Program-made: the position numbers and the translations under genes
The notes under the pieces: generated by a model
Seen by the model: only the letters and a program-made list of their open reading frames with translations
Databases searched by the model: none
What the model was told of the DNA's origin: nothing
DNA from: Ulota crispa
Lineage: Eukaryota > Streptophyta > Bryopsida > Orthotrichales > Orthotrichaceae
Length of the DNA stretch: 64,000 nucleotides
Assembly: GCA_963920765.1 (NCBI GenBank)
Contig: OY987248.1
Span: 9,334,539-9,398,538, forward strand
Direction of reading: 5' to 3'
Shown: in pieces, positions 1-64,000 of the stretch
Layout of the letters: the number at the start of each line of letters is the position of its first letter
How positions within the stretch are numbered: the stretch's first letter is position 1

Positions 1-340
1 AACTTTTCATGAGTGTACCTAACAAGGTCTAGATATCAATGAAAGTTTTTAAATTCATGCCAACCAAAAATTTGACTCCAAAGAGGCTCAAACTTTGCTG
101 ACCCATTTGGACATGAACAAAAAAAAACTTTTCTATAAGTTTTGAATGCAAGAATCTTTCAATCCATGTGGTTGGATGGACTAAAAATGTTTTGCACTCA
201 ATACTAAATTATTTTACTACAAATTTGTACGGTTGAAGTTTCATAAATAGTTTTCAAACTAAAATTTACATCAACATGTTGAAAAAACACAAATTTTGGC
301 AGTTTCTGGTGATAACACCCCTTGGGCCTTTATGGGTTAA
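1..340. repeat. Right end of a TTAA-type (piggyBac-like) element, left end outside window
   Basis: The stretch is AT-rich with no gene. It ends in CCTTTATGGG followed by TTAA at 337-340, matching the right terminus of the TTAA element family found throughout the window. The left terminus would lie before base 1. The assignment rests on the terminal motif only. Confidence 0.4.
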
Positions 341-483
341 AAGAAAGTAAACTTTTTTGTAGAAGATGATACGAGAGAGGATATTGCAAACTGCGTTTGA
401 ATTGAAAATTTTGTTTAAGATAAAATAAAATAAAAAAGCTTTTAAGTATTCTTTGATCTATTTCATTAGTTAGGTAACAGTGC

Positions 484-1327
484 CCCAAGAAATTCATGTT
501 CGCACCGTTGTCTACAGGCTCGGTCCACTTCCGCACAACGATATTCCACATGCCAACAACGCATGATGAACTCTGACCAAGAAGCAGGGTTCTTCATAGC
601 TCGATCTTTGTAGAAAAAGACGGATCGAGTGGCAGTGGTAGTGAATGTGCGGCATCGGAAACACAATTTTCTAGCTCATGGTATGTTCACAGTTGGTATT
701 AAGAGTGGTAGTAGCAAAGGAAAATTACATGCATTTGGACACACTTTACTGCATTCATATTGCTAATATCTTTCCTTAACACCAACTGGGAACGTATCCC
801 TTAGTGAATGGAGTTGGCACTGGCTTAGCAAACATAGAAACGGACCTCACAGCGAGTTTGGTGGAAAAAGGGTAAAAGAGAAGGTGGTGCTGTAATGATG
901 GATGTAGCTCATAAAACGTCAGCTGCTTCTGCGCTTCATTAGCAGCTCGTCCCGTAGAGTCATGCTCCGCCTCAGAGTAACTCAATTCGATAGCAGCGAA
1001 TATAAGATGATCAAAAACACAATCAACACCAGTAATTAAGTAAGACGATTGTATGCGACTTAAAAGCATCTAATGGAGAAGAAATAGTAATTAGGGTCCA
1101 TAGCCAAATACTGTCCAAGCACAATCTGCCAACATCCAGATTTCCCAAAAGTCTTGTGATGAATTGTCTTAGAACACGTTCTTCTCTTAGTTGTAATCAA
1201 AAATCACTATTCTGCCCAAGTCGGAACCTAAGCTTACAACAGTGTAATCCTTCTGCTAGCCCGTGAGCCAAAACTGCTCCAATGACCGGATGGCGCCGAA
1301 AATTTCCACCGACACGAACGTCTGCAG
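484..1327 (-). pseudogene. SF3B3 pseudogene, older and more decayed partial copy
   Basis: Read on the minus strand, this segment follows the N-terminal coding region of the intact SF3B3 gene at 38269, starting near parent codon 45 (CTGCAGACGTT, a match at 1327-1317). It continues through the AAIELSYSEA and QKQLTFYEL peptides and ends with VRKWTEPVDNGANM at about 490-545. Frameshifts, an internal deletion before the SITGVD region and stop codons break the frame many times. Between the FYEL and VRKWTEP parts there is roughly 320 bp (about 545-865) absent from the parent. It lies immediately downstream of the better preserved copy in the same orientation, so the two form a tandem pair. It cannot encode a working splicing factor. 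Whether it arose by DNA duplication or by a retrocopy cannot be told, because the matching part of the parent has no intron. Confidence 0.85.
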
Positions 1328-1496
1328 CTAGAATGAAACCCTTGAAACCAATTTCATTCACACCATTTTCCATTAGGGAACTCTTGGTGTAAACGCGATA
1401 AAAAACCCATGACTCCACCCACTCCAAATGCGACCAACAATGCATAAAGACGCCAACCGGGTTCCTCCCCAAACAACCAACTGCTCCAGCAGCGTT

Positions 1497-3075
1497 CTGA
1501 CGAAAACGATGCAGCGTACTCCAAGGTTTCGGTCCAAACAGCGCTTGGTACTCCAGGAAGCTGACACAAGGACATCTCCGAAACTGCGAGACCAAGACGT
1601 ATGGTCGGAATTGACGACCTCGCATCGCTTTCACAAAGCGAGAAAATCTGATTAGTCTCATCTTCAAAGAGATTCGCCACTTTCATGTCCATGACAGGCA
1701 TCAAACTCTCCATGCCATCAATTCGTACAAGAATCTTCAGCTTCGTAGGCATGAAGAAAAAAGGTTGGTAGCCCTCTTCAGTTTCTTCGAGCGTGGCCGA
1801 TGACGACTCCACCACCTCCGGATCTTCACCACCAAAACTCTGAAACTGATACAACGAGTGGTTTCCAAACTCCGAAGCAGCGAAAAGAAACCCTGATTGC
1901 AGTACGCACATCGCAGATGTCACAGGAATAGTGTCAAAGTACTTGATCTTCAACGCAGTCACTTGATCCTCCTCGTCATACTCCAAAGTGACCTTGAAAA
2001 TATCCCCGTGTTCCGTTTGCAGCAAGAAGAAGAAGAGCGCTTCCTGCTTGTGAGTAGCAGCAGAGATAATCAGCACGCCTCTGTTCGGTGGCAAGTCCTT
2101 TCGTCGTGGAATCACAGCACGGACATCAGCCTGCAGGTTCTGGTTCTTGTAAATGACGAAATTCTCGGCACAAACCAGCACTCCACTTGGGCCATCCCCT
2201 CCACCAGGCACAGTCACCAACATATTCGCACCGTTGTCTATGGGCGCCGTCCACTTCCGCACAACGTGATTAAGCCCTAAATCAAGCTCATAGAACGTGA
2301 GATGCTTCTGCGCTTCATTCGCAGCTTGTCCCGTGGAGTCTTGATCCGCCTCAGAGTAATCCAATTCGATAGAGGTGAAAATAGGGTTATCGAAACCACG
2401 ATAGACACCAGTAATTGAATACACGAGTGGAGACGAGGGAGAGGAAATACTAAGAGCTGCATTGTCGCGATTGAGCACATACACGAGCTTCTGCTTCTCG
2501 CAAGCGCCAATCATAACCGCGCATCCCTTAGGGTCGACCACAGCCAAGTACTGCCCAGGCTCAATCTTCGATTCCCCGAACGTCTCCCGATGAATCTCGA
2601 ACACGTTCTTCTCTTCGGTGTACTCAGAATCACCATTCTGCCGGAGTAGGAACAAACAACGATGTAATCCTTCTGCGAGCCTGTGAGCCGCGCTAAAGAT
2701 CGGATGGCGCCGTCAGTCTGCACCGACAGCAGCGTCTGCAGCTTTCGATCGTCATCGGCACGCAGCAAGTCTAACACGTTGCCCCGGGCCACCACAATCT
2801 CGAGCTGCGACTTGAGCCCCGTGAAATCTCCATACGTCGCACACACGATCCCCTTCGCCTGCGGCATGGCTCATGACTTCCAAGTTCCAAAGCCTGCACC
2901 GAGCCTAAAGCAAAAACGGAGTATGAAAGACAAGTGAATCCCTGAGATGGCGAGGGTGTGTGATAAACCCTGAGAGGTGAAGAGAGGTTTGCAAGAGTTT
3001 GAGCTACGATGGCGGAGGGGGAGATGTACGTGTGGAAGCTTGAGGAAACGGAGTGACTCCTCGATGCGCCATGCA
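1497..3075 (-). pseudogene. SF3B3 pseudogene, younger partial copy with 5' UTR
   Basis: On the minus strand the copy begins with sequence matching the parent 5' UTR (GGCGCATCGAG, then AGGGTTTATCAC) and an ATG at 2867. About seven codons present after the parent start are missing. The product starts MPQAKGIVCATYGDF and tracks SF3B3. A 1-bp deletion near 2625 shifts the frame. Downstream a 433-codon frame stays open through the DNGANM, PGGGDGPSG and PSAVWT regions. At about 1530 the copy jumps from parent position 39649 to 40465, removing about 816 bp, which is 272 codons and therefore in frame. Homology is lost after the ETLEYAASFSS peptide near 1497. Only about the first 40 percent of SF3B3 is covered, so it is most likely non-functional, though decay is recent enough to leave a long frame. 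A truncated protein from an internal start cannot be excluded. Confidence 0.88.
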
Positions 3076-3184
3076 GCCATGCACATATCATGATGGTTTC
3101 CGCCATCCGCCTCGCCACCTGGCGGGGCCGGACTAGTTTTCGAAAAATGGCGGGATGTGGTGAGGCTGAGGCCTGAGAGGCATG

Positions 3185-3435
3185 TAAGGTAGGTAGGAGG
3201 CTCATAAACCGACCATCTCAGGGCTGAAACTGAATTTTGGGCAGGTGGAACTTCTGGAAATAGTTTTTAGTAAGTTTTACTTGAAGGAGAAGAGGAATTG
3301 GCATCTAACTTAGCCCAAGTTTTTTCATATTTTTTGGAGCTTTCTGGAATTAGTTATGAAATTTTGAAGTGGAAAGGCCATAGGGCTCTAAAATTGCCCA
3401 CCTCCTCAAATGTACGTCTAGTGTACATTATTGAA
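3185..3435. mobile_element. Tc1/mariner-like MITE, family A, 5' part
   Basis: The segment starts TAAGGTAGGTAGGAGGCTC and matches the full family A copy at 27597-27908 through the CCGACCATCT, GGAATTGGCATC and GGGCTCTAAAA blocks. The right terminal repeat is missing, so this copy is truncated. Confidence 0.65.
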
Positions 3436-3545
3436 AGGCTATGAATGAGAACACGTATTAGTAGAGTCCATTTGGGGGGGGTGAGCGGCTTTAATGCCCT
3501 TACGGAGTTTGAGCCTCCTTCCTTATTGCACCCCTCAATATGTCT

Positions 3546-4410
3546 ACGTTTAGTCCCATTTCACCATTTAAAGAACTTTGCAAAAGATAAAGTATAATAT
3601 TATTTATTTATTTATTTATCTTTTTGCATCACAATTTGGTCATTCTTGTGCAGTCTCAATCAAGCATATCAAATTTTAGTTCCAAAAAATCAAAAACCCA
3701 TTTTTGGTGAATTGTTTTATACTAAAATTCATGGTTTTACGTGAAAATTGAGTGAAGAAAAATGATGATGAATTTTTGAGATTTGGTTACATGAATATGT
3801 AAGGAACATCCATATGCACATTTTGTGTCAAAAAAAATAGCATTAAGTAACAAAGACATGATCTACAAAGAAATCAACGCAAAATCAACATGGGATTTGG
3901 TAGGACCAAAATTTGTAGAATACATATTTCTTTATGAAAATCATATTTGCCTCTTACACTACGATTACATTTGTACCTTTGATTATGAAAATATGTTTAC
4001 TTAGCCAAAAGCTAGTTAGAAAATAAAATTATCTATTCTAGAAATTTTGGTCCTACCAAATTTCATGTTGATTTTGCAATGATTTCTTTGTAGATCATGT
4101 CTTTGTTACTTAATGCTATTTGTTTTGACATAAAAGATGCATATGGATGTTCCTTACATATCTACGTAACCAAATCTCAAAACTTCATCACCAATTTTCT
4201 TCAATCAACTTTCATGAAAAACCATGAATTTTAGTGTAAAACAATTTGCCAAAAATAGGTTTTTTGATTTATTGGAACTGAAATTTGATATGCTTGATTG
4301 AGACTACATAAGAATGACAAAACCATGATGCAAAAAAAATAAAAAATCATATTATACTTTATCTTTTGCAAAGTTCTTTAGATGGTGAAATGGGTTTGAA
4401 CGTAAACTTA
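3546..4410. mobile_element. Long fold-back element FB1, copy 1
   Basis: Two arms of about 400 bp are inverted repeats of each other around a centre near 3975. CCCATTTCACCAT plus AAAGAACTTTGC on the left is mirrored by GCAAAGTTCTTT plus ATGGTGAAATGGG at 4369-4395. CAATCAAGCATATCAAATTT at 3658 is mirrored near 4285. No open frame is present. It shares arm sequence with the element at 8880-9675, so this is a family of non-autonomous fold-back elements. Confidence 0.8.
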
Positions 4411-4503
4411 TTGAAGGATATTGTACATGCACACTAGCCCCGCTAGTAACTAGGGTTACTGTCATTAACACCTAAATGCTTGAGATCTCTTTTGAGCTTC
4501 TAG

Positions 4504-4710
4504 TAAGGTAGTGGGCTCATAAAACGACCATCTAAGGGCTCATCCACCTTTTTCATGGTTTTTTGTGGATGGGAGGATTTTCAGTTCATTTTTCAATTAA
4601 AGAGAGATAGATGCAAAATATAACACAAGTTGTTTCATATTTTTTGAAGCATTTTTTATTTACATATGAATTTTCAAAGTGCATGTGTCATATGTCCCAA
4701 TTAATGACCC
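4504..4710. mobile_element. Tc1/mariner-like MITE, family A, truncated
   Basis: The left end TAAGGTAGTGGGCTCATAAA at 4504 and the following ACGACCATCTAAGGGCT match family A. The ACACAAGTTGTTTCATATTTTTT block also matches. The right end is not found. Confidence 0.55.
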
Positions 4711-5059
4711 TAGCTAGACTTTCCAAGAACCATTCATTTGCAGGTTGTGAAAAGATTTGGGGAAGCAAGGAGAATGATCAGCTCTTGCAATCAAAAACAC
4801 CTTTTCTTCCATGCATTCAATGATTGTATGAGGCCAATTCAAGAACTAACCAATGCACCATTGCACTATAGGCTACTTGAGTGATTCAAAATAAGTGAGC
4901 AGTTTTATAGCAAGTTACCTTACTTTGCTCTAAATTGAATAAAAAGCCAACATTTTAATGAGTGATATCAAACAATTTTCAAATTATAATTCAAACTAAA
5001 TATGTTAAAATCACATAGAAAAAAAAACACGACAATCTCACTTATGGATGGAAAGATTA

Positions 5060-5509
5060 TATTGGATGATCATGAGGATACTAAAATTGTGAAAATGACT
5101 TGAAGTCTTTCAATCCTCTTTTCACATGTCAAATCTCAAAATTGGTCACTGTTAAAGGACATAACATACATAACTCCAATCATTTTACCACTTTTCAAAT
5201 TTTCTTTTACAATTTTTTTAAATGAATTTTGAGTGTAAATTTTTCTCCAAAATTTAGTGTATCTGAGGCTCATTTCCAAGAGCTCTCAACACTACAAAGA
5301 GTCGAATGTAATGGACACCCTTGCACAAAATCTTGAATAGAAAAATCATAATCAATTATTTTCAAGATTAGATTTTTGATGCTAAAACCAGATTTCAAAA
5401 CAAATTTTCAAAAATACAAACCACCCAAAAGAGCAACCTAGTGAAGTTTTATTGAACTTCAAAGAATTCTAGATACCAAAATTTGGTGCCTTGGGCATTT
5501 AAGGGTTAA
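5060..5509. repeat. TTAA-type element, right end, related to 61716-62363
   Basis: The segment ends GGGCATTTAAGGG then TTAA (5506-5509). Its reverse complement matches the left end and interior of the complete element at 61716-62363, including the GACATGTGAAA block. The other terminus was not located. Confidence 0.5.
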
Positions 5510-5542
5510 GAGATTTTGAAAATGGGAAACCCCGTTCTTTTA

Positions 5543-5952
5543 GGGTCTTGATACTGCCACCCCCCTTTTTGATATTGCCACCCCCTTCTTTTCCAACATT
5601 ATTCAATTCTTAGTCGTTTTTGGGGTTAAAAAAATTAATCTAATTAAATATGTATCAAACCAAGTGATTTTTTGTTTGGAGTTTTTCAAAATGATAAATT
5701 TCAATCAAAATTTTTGATATGAAAAGATAATATAGTGTTGTTTTTTCTTATCAAAATATTTGATTGCAATTTATCATTTTGAAAAACACCAGTAAAAAAA
5801 CACTTAGTTTTATACATATTTAATTCAATTTCTTTTTTAAAATATTGTCCCCAAAAACCACTAAAATTTGAACAATGATGTAAAAGAGGGGTTGGCAATA
5901 TTAAAAAAGGGGGGTGGCAATATAAAAAAAGAGGGTGGCAATATCAAGACCC
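5543..5952. mobile_element. Fold-back MITE with GGGTCTTGATA ends
   Basis: The left end GGGTCTTGATACTGCCACCC and the right end GGGTGGCAATATCAAGACCC are near-perfect inverted repeats. Inversion continues inward through most of the 410 bp, for example TTTTTCAAAATGATAAATT against AATTTATCATTTTGAAAAA-type sequence. There is no coding capacity. Confidence 0.8.
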
Positions 5953-6215
5953 GGCATCATTGAAGCTAGAAGCACCCATAAGCTTGATTTTAAGGACCTT
6001 GGAGTTTGAAAATCAATTGATAAACTTTGAAAAAATACTATTAAGTAAGCATGAGGAAATAAAGAAATATTGGCATCAATTTAAAAGTTCCAATTGCAAA
6101 CATTTGTTCATGTTCATTTTTCAAAGTCCAAAAACATTGAAATTATGAAGTTATGTATAGGGGATGTTAAAAAAGATGCTTCTTGAAATCTTTGTTGTGC
6201 TCATACGCTCTAAAT
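5953..6215 (+). mobile_element. Tc1/mariner-like MITE, family B, degenerate copy
   Basis: The degenerate left end TAGAAGCACCCATAAGC is followed by sequence matching the reverse complement of 11990-12240, including the AACTTTGAAAAAA, GCATCAATTT and GCAAACATTTGTTCA blocks. No right terminal repeat is visible here. Confidence 0.55.
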
Positions 6216-6731
6216 ACTAGCTTGATTAGTTACTTCAGTAGTAAGATGTAGCACTCAAAATTGTCATGAAAGATGATAATAAATACCATGTTTAGAGTAC
6301 TTGTATGGCGTCTTCACTCCCTTGATTTATTTACTCATGATATTGCAAAACTATTTAAAGCCATCCACTAAACTTGTTTCCAAGCACATTGGCATTCAAA
6401 TGTTATGCTTTAGCCACTAGCCCATAGCTTTTGTTTCTTTACCCATAACCATTACTTTTTTGTATTTGTCAGTCATGGGACCAAAAAACATGGATATAGG
6501 TGTCAATATAGGTCACACCCATGGATACACTCACAATGAGTGTTGCTATCTTATCTAAAAGTGAAGGACTATTTGCAAGAAGCAATCTAAGGTAACTATT
6601 TTCCTCCATACTTGAACTCCAAGGATTGCCCAAAAGCTATCACAAATAAGGAGAGAAAGTTAAAAGACTATGAAGAAGTTCTACAAACTGAGACCAAAAT
6701 ATAGAACCTAAAGAGAGCAGTTCCTAAGAGC
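6216..6731. other. Intergenic, nothing recognised
   Basis: This is AT-rich sequence without a convincing frame, RNA gene or repeat match inside the window. Confidence 0.5.
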
Positions 6732-6863
6732 TTCTCCATTGCAACCCGTAAACAAATCCGCAATACCAAGCTTCACATATTAAGAGCTATTATATCATGA
6801 CCTTATGGCTCTTAATATGTGAAGCTTGGTATTGCGGGTCTATTTACGGGCTGCAATGGAGAA
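6732..6863 (+). ncRNA. Near-perfect hairpin, possible small-RNA precursor or fold-back MITE end
   Basis: The arm 6732-6787 (starting TTCTCCATTGCA, ending CACATATTAAGAGC) pairs with 6808-6863 (GCTCTTAATATGTG to TGCAATGGAGAA) with only a few mismatches, leaving a 20-nt loop. The long straight stem would suit Dicer-like processing, so a young miRNA or hairpin siRNA locus is possible. It may equally be the palindromic remnant of a MITE. Transcription cannot be judged from sequence. Confidence 0.5.
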
Positions 6864-7285
6864 ACTTTGAGGCCTTGCAGGAGAAGGAGTAGTGGAAGAG
6901 TGGAACTGTGGAAACTACGTGGAAGGAACTTAGCTAAAAACTCAGTAAAAACCAATTTTAAAATTTTCATGGTAACAAGGGGAAAAAAAGTAGGGGTTTT
7001 ACCCTCCACCATGCCTGGTGGAGCTCAAATCCACCAGGGCTGGATCAGCCACTCCGCCAACACCTTTCGCCATAAACCGCAGGTGTACGCCAATTTTTCT
7101 GCTCATGTGCGTCTAACAATAGCCAAGCAGAAGCGAAGACAAAGAGCAATCAAAGCTCCGGCAAAGTTTTGCTATGAAATGTACCCGGGGTCGTCTCTCC
7201 CGTTCTCTCATGGTTTTTTAGACTTATATCATGCGTGCCAGTGGGTACGTTCCCCACTAGGTATACCACAGTACCTGTTGAACCC
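6864..7285. other. Open frame of unknown nature beside the hairpin
   Basis: A plus-strand frame of 158 codons runs from within the hairpin (GTG at 6819) to 7295, without an ATG at its beginning. Its product is rich in K, R and Q and shows no domain I recognise. The segment 7190-7270 resembles single-copy DNA near 12240. I do not call it a gene. Confidence 0.3.
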
Positions 7286-7481
7286 CTTGTTTTAAATGAA
7301 GGTCAAAATTTAGCAGTAATTTTGCATCACTTTTGAAGGTTTCTTGAAAACGATACAAACGTTCTTGGAAGATATAGATTGGTTGTTTCCTCAAGAAAAT
7401 TCCAAGTACTTAGAATTTCAATTCTTTGCCCTTCAAAAATTAGGATTACTTTGAATTCCCCAAAAAAGTGAAATTGCTTTT
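7286..7481. repeat. Host repeat HR, copy A, first part
   Basis: GAAGGTCAAAATTTAGCAGT and the CCTCAAGAAAATTCCA block match 12525-12699 and, inverted, 35510-35700. Copy A is split by two TTAA elements (7482-8420 and 8676-10334). Its target site TTAG at 7440-7443 is the uninterrupted equivalent of the insertion point of 12700-13914 in copy C. Confidence 0.7.
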
Positions 7482-8420
7482 TTAACCCGTAAAGTCCTAA
7501 ACACCTTTTTTTGGCAACATAATGATTTTAGGCAGCTCAGTGCCATTGGGTTTTTCATCTTTTTTTCTTTGAAATCTTCACACATTATGTGTCTAAGGAG
7601 TACATTTATGATCCAAAACATTTATAAAACTTCTGGATTCATGGTTCAAAAGGTATTGCATGATTTGTTTTTATTTTGGTTTTTGGGTAGCCCAAGTAGC
7701 TCGGAAAACTTTAAAAAAAGCTACGTACATTGTTTTATTTTGATTTTTTTTATAGATTTAGATATACATGGAAAGCTTTGAATTGTTCAATTTTGATCAT
7801 TGAGATGAAAGTTATGAGGAGATTTTGTTTTTGGGCAATCATGGATTCTCTAATCTATAACAAACTTTGCAGTCCTTTATTTTACTTAGTTTTCATTATT
7901 TTGAAAAAAAAACAAAACCTGAGGATGTGGATTGTTTATCACAACATTACGACCAATGTGATTAAAATTTCTTGTTTCCACAATTAAGTTCTTAACAATT
8001 TTGTGTTTGAATCATTCTCTATGTACTTTTTTTACTTACTATTTTTTTCCCATACATTGCATTATTCCATATGATTTGAAAACTTTCAAGTGTTTACTCA
8101 ACTTTCTTTGAAGAAAAAATCCAAAAATTCCAACCATTTTGGAAAATATTTCACACAAATATGACCTTGTGAAATGCAGTACTGTGCAACTGCCCGGATT
8201 TTTGCAAGGGAAAAAAATGGCTTTTTGTTAATTCAAACTCAATTATCTCACAGTCTACATGGTGAAAGTTTTTGAATTTTTTTCACATCTTTTGATACTA
8301 ATGTAGTACAAGAACTTACCGCTACATGCGTCCAAAAGTATAAAATTTGATACTTGTGCTACAAGTAGTAGTTTTGGAGTGGTTTTAGTGAAAAACTTAG
8401 CTCAAGAATCTAGGGGTTAC
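7482..8420. mobile_element. TTAA-type (piggyBac-like) element inserted in HR copy A
   Basis: The left end is TTAA followed by CCCGTAAAGTCC, and the right end is AATCTAGGGG followed by TTAC. Flanking host sequence (GAAATTGCTTT on the left, TTACTATAACTG on the right) is continuous in HR copy D around an intact TTAA at 35478-35481, so insertion duplicated this target. The interior carries the core block GAAAGCTTTGAATTG plus ATGAGATGAAAGTTATGAGG shared with other members (7770-7830). No transposase frame is present. Confidence 0.72.
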
Positions 8421-8675
8421 TTACTATAACTGTAATATAGCTTTCAAAAGATTTCTATGCAAATTCTAGGTGAAGAGTTTTTCTTCAATGTTAAAACATG
8501 CATGATAATCCTAAACAAAAATTAAACCAAAAGTGCTCAATTTGGTAAAAGAACAATCTCTAAACAAATTGGCTATTGGTCTCAAAGATTTTTTTAAGTA
8601 GATGAAAATTGTTTGAAAGAGTTCTTTAAAAAGATCTTGTTGTCTTTGAGTCCAATCTTTTTTGGTATTAAGTGT
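8421..8675. repeat. Host repeat HR, copy A, middle part
   Basis: The sequence TTCTAGGTGAAGAGTTTTTC through AAAAAGATCTTGTTGTCTTT matches 13970-14190 and, inverted, 35230-35470. It is followed directly by the TTAA at 8676. Confidence 0.75.
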
Positions 8676-10334
8676 TTAACCCCTAAGCGCCCCAACTCCC
8701 CATATATCGCCTTCCACAATTTCAAAGCCTTGTTTTGAGGGACTGGATTTAACTTTTTGATCTTGCCATAAACTACAGTTATGAAGGCATTCAAGTTGTC
8801 CATGTCAATGGAGTAATGCCGAGGACAACCAAATGTTGTGCTATGGCCTCTAAGCTAGTTTCATTCACCTTGTTTTACCCTTCAAAAAATTTGGTATATT
8901 ATAAAATAAAATTAGAATTTTACAATCTTGCATCATTCTTTTTTAATTCTTACTCACTCCCAATCAAGCATACCAAATTTTGAGTTTCAAAAACCAAAAC
9001 CCTATTTTTGGTAATTTTTTTACACAATATTCATGGTTTGACACAATAAATGATTAGTAAAAAACTAGTAATGAATTTATGAGATTTGATTGCATGGATG
9101 CATAGTAAACATCCACACACACATCTTTTCTTCTGACAAACATCTCCAAAAAAAATTATAATTCCTTCTATGTAGATTTTATTGATGAAGTGATTACAAC
9201 CAAATCTTGTAAATTAGATATTTCTCCATGGTTATGGGATTTTTTTGTTTGACTTATACAATATAGTTTGGTTTGAATCTTTGAGCATAATAATATGGTT
9301 ATTTGCCAAAAACTAGTTAATTAAAAATACATGAATCTCTATTTTTCAAAATTTAAACATGATCACTCCAACGTTAAAATCTATATAGAAGGAATTGTAA
9401 TTTTTTTGGAGATGCTTGTTAGAAGAAAATATGTGTGTGTGGATGTTTCCTATACATCCATGCAATCAAACCTCAAAAATTCATTACCAATTTTTTTTAG
9501 TCATTCATCATGTAAAACCATGAAGACTATGTAAAAAATTTCACCAGTAATAGGATTTTGGTTTTTTGAAACTCAAAATTTGGTATGCTTGATTAGGGTT
9601 GAGTAAAAATTAAAAAAGAATGGTATAAGATTCTTGAATGCTAATTTTATTTTATAAAATGCCAATTTTTTTGAAGAGTACAATACAGTGAACAAAACTA
9701 GCTTGGAGGCACAAATGTTACAAGAGATTTAATTGGGTGAAACACCATACGAGGAGTGATGGCAAGCATACAGGGCGTGGTGGCTGGCAAGCAGTGTTTT
9801 ATAGGTTGCAACTGGTTAATATTGCTGTCAAGCTTCCTTGTGTGAGCTTTGTGGTAGTGAGAAAGTTGTTGTCAAGGGTTCAAGCATGTTCTAGACCCTT
9901 ATTATGACAACCGTCACCTAGTGTGCCGGTCATTGTTTTTTGTGCAATAAAAATTTGAAGCCTTAGAACTTGACATAAAAAGAAGAGAAATCTTCAATAA
10001 TTTACAAGTGAGTACATTCACATATAATCTTGCTGCTCACAAAATTTGAGATGGATCCAAGGCTTATAGAATTTTCTAAAAATCATCAAATAGCAGCTAC
10101 CTACCAAAAAATGAAATTTTGTCATTTGCATGTTGTTTGATCAAATGTCATAATCTCCCATCCTCATGGTGAATTGTTCCCAAAATTTGCAAGTCATTCT
10201 CTCAATAGGTGTCCCACTATTTTCAATGGCCACTTTTTGTGGATCATTTGATTAACATAGATACAATGCATCAAGGTTGTTGGTCTCCAAAAACTCTGAT
10301 TTTGGTGAAACCAGCATGGGCGCTCAGGGGTTAA
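8676..10334. mobile_element. TTAA-type (piggyBac-like) element, 1.66 kb, inserted in HR copy A
   Basis: The left end TTAACCCCTAAGCGCCC and right end GGGCGCTCAGGGGTTAA are inverted repeats flanked by TTAA at both sides (8676-8679, 10331-10334). The flanks AAGTGT and AGGATAAG are joined without the element in HR copy C at 14190 (target read as TTGA there). It contains a nested fold-back element at 8880-9675 and no coding frame. Confidence 0.78.
8880..9675. mobile_element. Long fold-back element FB1, copy 2 (nested)
   Basis: The arms of about 390 bp are inverted repeats: the CAATCAAGCATACCAAATTT and CTTGCATCATTC blocks on the left are mirrored at 9560-9640. It shares arm sequence with 3546-4410 and lies inside the TTAA element 8676-10334. 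Confidence 0.78.
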
Positions 10335-10437
10335 AGGATAAGGAAAATCAAGATGTAAAGGTTCATAATTAAAACCAAGTACAAACAAAGTGATCTATTT
10401 TCAGTGAATGAAATCTCCAACTTTTTGGGTAGCCTAT
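10335..10437. repeat. Host repeat HR, copy A, last part
   Basis: AAAATCAAGATGTAAAGG through TTTTTGGGTAGCCT matches 14195-14295 and completes the copy interrupted at 8676. Confidence 0.75.
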
Positions 10438-10438
10438 T

Positions 10439-10701
10439 GGACAACGCTATTTGTGAGCATAAAATGGGGAGCCTATGAGTGGTGAGCCAAGATTTGGTGA
10501 GCACAAACCAATATTGAGCTCAAAATCAATGAAAAAACTTTTGAAAAAGCAATTTTCTTAAAAGATAAAAGTATAAAATGCACAATTATAAGGCCCTATG
10601 TTACTATGTACATGGTTATAGAAGAAACTGAGTATTTTGACAAAAAATCTTAGCTCATGGCTCACTGCTTACAAATCCCCGCTCACGATATAGCATTCCC
10701 C
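10439..10701. mobile_element. MITE with GCTAT-GTGAGC ends, copy 1
   Basis: The left end ACGCTATTTGTGAGC and the right end GCTCACGATATAGCATTCCC form an inverted repeat. The interior (GCACAATTATAAG, TAGCTCATGGCTCAC) matches the copy at 20485-20726. Confidence 0.65.
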
Positions 10702-11989
10702 AGGATGCATTCAATCATGCTACCAACAATAGTATCATCATAGAGCATTTTTCCTTCAATTATCATGTGATGAAATAATAACCTTGGCAAAATGTGTTTA
10801 GCCATTGATATTGTGAGGTTGGATCTCATTAAATATTACTCTTACATATAAAAAGATGTAAAAAAAGTTTGAAACCTTGCTAAAGGCAGAGATTTGATTG
10901 TTCTAATTTACGTTTTTTTGTAGAAGTTGCAATTTGGAATTAGCTTCAAGGTTCAATTTGAATGTCTTGTATATTACATTCCAATTATTTGTGGTGAAAG
11001 CTATTATACAAGCAAGTGCATTAAAAAGTGGGAAGAACAATGTCACCATAGAGCCTATGACAAATTGCCACATTAGAAACAAGGGTATCAAGTTGAGAAT
11101 AAAATCAAGATCTACCTTGGGCACTCCCTTAGGCACTCCCTTAGGCACTGCCAATCTTTTTATGGAAATCTCAACATTAAAAAATCTAAATGTGTTTTTG
11201 TCCTCATTTCATTTGGAATGTGTTTGTTATACAAGTTAGAATTCATACACATTTGAATTTTCTTTCATTCATACTAATTTTTGGTCAATTGGAGCTGATT
11301 TTTTTTTGTATTAGGTGGTAGATCTTTAACAGTTGCATTGCAAGACTCACTTGTGAAATTGTGGTCATACGTTTGAAAGGGGGTCATCAATTTTGAAGTA
11401 ACATCAATAAACACTAAGTCATCACAAGTGGTTTGTCTCCCAATTTTGTACACAAAAGTTGCCATTTTTGGATTAGAAGTTTTGGGCAGCTCCTAAAAAA
11501 CTAGGAAAAATCCATACTCACTCATAGTCAACCACAAATATTACAATTTTGATTGGCCTTTTTGGATTTTTTTATTAGCAATACCATCTCAAAGCCTTAA
11601 AGTTAAAGATCCTATATTGCATTTTCCATTTAATATTTACCAAAGTTACAAATTTTATTCATAGATTCCAATTAAAATTTGGTATGATTGGTTAAAAATG
11701 GACACTCCATCCTAGATTTCAAATATGAAATCTTTTAAAGGAGAGAACATCATTAGTTTCCCAAAATAATAAATTTTGTAACACTAGCAAATATTAGAGT
11801 GTTTGTCTTTGAAAAATTCTCCTTGGTGGAATGTAACTTGGATTGACTTAATTCAAGTTGGGATGAAAAGTAGGCTTGCATTTCTAATTACAAATATTTT
11901 TTAACTTAATCTGAAGTTTTTTTTCATCTTAAACAACCCTCACAAAAATAGCAATGACCAAAAAATGGTCAGTTGAGCGCTTGAAGGTT
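10702..11989. other. Intergenic, little recognised
   Basis: No gene or element ends were recognised. A small direct repeat of GGCACTCCCTTA occurs twice near 11119-11145. Short frames on both strands across 10903-11239 are opposite readings of the same non-coding DNA. Confidence 0.5.
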
Positions 11990-12240
11990 AAAAACTCCTC
12001 AAGTTGGTGTTACGAACATATGAGCACGCTAAAGACATCTCCTACATACAACTATACATTTTTAGTGATTTAGGACTTTGAAAAATCTTTGTGAACAAAT
12101 GCTTGCAATTGAAACTTTCAAATTGATGCAAATATTTTTGATATCCTCTTCCTAATTTACCACTATTTTTTTCAAAGTTCATCAAGTGATTTTCCTACCC
12201 CAAAACTCTTGATTTTGCGCTTATGGGTGCTCCTACCTTA
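11990..12240 (-). mobile_element. Tc1/mariner-like MITE, family B, partial
   Basis: It ends GCTTATGGGTGCTCCTACCTTA at 12219-12240, the family B terminus, followed by TA. The body matches 5953-6215 in inverted orientation. The opposite terminus is not clear. Confidence 0.6.
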
Positions 12241-12278
12241 TAGTGTGCATGCCAGTGGGATGTGTTATGTGTATCCCG

Positions 12279-12524
12279 TTAACCCTAGGCCGCCCAAGCG
12301 GACAGATCTGTCCACATGAATTTTTAGAACACCCTCTTTTGTGATGACTATGCATCATATCTGCTCTTCCAATTTGACAAAAGAAATTCACATTGCCCCC
12401 TCCCCCTTAGCAATCATTCCCATTGGAAATTTAATCCACATCAATATGGGAACGGAACTCTTTGCAATTTAAAGTACCTGAACATGTCCTTCATGCGAAG
12501 AAGGGTTGGGCGGTCTAAGGTTAA
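12279..12524. mobile_element. TTAA-type (piggyBac-like) MITE, 246 bp
   Basis: TTAA plus CCCTAGGCCGCCCAAG on the left mirrors GGGTTGGGCGGTCTAAGG plus TTAA on the right, with TTAA at 12279-12282 and 12521-12524. It has no coding content. Confidence 0.72.
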
Positions 12525-12699
12525 ACCCCTTATTTCAAATGAAGGTCGATTTTTAGCAATAATTTTGTATTGCTTTTGAGGTTTCTTAAAAACAATACAA
12601 AAGTTCTTGAAAGATGTAGTTGGTTGTCTCCTCAAGAAAATTCCACGTGCTTAGATTTTCAATATTTGAGCAATGCTCATCTTCTTAACCCTTTAAAAA
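12525..12699. repeat. Host repeat HR, copy C, first part
   Basis: It matches 7290-7440 and, inverted, 35540-35700 (GCTTTTGAGGTTTCTT and CTCAAGAAAATTCCACGT blocks). It is interrupted at 12700 by a TTAA element. Confidence 0.7.
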
Positions 12700-13914
12700 T
12701 TAACCTCTAAAGAACCAAGGAGCGTTTTCACCAAAACTCTCTAATATTGCCATTTTTAGAGCATCAACCAAATTTGAGAATGAAAACCTCTTTTTGCATA
12801 TATAATCGTAGAATCCTGTAGTAAGATAATTTTAGAAGATTTTGAAAAAAAATTAGAATTTTTCACCACGTGGATTAGAAAATAGAATGGTTTGAATATT
12901 CAAAAACGTCTTGTGAAAATTTGAGCAGCTACCCTTCAGAAGGTAAAATTCCTTAAGGAAAAAAGGGCGTAAGGGTGGTGCTTCTCTAGACTCCTTTTCC
13001 ATCTAATTAGGATACATGTCAAATAAGTTTCAAATCAATTGGAATTATATAACATATGAGAAAAAAATAGTAAGCAAAAAGAAGTAGATATTGATTCAAA
13101 ACAAAATATTGTTAATGATTTTATTATAGAAATACAAAATGCCAAACCCAATGGTAGCAGTGTTGTAATAAACAATTTGTATCCTTTGGTTTTTTTTTTT
13201 TCCAAAATATTGAAAATTGAGTAAAATAAAGGACTTCAAAGTTTATTTAGAGTAGAGAATCCATAAAATGTGTTATTCATTAATCTAGGAAAATGATGGG
13301 TACCATTTTGTACCTCACCTTAATCCAAAATTGCCACCTTAATTCAAATTATGGAGGTCACCTAAAACCTAGTTAATGAACTTTTGTCCAAAATTTCAGA
13401 AGTTTATGAACTTTTTGTCCAAAAAAGCGTATTTCTAAATGATATATATCTCATTTCATTGGAAAACAATCAATGAATTCCCAATTCAATGAATATGGCG
13501 TTCTCTAAAAAGAAAGCTAGAAATCCCACTTTGTACGCTTTTTCCCAAATTAACAAATAACGCTTTATAACAAAAACTCCTCATATCTTTCATCTCATTG
13601 ATCAAAATGGAATGCTTCAAAGCTTTCCACATTCACATAAATCTCCTAAGCCAATTTCAATTTTTTATTTTTGAAAAACTTGATTTTGTAAAATCTGCCC
13701 AAACTACCCGCTGAGTGAAAAAACAACATATTAGGCCACATTTTCTTATTCATACTTCCAAATTTCATGAAATTTAGTGCATATGAAAAACAAACCTTGT
13801 TCCCACACTCTTTTAAAAATTTAGCCTAAAAATTGAAACTCTCCAATCTCTGATACCTCCTCAAAATTGCTGTGTTGCTAAAAAAAAAACAGGGCTTGGT
13901 CCTTCATGGGTTAA
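12700..13914. mobile_element. TTAA-type (piggyBac-like) element, 1.2 kb, inserted in HR copy C
   Basis: The left end is TTAACCTCTAAAGAACCAAG and the right end CTTGGTCCTTCATGGGTTAA, inverted repeats with TTAA on both sides. Host flanks (CTTTAAAAA and TTTCAATTCCC) are continuous in HR copies A and D. The interior holds the family core in inverse sense (TCTTTCATCTCATTGATC at 13590-13610). No open frame of note. Confidence 0.75.
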
Positions 13915-14300
13915 GGCTCCTTTCAATTCCCGAAAAAAGTAAAATTGTTTTTTTTTCAAACAAACCGTATGCAAGTTCTAGGTGAAGAATTCTTCTTCAG
14001 TGTTAAAAAATGCATGATAATCCTAAACAAAAATCAAACCAAAATTGTTAAAATTTGGTAAAAGAACCATTTCTAAACAATTTGGCTATTGATCTTAAAG
14101 ATTTTCTTTGAGTTGATGAAAATTGTTTGAAAGAGTTATTTAAAAAGATCTTGTTGTCTTTAAGTCCAATGCTTTTTGGTATTAAGTGTTTGAAGGATAA
14201 ACAAAATCAAGATGTAAAGGTTCATAATTAAAATCAAGTACTCACAAAGTGATCAATTTTCAGTGGATGAAATTTCCAGCTTTCTGGGTAGCCTAGTTCA
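13915..14300. repeat. Host repeat HR, copy C, second part
   Basis: It runs from CAATTCCCGAAAAAAGT through the GCTTTCTGGGTAGCCT block. It supplies the uninterrupted equivalent (AAGTGTTTGAAGGATAAAC at 14184-14202) of the insertion point used by the element at 8676-10334. Confidence 0.75.
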
Positions 14301-14416
14301 AAATACATTACACTCCAAGTCTCCAACCTCTTGATTGAAACCTTCCCTTACGGGGCATCCGTACCCGTGATGAGGCTGGAACAGTATTCTAAAAACTTGC
14401 CCTCAACTTTCACTTT

Positions 14417-14825
14417 TAAGGTAGAAGCACCTAAAATCGACACTTCAGGTGTGGTGATCTTTAAGGGTCTTTTGAGAATATGATGGTAATATGATGGTAT
14501 GTGCTTGTTAGGAAATTGGCACCAATGCAAGTAAAATTGTTTTTAGAAATTTTTGAGATTGTATGAATAGATTGTGAATTGTTGGAGGTAACTCCCTAGG
14601 TCAATCTAATGTTGACACTAGACCCCATTGAAATGTTTGTATTGAAATGAAAAAGTAGCAACAAAAAGATCATGTCACATGCAACCCTAAATTGTCATTT
14701 ACATAATTTTTGTTTCCTATACTCAATTAGTGTGACATCTTATGTTAAGGTTTGTGTCTAATTTGGGTCCAGCACCCCATACATTTAGAGAACGGTTGGG
14801 GTTGCAATTAGGTGCTCCTACCTTA
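14417..14825. mobile_element. Tc1/mariner-like MITE, family B ends
   Basis: TAAGGTAGAAGCACCTAA at 14417 is mirrored by TTAGGTGCTCCTACCTTA ending at 14825, with TA at both edges as expected for a TA target duplication. The interior differs from the other family B copies. Confidence 0.72.
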
Positions 14826-16280
14826 TCATGCCTCCAAATTTAATATTGTTGACTTGATTGCATTAGAAAATAGTATGGGAATAGGAGAGTTTCATGGCCT
14901 AGCAAATTCTCTAAATGTCCTCAAATATTGAAATTCTCATAAAAAGTGAGTTTCCTTTTAAGCTATATTCACTTTTTTTGGAGTGCTCCTACTAAAATTA
15001 TTAAAAAGTTTTAGAGTTATATGATTGAAGCAAAGAAAAATTTGGTAGCCATAAATTGGAGGAATATTTATTGTTGAATCTTGACATGTTGTACATAGTA
15101 ATGATGGACCCCATTTAGAAGGACATGGTAGGGCACCTCAAAGACGATGTTCCAAACTTCAAACCACATGCACTTTAGGCTTCATCTTTCACGTATTGAG
15201 CTTGATTTGAAGTGCAATGTTGCATATGCCCTAAACCCCTAAGATCACATAGGGGTGTGAAGCATGTAGATGTAGAACTTTGGAGGCAAAAAAAATTATG
15301 GCCTAAGAAATTTCTTTACATAAGATGTTCATTTTTTGCAGTTCCATTTTTAATTTCATTCCAACATAAACTAATGCAAAGCTTTACACAAAAATCATGA
15401 GGCACCTAATAATCAAAAGAAAACAAATGAAGAAAAAATAAACAAAAACAACTTTCTAAACACACTTGCGTGTAATTCATTAGTTTCATATACATTTTAC
15501 ATGAAGCCTTTGAAATCATTCATTGTCTACATTATTTACACATGCACTCTTCAGGGTGAAGGGCTAATTTATTTTAAAAATAGACGCCATCTTGGAGCTA
15601 AAATTGTTTCAAATATTTGCTTGTCATCGGTTGGAATTTTGAAAGTGGTCCCAAGTCCTCAAGGCTAGAGTCTGGTACATGTGAAGTATTTCAATGTCTA
15701 ATAAAAAATAGTTGACATTTTCTTTAGACCCAGAACTGGTTTCATCAAAAGTGGATGGTAACATCAAGTCCTTAGGGTTATTGTTAAATTTTATTAACTT
15801 ACAATCATGTCAAGAAAGGATGTATTTTTAAACTGTCAACACAAATGGATGGAATATGAATGTAGTAACTTTCCCTTATCTCTTTCTTCATTTCTTGTTT
15901 GTAATTTTGTCAAGGTTTGCACTAATGGCTTCAAATTTTTGGCCCCAAGGCCTTTGCATATAAGAAAATTAACTCTCGCATAAAAAACTTATTATAAAGA
16001 GAGTTTGGAGCTGCTCTAAAAACCATTTGGGTTAAAAATAAAAATAAAACTGGTTCAAATGGCCTCAAGTTTACATGATCCTTACCACTAGTGTAAACTG
16101 GTCCTAAATCTTTTAGAATATTTTGTAGGCTTATTTTGTGTCTAGAATTAGTAAACAACACACTAGTCACACATACAAACTAAAGTATGAGTATTCAATT
16201 AACACAATTTTTGTACTTCAACATGCAATAGCATCTAGATTTCAGTATCCAAAACAAATGAGGTTTTTTTTATTAGATGC
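14826..16280. other. Intergenic, nothing recognised
   Basis: This is AT-rich DNA with only short frames. No element termini, RNA genes or conserved peptides were recognised. Confidence 0.5.
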
Positions 16281-16583
16281 CACTACAAGAAAAAGGGCCA
16301 TTTTTTATTAAGGATTTTGACTACAAAAAAGACTAACAGGACTCAGAGTAAATGACTAGTCAGATGACCACATGTAGTCATAAATAATGTAATTAGTCAT
16401 GAATGTAGTCATAAATAATTTAATGAATGACTACAAAATAGTCATAAATAATTTAATTAATGACTACAGAATAGTCATAAATTAAATTATTTGACTCATA
16501 CTAGATTAGTCAAATAGTCTAAGTCGTTGTACTGTTTTGGTAGTCAAAATCCTTAATCAAAAAGAGCCCTTTTTCTTGTAGTG
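16281..16583. mobile_element. CACTA (En/Spm) MITE with TGC target duplication
   Basis: The element begins CACTACAAGAAAAAGGGCC and ends GGGCCC-like AGCCCTTTTTCTTGTAGTG, the classic plant CACTA terminus. It is flanked by identical TGC trinucleotides at 16278-16280 and 16584-16586, the 3-bp duplication typical of the superfamily. The inside is filled with sub-terminal TAGTCAT and ATGACTA repeats in both orientations, likely transposase-binding motifs. At 303 bp it encodes nothing and would depend on an element elsewhere. Confidence 0.93.
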
Positions 16584-16739
16584 TGCAATTAGAACAAAAT
16601 AATTCCTTGTGTAAGGTTACCCTAAAATGTAAATTATATAACACATATACCTACTTACAAATTATTGATGTAAACATGGAACTTTTTTATATCCTTGAAC
16701 ATTGATTGGAGGTTTTCTAATATTTTGCATATTTCTTTA

Positions 16740-17145
16740 GGGATAGACTAGGAAGACACCCCCCAATTGCTAGGGAGACACTCTTATAGCACAACCTATT
16801 AAATTTGAGATTATTGTTACGTCAAAACAAGAAATAAAATCAAAACAATATTTTAATGCACATTTGCATTTGCAAGCATTGCAAACATATAACAAATATG
16901 TCTCATTTGTGACATGGTTAAGAGTTAAAAATTGATCATTCCTTTCCTTTGTAAGTTTAACTCTTGACCAGGTTGTAAATAAGACATATTTGTTGAATTT
17001 TTGCAAGGCTTGCAAATGCAAATGTGCGCTAAAATATTGTTTGAATTTATTTTTCATTTAGACATTAAAATAATCTCAATTTTAATAGGTTGGGTTATAG
17101 GGGTGTCTCCCTAGCAACTGGGTGGCTGTCTCCTTAGTCCGTCCC
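16740..17145. mobile_element. Fold-back MITE with GGGAYRGACTA ends
   Basis: The left end GGGATAGACTAGGAAGACAC and the right end CTCCTTAGTCCGTCCC are inverted repeats. TTGCTAGGGAGACAC is mirrored by GTGTCTCCCTAGCAA. Further inward, CATTTGCATTTGCAAGC is mirrored too, so most of the 406 bp folds back. Confidence 0.75.
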
Positions 17146-17991
17146 TTTTTTTTTAACATGTTTGCTAAATTGGACATATATACCTCTGACTTTATGTTTT
17201 TGCAAGTATATCTTAGAGTTTTGCAAATCAAAATGTTGATTTGATTATTATTAATGGACTTTAAATAGTCCGTATTTATTTAAATGTGATATTGATAAAT
17301 ATTTAAATATTTCTTGAAGATTTTTTTGTATTCGTTTTTTTCTATACAATTTTGACATTGATATTTTGACCGCATTGAATTAAAATTAGGTTGTACTCCC
17401 GGGTGTACTCCTTATATTCTAATTTCACAAAACTGCAAATTTGAAATGGCATGCTTTAGTATTATGTTATAATTTTAGCATGAGGTTCTCAAAACTTGAT
17501 TTTAAAAATAAAGAGGGTTCTTTTTGCCCTAAAACATAATAAAACAACATAACAAAGCTTGCCAAATCTATATTGTACTATATTGGAGAATTCTCTACAT
17601 ACAGTGTTTTGTTGTTTTTTGATCAGTTGAGAGCCTAGAGTTACATTTGAAAAAGCTTGAAAAAGCAATAAGATAGTAATTTCAGTCTTCATCATGTCTT
17701 ACATCTACGGTGTTCTTTAAAATTTTAGAGCAAACTTTATACATAATGTGTAATCTACTTGTATTCTGTTCGAAGTTTTGCAATAATTTCGAACCCTTCC
17801 AACAAAATTGGAAAATTTATATTGTCCAAACAGCATGTGATCCCATATTTAAAAATAGTAATAAATTATTTTATTCATGCATAATGGCAAATCAGGATAC
17901 AAAAACAAAAGGATTTTGTGGTTTGACTATGTAAAAGACCCATCATTGTAGGTTTATATGTCTTCATAAGTGTGGATCTTTTATGCTATAG
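17146..17991. other. Intergenic, nothing recognised
   Basis: AT-rich sequence with short overlapping frames only. No feature is supported. Confidence 0.5.
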
Positions 17992-18766
17992 TTAACCCGT
18001 GAAGGACCAAAGAGCCCAATATGGCCAAAGGGGTTGCTTGAAGGTGTGAAAGTATATAAAAGAGGTATTTTTAGCTTAAATTTTGGTTTGTCACTCAAGT
18101 CTAAATGGAGTTGCTAGTTCAAGGAAAAAAATTAATTGGCTCATTGTTTCTTGAAGCACCTCCTTTGCTCTAAATTCTACATGGAATATGGAAAATATTC
18201 TATTTTTTTAACAATTAGGAGAAGAATGTTTTTGGGAAAACAAAAGGAGCGGCTTAGAGAGCGGACGGGATGTGTGCTCTCATGTCTTGTATTGTACAAG
18301 GGAGAAGTTTGGTGATGTGTCACTTTTTTTGTCTTGATTTGGGCAAGGTTTTTATAGTTCTAAAGTAAGGAGCTAGTGGAATCTAGCTACTTTGACTAAC
18401 CATATCTTTTGGAGTGTTTTTCCATTTGTGGAGTTTTTTTCCCCATCAAGTATAGCTAGTCACAATCTCATGGGATTAGCCATTAAGTAAATCTTTTTTT
18501 GAGAAAATGTTACATGAAAGTCCAAAATCCATATTTTGAACTATTGCCCAAATTGGAAAACATGAGATTCTCAACGGTGGGGATTTTGCATATGTACTTG
18601 GATTTGAAATCAAACTGGTTTAAAACATTTGATCTATAGTTGGGTATAGAATGGCCGGTTTGGATTATGTGATTACTTGTTCAACTTTCCAAAAACTTGG
18701 GGAATATGTTGAAGGTTTCATGTTGGAGATATGCTGAATTTTCTTAGCAAGACGCTTAGAGGTTAA
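17992..18766. mobile_element. Possible TTAA-type (piggyBac-like) element
   Basis: TTAA plus CCCGTGAAGGACCAAAG stands at 17992, and CTTAGAGG plus TTAA at 18756-18766. The terminal match is short, and an alternative right end near 18970 (AGTTCTTTAGGGAT) is possible, so the right boundary is uncertain. Confidence 0.4.
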
Positions 18767-19292
18767 ACACTTGACCTTCGAGAAACAATCCAAGAGCCCT
18801 ATTCTTCTTAAGAACAAGCATTACAAGTAGTCAAAAGTTATGAAAATTGTTGGGCTTTAAAGTTACTCCTTGGACACATCATGTGTGAGAACTTCAAAAA
18901 AAAAAAAAAAAAAACTCCATTTATAGTGAATTGCTCAAAATTGCTATGTTGCCAAAAAAATCAATTTAGTTCTTTAGGGATGAAGAATTTTATCATCATT
19001 TGATTTCACAATACCAAATTATTTAATTTTTTTGAAAGTTTCTACATCTATAGTTAGTCTTTTACTAGCAGTTGGCGCATGCCGTGCTATAAATTCACCA
19101 TTACAGCTTTATCATGATTTTCTTATGTTGGATAGAATGCAAAATAAAAAAATTCATTAATTCTTCAAATTGTATCTGCAATACCACATAGACCAAAAAT
19201 GTTACACTACAACGGTAGATGTGTGACATTATAGAGTCCCTTGTGATCTTAGTAGTGTGATTGAACACTTTTAGTAGATGACGATAGTTTAA
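18767..19292. other. Intergenic, nothing recognised
   Basis: AT-rich DNA with an 18-base A tract near 18898. No gene is supported. Confidence 0.5.
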
Positions 19293-20103
19293 AGGGAAAA
19301 TATCAAAAATACCCCTCAATTCTTTCAAAATATCAAGTATACCCATATATTATTTGAAATATCAAAAACACCCCTTGCTTTGTGTAGTAATATCAATTAT
19401 GTCCTTAGTTCTTTGGGACATTCAATTATTATCAAACATCAAATCATTACAAAGGATTTGGACCCAAGAATGGGCCCCTTCCCCCAAAACTATGGGAACT
19501 TTGGGAACACTTCCACATAGGCAATTTGAAGCAGTCTGACATGGCATTAGGGCAACCACGTTGGATATTATTATTTAATTATTATTTTTGGAAAAAAACT
19601 TTTTTTTGACTTTATTTTATAATATATTATTATTTTTCTGACGACTAGCACTGGCATTGGGAACATCCAAACTCACAGCCCTTTCTTGGGTCCAAATACC
19701 TTATAATGATACCCTTGTATTATTTGGATTATAAACATATTTCTAACTCTCTTGTGCGACTTTTTGCAAATATTTGTAAATATTTGGATGATAATGGAAA
19801 GTACAAAAACTAGATGTAAGTTGAAAGCAACCAAATTTTGGAAGCAAGCTCTTTAAGTTCTAAATAGGGTGTTTGCATGTAAGTCTATAGTGGTGAAAGC
19901 TATTGTAGTGATTACATAGTGATTTTTGCTATCATTTTTATATTTGAAAAGAAATTGCAATAAAGAGGTACAAAGCATTAGGGGTATTAATGGTATTCTC
20001 AAAAATAACTAGGGATATAATTGAGTATTTTTTATATTTCAAATAATATAGAGGTATATTTGATATTTTGAAAGAATTGAGGGGTATATATGATATTTTC
20101 CCT
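19293..20103. mobile_element. Fold-back element with AGGGAAAATATCA ends
   Basis: The left end AGGGAAAATATCAAAAATAC is mirrored by TATATGATATTTTCCCT. CCCCTCAATTCTTTCAAAATA is mirrored by TTTTGAAAGAATTGAGGGG on the right. A second inner pair (GGACCCAAGAA against TTCTTGGGTCC) shows the fold continues inward over the 811 bp. It encodes nothing. Confidence 0.78.
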
Positions 20104-20484
20104 AGTTCAAAACACCCAAGAAACTTACTAATTTAATTTGAGTTTGTTGGTTTGACATTGTTTTTCCAATTCAATTCTACGATACTAATTTGTGCTGTTT
20201 CAATTGAAAAATATTGAATTGGCCTTGGTGGATCCGTAGTTTCATTGGTTCAAAATGTGCTAATCCAAATGCTAAATGTGAAACTTTGTAAAATTTAGGA
20301 TGAAATGTAACAAGTGCTCTTCCACTTTTACTATTTTGTGCACTGATTTGATACTTAATTTGGTATTTATTCGATTGCTCTCTAATCTTCATGACACTTT
20401 TTCTATACTTTCATTTTCACTCCACATAAGCCCATGTATGGTGAAAATTAAGCAAACCTGATGTTGTTGTTAAATTTTGTAAAT

Positions 20485-20726
20485 GGGTGATGTTATTTTG
20501 TGAGCGTACAACAGTGAGCCATGAGCGGTGAAACTAAGATTTTGTGAGCGGGGATTGATTCCAAGTTCGAAAACAATGGAATTTTTTTTAAAAATGGCAA
20601 GTTTGTGAAGAGGTGAAAATTTAAAAAGCACAATTATAAGACCATATGTACATAGTTAAAGGTGAAATTTAGTATTTTGACAAAATAGCTCATAGCTCAC
20701 GTTCTTTGCTCACTATATAACATCCC
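20485..20726. mobile_element. MITE with GTGAGC ends, copy 2
   Basis: GGGTGATGTTATTTTGTGAGC at the left pairs with GCTCACTATATAACATCCC at the right. The body matches 10439-10701. Confidence 0.65.
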
Positions 20727-20796
20727 TTGTGTAATGGTCTACTTTTGCACCTCTCAAACTTCAAGAAGTGCATTTGTATCTTCACCTCATCTCTAC

Positions 20797-21115
20797 TAAG
20801 GTAGAAACACCCATAAGCGTTAGTGTTCCCATAACCATCACCTTTGAAATCTTGGAAAATTTGTGGAAATGAATAGATGTAATTACAAGGATGTACAACA
20901 AGTGGACATGAAACCTTAGTGTTGGTTATGGGTGCAATGGCAGTTTGCTCTTTATAAATTCACAACTTATTCTCATAGTATCCAAATAATACATTCAAAA
21001 ATGCAAACTCATTATTTTTTTTGTTGCTAACAGGATCCTATAATTTGCTAGATGTTTATTAATAGTCATCATGTTCAAAACACTTAAACTAACGCTTATG
21101 GGTGTTCCTACCTTA
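20797..21115 (+). mobile_element. Tc1/mariner-like MITE, family B, complete
   Basis: TAAGGTAGAAACACCCATAA is mirrored by TTATGGGTGTTCCTACCTTA, differing at one base, with TA at each edge. The interior (CCCATAACCATCACC, GAATAGATGTAATTACAAGG) is shared with 37313-37630 and, inverted, with 36295-36615, giving a family of about 320 bp. Confidence 0.85.
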
Positions 21116-23337
21116 TCATGCATGTGTATGGGAACTTAATATTTTCTTGACAAAATTCATCTTTTGTCAATTTCCAAAAGTTGGCTTGAATCAACCTTTG
21201 AAGTACTTTGATCTTAGATTTTCATTTTGGAATTCTCAAAACAACCCACACAATAATAAGAATTGGGTGGGTGGGTGTGTTACTCCATTGAAATCAAAAA
21301 GAAAATGCAGCAATGCACTCTAAAGAAAGCATGCATTTTCCTTGATGATATTTTATGTTTTCTAAATCGATTTTTTTTTCCTATACACTTGCAAAAAGAT
21401 AAAAAAGTGATGCCCCTATTCCAAACTAGATGGCTCTTGGGTCATTTCTTTCAAGTTGGGAATTTCCACCAAGCTACTTATTTATATTGCACTCATGATG
21501 TGTATCAAATTGGAAGTGAGCAATTCATTTCATTTAAATTTGTCATTGTTTACGGTACCTAAAGGATCTTTTAATCAATTTTTTAGTTACAACTGATAGT
21601 TATATATATTGTGACCTCTATAGCTGCAATTTGCGCTGCCAGTTCTTCTCCCTCAAAGCAAGCCCTATCATGCACAAATCAAAAGCCAAAGCCCAACATT
21701 CAAAAGCTGTCACAATCTAACTAAATACAAAAAATGATTGCCGTTTCATTGATATGATGCACGCAAAACATCAATGTACATATAACAAATAAAGTTAGTT
21801 TTGTGTTTGCTAAAGCGGGTATGTTGTTTTGGAGATTAGATATTGTGACATTCAAATGCAGAAAGTTTTGAGAAAAATAGGACATTCAAGCGTCCAAAGC
21901 TCTAACAAGACAAGGTTCCAATTATATGACTTGAAACTAAGCTAATTTTGCATATTCATCCATTTTTTTTTAACAACTGCAACTTTATCAATAATAAGTG
22001 AACAAAATTGCAAAGATCACAAGGATCACCAACTAATGTAAAAATCTCACCGAAGTCAAAAATAAATTAGTGAGAGCAAGAACTTGACATTTCAAACTTA
22101 AATGATTATGCTAATGTAGCTAGTTGGAATGCAATTAAATAGTTGTGGTTTCATACGTGCAAGGAGGGTCCGGAATAGTTATGGCAGGATCCAAGTTCTC
22201 ACTTGTTCCAATTTTTTGGGCATCATTGCACTTGTTGTCTTCACTGGTATCAAAGGGACCAGTGGTGCTGCTTCTTGCTAGTGGATTCAAGTCCATCTTT
22301 ACTTTTGACTTCAAAACTTGTAGAATAAGGAGCAAACCACCTTTGCAATTGATGCACTATTGTGGCGAGAAATTTGTATTAGAAAAACATGAGGTTTATT
22401 TTACAAAGAGTTTGATAAAAATAAATAAATGATACATCATATACAAAAAATAATAATTTCTCAACATGCATACATACTCATTAACATAATTCTTACATAA
22501 CAATAATGAACACCTTTCTTCCTAGTTTAATAATCATAATATACTTTCACTTTTATCTTTTACTTTTGTTTTTTTTATTATACTTATCTATTTACTTAAT
22601 TGCATTAAATAGCTAAAAGTTGGTTATTCCAATGACTTAAACATCAATGAAAAATTCACCATAAATCACCTAATAGTTGCTTTGGGAGATTGAAAATAAC
22701 ACTACTACTTGTGCGTAGCATGTGCAATGTTTGCAAGTTTTGACTACTACGGTTGTTCACGCTAAGGGAGAGTGGTCATCAATCTCAAAAAAGATAACAA
22801 GGTTCTACAAGTGCGACACTTGACACATAACTTTTAGGAAGAAAACAAGTGTAAATCGAATGACGCAAACCTTACTCATAAAATAGTACGAAGTGCTTCA
22901 CGAATATACTATTTAGGATATATATAGAACCCCAATATATGTATATCAATGACATGGATTGCCTAGTGAGGCAAAAAAAATAGAGTAACATGTAAACGTA
23001 GCACCATGGATTGTATCTTTAAACCGCAGTTAATGAACTTAATAAATTGCACAGGACGCAAGGGGCCAAATAGGCAACGGGTCATGGCTAGGCAGCCACG
23101 CGCTGTTGCCCTGCCTAGCCAAGGCGCCAGGTCAACTGGGCCCACTTTCAAGGGCAACATTTAATGTCCAGCAAAACCCTTGTCATTAAAGGGTTATGTA
23201 ATCAAAAAGCAGAAGGTATCAAAGTTCCTATTGAAACCAAAGATTCCTTTCTATTGCAATAAAAGATTCCACTCTATTGAAACCAAAGATTCTTTTCTAT
23301 TGAAAGATTCATTTCCAAGCCAAAGATTCCTTTTTAT
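21116..23337. other. Intergenic, no certain gene
   Basis: Most of this is AT-rich and featureless. A 66-codon minus-strand frame at 22135-22335 has a coding-like composition (S, T, D, P rich) but no recognisable domain. A GC-rich island lies at 23040-23150. From 23232 degenerate forerunners of the downstream 23-bp repeat appear. Confidence 0.45.
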
Positions 23338-23958
23338 GGAAACCAAAGATTCCTTTTTATGGAAACCAAAGATTCCTTTTTATGGAAACCAAAGATTCCT
23401 TTTTATGGAAACCAAAGATTCCTTTTTATGGAAACCAAAGATTCCTTCCTATGGAAACCAAAGATTCCTTCCTATGGAAACCAAAGATTCCTTCCTATGG
23501 AAACCAAAGATTCCTTCCTATGGAAACCAAAGATTCCTTCCTATGGAAACCAAAGATTCCTTCCTATGGAAACCAAAGATTCCTTCCTATGGAAACCAAA
23601 GATTCCTTCCTATGGAAACCAAAGATTCCTTCCTATGGAAACCAAAGATTCCTTCCTATGGAAACCAAAGATTCCTTCCTATGGAAACCAAAGATTCCTT
23701 CCTATGGAAACCAAAGATTCCTTCCTATGGAAACCAAAGATTCCTTCCTATGGAAACCAAAAATTCCTTCCTATGGAAACCAAAGATTCTTTCTTATGGA
23801 AACCAAAGATTCCTTCCTATGGAAACCAAAAATTCCTTCCTATGGAAACCAAAAATTCCTTCCTATGAAAACCAAAAATTCCTTCCTATGAAAACCAAAG
23901 ATTCCTTCCTATGGAAACCAAAAATTCTTTCCTACGGAAACCAAAGATTCATTTCTAT
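23338..23958 (+). repeat. 23-bp minisatellite, 27 units
   Basis: The unit is GGAAACCAAAGATTCCTTCC plus TAT. GGAAACC (GAAAACC in a few late units) starts every 23 bases from 23338 to 23936, so 27 units follow each other without a single indel. Early units read CTTTTTAT, the central block is homogeneous CTTCCTAT, and late units carry AAAATTCC changes, a graded variant map typical of unequal exchange. Because 23 is not a multiple of three, each plus-strand frame reads the same 23-residue cycle, and none contains a stop within the array. The array lies about 190 bp upstream of the RAB5IF-type start codon. Confidence 0.97.
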
Positions 23959-24048
23959 TCCTTCCTTTCTGTTTTTCGGCTAACCCCGCCCAGTTGCTGG
24001 TCTTTCGTGGCTTCCTCTTCCATTTTGCCAGTTTGCCCGAAGAGCTTT

Positions 24049-24057
24049 TTAGGGTTT
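24049..24057 (+). promoter_or_regulatory. Telobox upstream of RAB5IF-type gene
   Basis: TTAGGGTTT lies 92 bp before the start codon. Such teloboxes are known in 5' regions of plant translation and housekeeping genes. The assignment is by motif only. Confidence 0.5.
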
Positions 24058-24148
24058 GAATCTTCGTCGCCACTCAGGCGAGCAATCCGTTGATTTGGAG
24101 CGAGGGACCCTCACCTCCTGTCGAGATCCACCGGCAAAGGCAAAAGAA

Positions 24149-24502
24149 ATGGGATCGGCCGAGCTGCAGTCCGGCGACGGCAAAGCGTTGTGGACGAAGC
24201 TACAACAGGCGGACTCATCGTGGGATCGCGACCAGCTGGGCGACGTGTTGCACTGGCTCAGGCAAGCGTTTGCGCTCGTCTTCGGCGTTTTCTTCGGGCT
24301 GATTGCCTTGACGGGCTTCCTCCCGATCATAGCCTTCCTTGCGTTATCCTCCGGGACGATGTACGCGGTTTACTCGCTCTACTTGAAACAAGATGCGGAG
24401 GATTTCGGTGGCGATGGCGCTCTTCTGCAAGAGGGCTTGTTCGCGTCCGTCACTTTGTTCTTGCTGGCTTGGACTTTGGTGTACAGTCTTGTGCATTTCT
24501 GA
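24149..24502 (+). CDS. RAB5IF: RAB5IF / C20orf24-type ER membrane protein (Rab5-interacting family)
   Basis: A single exon encodes 117 residues starting MGSAELQSGDG. The frame is open farther upstream to 24056, but 24149 is the first ATG in it, so it is taken as the start. The signature WDRDQLGDVLHWLRQ (residues 25-39) is followed by two hydrophobic segments (about 41-56 and 57-79) joined by LTGFLP. Next comes the charged KQDAEDFGGDGALLQEG stretch and a third hydrophobic segment (about 96-115) ending YSLVHF. This order, length and the DxxxFGGxxxLxxEG motif match the eukaryotic C20orf24/RAB5IF family, Arabidopsis Rab5-interacting proteins included. In animals the protein, also called OPTI, is a partner of the TMCO1 insertase in the ER translocon; the same role in plants is inferred. 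A 23-bp minisatellite lies just upstream, and a telobox is in the leader. Confidence 0.9.
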   Translation: MGSAELQSGDGKALWTKLQQADSSWDRDQLGDVLHWLRQAFALVFGVFFGLIALTGFLPIIAFLALSSGTMYAVYSLYLKQDAEDFGGDGALLQEGLFASVTLFLLAWTLVYSLVHF

Positions 24503-25068
24503 AATCGCTTCGAACTACTCACTGGTTTTTTACTTCATAGGTCGATATTTGTGGATTTTAGGGTTGCTGAGGCGAGCATGTTCAAGTGCGAGCTTTTGCA
24601 GAGTTTTTTTTTGTTTTTTGTTAGTTGGGTTTAGGGTTTAGGAAGGTAGGGAGTGTGAAAATATTGGAGTGATCAGTTGTATTGTGATGCCCTGCAAGGA
24701 GCTTGTTGACCATTGAAAAACATGAAGGCACTGCCACATTCTCTATGTTTCTCTTTCTGCTGTGTTAGACTTCTTTTTTGTATATTATTGTTCATTTTGG
24801 GATCTCTCAGATTCGCTTGTCACAGGATTTTAATACTAGGGTTCAAAAGAGATTTGTATTAATTTTCAGATTTTAAAGTAGATTTTAGGGTAGATTCTAG
24901 GGTGAGCGTTTCAGTTTTTTTTATTGTCGTTTTTTCTTAAGGTAGGGTTATGGACCATTGGCAGTAACCGATTGTTAAAAGTGCACTGTGATGCCTGCAT
25001 GGAGTTTGAAAGAATTGTATTGTTTAAGGTCACAGAGCCCTTTGTATTGCATATAGTTCTACACTGAA
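24503..25068. other. 3' flank of RAB5IF-type gene
   Basis: T-rich sequence follows the stop codon and probably contains the 3' UTR. No other gene is seen. Confidence 0.45.
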
Positions 25069-25340
25069 TATGGCATTTAGGTTACTGTAACAATTAGGTT
25101 GCCTTAATCTAGAAAGCTACCTCGTGACCCCATCACTTGGCCACTTAGAGGTGCATTCAACTCTCTAAATATTTGGATTTCACATGATTTATGTCTTGAA
25201 TGCCAGTAGTTTGTTTTTTTTTAAAACTTCATTGTTGTTACCAGTTGTTTATTGCAGTAATTATTGATGAAAATTACTGTAGAATCAATAAATATTTATA
25301 TAAAGTAAAATGTCAAGAAATTAGTGTGGGGCAAGTTAAA
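25069..25340. mobile_element. MITE with CATTTAGGTT ends, copy 1
   Basis: GGCATTTAGGTT through TGTGGGGCAAGTT matches the better bounded copy at 31319-31611 over its full length (TTGCCTTA, CACTTGGCCA, TTGGATTTCACATGATTTA blocks). Confidence 0.6.
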
Positions 25341-26156
25341 GGCTTAATCAGTGTAGAGTATTTCTGTTAAGCTCAGAAGTTGCTATGCTGAGGGAGTAGT
25401 CTCATGTCTTATTCAGGAGAATATTAATTTAAGGTGTTGAGGTTCTTTAAGCTGAGGATACAGTTGAAGTTATGATCAACGTGGTGAGAGATGTATGTTC
25501 GGTGTTCTCTTTCTGAAAATACCTGTTTCCGCCTTTCCTTGCTTTCATATCCTGACTAAGGTTGGCTGACTCTGAAGATTGTTAACATAAAGAGAAAATT
25601 TAAAATCATTTTGGTAGTATTGAATTTTGATAGCTCTGCTTCTGTCGTTAGGAGAAGGTATTTGATTTTAAGTTACGGGTATCAACATCCATGTGACAGT
25701 TCCTCATAGATTAAGGAATTCTCCCTGCTTTAGTTTCACATAATATATCAGTTACCAAAAGTCCTGTCTTTAATCCAGGATTTTAGCTTGGAACTATGTT
25801 CACCTAAGACAAAATGTGAGTATAAATGAATGTTCAACGCTAAACTCGTTGATTTCCATACTTCATCCCTATTCTTATTGCAAAACACTCCAGAAGATCG
25901 AGGGGTTAAAATGATTAAGCTCGAATACGTTTTCAATAAAATGATTGAACTCCTCTCTTACTATGTTCACAATGAGTTCTTATAGTATACTAGTCTCAAG
26001 TTTGCACCGTTAGTTTCTCATGAAATATTGTGAAGTATCGAGCAATTAGATTTTTTCAAGAACTTATGTCATTATTGAGTTAGTCCCTATACCAGCCCTA
26101 GATACTCAGGGGTTGATAATGAGTGCTGGTAGTTTTTGCAGGCATCTATTTTATTA

Positions 26157-26530
26157 AAGGGGAAATTTTTGGATACCCATGAAGTTTGCCATATTTGTAT
26201 AAGCACCCCTGGTTTTTCAAAAATTGCACAAATATCCTTGGACATTAATTTTCAGGCTTTTGTTCTATTGTGCATGTCATTTTTTTCTCCCGTGTGTGCA
26301 TGTTGCTTTTCTTCTATTGTGCATGCAACTTCTTTCTTCCTGGTCTACAAGCTGTCTCTTTTATGTTCTATTGCAATGCTTGTTTTAACATTGGTCATGA
26401 AGAAAGTAGCGTGTACAACAAAACAAATGCCTAAAAATTATGATTAAAGGAAATTTGTGCAATTTCTGAAAAGCCAATGATATCTACACAAATATGGCAA
26501 ACTTCATGGGTATCCAAAAAAAATTCCTCA
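26157..26530. mobile_element. Fold-back MITE with GGATACCCATGAAG arms
   Basis: TTTTTGGATACCCATGAAG plus TTTGCCATATTTGT on the left is mirrored by ACAAATATGGCAAA plus CTTCATGGGTATCCAAAAA on the right. The GCACAAATATCC block is mirrored too. It has no coding capacity; the open frame across it is incidental. Confidence 0.75.
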
Positions 26531-27089
26531 AATTATAAAGATTTTCTGTAGAGTTTGCAATAAATGAGTGGTTGTTTAATGGTTTGAAGTAGTTGTGAGC
26601 GACAAATTTGATATCAATCAAAAGATACTCACAACAAACATTTACTATGTCGAAACGTTCCAATAAATGAATCAGCAGGCAGAGCTGTTTAAAACGGCCT
26701 ATATTTCAAAACGGTAGCTGTACAGTACACCATCCTACTTCAAGTCAAAATGTTAGAAAGTTTGTCTCTTGTCAGTTGACTCCCGATGTGGAGCTCAAAT
26801 AAAACTCTTTCCACATCACCTCTAAAAAAACCCGGATGCTGGGAAACACAGTTTAATAGCGTTAAATTTAGCATTCTACTAATAGTGTAGTTACTATATT
26901 GTACATCATTTCTTGTTTGAAGTTTCTGCACCTTCGAATGGCAATTGTGCACAGCCAAAAATATTCACAAGGCAGTTTTGTGATGCTAAATATTTACAGA
27001 TTCGTTCAAATGCAGTGTCGTTTTTCAAAGTGCTATTGTTCTGTCGTTTATACAAACCAAAATCTACGACATAGTTCATCAGACAAGTC

Positions 27090-29781
27090 TCAGTAGTAGT
27101 TGCTGCTGCCGTAACCATAACCAGGACGGAACTCGTTGTCATAGGATCTGCCGTTGTATGGAAGAGAGTAGGAGGGTGCGTAGCCTGTCCGACCAGCGTA
27201 CGAGTAGGAGTCATCGTATGACGTGTATCTGGCTCTGTCTTGCGGTGTCAAGAATGTTGGCTGCAGAGGGTCAACATAGTTGATGATGTTTGCACTCCCC
27301 GTCACTTGACGAATAATGCTTACAATGAATCGTGGAGACAGGTTGGACGAAACAGTGACCATCTGCTCTTGAGTGTCACAAACCACGTTGAAGATACCTG
27401 CCAAACCAGGGAGGGATTCAACCCGTCAGATCATGTGCTAGAAATCCTCCGTCCAGCAACCGTCTAAAGGGCCGGATACACTCAACCTGATCTAAAAGCA
27501 TGACAGAACATGTAGAAGTTTTCCAGTACATACTGATAACTCACTGATAACAACTTATTAGGAAGACAAGGTATGTGCAATTACAAAGTGTGTCAGTAAG
27601 GTAGGAGGCTCATAAACCGACCATCTAAGGGCTGAAACTGAGTTTTGGGCAGGTAGAACTTGAAATATTTTTCAGCTTTCAAGAGGAATTGGCATCCAAC
27701 CCAAGTTGTTTCATATTTTTGGAGCTTTGTGGTATTAGTTATGAAAATTTGAAGCTGAAGTGGCATAGGGCTCTAAAACCGCCCACCTTCTCAAATGTCC
27801 ACCACTTGCACATTTTGCAAACCTATGAAAAAAAGCATGTACGGAAGGAGCACATTTCAGAGGGTGGGCGGATTTAGAGCCTAGACGGTTTATGAGCCTC
27901 CTACCTTAGAGAAGGTTCAGTAAAATCGTAAATGCATTTGAAATGTTGTCCAGAAAGGATGAGAGTATAGGGGATCTTTTGCTTACCTTCAACACCCAAA
28001 GCACGTTTAATTCTAGCAACATCGGCCATGCCATAGATAGGAGTTTTGACCGTCACATCCTGCAAATGCAAACACGCGATACTCCTCAGTGAACATAACA
28101 CGAGCTTCACAAATACACGCACACACATATATATATACACACACATCCAAGATCCCAAATCTAAGTACATGCTCAAATATGTCGCATACTGTGTATAACA
28201 TCACTCTTGAGCCAATTAGGAAGACCATCCTTTTGGAAGCCACCTTCTATAGGCTTAAATAGAGCTATTAAAATTGATGGAGGAAGTGGTGAAAATGATG
28301 GCAAAAATTCCAAGAACTACGAGAAAACGGGGAACTCATAAAAGCTAAAAACAAGTTCTAGTAGCAAAGGTTCCTGTATACAATGAATGGTAATATATTC
28401 AAAGCATGCGACTAATTATGATTTGAAATCTGACAAGAAAACGCAGCTCTTGCTATGGCTACTAAAAGTAATATACACTAAGGCTGCTAGTACGGATAAA
28501 ACCTTGCTGAAATTTTATAAGGCATCAAGAGCAATACCGGCAAGAGAGATGTTCCACGACTGTACGGTGGCACTGCATACGAGCCACTGCTCATACCGGG
28601 AGCGTAGTAAGGATCCATGTTCCTTTGTCGATTATTGAGCACCCACACAGGCTCTGGCTTGCCGTAGAACAACTGCAGATAACAAAAAGCAAGCCACATG
28701 GTCACAACAATCACTCATCACAAATGATCCAAGCTTGGAGTATCTAAACATAAAACCTACCAACGCTAAAATCGTCTTTGTCGTTCCTTAAAGAAAGCAA
28801 CCACAAACAATTTGGAAAAGAAATCACAATCTGACAATAATAAATACAGTTGTATGTGCCAACAAGAATCACAGTTGCAAGGTACAGCATAAGACACTGT
28901 TCGGGAAACATTTGAGGTCTAACTGGTTGATTTTCTTCAATTCTCCTATTGAACCAGTTTATCAAGGAACCATTCCGGTGTACTGTAATATATTTTTTTA
29001 AGATTTATAACCGGTTTTTTAGCTGTTGTATATAGATTGCAAACGATTTTTTTCCGAGTTCAACTAGCGGCCGGTTCTTCCTGGACCTTGAACCTAGCTC
29101 TTGCTAAGGTGGAAGCACCCATTGTCAACAACGTCCCATTCCCAACTAGTAGAGTGTGTCATTTCCACCATGAGCAAGGATAGGTGCTTTGGAATGCGTT
29201 TTTCTGACTTTTTCAAGGTTGAAACTACTTAAGTCATTCCACATGTTCCAAAATGAGGTAGGAAGTAACGAGCTGAAATTAATTTGGCTAATATCAGAAT
29301 TGCATACATACAGACATTGGCAATGAGTGTGGAACACTTTTCGACTCCCAAAATTCAAAATAATTTCAGTTTTACAAATAAAATTATGAAAAAATCAAAA
29401 TCCCAATATTTCTTATCTTCCTACATGGGAAAAATATTTTTTTGCCTCAAACTCTTAGTAGTTTTCTGCAGAATCGCATATGGGTGCTTCCATCTTACAC
29501 ACGCAACTCACAAAAAGACCAAAAACTACAGCCTCTTCATTGCTTAATAATGAGATTAAATTAAGAACAAAAAAACAAAAAGCAATCTGGATATTAAATG
29601 CAAAACCGGCCTTCTCGCCTAAAAACGCCATGGTATCAAGAATCGGTAAATGCGTTATTCATCACTTCAGCAAAACAGAGCAGATACTAATTCGTGAATC
29701 CTCAAAAACAAGAGCAAAGATACTGTAAGGGTGAAATTATGATTGTATTGCACTAACCTCGGTCATGAAATTGGAAGCCAT
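27090..29781 (-). CDS. HMA-like fold protein without CxxC, Tyr/Gly-rich tail
   Basis: Four exons on the minus strand: 29781-29758, 28672-28538, 28059-27987 and 27397-27090. All junctions are GT-AG with matching phases (0, 0, 1), giving 179 residues. The start ACAATGGCT has a good plant context and gives MASNFMTE. Residues about 55-121 (VTVKTPIYGMADVARIKRAL to ANIINYVDP) have the spacing of a heavy-metal-associated domain, but the metal-binding CxxC loop is replaced by GMADV. The tail (about 131-179) is rich in Y, G, S and R and ends GSSNYY, so the isoprenylation CaaX box of HIPP proteins is absent. It is therefore a metal-independent HMA-like protein, perhaps a protein-interaction module; the exact role is unknown. 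Intron 3 holds a family A MITE and intron 1 a family B MITE. Exon 2 is confirmed only by phase, splice sites and composition. Confidence 0.8.
27597..27908 (+). mobile_element. Tc1/mariner-like MITE, family A, complete, in intron 3 of the HMA-like gene
   Basis: TAAGGTAGGAGGCTCATAAA at the left is mirrored by TTTATGAGCCTCCTACCTTA at the right. The 23-bp terminal repeats are perfect and each edge is TA. Related truncated copies lie at 3185, 4504 and 55697. The perfect ends suggest recent insertion. Confidence 0.88.
28115..28146. repeat. AC/AT microsatellite in intron 2
   Basis: Alternating purine-pyrimidine ACACAC, TATATATA and ACACAC runs lie inside the second intron of the HMA-like gene. Confidence 0.85.
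29105..29497. mobile_element. Tc1/mariner-like MITE with family B ends, in intron 1 of the HMA-like gene
   Basis: TAAGGTGGAAGCACCCAT at 29105 mirrors ATGGGTGCTTCCATCTTA ending at 29497, with TA at each edge. The interior differs from the 320-bp copies. Confidence 0.75.
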
Positions 29782-30261
29782 TGTGCTTGATTGGCGTGAT
29801 ACACACGAATGCAATCGAACGACAAACTTGTACCGACAAAGCTCTTCCTTCGATTGGAACACTTCGCAGTGAACTTGGAATTAGGATGCTTGCTAAGTTA
29901 CCAGCTATGGAGTTTGGGACGGAAAAGGCTGCAACGAAGAGAGTGGGAATGGTTGGAAAACTGCGCAACACGCTGGACGGGAGGGACTTTGTAAGGAAGG
30001 GCGGGGACGGGAGGGTGAGGGCTGAGGACTGAGGAGGAGGGGCTCTAGGGGGTGGTACTGGTGTGGTACCACGGAGGGTACGAATGACAAGTGGCGGTGG
30101 GAGAGTGGATGGACGGGTGTCATCCATCCGTGGCTTTCAGTACTGTACTGAATCTTGGGATTCAGACTAGGCTTTTTTTAATTTGAACGGGAATGTCCAC
30201 GTGGCAATGTGCTTCTGGAGATTGAAGTTGTGTGTTTGTACTGCAAAGATAGTTACTCTTG

Positions 30262-31027
30262 TTAACCCCTGAGCGCCCAGCCTGTGAACTGTGAAGGCGA
30301 GCTCGGGAAGGGGTACTGCCATTGGTATTAGTGTCGTCGTTAGGGGACTTAGATCCAGAGAAAATGACCGCTGAATCAAGTTTAGGACAACATTGCGGAT
30401 TACTTGGGTTGAATTACAGAGGGTTACACCATTAGGAGAAAAAGATTATAACAGTCAAACTGAGGTTGACATTGTTGGAGGGAGGAGATATTTGGGAAGC
30501 GTTCCGCTTGCAAAAGTCGGTACAAGCTGAGTAACATGTATTCACCCACGAAATTCTAGCACGGTCTTTGGGAATGGGTTTCTAGACATGCTACACATTT
30601 TCAGATTTTTCTGATGACAAATTCACCACTTCTTTGGTCAAGAATGCACTCCAGGCTTGGGGTGATACAAGCTGTCACTGGTTTCAAGGTACACCACTCA
30701 CTGACATGCTGTCGTCTCGTCCCTGTCCTCTCCCTTTGAACCAAGACCAGGACCTTCCCATCTCACGCCAAAAACTGGGCTGCAACCGGCTCTCCTTGGT
30801 AAAACCAGTCAAAATCCAAACCTATGAACGTTGTGTTGTTGCTGTAATTCCACAAAGCAACGTACAGCGACTTCATTTGCAAGTTATCCCAATACCTCTA
30901 GCTAAGTATCCCACTCTATCCCAAAGCTGTACCATCCACTAAACATGACAAATACATCCACGACCATTGAGCTTGTTTTTTTAATTCCTTGCAATAGGAT
31001 ACCGTTGGCTGGGCGCTTAGGGGTTAA
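30262..31027. mobile_element. TTAA-type (piggyBac-like) element, 0.77 kb
   Basis: TTAACCCCTGAGCGCCCAGC is mirrored by GCTGGGCGCTTAGGGGTTAA, with TTAA at 30262-30265 and 31024-31027. The right TTAA is shared with the next element. The interior is GC-richer than most copies and carries no convincing gene. Confidence 0.82.
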
Positions 31028-31267
31028 CCCTTGAGCGCCCAGCACAAGTTCATTCAAATCCAAATCCTTTGGAACTCGTTCCAATCAAATTGTCACCTAG
31101 AAAAGATCTACAAAAATTGACCATATTGGTACAGAATATAGGTCCGGAGCTCCAAGGAAAAGGACACGTCCTTTCACCATACCATTGAAAAGATTATAAT
31201 GATCAAACAAGGAAATTTTTCAAAACCAAGAGGCCATATTTTGGCCCCTTGGGCGCTCAGGGGTTAA
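31024..31267. mobile_element. TTAA-type (piggyBac-like) MITE abutting the previous element
   Basis: It starts at the shared TTAA (31024), reads CCCTTGAGCGCCCAG, and closes CTTGGGCGCTCAGGGG plus TTAA at 31264-31267. At 31021-31030 the sequence GGGTTAACCC joins the two elements head to tail with one target site between them. Confidence 0.82.
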
Positions 31268-31318
31268 TGTCTTTTTTTTTACCCTTCACCCCTAAACGTG
31301 AGGAGGGCGTAGTACACC

Positions 31319-31611
31319 AAATAGTGCATTTAGGTTGCCTCAACTATTAAGTTGCCTTACCTTGGAAAGTTACCTCATGACCCACCACTTGCCCATTTGG
31401 AAGTGCATGCAACTTTTTACATATTTAGATTTCACTTGATTTACAACTTGGATATTGCTAGTTTGTCTTTCTACAACTTTGCAATACTTGTCAAGTCTTT
31501 TAAAAAAAATTATTACTATAATTATTACTGAAAATTATTGTAGCGGCAGTAAGTATTTAAATAGTGCGGAATGTTGCAAAATTAGAATGGGGCAACCTAT
31601 ATGCACTATTT
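31319..31611. mobile_element. MITE with AAATAGTGCATTTAGG ends, copy 2
   Basis: AAATAGTGCATTTAGGTTGCC is mirrored by GGCAACCTATATGCACTATTT. The body matches 25069-25340. Confidence 0.72.
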
Positions 31612-31818
31612 GATGTAGATACGTTGCCGTATATCTTGCATTTGCTACCAATAAGAAATTTTAACTTGGGATCTCAAATAGCTCATTAGAACCGCGTTTA
31701 TCTATATTTCAACTTCTTTTGTTGATCTCAAATGTAGTAGAGGTGTAAACCCATACCAAATACAAGAAAAATATCCCGTATTGTACTGGTCGCAAATGGC
31801 CTTTTTGACGTTTAAGGG

Positions 31819-32196
31819 TTAAATGCCGAGGAGGACCAAAAAAACGTCCTCTTGCTTTGGAAAAAAAAGTTATGTATGACAAAAAAAATATCCATATCAT
31901 TTGATTTTTTTGCAAAAGTGATTATAAGCACATGGTCCGTCGTGGAAGGCAAAAGTATATCTCATTAGATGCACTCATGGTTTTAGGTAACCCAAATTGT
32001 GAGAAGATTAAGAGACATGGTATTAGGCCCCATGCTGCCCTTCTTACAATTTTCACAAGGACATCGCGCATTGTTAACTTTAACAACTTTTGAAAACAAT
32101 ATTATAATGACCAGGCACTTTCCAAACCACTGCGCAATACTGGAGAACACCATACACGGGCTGGTCACAGTGACTAGCTTGACGCTTAAGGATTAA
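31819..32196. mobile_element. TTAA-type (piggyBac-like) MITE, about 380 bp
   Basis: It is flanked by TTAA (31819-31822 and 32193-32196). The body (CATGCTGCCCTTCTTACAAT block) is homologous along its length to 44052-44435. The left CCC is deleted here, and the preceding GACGTTTAAGGG is the right end of another member. Confidence 0.65.
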
Positions 32197-32934
32197 GAAC
32201 ACACAAATCTCACATTGAACTCAATGATTTTAACATCTTGTTTGTGGGGCCAAGGTGAAAATGCCTTAAGTTTTTACATGCCAAAATGATTGAGTTTAGA
32301 AATTTACCGTTGGAAAAGAGAAGAAAGTTTAGGAATTTTTAATTTGTGTTTGAATTTAGAAACCTCAATTTGATTTAGGAGCAAAGTGAGTAAATGTACA
32401 TGATCATCTCCAAAATAGGGGCAAATTCTTATCATTATCCTTGTTTGTAAGTAACAAAGCTCTTTTACCATGGCCTTACAAACAAGGTGTTAGAGTCATT
32501 TAGCCTAGCAAGAAGTTTAGTGAAATCTATGTTTTTAAACATCTTTAGGATCTTTATTGTCTTAATTATGTGGTTCTCAACATTAAATAAGTGTGAATAG
32601 GTCTAATATAAATGAAAGTTTGATCAATTTGTCAATTCACATACATGTTGTTATTTTGAGTTGGGTTTCTAATAAATATGTGGAGAACTATGTTAACTCA
32701 TGTCCAAAAGAGCAACACAAATTAAGAGTTTGTTGAAAATGGTTCAATACTCTAAACTTCATTGACCAAGATGGCAAATGTTGTTCTTGATGACTCCATA
32801 AGGAAACAGTTCTTATAAAAAACCAATGGTCTTCTTTCCACAAGGGATTTGTCGGTTCCCATGTACATGACAATAAGGTTATTTCATCCCATCATAGTTG
32901 GGGGTATTATTGGGTGGTATGCATTTTGTCAATG
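32197..32934. other. Intergenic, nothing recognised
   Basis: AT-rich DNA without a supported gene. The part next to 32935 may be the body of the SINE-like element. Confidence 0.45.
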
Positions 32935-33006
32935 CCTGGGTTTGAACTCATGACCATTGCATTGGTATGCCAAATCTAAAACAATGAGCCATGGCTACAA
33001 GTGCCT
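32935..33006 (-). repeat. tRNA-like head of a possible SINE
   Basis: On the minus strand TGGCTCATTG (an A-box-like sequence, 32991-32982) and GAGTTCAAACCC (a B-box-like sequence, 32949-32938) are about 32 bases apart, the spacing of an internal RNA polymerase III promoter in a tRNA. The arms do not form a full tRNA, so a tRNA-derived SINE head is more likely than a gene. Confidence 0.35.
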
Positions 33007-33553
33007 TATAACAAGTGTACATTATAGGTTTCCAAAACATTTCTTTGCAAACATTTTGTAAATTTTCAATTCTTCAAAATAGTGCAAAAAGGTTTGAGAT
33101 TGATCTACATATTTGTTTAGGAAGTTTGAATTGAGGGTTGACAAAAGTTCCACTTAAAGGGCTGAATAAACAAATGAATCTCTATCTATATGAGTTCAAG
33201 CACATGAAATAGTAGTGTCAAGTGTACAAAAAGATACGTCTTGATAAGGACTTTTCATTAATATCAAAAATTCAAACCCCATTATTTTAAGTCCTATAAC
33301 TTACTTTGGTAGTATTGAAAAGATATTACAAATAAATGCACCCAAAGAATAAACTTTTCAAAATATGTTACGGCCCTACAAAGATGGCTTCAAAACGTAG
33401 AGATGACAAGAACAATCTTGTAAATTATCATCATTAAAAGTTGACATTGTATACTAAATGAAAAAATATATTGTGATGATTAATAAAATTGCCATACGTT
33501 ATTGGTGTTTGAAGAAGTTTCAAATTTTTTTGACAGCCAGTCAAAAGTGTTGA
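33007..33553. other. Intergenic, nothing recognised
   Basis: AT-rich DNA with no supported gene or element boundary. Confidence 0.5.
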
Positions 33554-34286
33554 TTAATCCCTAAAGGACCGTTTTCCCCTTGGAGGAAAAAAGGGAATTT
33601 GAGCCTGTACTTAATTTGGGCATGTACTTATAATTAAACTATTTTGTATGATTTTCTGAAATTTTTAGAGAAGATGGGAAATTTAAAAATATGCTTGGGT
33701 ATTTAATTTTTCCTTCACTCTGACATTGACGGAAGAAGTTATGCATTGATTTTGAAAAATGGGAGAGAGCGGGTAGCCCAAAAACTTTTTTAAAAATTGC
33801 ATTTAAAAAATATATATACATGGGAAATTGGTTCTTTAGATTTACATATATGTGGGAAGCTTAGCATTCAATTTTGATTGATGAGATGAAAGTTATGAGA
33901 AGTTTTAGTATGGGGGTAGGTATGGAGTCTCTCAAAACCATACCTACCCACAAACTAAAACGTCTCATAACTTTCATCTCATCAATCAAAATTGACTAAT
34001 TCAAAGCTTTGTACGTATATGTAAATCTAAAGAACCAATTTCCAATTTTTTGTTTTTAAAAAAGGAAATTTTTAAAAAACTTTTTTAGTTTGCCCGTCCA
34101 CCTTGGTTTTCCAAAATTCATGCATAACTTCTTTAATAAATGTTGGAAAGAAAAAAAAATTACATGCTCACACAAGTCTTTAAATTCCCATCTTCCATAA
34201 AAGTTTCAAAAAAGTAGTTTAACTATAAGTACGCGTCTAAAATTCCATTTGTCCCCAGCCGGGACATTTGATCTTTTAGGAGTTGC
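33554..34286. mobile_element. TTAA-type (piggyBac-like) element with palindromic centre
   Basis: The left end is TTAATCCCTAAAGGACC. The right end (GATCTTTTAGGAGTTGC) is degenerate. The central part folds back almost perfectly around 33945: TGATTGATGAGATGAAAG on the left is mirrored by CTTTCATCTCATCAATCA on the right. These blocks are the family core also seen at 7770 and 44800. Confidence 0.6.
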
Positions 34287-35149
34287 AACATGAATTCCAC
34301 TGATAAATGTCTTTCGATACACACAAGATTCACCGTAATTGTAACTAAAGGATCTTGAGTCAAGAATATACATATTTGAAGAACATGCATATTTGATACT
34401 GTGTATGAACATCTTGTAGGTCTTCACCTTCAAAAAAGTACAAAAGAACACCAACGTTTTGTATGATCATGAAATCGTGTAGAACATATGATATGTACTA
34501 CACGACTATGAAATCTTCTATATTATGATTATACATGTATACAAAATTTCTAATTTCTACTAAATGAGAATTAAAAAAAAAAAAAAAAAAACCCTCTCCA
34601 CTGCAATATTGTTTGAGTGTAAGTAAAAAATGAAATGTCTAAAACAATCCATTTTATTCATTAACTTATTTGATTTCTTGGATATCAACACGGTTTGTTG
34701 ATTAACATTTAATTTATCTAGTTTAAGTCCTTCATGCATGTTGATCTAAAATGTTCAAATAGACATTAATATTCACTTCCATACTATGTTGATCCATTTG
34801 GAAGGTTTTCTTAATACAAGGTTAACATCGATGTAAGGTGAAGGTAAAGTGAAGATCACTTCTGAATCAATAGTATGAAAAGTTTTGATTGTTTCAACAA
34901 GAAGTTCATTCAATGTATAATTGAATGTTATTTCCAATACTTAGATGGGACAAATGGATTTTTTATACATGACTATGTTTCAACTGTCATTAAAATTTGT
35001 TACTAGCATGGATAATTGCAAAATTCAAATACACAGCCTAAGTGGCCCTCACTCATGAACTTTGCAAGCACAATTCCATAGCCGTCAATCAACTTGATTT
35101 AGATCCCTTGACTTGTCGCTTAGAAAAAAACCTCTCCTATGTTGTTATT
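34287..35149. other. Intergenic, nothing recognised
   Basis: AT-rich DNA with an A tract at 34571-34590. No gene is supported. Confidence 0.5.
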
Positions 35150-35700
35150 TGAAACCTTTTAGCTTTGTTAATACTTAATTTTAATTATGAACCTTTACAT
35201 CTTGATTTCTTTAATCATTTAAAAATTTAAGATCTCAAAATATTGGACTTAAAGACAGCAAGATCTTTTTAAATAACTCATTCAAACAATTTTCATAAAC
35301 TTAAAAAAACTTTAAGATCAATAGCCAAATTGTTTAGAGATAGTTCTTTTACCAAATTGAACAATTTTGGTTTAATTTTGTTTAGGATTATATCATGCAT
35401 GTTTTAACAATGAAGAAAAAAAATCACCTAAAACGAGCATACAAGTTTGTTTGAAAGCTATCATACAGTTATAGTAATTAAAAAAGTAATTCTTACTTTT
35501 CTTGGGAATTGAAAGTAACCCTAATTCGTGAAGGGTTAAGATGATGAGCATTGCTCAAATATTGAAATTCTAAGTACGTGGAATTTTCTTGAGGAAACAA
35601 CCAAACTACATCTTCCAAAAACGTTTGTATCATTTTCAAGAAACCTTCAAAAGCAATATAAAATTACTTCTTAAAATTGACTTTTTTTTAAAATAACCCC
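35150..35700 (-). repeat. Host repeat HR, copy D, uninterrupted
   Basis: The reverse complement follows copy A parts 7286-7481 plus 8405-8675 and copy C parts 12525-12699 plus 13915-14290 without interruption. It therefore shows the ancestral arrangement. The sequence TTTTTTAATTAC around 35478-35481 is the intact target of the element at 7482-8420. Confidence 0.78.
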
Positions 35701-36294
35701 TCAAGGTCTAACTATCCCTTCTGGGGATAAGTGGATCTCAGGCATGTACATGTGACTAAACCAATTTTTATAATCTTTTTATAATTTTTGAGGAAGTTGT
35801 GGAAGTCAAAGAATGATGTATGAGTACATGTAATTTTTTCTTCACATTTATTGAAAAAGTTGTGCATGAATTTCTAAAAAACAGAGAAGGGTAGGTAGTT
35901 TGGGCAGCCCAGAAAAACTTTTTTGAAAACTGCGTTTTTTAAAATCTAAAATCTAAAATCAGTTATTTAGATATATACATAAGTGGGAAGCTTTAAATCA
36001 TTCAATTTTGATTGATGAGTGAGTAGTTTTAGTTTGCAGGTAGATACAAGACTCCCAAACTTCCATTCCTTTTGCTCCTTGTAAAATTTGGTGAATTGAT
36101 TTGATTTTTATTTTTAAAAATCCTCCAATTTTGCCTAGTGTATATGCAAATTCTATGGCCTTTATGGCATTGCAAGATTTTACAAAGTATGACTCACACC
36201 TCCAATTCATTGGAAATTCTCCCACACTTACCTAACTTGGTCTTCTACATGGAAAAAATAAACCTCAACTTTGCATAGAGCAATTTTATTGATA

Positions 36295-36615
36295 TAAGGT
36301 AGCAGCACCCATAACCGTCAAACATATGGTTTTGAACATGATGATTATTAATAAACATCTTGGAAATTATAGGATCCTATTAGCAAGAGAAAAATGAGGA
36401 GTTTACTCTTTTGAATGTATTATTTGGATATTGTGAGAATAAGTTGTGAATTTTTAAAGAGCTGATTGCAATTGCACCTAATACCAACACTAAGGTTTCA
36501 TGTTCACAAGTTGTACATCCTTGTAATTACATCTGTTCACTTTCACAAAATTTCCAAGATTTTAAAGGTGGTAGTTATGGGTGCACTGATGGTTATGGAT
36601 GTTGTTGCTACCTTA
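36295..36615 (-). mobile_element. Tc1/mariner-like MITE, family B, complete
   Basis: TAAGGTAGCAGCACCCATAA mirrors TTATGGATGTTGTTGCTACC-type sequence ending CCTTA at 36615. The body is the reverse complement of 20797-21115 and 37313-37630. The edges are TA. Confidence 0.8.
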
Positions 36616-36865
36616 GGAGAGGTCAAAGGCTTATGAAATTTTTGGGCAATAGGGGAATTTTTTTTTGCACTTCAAATGTCCATATCTCATTCCTCTACAT
36701 ATAAAACAAGCTGATTTTTTTCCCACAAGTACCTCCCATAGTCTAGGGCAGGATCCTACGGTTAGATTTTAAAAATAAAACACTTTTTCTACTTTCCTAT
36801 TCATTGCCCTACAAGTGGTAGTTTTCAATGACTTTTACAAAATAAAAGGCTTGGGCCTTTACGGG

Positions 36866-37253
36866 TTAGCCCTTGAACAACCGAGCAACCCATTGCAACC
36901 AATACAATACAGAGTATTTTTTTTGGTATTTGGAGTGCATCCACGCCTTTATTACATTTGAGATCAACAAAGAAGTTTGAATATAGATCAATGCTGTTCT
37001 AGTGAGGTAGTTAACCCTTAAAGGACCAAGCTACTACAACACATACTATGTATACTGCTGTATAACTGGCATTTTGATACCAACAAAAAGTTTTAATTTG
37101 GAATCTTGACTACCTCACTAGAACAACATTGATCTATATTCTAACTTCTTTGTTGATTTCAAATGTAATAAAGGTGTAAATGCATTCCAAACACAAGAAA
37201 AATACTCTGTATTGTATTGGTTGCAAGGGGTTGCTTGGTTGTTCAAGGGTTAA
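36866..37253. mobile_element. TTAA-type (piggyBac-like) fold-back element
   Basis: TTAGCCCTTGAACAACCGAG mirrors TGGTTGTTCAAGGGTTAA. Arms of about 145 bp are inverted repeats (ATAGATCAATGCTGTTCTAG against CTAGAACAACATTGATCTAT). A second terminus, TTAACCCTTAAAGGACC, sits at the centre (37011), so elements are nested. The bases before 36866 (GGGCCTTTACGGG) are the right end of yet another copy. Confidence 0.72.
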
Positions 37254-37312
37254 GATCCCAAGTTAAAACTTTTTGTTGGTAGCAAATGCCAATTGTACAG
37301 CAACAAACATAC

Positions 37313-37630
37313 TAAGGTAGAAGCACCCATAAACATCAGTGTCCCCATAACCATCACTTTTGAAATCTTGGAAAATCTATGGAAGTGAATAGATGTAATG
37401 ACAAGGATGTACAACATGTGAACATGAAATCTTAAAAGTGGTTATGGGTGCAATGGCATTTTTCTCTTTAAAAATTCACAACTTATTCTCACAATATCCA
37501 AATAATACATTTGAAAGTGCAAACTCATTTTTTTTCTGTTCCTAATAGGATCTTATAAATTGCTAGCTGTTTATTGATAGTCATCATGTTCAAAACCCTT
37601 AGTTTGACGCTTATGGGTGTACATACCTTA
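37313..37630 (+). mobile_element. Tc1/mariner-like MITE, family B, complete
   Basis: TAAGGTAGAAGCACCCATAA at the left and CTTATGGGTGTACATACCTTA at the right are inverted repeats with TA edges. The body is the same as in 20797-21115. Confidence 0.83.
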
Positions 37631-37644
37631 TAGTAGCTCTATCC

Positions 37645-37891
37645 TTAACCCCTAAAGGATGTTGCTATTTTGTATACAGACTCCCATGTTGTATACAGAT
37701 GAGATATTTGGATAACACGTGAATCCCATTGGAGTTGTAAATTTAAAACCAAGTGAAAAACATAATACTGGTCAACTAGGATTTTTTGGGAAAGTTTTGA
37801 CATTTGTTGTAAATTAAATTTTTCAAGTACTAAATGGTTCTCCTCCAAATACATACAACACTTTCGGTAGGCAACATCCTTGAGGGGTTGG
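37645..37891. mobile_element. TTAA-type (piggyBac-like) MITE upstream of SF3B3
   Basis: TTAACCCCTAAAGGATGTTGC mirrors GCAACATCCTTGAGGGG followed by TTGG. It lies about 380 bp before the SF3B3 start codon, so it abuts or forms part of the promoter. Confidence 0.72.
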
Positions 37892-38080
37892 GTTAAGGGG
37901 TTTAACAGGGTACACTTAACGGGAAACCCACCCACTGGTACGCACCTTACAAGACTCGGAAAAATCACGAGAGAACGAGAGAGACGACCCCTCTTACACT
38001 TCAGAGCAAAACTTCGCCGGAGCTTTGAGCGCTCGTTGTCGCCGCTCCCGCTCGGCTATGGCGCATCGAGCTTTCAAATT

Positions 38081-38190
38081 TTAGGGTTTCATCCTCCTCC
38101 ATTGCTCAAGCTTCTACTCAGCCCTCTCTCCGCATTCCGCCACCGCAGCTGAAACTCTCTTACGAACCTTTCCTCCTCCCTTAGGGTTTA
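38081..38190 (+). promoter_or_regulatory. Two teloboxes in the SF3B3 leader
   Basis: TTAGGGTTT occurs at 38081-38089 and 38181-38189, with a further CAGGGTTTT at 38200. Teloboxes in leaders of plant housekeeping genes are associated with expression in dividing cells. The younger pseudogene retains the second site as CAGGGTTTATCAC. Confidence 0.5.
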
Positions 38191-38268
38191 TCACGCACTC
38201 AGGGTTTTACACGACTTTTATTCTTCCTTAGTTTTGTTTCAGGCCGGGTGCTTTAGAAGCCTTGAGCC

Positions 38269-41200
38269 ATGTTCTTGTATAGTTTGACGTTGCAGCAGGC
38301 GACGGGGATCGTTTGCGCCACGTATGGAAACTTTACGGGGGGCAAGTCGCAGGAGATTGTGGTGGCGCGAGGCAAGGTGTTGGACTTGCTGCGTCCTGAT
38401 GACAACGGGAAGCTGCAGACGTTGCTGTCGGTGGAGATTTTTGGCGCCATCCGATCATTGGCCCAGTTTCGGCTCACAGGCTCGCAGAAGGATTACATCG
38501 TTGTAGGTTCTGACTCGGGGAGGATAGTGATTCTGGAGTACAACAAAGAGAAGAACGTCTTCGAGAAGATTCACCAGGAGACGTTTGGGAAATCGGGATG
38601 TAGGCGGATTGTGCCTGGACAGTACTTGGCTGTGGACCCTAAGGGACGCGCGGTTATGATCGGGGCTTGCGAGAAGCAGAAGCTCGTGTATGTGCTCAAT
38701 CGCGACAATGCAGCGCGGCTTACTATCTCTTCTCCATTGGAGGCTCATAAGTCGCATACGATCGTGTATTCGATTACCGGTGTCGACTGTGGTTTTGATA
38801 ACCCTATTTTCGCTGCTATCGAGTTGGATTACTCTGAGGCGGATCAAGACTCCACGGGACAAGCTGCGAATGAAGCGCAGAAGCATCTCACGTTCTATGA
38901 GCTTGATTTAGGGCTTAATCACGTTGTGCGGAAGTGGACCGAGCCTATAGACAACGGTGCGAATATGTTGGTGACTGTACCTGGTGGAGGGGATGGCCCA
39001 AGTGGAGTGCTGGTTTGCGCAGAGAATTTCGTCATTTATAAGAACCAGAACCAGGCTGATGTGCGTGCTGTGATTCCACGGCGACAGGACTTGCCACCGA
39101 ACAGAGGCGTGCTGATCGTCTCTGCTGCTACTCACAAGCAGAAAGCGCTCTTCTTCTTCTTGCTGCAAACGGAGTATGGCGATATCTTCAAGGTCACTTT
39201 GGAGTATGACAAGGACGATCAAGTAACCGAGTTGAAGATCAAGTATTTCGATACTATTCCTGTGACATCTGCGATGTGCGTATTGAAATCCGGATTTCTC
39301 TTCGCTGCTTCGGAGTTTGGGAATCACTCGTTGTATCAGTTTCAGAGTATTGGTGAAGATCCGGAGGTGGAGTCGTCATCGGCCACGCTCGAGGAAACTG
39401 AAGAGGGCTACCAACCTGTTTTCTTCATGCCTAGAAAGCTGAAGAATCTTGTCCAAATCGATGACATTGAGAGTTTGATGCCTATCATGGACATGAAAGT
39501 GGCGAATCTCTTTGAAGATGAGACTAATCAGATATTCTCTCTTTGTGGAAGGGGTCCGAGGTCGTCTCTGCGGATCTTACGTCCTGGCCTCGCAGTATCA
39601 GAGATGGCCGTGTCTCAGCTGCCTGGAGTACCAAGTGCTGTGTGGACCGTGAAGAAGCATGCAAACGATGAGTTTGATGCCTATATTGTGGTGTCCTTTG
39701 TGAATGCTACGCTGGTGCTCTCTATTGGAGAGACCGTCGAGGAAGTAAGTGACAGCGGTTTCCTGGATACCACTCCTTCTTTAGCGGTTTCGCTGCTTGG
39801 TGATGATTCTCTCATGCAGGTGCATCCAAGTGGTATTCGGCATATTAGGGCTGATGGGCGTATCAACGAGTGGAAAACACCCGGGAGGAAGACCATTGTG
39901 AAAGTCGGATTCAATAGGACGCAGGTGGTCATTGCTCTCAGTGGCGGGGAGCTGATATACTTTGAGATGGACATGTCAGGTCAACTGATGGAAATTGAAA
40001 AGCTGGACATGACTGGAGATGTTGCTTGTCTCGATATTGCGCCTGTGCCTGAAGGTCGTCAAAGGTCACGGTTCTTAGCTGTTGGATCTTATGATAGTAC
40101 AATTCGAATTCTTTCCCTGGATCCAGATGACTGCATGCAAATTTTGAGTGTGCAAGCACTCACGTCGCCACCGGAGTCACTTCTTCTACTTGAAGTGCAG
40201 GCTTCGACAGGAGGTGAGGATGGCGCAGATCATCCGGCGAGTGTCTTTCTCAATGCCGGCCTGCAAAATGGAGTTTTGCTGAGAACAGAGGTGGATATGG
40301 TGACTGGACAGCTCTCCGACACTCGGACTCGGTTTTTAGGTCTCCGAGCCCCCAAGCTTTTCTCTGCGAAAGTCAGGGGCAGGAGGGCGATGCTATGCCT
40401 GTCCAGCAGGCCCTGGCTGGGTTACATTCATCAAGGCCACTTCTTATTGACACCTTTGTCGTATGAAACCTTGGAGTACGCTGCATCCTTTTCGTCAGAT
40501 CAGAGTGCAGAAGGTGTGGTGGCAGTGGCAGGGGATGCCCTCCGTGTATTTACTGTGGAGAGACTGGGCGAGACATTTAACCAAACAGTTATACCTCTCC
40601 GTTACACCCCTCGGAAGTTCATCCTTCATCCTAAACAGAAGTCACTTATCATTCTAGAGAGTGATCAAGGTGCATTTTCTACTGAAGAGCGGGATATGAA
40701 CAAGAAGGAAGCAGTGGAGTTTTCAGGTGAGGGATTCATAGCTTTCTACGTGAAGGTGTCGATGTCGATGGAGGTGAAAGTTACTTAGTGGCGTGTACTC
40801 ATTAATCAGATATCTTCATTCATACGAGTGTCTATATCTGTACATGCTCGAAGTGAGACTATTTTGTGGAGTTTGTCCAGTGGATTTTGAGTTTTTACGT
40901 TCCTTTTGTTGTAGCAGTTTCGTTGCTTTCATCATTTTACCAGTGTGAATTTTTACTTTGCGTTCTACTTTCTTCGAAATTTTAAATAATTGTAATGGTT
41001 TTAGTCCTATAATACATTTTCTACAGGCGCATGTACTGTACAGGAGGTAATTGAGGCATTTAAATGCGTCTGAAACCAACAAGTTTTTTTGGTTGTGTCG
41101 CAGGTGTCCATGAAAACGGGAAAAGAGAGGGAGAGGATGATGAAATGGCTGATGGAGAGGACGAAGATCCTCTTCCCGACGAGCAGTATGGCTATCCAAA

Positions 41201-42559
41201 AGCGGAGCCGAACAAGTGGGCTTCGTGCATTCGAGTATTGGATCCAAAGACTAGCCAGACAACTTGTCTTCTGGAGTTGCAAGAAAATGAAGCAGCCTTT
41301 AGCCTCTGCACTGTTAATTTTCATGACAACAAGGAGTTGGGAACCCTTCTAGCTGTTGGAACAGCTAAGGACTTGCAGTTTATGCCCAAGAAAGACGCGT
41401 CTGGTGGATTCATACACATTTATAGGTTTACAGACGAGGGCAAGGCTCTAGAGCTTGTGCATAAGACTCCAGTGGATGGGGTTCCTACAGCTTTGTGTCA
41501 ATTCCAAGGTCGACTTCTGGTTGGTGTAGGTCAGGTGTTGAGAATCTATGACCTCGGGAAAAGAAAGCTGCTGCGAAAGTGTGAGAACAAAAATTTCCCT
41601 AACACAATTATAGCTATCCATACCTATGGGGACAGAATATATGTGGGTGACATTCAAGAGGTACGTGTTTGTCTTTTCAAATACATTTTATGTTGACGTC
41701 TCTGTTTTTTTAATCTGTCAACTTAGGAGCTAGAATCTAATAGCATTGTTCCCATATAGTGAGTGCAAGTTATATTGATAAGTGTTTTCTTAATGCAGTC
41801 GTTTCATTACGTGAAGTATCGACGTGATGAGAACCAGTTGTACACTTTTGCGGACGATAGCTGCCCAAGGTGGTTAACTGCGTCTCTTCACATTGATTTC
41901 GACACCATGGCTGGAGCAGACAAGTTTGGGAATGTGTACGTCATGCGGTTACCTCAGGATGTATCCGAGGAGATTGAAGATGATCCTACAGGTGGTAAAA
42001 TTAAATGGGAACAAGGTCGATTGAATGGTGCACCAAACAAGGTCGAGGAAATTATCCAGTTTCATGTTGGCGAGGTAGTCACGAGCTTGCAGAAAGCGTC
42101 CCTCATTCCAGGTGGAGGAGAAAGTGTGCTTTATGGCACGATTATGGGCAGCGTGGGCGCTCTGTTGCCATTCTCATCCCGTGAAGATGTGGACTTCTTC
42201 TCTCATCTCGAGATGCACCTACGACAAGAAAATCCACCTTTATGCGGCCGTGATCATATGGCATTCCGATCATCTTACTTCCCTGTCAAGGTACGTTGCT
42301 TCTTTCTGGCCTATGCCACTGTTCACTAATTCTGACAATTTGTTCAATTCACATCTCGTCTACGTGTGTTTGTCTGTACAGTACAGTGAAAAAAACACTT
42401 ATTTTTGCGTGGTTATTGCAGGATGTAATTGATGGAGATCTTTGTGAGCAATATCCAACTCTCACATCAGAATTACAAAGGAAAATTGCAGATGATCTTG
42501 ATCGAACCCCAGGTGAAATATTGAAGAAGCTCGAAGATATCAGGAACCGGATAATTTGA
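38269..42559 (+). CDS. SF3B3: Splicing factor 3B subunit 3 (SAP130)
   Basis: Four exons (38269-40726, 41104-41660, 41799-42290, 42422-42559) join with matching phases into 1214 codons plus stop, the same length as Arabidopsis SAP130. The product starts MFLYSLTLQQATGIVCATYG and ends EILKKLEDIRNRII. The first exon holds the beta-propeller region related to MMS1/DDB1 N-termini, with the conserved SLAQFRLTGSQKDYIVVGSD, DNGANMLVTVPGG and PSAVWTVKK parts. Exon 2 opens with the acidic EDDEMADGEDEDPLPDEQYG loop and continues into the CPSF_A-type domain (exon 3 contains FADDSCPRWLTA and MAGADKFGNVYVMRLP). SF3B3 is the scaffold of SF3b in U2 snRNP, in the nucleus, where it supports branch-site recognition with SF3B1, SF3B5 and PHF5A. 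Two decayed partial copies lie at 484-3075. A telobox-bearing leader and a MITE at 37645 precede it. No defect is seen in this copy. Confidence 0.96.
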
Positions 42560-43337
42560 ATACAGTATTAGTGACAAAATCTGATTGAGGTTAAACAGCA
42601 GACTCACAGCTTCCAACTCATCGTCCTTCCATGGTTGCTGGGGTACACGTGTAACTTGAAGTGACCAAACCAAGTGAAGAATCTTAGAGCAGATACGTGC
42701 GGCATTTTCTGATCGCATTACGATTCCTGAGAGGTCACCTTCGTTGCCACCTGCAAATCTTGCATTCACTTTCGAAGTGTGGACATAAATTTTTCTTTAC
42801 TGTAGATGTGCACAACTCCTCAGATGCCGATGTACACATTCCTGCTTAGATACTCATCAATGTAACGTAATGTGCGACTTTTTTTCTTATGTGGAAGGAA
42901 AGTAGTGCCTAGACTTGGACAGTGATGAGCAGGAAGACAGGATGGGCTTCATACAATTTTAGAATATGAATACAGAACCTATACTGTACAACAATGTGGC
43001 GTGGCTCGGTTTGTGATTTTCTGGAACTTCCCTTGATTTTCTTAGTGAGAAGGGCATATTAAGGTTTCTGTTCATTGCAGTTGGTGGTTTTGTCCACACG
43101 AAACATCTCTCTTGAACGTTCATATGGATGTTTTCTATGCTTCCAAAACTGTGCTGTACTTGCATGATATGGGGACGAACCTGGAGAAATCATGACAAAT
43201 CCCCAAGGGGCTTGGTGTTTCATTTTGGCAAATTAAATTTTTTTATGTTCTTTTGTTTTATGTTCTTTAGTGATATTCTCAGTTGGATTATCTGCCTGTC
43301 TCATGTCCTAGTCTTGCAATATGTAATAGTATCATCA
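42560..43337. other. 3' flank of SF3B3
   Basis: No other gene is evident. The mixed-composition sequence to about 43300 probably includes the SF3B3 3' UTR. Confidence 0.45.
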
Positions 43338-44050
43338 TGACTAACCAAATATACTACTACCTTATGCCTGGTGTAAAATTAGAACGTGTGCTTACTAAAA
43401 TTTGGGAACGTATAAAAAAATTACTTCGTATTTAAATAAACAAAATAACATATGAAAATGAATATTGGACAATCAAAATAAGGCTTACTGAAAGCCAGCT
43501 AGAAGACAAACAGTATGGAAAACGGGATTGATATGTCTACCACACCCTTTCAACTATTCCAAACTGTGGGGTAAATTTTAAATTTCTATCATCAAATAGT
43601 TGAATTTTAGAATTTGGAATTCAAATTTGGATTTAGAGACCGTGATTTAGTCTAGAATCACAAAAATGGTCTAATTGAACAACATCCAATGAAAAAACTT
43701 ATCTTTTTTATAAACAAAAGTAAAAGTAATACATTTCCCTCGAGCTAAGCTTTTTCATTGGGTGTTGTTCAATTACAACTATTTCTTGTGGTTCTAGGCA
43801 AAGTCAAGGTCTCTAAGTCCAAATCTGAATTCTAAATTCTCAAATTCAACTATTTGATGATAGAAATCTAAAATTTACCCCGGGAGTGTGGTAGAATAGT
43901 TGAAAGGATGTGGTAGACATATCAATCCCCTATGGAGAACCATGCTTACAAAAAAGAACTCATGGTAATGGTACACCAAGTTTTAATAATAATAGTTTGA
44001 CATTTTTAATTTTACACCAAGAAAAAGGTAGTAACATATTTGGTTAGTCA
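43338..44050. mobile_element. Long fold-back element with TGACTAACCAAATAT ends
   Basis: TGACTAACCAAATATACTAC mirrors GTAACATATTTGGTTAGTCA. The inversion runs through nearly all of the 713 bp, for example TATCATCAAATAGTTGAA at about 43588 against TTCAACTATTTGATGATA at about 43846. There is no coding frame. Confidence 0.85.
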
Positions 44051-44051
44051 C

Positions 44052-44435
44052 TTAACCTCTAATGCCTAAAGGGACAAATATTGTCCTCTCATTGCCCAAA
44101 AAATACCTTGCAAGATGGGAAAAAAGTTTTTTTCATCCAATTTTTTATAGAAGTGGTCATGGAAATGTGCTCCATCATGGAATGCCAAAACTAGCCTCAT
44201 TGAATACCCCCATATTTTTATAAACTCCAATTTGCGAGAAGATTTGCAAGCATAGTGTTAAGTTCCATGCTGCCCTTCTTGCAATTTTTATGAGGGCAGT
44301 AAGCACTATTGACATTTGCAACTTTTGGGGATAATATTATAGTGTGAACACATGCCATGCCATTGTAAAGCTCATAAAGCAACTGTAGCAACTAAGCAAA
44401 ACAATTGTGGGACTAGCCGAGCATTCAAGGATTAA
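44052..44435. mobile_element. TTAA-type (piggyBac-like) MITE, about 384 bp
   Basis: TTAACCTCTAATGCC on the left and GAGCATTCAAGGATTAA on the right give short inverted ends with TTAA on both sides. The body is homologous to 31819-32196. Confidence 0.65.
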
Positions 44436-44515
44436 AGTGGTAGATTTTGATGTCCTAAGACCCATCTTAATTAGTTTATTAATCACTGCAAATGCTTGAC
44501 TAAAGAGGAATCTCT

Positions 44516-45444
44516 TTAACCCCTAAAGGACCAATTGGGACAAAGGGTACTTTAAGCATGTACCTTTGGATAAGCTACTTTTGGTAATTTTTTGAAACTT
44601 TTATTGAAGGAGGGGAATTCAAAGGCCTACGTGGGCATCTAATTTTTTTTCATTTTGACATTTGACAAAGAAGTTATGCATGAACTTTTGAAAATTTGGG
44701 GAGGAATATCCGTTTGGGCAGCACAAAAAATTTCTTTACATTTTTTAATTTTTCAAAATTTAAATTTGAAATTAGTTCTTTAGATTTTTTTATATGTGGG
44801 AAGCTTTGAATCATTCAATTTCAATCAATGAGATGGAAGTTATGAGGAGTTTTTGTTTGCAGCAGTTATGGATTCTCTACTCTAAAACAAACTTTAAAGT
44901 CCTTTATTTTACTCAATTTTCAATATTTTGGAAAAAAAAACAAACAAAAGGAAGTAGATTGTTTATTACAACATTATATCCATTGGGATTTTCATTTTTC
45001 ATTTCAATAATTAAATTCTTAACAATTTAGTGATTTGACTCATTCTCTACTTCTTTTTACTTACTATTTTTTTCCCATGTGTTGTATAATTCCAATTGAT
45101 TTGAAAATTCTCCCACATGTACCTAACTTGACCTCCTACATGGAAAAATAAAAGCACAACTTTGGGTAGAGCAATTTTTTTTCATATAAAGGTGGTCAAA
45201 GACTTCTAAAATTTATGGAGTGCAGAGAAAAACATTTTTTTTACTACTTGAGATGTAAATATCTCCCTTCTCTCTATCTAGAATGATATGATTTTTTTCC
45301 CACAAGTACCTCTTCTAGTCTAAGGTAAGAACTTATGGTTGCATTTCCAAGAAAATAAAAAAATCTACCTTCTTATTCATCCCCTAGAAGTGACAATTTT
45401 CAGTGATTTTGATAGAAAAAGGGGCTTGGTCCTTTAGGGATTAA
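44516..45444. mobile_element. TTAA-type (piggyBac-like) element, 929 bp
   Basis: TTAACCCCTAAAGGACCAAT mirrors CTTGGTCCTTTAGGGATTAA, with TTAA at both ends. The interior contains the core blocks GGGAAGCTTTGAATCATTC and ATGAGATGGAAGTTATGAGG (44798-44849) shared with the element at 7482. Confidence 0.8.
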
Positions 45445-46542
45445 GAGTAGTGAATTTCTTTTTGAAATAGGATAGAATTTTTTTGAGACTAATGATGGAC
45501 TTTTCAATTTAAAACGTGGTTGACTTGGATGGTATAAAACATTTTTTCAAACTGACGCATGTGTTGTGTTGATTACATTGCTCTTAAAATTGTTCAAGTT
45601 ACAAGTTTCATAAATACTTTATATCTAGGATGCCTAACACCACTACCATAATTTAATTACTTTTCTTGACACCATTTCTGGGCACTTAAGTGTTGAAACA
45701 ATGCTCATTACTAGTAACAAATGTTTTTCTAATTTCAAGAAATTTATTCCAGTACCAATTGTAGGATTGTTAGAAGTATTTTAGTGTTACAAACTTTCAC
45801 TCAATATATGTGAAGAAATTTGCGGTTAGGGTGTGGTTGAAGGGAAGCAATTGATCTAAGTCGCATTTTGGATAATTGACTTGGAATGCATCATGAGTTT
45901 TCAAAAACACCTAATGATTGATCCATTTTCTATGGGAAAGGTTCAAGGCTCAACCATCATTTTTTGTGCACTATCGGTGTACAACAAATTTGAAGCAATA
46001 TTGCTGGTGTAGCTACTTGAATTGTTAATAAGACTCAAAGATTCACTTGCTCTTGATGTTACTTCAAGTCATTTGTTTTTGTGGAGGAAGCAATTACAAC
46101 ATCGGTAGTTTTGATACATTCGAGAATACAAGCATCAAAATCCTTGTATAGTGTAAGAAGTTTTTCTTTTTATATGGTGCATGACACTTATAATTCATTA
46201 AATTTGTCACAACAAGAATACTAAAACACAATACACACATGCATTAGTTCAAAAGCAATTACACCAATAAGAAGAGTAAGAAGAACAAGACCCAAGCATC
46301 ATTATGGTGGTCTTGAAATTTCTTGGTTATTTTTTTTATAGATCAATATATTAGTGGGTGTCAAACCTTCGATTGTTTAAATGTTTGGGTTAATTTTATT
46401 TGGAAATTCTCTAATAGTTACAAGGTGGTGCCTGAACCACAATTTGCAAAGTTATCACCCTTGCAAGGCTTCACAAACTACTCAATAAAATTTTCAATAA
46501 GTCTTCATAATGTATATATGGGTTAGTGTCACAAAGATTGTG
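45445..46542. other. Intergenic, nothing recognised
   Basis: AT-rich DNA without a supported gene or element boundary. Confidence 0.5.
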
Positions 46543-46840
46543 TGTGATATTATAAAGAGACATATGTGATATTGCAAGGGTCTAGATGTGATATTACAAA
46601 GGTCACTCTAACTATAAATAATATCACAAAGAATGGAGATGTGATACTAAAGAGGTTAGGGTGTGATATTAAAGAGGTAAGGTGTGAAGTTAAAAAGATT
46701 AGTGTTACAATTAATCATACTACTAAAATCTCAATTACCTTTGTAATATCACATCCTAACCTCTTTAATATCACACCCTAACCACTTTAATATCACACCC
46801 TACCTCTTTGATATCACACCCTAACCTCTTTAATATCACA
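46543..46840. repeat. Inverted clusters of a 22-bp GTGATATTAAAGAGG motif
   Basis: The left half carries several GTGATATTNNAGAGG-type copies, and the right half carries the inverse (CACCCTAACCTCTTTAATAT, 22-bp spacing, four copies at about 46752-46838). Together they can fold back. The origin is unclear. Confidence 0.7.
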
Positions 46841-48123
46841 AAACTGCATATATTAGAATTTAGTAGTGAAAGGAGGTTAACATGTTAGAAGAGAGCTACA
46901 AGTTCACTTGATAACTTTTATAAAGAGAGGTCATAATTAGTCAGAGTTGTCAACCACCTCTAGAGGTGTGTGATAAAGTTATCATACCTGATAATTTGCA
47001 AAAATGGTTGAGTTATGGGTGATCCTGACAAAGTTATTGGGTGGAAAAACCAGAAAAACTGCCAAGTTTCACACCCACTATTGGCCACTCAGATTTGAGA
47101 GTTGCTAGTTAATTGTGTCATGCACTAAGTTATATTACAAAAAAGATTGTGGACAACAAAAAGATTTGTATCAATTTATGTCCCAAAGACATGCTACCAT
47201 ATTTGCTCAACAATGTCACGGATGTTCAGCACACTGCCTAGTAACATTACCATGTAACTTCGGCGAGTAGTCTACGAACATGAATTCTCTTAAGAATTAA
47301 GCAGCTTGATTTGGATACGAACTCAAGCTCGCAATCTTCACAGAATCACCACAGAATCAAAACATTCCAAAAGCATGTATCTTCAGAAAGTATGTTGTTT
47401 CCATGGTTCAGGCCAGGGAGTAGTACACACTAAGTCCCAAGTCCCAGCTCTGCAAGTCCCAGATCTCAAGCTCAACCTTATTGGACTGTATAAAGCGCAG
47501 AACAGAAACTCAAAAAATCACTCCTAACTTCGTCAGAACGCTCTCATTTTAAGCAGAAATCTATTCATAAGAATAAACTTTGAAGTTTGCGTTTTTGGCA
47601 GTTCTAAGCGAACCGAGACTTGGGGACATAATGCGAATCGCTAGGTCCTAGATTTCAGCTCTCAGCCAACCAGAATCTCTAAGAATCCAGTGGGTCTTGA
47701 GACGTTGTGTGAATCACCCCTTCCCTCAACGTCGTAGACTCGTAAGTTTCAAGGCGACTGCCAGAAATCCAACTGACCAGATCAAAGCATACACCGAAAT
47801 AGGAAAACGAGTACGTTTTTCATAGCAAAGCAAAATATTAAACAGAACAGCGAAATATTTTACTGAAACGAAACTGGAAATGCTAAGAACCAGCAACACT
47901 ATATTTACCAAGTTTCACAGAGTGATTAACGACATCGCGACGTCGTATTGCAACAAAACATTGGTTCTCTCCTTCTAGGCTTCGAAACTCACATCCCCTA
48001 ATGGTCACTTAACCATTTCAAGTAGAAGATTCAAATCTCTGCAACTCAAAGAACAGCATAAAAAAAAAGACCCCCCACATCTTAATGAAATTTGGTTTAT
48101 GTCGGCAAAACTGTGTGTTGTAT
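46841..48123. other. 3' flank of GRWD1, otherwise unrecognised
   Basis: Sequence from about 47200 on is less AT-rich, and part of it is probably the 3' UTR of the minus-strand GRWD1 gene. No further coding peptide was recognised. Confidence 0.4.
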
Positions 48124-51100
48124 TCAAGCTGCCATCGCATCAGAAGCAGCTGGTAAATTGTCGAGATTAGCTGGCCTCAAGATGTTGAATCCATCGCCTG
48201 CTGTTGACATCAACATCCCTTGTATTTGTGGATGCCAATGGCACTCCTTCAGATCCTTCTGGCCCTGTCATACAAATCAATCAACCCACCCCAAAAATCA
48301 GCTCTCATTGGAAGGTACCATTTCCACGTCTTCAGAAACCACATAGGATTTTCAAAAAGAATTAGACGTCTATTATCTCAAAAGACAGTCCTCAATGGTG
48401 CTCGAGCAATGACAACGCCTGCTTATGTAGTGTCTACTGGATTTTCAGCACAAAGACCTCATGGAAACATTAAGGTTAAACGACTAAAACCTCAATATAT
48501 CAAGACACTATCAAGTTTATGCCAGTTTTTAGACTTGCTTCTTCTGATCGCAAGAATTCTGAGCTGAATCCAAAGAAGGGCACTAAATCTCTGGGAGTTA
48601 CATGTGGATCACCGCCCCTCAGTCGGTATTCATAGTCTGGACTCTAATAACCATACGGGTAAGGGTTTAGGGTTTAGGGTTTCGTTTACTAAACATGCAG
48701 TCAAGGGGTAAAATCCTAGTTCAGGCAGCACGTGATACCTGATGGACGAAAAGCAGCTGAGGAGGTAAATCTTCAGGAACCTCCGCTTGTTTTTGTTTCA
48801 ATTGGGCTTGATACAGAGCCTCTTCTTCGGGATCCCTCTCTAGTGCAAAGTCCCATATCCTGAAGCCACGAACACGTAACCCATGAACAGGGTAAACTCC
48901 AAGAATGCAAAAAAAAAAAGGTAAATGGAAAACAAATTCTCGAAGAGAGGATCAGAGGCATACGTCAACTGGTGATCTGCCGAGGTGACAGCCACCGTGG
49001 ACGATTCATGAGGGCTCCACTCAATAGATGTTATGGGAAGGTTGTGGTACTTGAAATGAGCCACGAATGTATCCTCCTGCATCATACAGATTTAGTACAG
49101 ACAAAAAAAGGAGAAAGAACTCCACCTGCTGATAAATAATTCTAGAAAGGAAGATAAAGAGGGATAAAGAGAAGATTGTTTTGTTTAGTGCAAAACGAAA
49201 CGAGTACCTTGAGATTTCTCAGATCCCAGATCCGGAAAGTTCCGTCATCGCAGCCCGAGGCGATAAAGCAACTCGCAAGCCTGATACCAAAAGCATACAA
49301 CATTTAGATGAAACCTACTCCAACGATACTTTTCACCTGCTCTTATCTTTTCTGTTGTCAGTTTCTCACATCCGAAGAAGGAAGACTACATTCCTCTGCG
49401 AAACCTGGATAGAAAAATGGATTCTAAAACATGCATAGTAACGAAAGACTTGCTTCCACATGTCATGACGTCTAGGTTACTTCCGAGCTTCCTTTACAGA
49501 TGTCAACCCAAGATTCCTCACACAGTGAAGAATACAAGAGGCAATGCAGATTCATACCGATTCCAGGAGATAACATTGATGTCAGCATTGTGAGCCTTGA
49601 TTGATAATGCCGATCCTTGACGACTACGAGTGTCCCAAATTCGCAAAGTCCCATCCACAGAACAAGATGCAAAAACGTCTGCTTCGGTTGGACTCCACTG
49701 CAGAGCACCAAAAACCATGAGTGCACAAAACACCATCATGACTCCGTCTAAATACCACTTCCAACACGACAACGTTTCGTACAAAGAGCAGCGGAAATTC
49801 TTACAAAGGAATCTGGCGTATGCACCCCTATTTACGACAGATCGACAAACTGCACTTCCTTTGATCGAAAATTCTATTTGCATCCATGATGTTTTGGTAA
49901 ATCCCAAAGAGTGATGAGGTGAAATAAAGGCTTCGTAATGTACCTGCAGATCTTCAACACTACCAGTGTGGCCCGTATACGCGGTCTTTTCAACCGCCCA
50001 CTTCCCGGCTGGTGTTGGCTCCCACAGATGTATAGCGCTCTTACAATCACCTGAACCAGCAAAACGCATCAAAATCAATGGATAGAAAATGTGAATTATG
50101 TTGAATATTTGGTACTGTTGACAGGGGTTACTACAAAACAAAGCAAAACTCGCACATAAACCTTCCTAACTAGAAACCGCACCAATTTCTCGTGAAATCA
50201 CGAACAACAGGGCAGATTTGTGACAAGTAGCTCGCCCTACCAGAAAGGAGACGCCCGGCAGTAATAGGACTCCAATCAAGAGCATAGCCCTCGTCTTTGT
50301 GTCCAGTAAAAACATGCAAAGGAGCTTGACGCACTGTGCTGGGTAGGCCAGGATTATCAGGTCCACTAGTTGCCATCGATCGAATGTGAGCTCCCATGTC
50401 CCATACCTGCAAAATCAGAACACTTTGTAAGAAGGCCATGTCATCCTACAACGAAGCATAAATAAAAACAAAACAAAAAATGCCTACAAACAAGCAAAAC
50501 AACATACAACAAAAAGATGTGGTATGTGTAGACCACATGCCACTCAAAAACTTAATCTCATCACAAACGGGAGGCACATAAACTACCCAGAGTTGAAACA
50601 TGCTGAAAGAACCGGTACCTGAACATAACCTGTATCGGCCCAAGTGGCAACGATATGAGATTGTTGAGTCATAGCCCGGATTCTATTTACACAACCCTGA
50701 TGTGCCACTAACCGCACCTACAAAATTCAAAAGCAAATCTCTGAGAAACTGAAGACAAGCGGGATCAAACCAACGGCACAGGCTAGATTTCCTCCTCCTC
50801 AATCATTTGCCACTTATAAGTCACTATAACATCTCCATAGAGAAGCTATTCAAAATCATACAGAACAAGGTAGATCCGTCTTGACGTGAGATGGTGAGAA
50901 AAAAAAACCCACAAATCCAAGAAAACAATACAAATCATAATCTAGATGAAATCACCTTGAAGAAATTTACAAAACATCAGATGAGTAAATAAATTGATCT
51001 ATCATTACATTCCTACGTTATTAAAAACACAAAAAGCAACCCCACTCAGATGTACCACGTTATATGTACTTACAATGATGATAAGGAACAGCGATGTTCA

Positions 51101-52151
51101 GAAAATTGCTTAGTAGTCTGATGATCATTTACGATCAATGAAATAAGATACATTTCGCAGAATGACCAAAATTATCATCGTATATTCAAACAAGAGATAT
51201 TAGATTCTGAAATTACCCGAGTGAAACCCTAAAGCTCACTCTTTTAGGGTTTAGGGTTTAGTAGAATTTGCGGACCTTGAGAATAGGTTTCTTTGACTGA
51301 GTTGGCAGATCGGGCGTCCCGGCCATGTCGCCCTCGTCCTCTTCGTCACTACTGCTCGCACTATCACTATCATCCCCATCGTCCATTGCAGCCGGAGGTT
51401 TGGGAATTTTACCCGTCACGTTTGTCATGCGCACAACAGCGATTGCATTGTTGCCTGCTTGATCAGCCTGAAGAAGTCCACATTAACACCTTCTTAGCAA
51501 ACGTTGCAAACGTTTCTGAGCAGACAAGATTTTTCCTTTGAGGCAATCAAAGTAGAACAAAACTACACAAAATAAAAGGTCAAGGCCAACCTGAGTGCCG
51601 GCCACACACTGCAAAGAGTGAGGAAAATCTCTCCGCAAAACTCCCAGGTCATCGCGCATTATATCAAAGCTGCACCATGGCAGATCCTACTTAGAAATCA
51701 AGTGAAAAGGCGGTGGTGTCCATTGTAAATCAATTAATCAGTGTTTTAAGGCTCGAAACTCATTACGATTGTTTCAACTCAAATTAAACTTCAATCCAAG
51801 ATTAGGGTTTTGCGACAAACCTGAGGCAAGGCCACCCAAGCTTGAAAGAGTGGAGGCAGTGGTACGCCGTGGGATCGAATTGCAACTCTTCGTCTTCGCC
51901 CATCTCATCCACACCTGGCAGCCACACCTTGGCCTTTGCAGATTCTCCCGATGCACTGGCTCCATTGCCGTCCGCTTCCTCCATCTCAACCTCATCAACC
52001 TCTTCTTTAGCCTGCAACAACAGTCTCGTGGAGTCTCAACACCTACACTATCAAAAAGGAGAGCTTTTGAAATGCAAAGCACAAGACGGGATGGAAGAGA
52101 AACCTGCTTGGCCTTCTTGGCGCGCGCTCCTTTCTTCTTGGTGCGAGCCAT
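48124..52151 (-). CDS. GRWD1: Glutamate-rich WD repeat protein 1 (ribosome-assembly WD40)
   Basis: Twelve exons on the minus strand: 52151-52104, 52011-51821, 51669-51591, 51467-51276, 50717-50619, 50406-50241, 50050-49944, 49697-49558, 49280-49208, 49076-48964, 48859-48739, 48264-48124. All junctions are GT-AG with closing phases, giving 489 residues. The basic start [16 protein letters not shown] precedes the family region [18 protein letters not shown] and [18 protein letters not shown], then an acidic loop (about residues 135-153, DDGDDSDS to [10 protein letters not shown]). The WD repeats include [30 protein letters not shown] with RIWDTR, and RIWDLR. The end is [17 protein letters not shown]1 (yeast Rrb1) escorts ribosomal protein L3 in nucleolar 60S assembly and acts as a histone chaperone; both WDxR motifs are of the DDB1-binding type. 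The orthology is strong. Confidence 0.94.
48662..48682 (+). repeat. Telomere-like triplet in GRWD1 intron 11
   Basis: Three tandem AGGGTTT units, the plant telomere repeat, lie within the last intron of the minus-strand gene. Confidence 0.85.
51244..51260 (+). repeat. Telomere-like repeats in GRWD1 intron 4
   Basis: TTAGGGTTTAGGGTTTA lies 15 bp from the intron donor at 51275 and may simply be an intronic telobox pair. Confidence 0.8.
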
Positions 52152-52404
52152 GGCAACGAAGCCTGCAAGGGTGGAAACAACAATCAAGACAGTGGCCAAA
52201 CCTCAAAGCCCTGATCTCCAAAACCCTGCGAATTGGAAAAAACTCTGTAGGTATCGAGAGCAGGTGGCAAGGAGTTCTTTAAGTTTTTGTCGGCTCTGGC
52301 GGAGAAGGCTTCGCATCGACAGTAGCTAGCTAGTGCGAAACGAGCCGCTAAGCTTACAGAGAGCAAGCGTCTCGGAGCAGACCTGTCTGCTCTCCTCGGC
52401 TTGG

Positions 52405-52418
52405 CCCTAACCCTAAAC
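52405..52418 (-). promoter_or_regulatory. Telobox-like site upstream of GRWD1
   Basis: GGCCCTAACCCTAAACC stands about 260 bp before the GRWD1 start. It combines a GGCCC element with a telobox-like CCCTAA, the pairing typical of plant ribosome-biogenesis promoters. Confidence 0.45.
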
Positions 52419-52460
52419 CTGAACTTGCCCCAGAGTTCACGAAGTTCTACGTAGAATATT

Positions 52461-52747
52461 AGGGGCTTCAAACATCAACTTTTTTTGTGACTCACATCGC
52501 TATTCACCTCTGTGAATCTTGACTAGTGAATCTTGACGTGACTCATTTCTGGACTTCAGAAACTCACGTTCGTGGCTTTGTGAGGCTCATGTACTTGTGT
52601 CTTCAACCCTGCAATTTTTTTGCAGAAATTTCCGCAAACTCACGGGTGTCTCAAATTTTGCACGTACGAGGGACTGAAAACAATTCATTAGCAAGCGGAG
52701 ATATAGGTGAGAATTTTGAAGGCAAGATTTTATGTTTGAAGCCCCCT
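52461..52747. mobile_element. MITE with AGGGGCTTCAAACAT ends, copy 1
   Basis: AGGGGCTTCAAACATCA mirrors TATGTTTGAAGCCCCCT. The body shares the GTGACTCA, TTTGAGACAC-like and AGTTTGCG-like blocks with 62811-63128. It is upstream of GRWD1. Confidence 0.75.
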
Positions 52748-52751
52748 AATA

Positions 52752-53064
52752 GGCCCGGTTCATACTAGCGGCCGGCTGAAAATTTCTTGAACATGATTGG
52801 TTGAAATTTGGCAATCCTCCGCGGTTGGGTTCAAACTACGAGTTTGTTTGGTACCTTTACATCCAACTTCACCAGCCTAGGAACCAGCCTCGAGACCACC
52901 TTTATAGCCATGGGTGCAGCCAAGATAGTGAAGATTTGGGGCTTGCTCCAAGGGTGATACCAAACTTGTTTGGGAGAGGCACACTTTTGGATGAAGCAGG
53001 ATTACATAGAAAAGTTTCCGTCAGACAAACCACCGGCAGAGGTGCCATTTTTGCTACTTCGTCC
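52752..53064 (+). mobile_element. MITE with GGCCCGGTTC ends, copy 1, cut by a TTAA element
   Basis: GGCCCGGTTCATACTAGCGG and the following 300 bp match 54095-54406 (GGTTGAAATTTGGC, CCAAGATAGTGAA, GAGGCACAC, GCTTGCTCCAAG blocks). The right end is lost where the TTAA-type element at 53065 begins. Confidence 0.7.
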
Positions 53065-54048
53065 TTAGCCCTTTAGTGACCACAGTTGATTTGGGGGGGG
53101 AGCGCCATGTTTGCTTGTATATAGCAGAAAGGACCATGGCACGGGACCTCACAGTGAAAGCAATTTGATCCAACCGGTTTAAATGTTGCAACAAATTGTG
53201 GCATCCAGTTGAAAAAGAAAAAATGAGAATCAAGGCTTTAGAGTAGAAGTGCGACTTACTTGAAGAGAGGGGTGAACAAAACCTAAAATGATTCTCAGCT
53301 CCGCAGTGCCCCGCTCATTCTGCAAAATCAACTGCTTTCAGTACTTCCTCCAAGAAGGGGTTTGCACTTGGCATGTTCAACATGTCTACTTATGAATTTT
53401 ACCCAAAAATTGCAATCTTTGCTCTTCCTTGTCAAGTTCATGGCATTTTTTTAGAGGGATCAGTTCTCATGTATATAGAGGTAGCCACACAAATATGACA
53501 AATTGGACTTTCTTGGACTAGCGACATGAGGAATCAAATTGATTCAACCTCTCTAGAGTATGTGCATGAATTCAGTGGCGCCTTCATATTTGCAATCAAA
53601 CAGTGCAACAACGACATATCCAGTGGAATACGGAACCAAACATGCTCACATACGGGGTGGGCCAAGTACAAATACTTTGCGCATCTTTTGCATATCACCC
53701 ATACTTGGCACCTAATCTTTCAAGCAAACTCTCGCAGTTCCTGCACTTTGGAGTGTTCCCTATTCCTTATGCACCCCATTCATACCAAACTTGAAGCCAA
53801 GTTCTCTGTATCCCATTGTATTTCTTTCTCTGTGAACTACTCTCAACGTCATGTGACCGTCACTAAATTCCTTACAGTTGGCGCATCTTAGCTTTGATTA
53901 AGCCAAAATTTGGCTTACGATGTGCAATAGAATATGCTCTAACTCCTTCCCTTTCTGATTTTTTCCAAATTCCATGTACTTCACCTTCAAACAAGCATAA
54001 AAGGCAAAAAATGACCACCAGATGGTCGACTGGTCACTAAAGGGTTGA
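53065..54048. mobile_element. TTAA-type (piggyBac-like) element, 984 bp
   Basis: TTAG plus CCCTTTAGTGACCA on the left mirrors TGGTCACTAAAGGG plus TTGA on the right, so both target copies have one changed base. The interior has no recognised gene although several frames of 60-120 codons are open. Confidence 0.68.
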
Positions 54049-54049
54049 A

Positions 54050-54094
54050 GGCCCGTTTCAGACTAGCGACCGGCAGAAAATTTCTCAAACATGA
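54050..54094 (+). repeat. Truncated left end of a GGCCCGGTTC-type MITE
   Basis: GGCCCGTTTCAGACTAGCGA and AAATTTCTCAAACATGA repeat the first 45 bp of the element that follows at 54095. Confidence 0.75.
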
Positions 54095-54406
54095 GGCCCG
54101 GTTCAAACTAGCAGCCGGCCAAAAATTTCTCAAACATGAGTGGTTGAAATTTGGCTTTTCTCTGGTGCTGGGTTTAGAGTGCAAGTTTGTCCGGTACTTT
54201 TACATCCATTTCCACCAACCAATATAGACATGTTAGCGGCCAAGATAGTGAAATTTTGGAGCTTGCTCCAAGTGTGGTACCAAACTTGTCTAGTAGAGGC
54301 ACACTCTTGGATGACCCATGGTTACACGGAAAAATTTCTATTGTACGAAACACCGAACGGGATGCCAATTTTCGTGTCTCCGCCAATTGCTAGTCTGAAT
54401 CCGGGC
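54095..54406 (+). mobile_element. MITE with GGCCCGGTTC ends, copy 2, complete
   Basis: GGCCCGGTTCAAACTAGC mirrors GCTAGTCTGAATCCGGGC over the terminal 17-18 bp. The 312-bp body is colinear with 52752-53064. Confidence 0.75.
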
Positions 54407-54701
54407 AATGTCAGTGTTAGGGATAATGCCACGCTGACATGGTGTATCCTAAGTGGCTTTTAGGTTGTTTGTCTGGGTCCTCGCCCCCGTCAAGTCAGTT
54501 GATTTCAGGGGAGTTGATGGATACCGAATTTGCTTGTCACGCGAATTTTTTATTGGGCCAATCTGAAAAAATCACTACGCTAAATAATGATATTGGTGGC
54601 AGCAACGCTAAGCCCTCAAGATCCAAAATATAAATTAGATATGCAAATCTAAACAAGTTCCAAAAAAAGGCTAAAAATACCATGTTGTTGAACTGAATTC
54701 A

Positions 54702-55056
54702 TAACCCTTAAAGGACGGATGGATCACCACGGCTTGTTCTGCCTATAGCATTCTATAGTGTTTTGCACATGGGCATCATTAACATTGCTTCAAAAAGTTG
54801 GAAAAGTCAATAGTGCATGATGCCTTCATGAAAATTACAAAAAGGGCAGCTCTGAAGCTAACACCATGTATCACAATTTGGGTTACAAAACAAAATGAAT
54901 GTATCTCAAGAGGTGATTTTTTGGTTTCCATGATGCACTACGCATTTATATCACTTTTAGAAAAAAATCAAATCAAAATCAATCTTTTTTTGGGATACAG
55001 AGTCTTTTTTCGGAGGCAAAAGACATTTTTTGTCCGTGGCGACGTTTAGGGGTTAA
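54702..55056. mobile_element. TTAA-type (piggyBac-like) MITE, 355 bp
   Basis: ATAACCCTTAAAGGACG mirrors GGCGACGTTTAGGGGTTAA. The left target has become ATAA. It has no coding capacity beyond chance frames. Confidence 0.65.
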
Positions 55057-55696
55057 ATCCCTACCTATTTTAGCAGCATAATAATAGATTCATGCATTGG
55101 CTTAGGTAGTTTGATTACACTCACAATATATTTAACCTCTTTCTACTTTTAACTCATATGGTTTGCTTTTTGTATTTGTAAACTTCAAAATAACATATTT
55201 ACTTACTGTATTTTTTTGTAGTTTACTCCAAAAAAATTGCAATATTTCTTGAATTTGAATGGCTTTATGTGTCTTGTTTTAATAAATAATTTTAGTCAAC
55301 ACTGATTTTATAATCTCACTTTAGAGCCCTTTGGATTTGTTTTTCATCTTAATCGATTCTTGCCCAATCAAATTTGGAGAATTTTGAATTTTTGTAGAGG
55401 TTGTTATTAATGACCAATTCTTGTTTGATTTTAACTTTACTGGCTTCAAAAGATCACATGTTGTTTTTCTTGCGTTTAGATTTTTTTTATAGGAGTTTGT
55501 ACAACATTCCTTTTTCTAATTTGAGAATGAAATGAATCCAAAATAAAATATCTAAAACATATTATAAATATTAAATAATAATAACAAAAAAATTATTTAA
55601 AAATAAAAAATAACAAAAATCGGAAGGGGTTCTTTGTTTATAAAATGGAAGTACCAATGATTAGTAATGAAATTTAAACAAACTATCTTGATTATG
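55057..55696. other. Intergenic, nothing recognised
   Basis: Very AT-rich DNA with TAATAATAA-like tracts near 55570. No gene is supported. Confidence 0.5.
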
Positions 55697-55803
55697 GTAA
55701 AACCACCCACCTCCTCAATTGTACACCACTTGTTCACAAAGGAAGTACATTTTAGAAGACGGGCGGTTTTAAAGCCTGTACGGTTTATGAGCCTCCTACC
55801 TTA
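55697..55803 (-). mobile_element. Tc1/mariner-like MITE, family A, right part
   Basis: CCACCCACCTCCTCAA through CGGTTTATGAGCCTCCTACC and TTA matches the right third of 27597-27908, ending at 55803 in TA. The left part is missing. It is the nearest element to the COPE promoter. Confidence 0.65.
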
Positions 55804-56216
55804 TCTATGTAAATATTGCAAACTTCAGGGGAATGCATGAAATTTTCTCTTCTTTAAATTGGAACTTCATAATATCACGGGGCTAGAATGAGCGTCGTCA
55901 AGGGTGTGACATTACGGAGGTCCAAGTAGTACAATATATGATTGCAGCCCTCGCAGTAGTTGGTGTGGTCGGGGTTGCTGGTGTGTCAAGGCTTGCTCGC
56001 ACTCTCATCTCTCCTCTTTGCTTCCCACTGACCTAATCACCCACACTCTCGACGCAAGCCACACCACACGAAGCTCGCGATCCACCACGTCCACCGAGCC
56101 CTCGTCGCCACAGCACACACGGACAACAGAACCAGGAAGAGGAGCCAGAAGCGGAGAAGGAGAAAGGCAGGGAGGGAGGCAGGGAGGTGGATCCAGGGGG
56201 GGCGCTTTCAGCCACG

Positions 56217-59001
56217 ATGAGCGGGCCCGATGTGCTGTTCTCTGTGCGGAACAACTTCTACCTGGGCGCCTTCCAGGCCGCCATCAACGACAGCACCGTG
56301 CTGCGCTCCTTGAGCGACGCCGACGCCGCGGAGAAGGACACCTTCGTCTACCGCTCCTACATTGCCCTCGGCCAGCACCAGGTCAGTCAGTCATCCCCGC
56401 GCCCCTTTTTCTTCTCCACCTCCGAACAGGAATATCTACACCCCGGCATGTCTCTCCGTTTCTTATTCCCTGTCCGATTCCAGAAGATTTTCCATAAACT
56501 CTTCTCGATGGATCTTGTATTTCGACCTTGTTTTTGTTCCGCGATCTAAATTGTATACCGCAGCGGGAAGTCAAGAACCGGGATGTGTCGCTCCTGACTG
56601 CATCTCGTATCTAGTGCTGCTGCCACAATGAGCTCATCTCTGATGTTACTTGCCGAAACGACATTTGGCTCAATTTGTTGCAACTAGTTTGTTAGCCTCC
56701 ATCGGTTGATTCAGAACCGATGGCACACTTCTAATTCCTATTCCGCGTCGACGGATCCACGGCGATCTTCATTGGTTGAGTAGATTCTGCAGTATGGCGA
56801 TGATGCTGTCTCGCGCATCCGAGCTCTGACTTTCTCTCTCGGGTCATTCGTGTGTGTACGGAAATGGGAGGAGGCTCTTCCAAACCCTAGGTTTTGTAGA
56901 TGTATGGCTCATTGGTAGTCGTTCGAACATTGCGTGAGATTTTGGTGACGTGACAACTCTCTGACACACGTGACACTGGCTGGTGCATCAGCTGGTCATC
57001 AACGAAATCAGCGATGCTGCTCCAACAGCGCTCCAAGCTGTGAAACTCCTCGCATTGTACCTGTCTGGGGGAGCTCAGAAGGTAAGCACTGTAGACTAGT
57101 CCAGCGTGTCTAATCGCTTCCAGAAATTCACTCGTGTGTAGCTTGTCATCGGTCTTCGTCACGATGCATTTCGCGTAGCTGCAATGTCTGGTACGTGGGG
57201 CAAGGATCGGAAACTGATTTGTTTGGATGATTTTTCTGTCCCTCCCGGCTTTCTGTTTCCAGGACCATGCTTTGTCTGGCTTGTCGGAGTGGTTATCTGA
57301 CCCGGCTGTTTCAAGCAACCCCACGCTGTTGATGGTTGCCGGCATGATCTACACGCACGAACAAAACTACAACGAAGCCCTGAAGCACACTCACGTCGGC
57401 GGCACTCTCGATTTGTAAGTGACCAAGCCAGCCGCTCCTTGACGTGATTAGGGGAATTTGCGCCATGCTCCGACACAGTGTCGGTGCTGGTGTTAGTATT
57501 TTTAGCACCGTGCTTCGTGTTTGACCTGTTCCAGACTGGCTGGATTCTTTGTCTTGGAGGCGTTCAGATTGGCTTTTGTCAATGACCTGTCTTGTAGGAA
57601 TTATCATTGGATGGCCTCGTGGCTACCTGACGAGTTCAGTTTATAGTGAAAGATCTTTGAATAATGTGAAAGGAGGAGATCAGGCATTGGACTCAGGGTC
57701 GCCCATGCGTAGCCGATGACAATAGACTGGGGATCGCGTTTCGATCCAAAGAGTTGTTCCGTCTGCTGTTGTGGATCAGTGGGAGTTTGTCACGTGCATG
57801 GGTCTGAGTCCAGGTGTTGCTGTATGTTTGCAGGTGCGCCCTGAATGTACAGATCTACTTGAAGATGTACCGAGCAGATTATGCGGAGAAGCAACTGAAG
57901 ATCATGCAACAGATTGACGAGGATCATACCCTCACACAGTTGGCGAATGCATGGGTGAACCTCTCATTGGTAAGACTCGTTGATTTTTATGCTGTTTGTT
58001 GAGTTCCTTGTCTTGTATGAGTTCACTTTCAGCGATGATTATCCCAAATTCGTATTGTATCTGTGAGGTGATCACGTAGACTTGAGCCTAACACCTCTGA
58101 ATTGGTATGCGATTCATGTTTTGTGCCGAGCATTGGTGCTTTACTGAGATGGAAGTTTCTCCTGTCGGTTTGCTTAGGGTGGCGCTAAGGTGCAGGAGGC
58201 ATTCTACATTTTCCAAGAGCTGTGTGAAAAGTACACGTGGACAGTTATGCTGATGAATGGCAGTGCGGTTTGTCAAATGCACATGGGCCAATTTGAAGAG
58301 GCAGAGTCCCGGCTGTTGGAGGCCCTGAACAAGGTAAGTGGTACGCGCAAGTGTAGTAGTCAACAGGAGTTACTTTCTTGGAGGAGGTTGTCGTCTTGGC
58401 AGTATCTTACTTGCCTTGCTGCGTTGTCCAGACTGCTGCGTTTATCTGGGACATAGTCTTTGGTTTCGTAGGTCATTCCTGGTGATAGACTTATTGTCTT
58501 TGGCTATTTGTGCTTCGTAAGTACAAGTTCAAGGTACACTATTTGGATGGAGTTTTTGGTGCTTCGCTTCTTTGATTCACGGTTCAGTATTTGCTGGTTG
58601 CAGTAGCCATATTGATCCGAATATTGTTTGGTTGAGTTGTAGGATCCGAAGGACGCCAACACACTCGCTAATCTGATCGTGTGCAGTCTGCACCTGAGCA
58701 AGGCAACTGGACGATATCTGAGGTGAATGAGTGGCTCCGGAGCCCTTTCAGTTCATTTAGCAGTGAATATCTGTGTCTTGGTGGATTTTTCTTGTGCATA
58801 ATATTTCTGAATGAGAACCATCATGTTTTGTTTCTATGGACGGATCTTCGAGAGGAAGGGAAGTGTTGCTGCGTTAATTCTCATATGTTTTGTGGTTGTG
58901 TTACCAGCCAATTGAAGATAACACAGCCAAACCATGTGCTTGTGGAGCGTGCCGGTGCCGGCGAAACTGCTTTTGAGAGGGCGGTGCAAAGTGTTGCATA
59001 A
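56217..59001 (+). CDS. COPE: Coatomer subunit epsilon (epsilon-COP)
   Basis: Seven exons (56217-56381, 56992-57081, 57263-57414, 57834-57969, 58178-58333, 58643-58722, 58908-59001) have matching phases and give 290 residues, close to plant epsilon-COP. The start [20 protein letters not shown] is the family N-terminus. The frame is open upstream, but 56217 is its only ATG there and the protein begins as in homologues. Alpha-helical TPR-type repeats cover most of the chain ([104 protein letters not shown]). The end is [12 protein letters not shown]. The protein binds alpha-COP in the COPI coat and stabilises it for Golgi-to-ER and intra-Golgi transport. The leader is purine-rich (GGAGG repeats). 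No defect is seen. Confidence 0.96.
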
Positions 59002-60069
59002 GATGTATGGAACCACCTTTGTCTCTACGTCTCTATCCTGCTATGCTCTGGAGTATGAAGCTTTTCGAAATTCACCTTCGTGGCCTAGAAGTTCTCTACA
59101 TGGCGGATGTGGATTTTTTAAATCTAGCTGGTTGCTAGAATCTTTTGATGTGGAGGACGTCATTTGAGTTCTATTCAGGTGCACAATGATTAGTTAGTCG
59201 AAACTTATGATAAGTCTCTGAATAGCCTGAGATGCTGTCTCAACTGGCGCTTATTTCATAGGCATCTCAGGAGCAAAGCATGCACTCTTTTAGTCAGGCT
59301 TTGTAGAAGTTTTCTCTTGTGCCAAATTGGTGCCTTAGCGCTGAACACATATCTTTCAAATCCTTTTTATTTTGTGTTGTCTTTTGAAATGACTACAACT
59401 TCGCAGACTGTAGTCATTTGGCTTTGAGTCTGCTTTATCTTTTGAAGTAACGTCTCTGTCTAGGGCACTTGGTGTTTGTAATGGTAAGGTTTTGGACCAT
59501 TCCCCGTTGCATAAAACTCTCATCTTTTTGTAACAAAGCATGTGTCCAATCCCTAGGTAGGATGCTCGAGATGACTGTGTGCAGGCAAGTAGCAATGCTG
59601 TTTAACTGTGTGAGCACCCTTTTAGATCAAGTAGACATTATTTGCACTGCAGGCTTTGGCTTCGATGTCGCTTGCCGTTCTTGTTCTTACGTTCATATAA
59701 CGATTAGATTGTAGTCATTATTGACTTACTCAAATTTTGATTCTAGTCTAAGTTTTGACCTTCTTAGAAGGTCCTCAGAGGCCAAACATTGGACTTCATT
59801 AAGTTGTGTAACTCTGTTCTCCAAGAGCAAGTTTTGCTTTTACCTTGAACAGGTTTGATTTGTTCTGGAGTTCTAGGGAACCGGATTTTTTTCTTTTGAT
59901 TGGTGTTAATACTCAGTGCGAAGTTCTTGACAAGGACTGCTTATGTTCGTAGGGCAACAATGAATGAATCGTCTATGGCAGCTTTGTAAAAGAAATATGC
60001 ACACAACCTTCGATTACGTATAGGATCCTTGTTGAGAGCACCACCGCGAGGACCGTAGCTACTAACCCT
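59002..60069. other. 3' flank of COPE
   Basis: Mixed-composition DNA, probably 3' UTR in its first part. No other gene was recognised. Confidence 0.45.
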
Positions 60070-60998
60070 TTAACCCCTAAAGGACCATGGCCTTTATTTT
60101 GTCAAAAGACACTCAAAACTGCCACGTCTATGGCAAAGAGTAAAAAAGTTTGAAAATTAGGCATTTTGCATATCTGACCGTAGGATCTTGTGCTAGACTA
60201 CTATAAGAATGTGTCATACAAAACTCAAGAACTTTGACTACATAAATTGGAAGATATATGCATTTAAAATGTAAAAAAAAACTTTTTTTTGCACCTTGTT
60301 TGACTAGATTTTTAACTTTGAACATTTTTAACTTAAATTTTTTGCACCAAGGAGTTTGGAATTCTATTTTTGCATGGTGAGAAGTTGAGTTGGTAATCTT
60401 GAAAAAAACAAAAAACAAAAAATACTTAATTTTCATTCTTTAAAAAAACATTAGGTAGAAGAAAGTATGAGATTGAACAAAAACTTAAATTGCTAACAAC
60501 CTTGCAATGGAATTGAAACGCAATAATTCCAATGGTGAGATTGTTCTAGAAAGCAAACTTCACCTTCTCCAACAATTTTTTTTGAAAAAATGTTAAACCT
60601 GCACTCAAAAATGAAGTTTATAAGTTATTTTTTCAAGGAGATGCTTGAGTTGCCCAAAAAACAAGATTGTCCATAATGTTCTCATAACTAGTCCAAATGG
60701 AATGAATCAAAGCTTCAGATGTAGACAAAGATATAATATATAAGAAAAAAAATTAAATTTGTTTTTCCAAGTTTTTATAAGAATTTTTTTTGCTGCCCCT
60801 AGTCCCCAAGTATGTGCTTATTTGGGCATAACTTTTGCTCTCTGGCATCAACTGGAATAAAATTATATTCCCCAAAAGTTAATGTGTTTTTTTATTATTT
60901 TTTTTAAATTCAAAAAATAAGGACAAAAATTGAGGCCGTAGGTACCTACCCGAAATCTCATTTGTCCGCCATAAGGACAATGGTCCTTTAGGGGTTAA
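60070..60998. mobile_element. TTAA-type (piggyBac-like) element, 929 bp
   Basis: TTAACCCCTAAAGGACCATG mirrors CAATGGTCCTTTAGGGGTTAA, with exact TTAA at 60070-60073 and 60995-60998. It has the same length as 44516-45444 and a partial core (AATGGAATGAATCAAAGCTT near 60700). It encodes nothing recognisable. Confidence 0.85.
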
Positions 60999-61586
60999 GG
61001 ACCACATTCATTTTCAGAAAACCCACTAAAATCGGATGGCAAATTTAGATGAGTAGTTGAATCAAATATGAACATACTTTGAACAATCCAACCATACAAA
61101 TTGTGAAGGTGACACCTTGTTTGTTGTCACATATCAAAATTTTAGCTAGATTTATTGTTGGAGATGAAATATTATAATGTTTGAGTGAACTATATGTGGA
61201 ACATTTCTAATTTTTCATGCTTGTGTGGTTTTGGATTTTAATGCTTCATGCAAACTTTGATTGAAAGAGCCTCACATTTCTAGAAAGCCAAGGTTCCAAC
61301 CTTTCCAATAAGCCTAGTTTCACACAAAATAGATAAAAATAGCAATCACAAAGTGTAGCTAAGTGGACAAAAAGGGTCAAAAATCCCACTTTCTTGGCTA
61401 CCCTTAAACTGTTCTACAAGAAATTTGATAACTGTTGTGGAAAATCCAATTGTTGAAAACAATCAAGAATTGGCCTTGAATGTAGGATGACTAACTTTAA
61501 AGATGAAATGACAACACCATTTTAGTAGATCTTTAAACACTACAATTATACTGCTACTATATAGGAAAATAGTACAAGTGTATTTC
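60999..61586. other. Intergenic, nothing recognised
   Basis: AT-rich DNA without a supported gene. Confidence 0.5.
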
Positions 61587-62449
61587 TTAACCCCTAAACA
61601 CCCAAAAGCCCTTTGTGGCCGTACGTACAGACTTATTTGAGCTGCTCTAAGGGCTTTCCAATTTTTTTTATGCACCCACCACCATACAACCCTTCAATAT
61701 GTATGGTTGTAACACTTAACCCCTAAATGCCCAAGGCACCCAATTTGGGTGTTTGCAAAACTTTGAAGACAAATAAAATCTTATCAAATCACTAGTTTTG
61801 GTATTTTCTTTTTAGCACAAGTTTGTTTTGAAGTCTATTTTCAACATCAAAAATTTGATTTTGAAAATGAATGTTCATGATTTTTCTATTCAAGATTTTG
61901 TACAAGGCTATCCATTGAAATCTTGAGTTTTTTAGTATTGGAGGATCTTGAAAATGAGTCTCAAATACACTAGAGCTTGGAGAAAAATCCGCATTAGAAA
62001 TTGATTTAAAAAAATACAAGAGTAGATTTTGAAAGCCATAAATTGGTTGAGGATAAACATGTAATGACCTTAAACCTCATATTTTTTGGATGACCAACTT
62101 TTTAGATTTGACATGTGAAATGAAGATTAGAAAACTTCAAGTCACTTTTGCAGTTTTAACACCCTCATGTTCAAACGTTATAATCTTTCAAACTATAAGT
62201 AATATTGTTGTGTTTTCTTTTTCCATGTAATTTCTAACATGTCAAGTTTAAATTTGTACGGTTATAGTTTAAAAAAACTTGATGAGATTTATGAACAGAT
62301 TGATTGTTCACTTTCTTAAAAATATCAAAACATTCAGAAAGGCCTTTGACATTTAGGGGTTAATTTCCAACTTATTCAAATTTCTGAATATTGGTTGCAA
62401 CTGTATGTGGTACCGTATCTCCAAAGCCCAAGGGCCCTTCATGGGTTAA
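61587..62449. mobile_element. Possible outer TTAA-type element carrying a nested one
   Basis: TTAACCCCTAAACACCC at 61587 could pair with GGGCCCTTCATGGG plus TTAA at 62432-62449. The intact element 61716-62363 would then be an insertion within it. The terminal match is modest. Confidence 0.35.
61716..62363. mobile_element. TTAA-type (piggyBac-like) element, 648 bp
   Basis: TTAACCCCTAAATGCCCAAG mirrors CCTTTGACATTTAGGGGTTAA, with TTAA at both ends (61716-61719, 62360-62363). The interior is related to 5060-5509 in inverted orientation. Confidence 0.8.
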
Positions 62450-62810
62450 CCCCTGAGCGCCCGGAGTTGAACCGGCCCTGGCTGTAGAACCCCAAGCATT
62501 TTTGCGATTTTGAGATCCAGGGGAATTTACCTTTGAAATTGGCAGAGAGAAAGTTGCTAGAGCGGTGGGGATGAGTTGCGGTTGTTTCCACCGCACAGTT
62601 TACGAGATTACGATGGTCAAAACGCAGTTGACCATGAGGAGTTTACTGAAAATCTGGGTGGTTTTGGCCTTCAACCTGGCCGTATGACCGGGAGAACCAG
62701 AATTCATGGCTGATTTTTTGGGAGGGCCTCCGGCTAGAAGGTATACGAGTGCCTGCCAATTTTCAGTTTCAGGCGAGGAGGGGATCACCGCCCAAACTTG
62801 CATTCACGAG
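62446..62810. other. GC-richer DNA opening with a TTAA-type terminus
   Basis: TTAACCCCTGAGCGCCCGG at 62446 matches the left ends of 30262 and 31024, but no right end was found. The rest shows no recognisable gene although it is GC-richer than neighbouring intergenic DNA. Confidence 0.4.
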
Positions 62811-63128
62811 GGGGCTTCAAACATGAAATCTGGCCCTCGAACTTCAGAGGATTTCCGGCAACAGTGAATTGTTTTCTTCGTTCCCTTGCACACGCAAAGT
62901 TTGAGACACTCATGAGTTTGCAAAAATTTCTACGATTTAAGTTTTGGAATTTGAGGACGCATGTGCATGAGCCGCAAAAAGTCACAAAGATGAGTTTCTG
63001 AAGTTCACACCTCACGTGCATCACGTTAGGAGTGAAGTCCAGAGGTGAGTCACAACAAGATTCACGAGTAAATTCACAAAGGTGAATCGTAACGCGAGTC
63101 ACCTGAAAACGTTGACGTTTGAAGCCCC
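62811..63128. mobile_element. MITE with GGGGCTTCAAAC ends, copy 2
   Basis: GGGGCTTCAAACATG mirrors ACGTTTGAAGCCCC. The body holds repeated GTGAATC, GAGTCAC and TTCACAA motifs as in 52461-52747. Confidence 0.75.
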
Positions 63129-63884
63129 TACCGTGTGTGCCCCGGAGCGTTCACGGTGAGAGCAACCGGAGAAGTACAGATGAGTTACTGACACGGTGGC
63201 CGGCTGATATCTCGTACGATGTTGTAGGGACCGCCACGTCCAAACTCCCGCGCAAGATTAGAAACCGCTTATCTGAGCTGAAACGGTTGCGGGCAAGCGC
63301 GCCAGCACATTGACAGCCAGGAAGCGAGGAAGAACCATTTTAGGACATTGCGGTTTACAACAAAGTGCACCAGCTCAGTAAGGGTATCTGATCTTCATCA
63401 TCTCCTTCAGGCATGGGACTAAATTCTTCAAAGACTAACCAAATATAATAAAACTCCGACCTATCACCATTCGAGCTCATCATACATGGACTTGCCCAGA
63501 ATGAATCGATGAAGCAAATCGGGCTCCCGTAACAACTAAAGGAATTCTACAACACACGAGCCTCACCTCTCACAGCACACCAATTCCATTGCAAGACCCT
63601 GCCGTACTTACTGAGGCTTTCATGCAACAAGAGCCGTTCCAGCTGCTCCCATCAGCAACGGTTTAGGAACAACGTATGTACAGTAGATCCGGCCAACACA
63701 AGCGCTGGTACGACGGTTGTTTCACTGAGCACTCTAGAGATCGTTTAGGTTTAGGGTCAACAATAATACAGCATTAGATTGGCGAAATAATAATAAGCAT
63801 GTTTACAAAAGAAGAGATAAACATGCAGTAAGCACAGGTGGCTTTGCAGGAAAACACGTTCATTCACCTGTACTTACTCCACCA
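63129..63884. other. Probable 3' UTR side of a minus-strand gene, otherwise unrecognised
   Basis: A 64-codon plus-strand frame across 63119-63313 has no recognised domain. The part next to 63884 would be 3' UTR if the terminal exon at 63885-63920 is real. Confidence 0.35.
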
Positions 63885-63920
63885 CTAAGCCTCATCCAAA
63901 AAATAACCAGTCTCGAATGT
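63885..63920 (-). CDS. Possible terminal exon of a gene continuing beyond the window
   Basis: On the minus strand a pyrimidine-rich tract ending TTTTCTTTTGCAG (63933-63921) is followed by codons reading TFETGYFLDEA and a TAG stop. The splice acceptor is strong and the acidic C-terminal tail looks coding, but no family was recognised and upstream exons lie outside the window. Confidence 0.35.
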   Translation of the reverse strand, partial: TFETGYFLDEA

Positions 63921-64000
63921 CTGCAAAAGAAAAGCGAGGATTCCAAAATTTAGTATTCCTTGCAAAACCATCGAAGGAAGAGAACAGACAAGCTAGGAAA

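Follow-up and report, generated by a model that had tools for sequence, protein, structure and literature searches.

The TTAA-flanked, CCC...GGG-ended elements of this stretch of moss DNA are almost certainly non-autonomous MITEs of the piggyBac superfamily, resident in a genome with several coding families of about 5.0-6.5 kb. In the mechanism proposed as a whole, a piggyBac DDD transposase core would bind the tip (CCCYTRARNGNCC), a C-terminal zinc-finger dimer would bind a palindrome in one end, with its centre at bp 25, and the transposase would cut at TTAA, excise the element and join it to a new TTAA, so that TTAA then stands on both sides. The MITEs would be internal deletion products that kept the tips and little else, that may have been cross-mobilised, and that probably multiplied in bursts which were over some time ago.

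Tips and elements in the window

The window, meaning the whole stretch of 64,000 nucleotides that was analysed, was scanned with a tip profile whose 26 training tips all lie outside it. At a threshold of 10 bits it yielded 34 tips where 30 simulations predict 2.0, and at 16 bits it yielded 27 where they predict 0.13. In 100 first-order Markov simulations, 9.4 copies of TTAACCC (both directions) and 0.04 of TTAACCCNTRARNG are expected; the window has 32 and 21, respectively. Across the 274.8-Mb genome, the tip TTAACCCCTAARNGNCC has 17,774 exact matches and its reversed control none. As is typical of piggyBac, the short terminal inverted repeats start with CCC or CCY. When CCCYTRARNGNCC was sought with no condition on the preceding bases, in the window and 20 other loci, TTAA stood before 32 of 35 matches, and the remaining three were preceded by a tetramer one base off TTAA; hence, the TTAA is not merely built into the search. 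Genome-wide, TTAA precedes 7,555 of 8,876 exact copies of CCCCTAAAGGACCA (85%). No Rfam model matches the window at gathering scores.

With tips so far above chance, the swarm described in the original prediction is confirmed, and all seven of its named examples are element pairs, five with exact TTAACCC...GGGTTAA ends and two with a damaged right tip (12524, TTAACCTTAG read inward; 45444, TTAATCCC). Its figure of at least fifteen pairs was not reached: 11 elements could be paired directly, including two doubtful ones (17992-18766 and 37011-37253), and later insertions split two more (61587-62449 and 33554-36868). For some of the other tips in the window no partner is recognisable. The elements are as follows, with strand where one is assigned.

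4465..5509, minus strand: 1045-bp non-autonomous element with ATGCCC-group tips (12.9 and 24.2 bits), the left one damaged (TTAACACC); palindrome at the 5509 end; 4924-5509 is 78.5% identical to L045 8844-9454
8676..10334: 1659-bp non-autonomous element with GCGCCC-group tips (27.9 and 27.5 bits) and a TTAA at either side
12279..12524, plus strand: short non-autonomous element of 246 bp, with tips scoring 13.2 and 11.8 bits; the sequence has a palindrome, GGACAGATCTGTCC, behind the left tip
12700..13914: 1215-bp non-autonomous element with AGGACC-group tips (17.9 and 23.6 bits)
17992..18766: possible element of 775 bp, with tips scoring 24.3 and 14.9 bits; pairing doubtful because the tips fall in different tip groups
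30262..31027: 766-bp non-autonomous element with GCGCCC-group tips (27.5 and 28.6 bits)
31024..31267, minus strand: 244-bp non-autonomous element with GCGCCC-group tips (25.0 and 27.5 bits) and a palindrome at its 31267 end
33554..36868: copy of the 929-bp AGGACC family, split by nested insertions; left tip 22.3 bits; 33612-33932, 36201-36297 and 36621-36868 match consecutive parts of 44516-45444
37011..37253: possible 243-bp element with uncertain limits, inside a longer hairpin repeat (self-inverted, 36866-37253); tips 26.3 and 19.5 bits
44516..45444: non-autonomous element, AGGACC tip group, 929 bp; tips 28.8 and 23.3 bits
60070..60998, minus strand: non-autonomous element, AGGACC tip group, 929 bp; tips 28.8 and 28.8 bits; inserted at the internal TTAA of another element's tip
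61587..62449: short MITE with 215 bp of its own, split by 61716-62363; tips 23.8 and 21.0 bits; uninterrupted relative at L004 1501-1732
61716..62363, plus strand: non-autonomous element, ATGCCC tip group, 648 bp; tips 26.7 and 21.2 bits
62446..62449: TTAA common to two elements; tip 26.5 bits; a further element begins here (TTAACCCCTGAGCGCCC), with no partner found

A preference for insertion into existing tips was considered and set aside. The window has 415 TTAA sites, about 32 of them at tips, and by our own estimate the two shared cases, 31024-31027 (common to the right end of 30262..31027 and to 31024..31267) and 62446-62449, need no special preference.

Target sites and coding elements

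Four occupied sites could be aligned to an unoccupied relative with one TTAA-like tetramer, and a fifth was compared by eye. The site of 8676-10334 has two empty relatives, 14111-14273 (92%, one TTGA) and 35302-35163 (84%, one TTAA), that of 12700-13914 has one at 35604-35480 (88%, one TTAG), and that of 61716-62363 has one in L004 (one TTCA). For the transposase-bearing element of L048 (831-7284), the empty site is window element 12700-13914 itself, at about 12938, and the two flanks of the insertion are 80-84% identical to it. The comparison by eye concerned 60070-60998, whose target tip is undisturbed in L037. Since the empty sites hold one copy, a TTAA that is part of the terminal inverted repeat rather than a duplication is rejected; the TTAA target is duplicated, as in piggyBac, in the copies that could be tested, the opposite of an outcome that the original prediction had named as fatal to it. 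The tetramers flanking two coding elements are not TTAA (TTCA and TCAA in L048; ATAA and ATGG in L030). Two joined-flank hits for 37011-37253 were discounted, since one of them falls within the element itself and the surrounding sequence is a hairpin repeat.

The genome has at least 120 matches to PF13843, the piggyBac transposase model (best E 1.3e-73), a lower bound given that 116 of 528 first-look candidates were scored. At least one stop interrupts 110 of the 120 matches, and ten are stop-free within the matched stretch. Among 20 transposase loci that were read, both tips were assigned at 12 and the right tip only at eight, in each case by eye from candidates; at six of the 12 two-tip loci (L035, L036, L042, L045, L046 and L048, that of L045 being a tie) another candidate, further in or out, scored as high or higher. 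The least certain choice is the left tip of L044. The null for candidate tips is shuffled sequence and takes no account of the numerous real MITE tips; because those are dense in the genome, a lone tip beside a transposase counts for little on its own. The two tips of one coding locus agree at a mean of 8.4 of 11 positions versus 5.1 across loci (n=12 loci, including L048, whose right tip was cut three bases off, lowering its score); the permutation p of 5e-5 for the 12 paired loci is optimistic, because the pairs were picked by eye. L036 and L038 are 89-93% alike, and their homology stops at the tips on both sides.

Between such ends, the coded protein is a DDD transposase of the DDE_Tnp_1_7 type. 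The nearest solved structures are, for L030, piggyBat 9c0f (2.6e-24) and piggyBac 6x67 (7.6e-20), with the catalytic aspartate motifs aligned, and, for L045, 6x67 (1.6e-25). A motif search located D1, D2 and D3 at 15, 16 and 16 of the 20 loci; the catalytic aspartate is kept at 15 loci for each and at seven for all three. A cysteine/histidine motif of the kind expected of the C-terminal cysteine-rich domain occurs at 12 of the 20, and no Pfam zinc-finger model exceeds its own cut-off in the transposase pieces. Read without intron models, none of the 20 loci shows a fully intact transposase gene. In L030, L031, L034 and L035, the open frames lying upstream of the transposase have no Pfam match at E 0.01, and six further transposase pieces match PF13843 only, save the C-terminal piece of L034 (two hits below cut-offs). 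The same ends on coding elements of another superfamily, a second outcome that would have told against the original prediction, were not what was found; such ends flank PF13843 transposases.

A palindrome with bp 25 as its centre (at least five of eight pairs) is present in seven of nine coding left ends, the exceptions being L042 and L044, and in none of ten right ends. Left ends match a mean of 0.75 of the eight pairs at that centre and 0.40 at the next best one; right ends match 0 to 0.5 of pairs at bp 25. Over all 63 tips together, index 17 scores best as a dyad centre (0.43) and the bp-25 centre comes fourth (0.39). In the passages on the type element of the superfamily, piggyBac of Trichoplusia ni (T. 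ni), the zinc-finger dimer binds at this position (PMC7351741). The moss ends share the asymmetry of piggyBac ends, with a palindrome that a zinc-finger dimer would bind.

Origin and history of the MITE families

The window elements are short, lack a transposase, occur in many fixed-length copies and appear to come from coding elements, all as in MITEs. For three of them, the best 39 other copies are of full or near-full length: 60070-60998 (929 bp; 90-91%; 3274 first-look candidates), 31024-31267 (244 bp; 87-90%; 666 candidates) and 61716-62363 (648 bp; 91-93%; 4891 candidates). The right 365 bp of 44516-45444 (45080-45444) align with the right end of L047 (2301-2666) at 74.5% over 373 bp (E 1.3e-61). 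Judged from this subterminal similarity, the AGGACC group derives from a coding element. The other groups would be tied to coding elements by their tips, the GCGCCC MITEs possibly to L041 and L048; the left tip at 61716 shares 31 of 34 bases with that of transposase-bearing L035.

The data give no support for present activity, because stops interrupt 110 of the 120 transposase matches and the three MITEs have their nearest copies at 87-93% identity; the active or recently active transposase that had been foreseen elsewhere in the genome therefore stands as to the genes, which exist, and not as to activity. That the MITEs are still transposing via an intact transposase outside the 20 loci read is unlikely: there are at least 120 PF13843 matches to draw on, ten of them stop-free in the matched stretch, but none of the best 39 copies of any of the three families is nearly identical to its query, and the stop-free stretch of L030 has its nearest relative at 81%.

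Far less probable still is that another TTAA-targeting superfamily, either Sola3 or an undescribed lineage, made the MITEs and that the piggyBac transposases are bystanders. TTAA duplication alone is no proof of piggyBac, and the stops in most transposase matches would suit bystanders; however, coding elements have such tips at both ends, each pair mutually alike, the tipped element of L048 lies within a MITE whose counterpart in the window is unoccupied at that point, and the subterminal similarity between 44516-45444 and L047 extends over about 370 bp. Sola3 tips begin with GAG. Sola3, which the original prediction also judged a poorer fit, is rejected on the CCC tips and on the transposase found by the PF13843-based search, which is of piggyBac type. 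The assignment to non-autonomous piggyBac-like elements is thus upheld by the same kind of ends on PF13843-coding elements and by the duplicated TTAA. That TTAACCCCTAAA is a chance or telomere-like motif and not an element end is scarcely credible and is rejected, for while the tip contains CCCTAAA, the plant telomere unit, and a 30-base tandem array at 19297-19375 includes CCCCTAAA with no TTAA before it, the tip counts exceed the simulations and the reversed control, families of fixed length (929, 648 and 244 bp) have both tips, empty sites exist, and none of the listed tandem arrays consists of the tip plus its TTAA.

The moss host and known piggyBac systems

The expectation of a plant genome was right, and by LEAFY the host is a moss: 104 of 106 residues of a LEAFY piece match 4bhk, which is from Physcomitrella patens, and LEAFY positions 312 and 345 are Asp and Cys. 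PiggyBac is a workhorse of animal genetics and well known from animals. On balance, the evidence leans towards this moss having its own radiation of coding piggyBac, in which several transposase lineages, distinct in tip and in bp-25 palindrome, gave rise to MITE families that number hundreds to thousands of copies. If so, a natural history of co-change between transposase and recognition site could be read from the palindromes and zinc fingers. The host and the scale are what is notable, the superfamily itself being already known. As this one genome has coding elements, empty sites and MITEs whose tips match, the group becomes testable in plants; it can be asked which MITE each transposase moves, whether that pairing is set by the bp-25 palindrome, and in what way a TTAA-targeting family has shaped a compact moss genome. 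The varied pairs of tip and palindrome could also supply new piggyBac tools.

In the passages available, land-plant piggyBac reports are thin, and the statement that no well-described family exists there roughly holds, but plants do appear in print. They are named in passing among piggyBac hosts in excerpts of two papers (PMC10813416; PMC8086355), and a passage of another review lists PiggyBac among plant superfamilies (PMC10794571). Within the portions of open-licence PubMed Central texts covered, no description of land-plant coding piggyBac elements with matched MITEs was found. A review likewise assigns short elements to PiggyBac, which in the portion concerned is a name in its list of angiosperm MITE superfamilies, whereas the moss has coding elements in the same genome (PMC10004981). 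The same label is used for a land plant in a genome table for the fern Ceratopteris (1,230 PiggyBac fragments, 122 kb, 0.00% of the genome), a table passage that, unlike the moss data, comes without end or transposase analysis (PMC6890710).

Among animal systems, and as far as the cited passages extend, piggyBat of Myotis lucifugus (9c0f) is the best solved match of L030 and likewise has a palindrome at the left end but none at the right; its left end has three palindrome copies, whereas at least one was seen in the moss (PMC11707139). T. ni piggyBac (6x67, 6x68), in the corresponding passages, shares the TTAA target, the CCC tips, the DDD transposase and the left-tip palindrome centred on about bp 25 (PMC7351741). 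Unlike it, the moss elements have the tip CCCYTRARNGNCC, a palindrome sequence that varies by family, and a moss host; their right ends lack a bp-25 palindrome, with inverted repeats further in that score 4-6, and their length is 5.0-6.5 kb versus about 2.5 kb (2472 bp in the passage concerned, PMC10813416).

Tips, TTAA duplication and copy number

The window (C7:9334539-9398538 of the host genome G000, which comprises 274.8 Mb in 157 contigs) carries, as the original prediction held, real elements of the form TTAA-CCC...GGG-TTAA, with tip counts well over expected numbers. By simple counting, TTAACCC/GGGTTAA was observed 32 times against 9.4 expected and TTAACCCNTRARNG 21 times against 0.04 expected, while a profile built from 26 tips, all lying outside the window, gave 34 tips at ≥10 bits (2.0 expected) and 27 at ≥16 bits (0.13 expected). 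When tips were sought without the TTAA condition, TTAA preceded 32 of 35 and was one base off in the other three. The seven elements named as examples are all pairs, with both tips exact in five; the figure of at least 15 paired elements was not reproduced, there being 11 paired directly (two of these doubtful) and two further elements each interrupted by later insertions.

TTAA is duplicated upon insertion. The element at 8676-10334 lies in a repeat, another copy of which (14111-14273, 92%) has a single TTGA at the element's place and a second, also empty, copy (35302-35163, 84%) a single TTAA. Empty relatives likewise exist for 12700-13914 (35604-35480, 88%, single TTAG) and for 61716-62363 (in L004, another stretch of the genome, 82.5%, single TTCA). 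The element at 60070-60998 splits a TTAA lying within the tip of another element; that tip is intact in the coding locus L037, by a comparison made by eye that takes in only a few left-hand bases. Seventeen joined flanks were tested: three gave a spanning empty-site match, one was ambiguous (37011-37253, set aside) and 13 had no such match among the window and genome stretches compared. A further family of MITEs (short non-autonomous elements lacking a transposase), at 60062-61588 and ~910 bp long in stretches L031 and L042, has tips TTAACCCTTTAAAGACC, and the TTAA inside its own tip has served another element as target.

Genome-wide, TTAACCCCTAARNGNCC occurs 8,916 + 8,858 times and its reversed pattern 0 times, and CCCCTAAAGGACCA occurs 8,876 times, with an exact TTAA directly before 7,555. 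Three window elements of 929, 648 and 244 bp, used as genome queries, yielded 3,274, 4,891 and 666 first-look candidates, respectively. Scoring covered the top 40 per query; the 39 highest-scoring copies other than the query element span all or almost all of its length, with identities of 90-91%, 91-93% and 87-90%, and none of these was near-identical. The identities are strikingly even within each family, which would fit a single burst from one source followed by separate decay of the copies.

Other repeats and host genes

Three further kinds of repeat occur in the window:
20791-21116, 36294-36621 and 37310-37632: a ~320-bp repeat present three times, its ends reading AGGTAG...CTACCT or much the same and adjoining TA
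3532-4417, 5548-5926, 6723-6872, 8846-9710, 16739-17146, 33624-34232 and 43524-43929: long hairpin repeats, 75-85% alike to their own reverse complement
23225-23958: a 23-base unit in ~28 tandem copies (96% alike); at least two of the reading frames have long open stretches

The ~320-bp repeat, one copy of which (36294-36621) interrupts a piggyBac MITE, is perhaps a Tc1/mariner-type (Stowaway-like) MITE. The hairpins, some of which are also present in other loci, are perhaps fold-back elements. The window encodes the splicing factor SF3B3, and a decayed partial copy (906-3047, minus strand, against 38102-39649, plus strand; ~83%) is separated by ~36 kb from the long copy that is open. A single LEAFY DNA-binding domain is present in the genome, as two pieces, the larger of which is identical to 4bhk (FLORICAULA/LEAFY HOMOLOG 1, from Physcomitrella patens) at 104/106 residues (244.7 bits) and less alike to Arabidopsis LEAFY 2vy1 (169.1 bits). 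A LEAFY phylogeny gives type II genes for mosses of the class Bryopsida and types I and II for other mosses (PMC6588583). By this evidence the host is a moss and most probably belongs to Bryopsida.

Transposase-coding relatives

The piggyBac transposase profile PF13843 has at least 120 matches in the genome (best E 1.3e-73; a lower bound, 116 of 528 candidates having been scored) and none in 14 control genomes; one or more stops occur in 110 of the 120. Twenty coding loci, stretches of 9.5 kb around matches picked for few stops, were read. Of these, 15 have the catalytic motif D1, 16 have D2 and 16 have D3, the Asp itself being retained at 15 for each and all three at 7/20, and a C-terminal cysteine motif is present at 12/20. 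Among solved structures, locus L030 matches piggyBat 9c0f (2.6e-24) and piggyBac 6x67 (7.6e-20), and L045 matches 6x67 (1.6e-25) and 9c0f (2.7e-21).

Loci L036 and L038 are 89-93% alike and their homology stops on both sides at tips TTAAC[CT]CCTTGAGG; the tips are therefore the element limits, at 5.2-5.3 kb. Right tips are held in common by L034 and L035 (ATGCCC type; the left tip of L034 was not recognized), L043 and L047 (AGGACC type), and L033 and L037 (a type of their own). Both tips were assigned at 12/20 loci, six of which have another candidate tip of equal or higher score, and the right tip only at 8/20; a lone tip near a transposase proves little, given the tip density of the genome. 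The two tips of one locus agree at 8.4/11 positions, against 5.1 between loci (12 two-tip loci; p 5e-5, which is optimistic because the pairs had been chosen). At L048, a transposase-bearing element with GCGCCC-like tips (831-7284) lies within a copy of a MITE whose window counterpart has no interruption at the corresponding place, near 12938. The tetramers on either side of the L048 element read TTCA and TCAA, and hence the duplication there is imperfect.

Inside their elements, upstream of the transposase, L034 (2284-3675, 464 aa) and L035 (minus strand, 5802-7091, 430 aa) have Q/E/R-rich open frames, neither with a Pfam match. Equal-scoring transposase pairs in opposite orientation, ~14-20 kb apart, occur at C2:36765124/36779670 and C7:18203169/18223004, as if lying in inverted segmental duplications.

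The right 365 bp of 44516-45444 align with L047 at its right end (74.5%, E 1.3e-61), with a weaker match to L043 (67.6%, E 1.3e-23); the left tips of 61716 and L035 are equal at 31/34 bases, and tips are the only link from the GCGCCC group to L041 and L048. The MITEs would have been moved in trans by coding elements sharing their tip group, through piggyBac cut and paste of the ordinary kind at TTAA. Present activity is not supported by these sequences, because 110/120 transposase matches contain stops, the stop-free stretch of L030 has its closest relative at 81%, and the three tested MITEs differ from their closest copies by 7-13%.

Relation to known piggyBac elements

On every feature tested, the moss elements are members of the known piggyBac superfamily; what is new to us is host and scale. 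In the open-licence papers found on piggyBac together with bryophytes, mosses or Physcomitr-, titles and abstract openings hold no report of a native piggyBac in a moss. In a passage of one paper the word is 'piggybacking' (PMC10619864), and another treats piggyBac as a tool not yet tried in P. patens (PMC5505980). Excerpts from elsewhere give a tiny PiggyBac fraction for a fern (PMC6890710) and a grass genome (PMC8319324), list PiggyBac among angiosperm MITE superfamilies (PMC10004981), or mention plants in passing as hosts (PMC10813416; PMC8086355; PMC10794571).

The ends examined, nine left (the side upstream of the transposase) and ten right, had been chosen before any palindrome was noticed. 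Left ends have a palindrome axis on bp 25 from the element tip, with a mean 0.75 of eight pairs matching and the runner-up centre reaching 0.40; in right ends 0 to 0.5 of pairs match at bp 25. At least 5/8 pairs match in 7/9 left and 0/10 right ends, the left ends of L042 and L044 being those without it. Of 63 tips regardless of kind, 17 reach 5/8 or more at this centre, a level that random window sequence attains in 3.9% of cases; averaged over the 63, the best dyad centre is index 17, inside the tip (0.43), with bp 25 ranking fourth (0.39). The palindromes vary by family (GAGGACAC..GTGTCCTC, GGGGACA..TGTCCCC, AACGCCAT..ATGGCGTT) at a constant location, and families with different palindromes may use different zinc fingers to read them. 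Cryo-EM of T. ni piggyBac places a zinc-finger dimer on a palindrome at bp 17-33, with the minor groove centred at ~bp 25 (PMC7351741), the centre also seen in 7/9 moss left ends, and piggyBat has palindromes on its left end and none on its right (PMC11707139), as do the moss elements.
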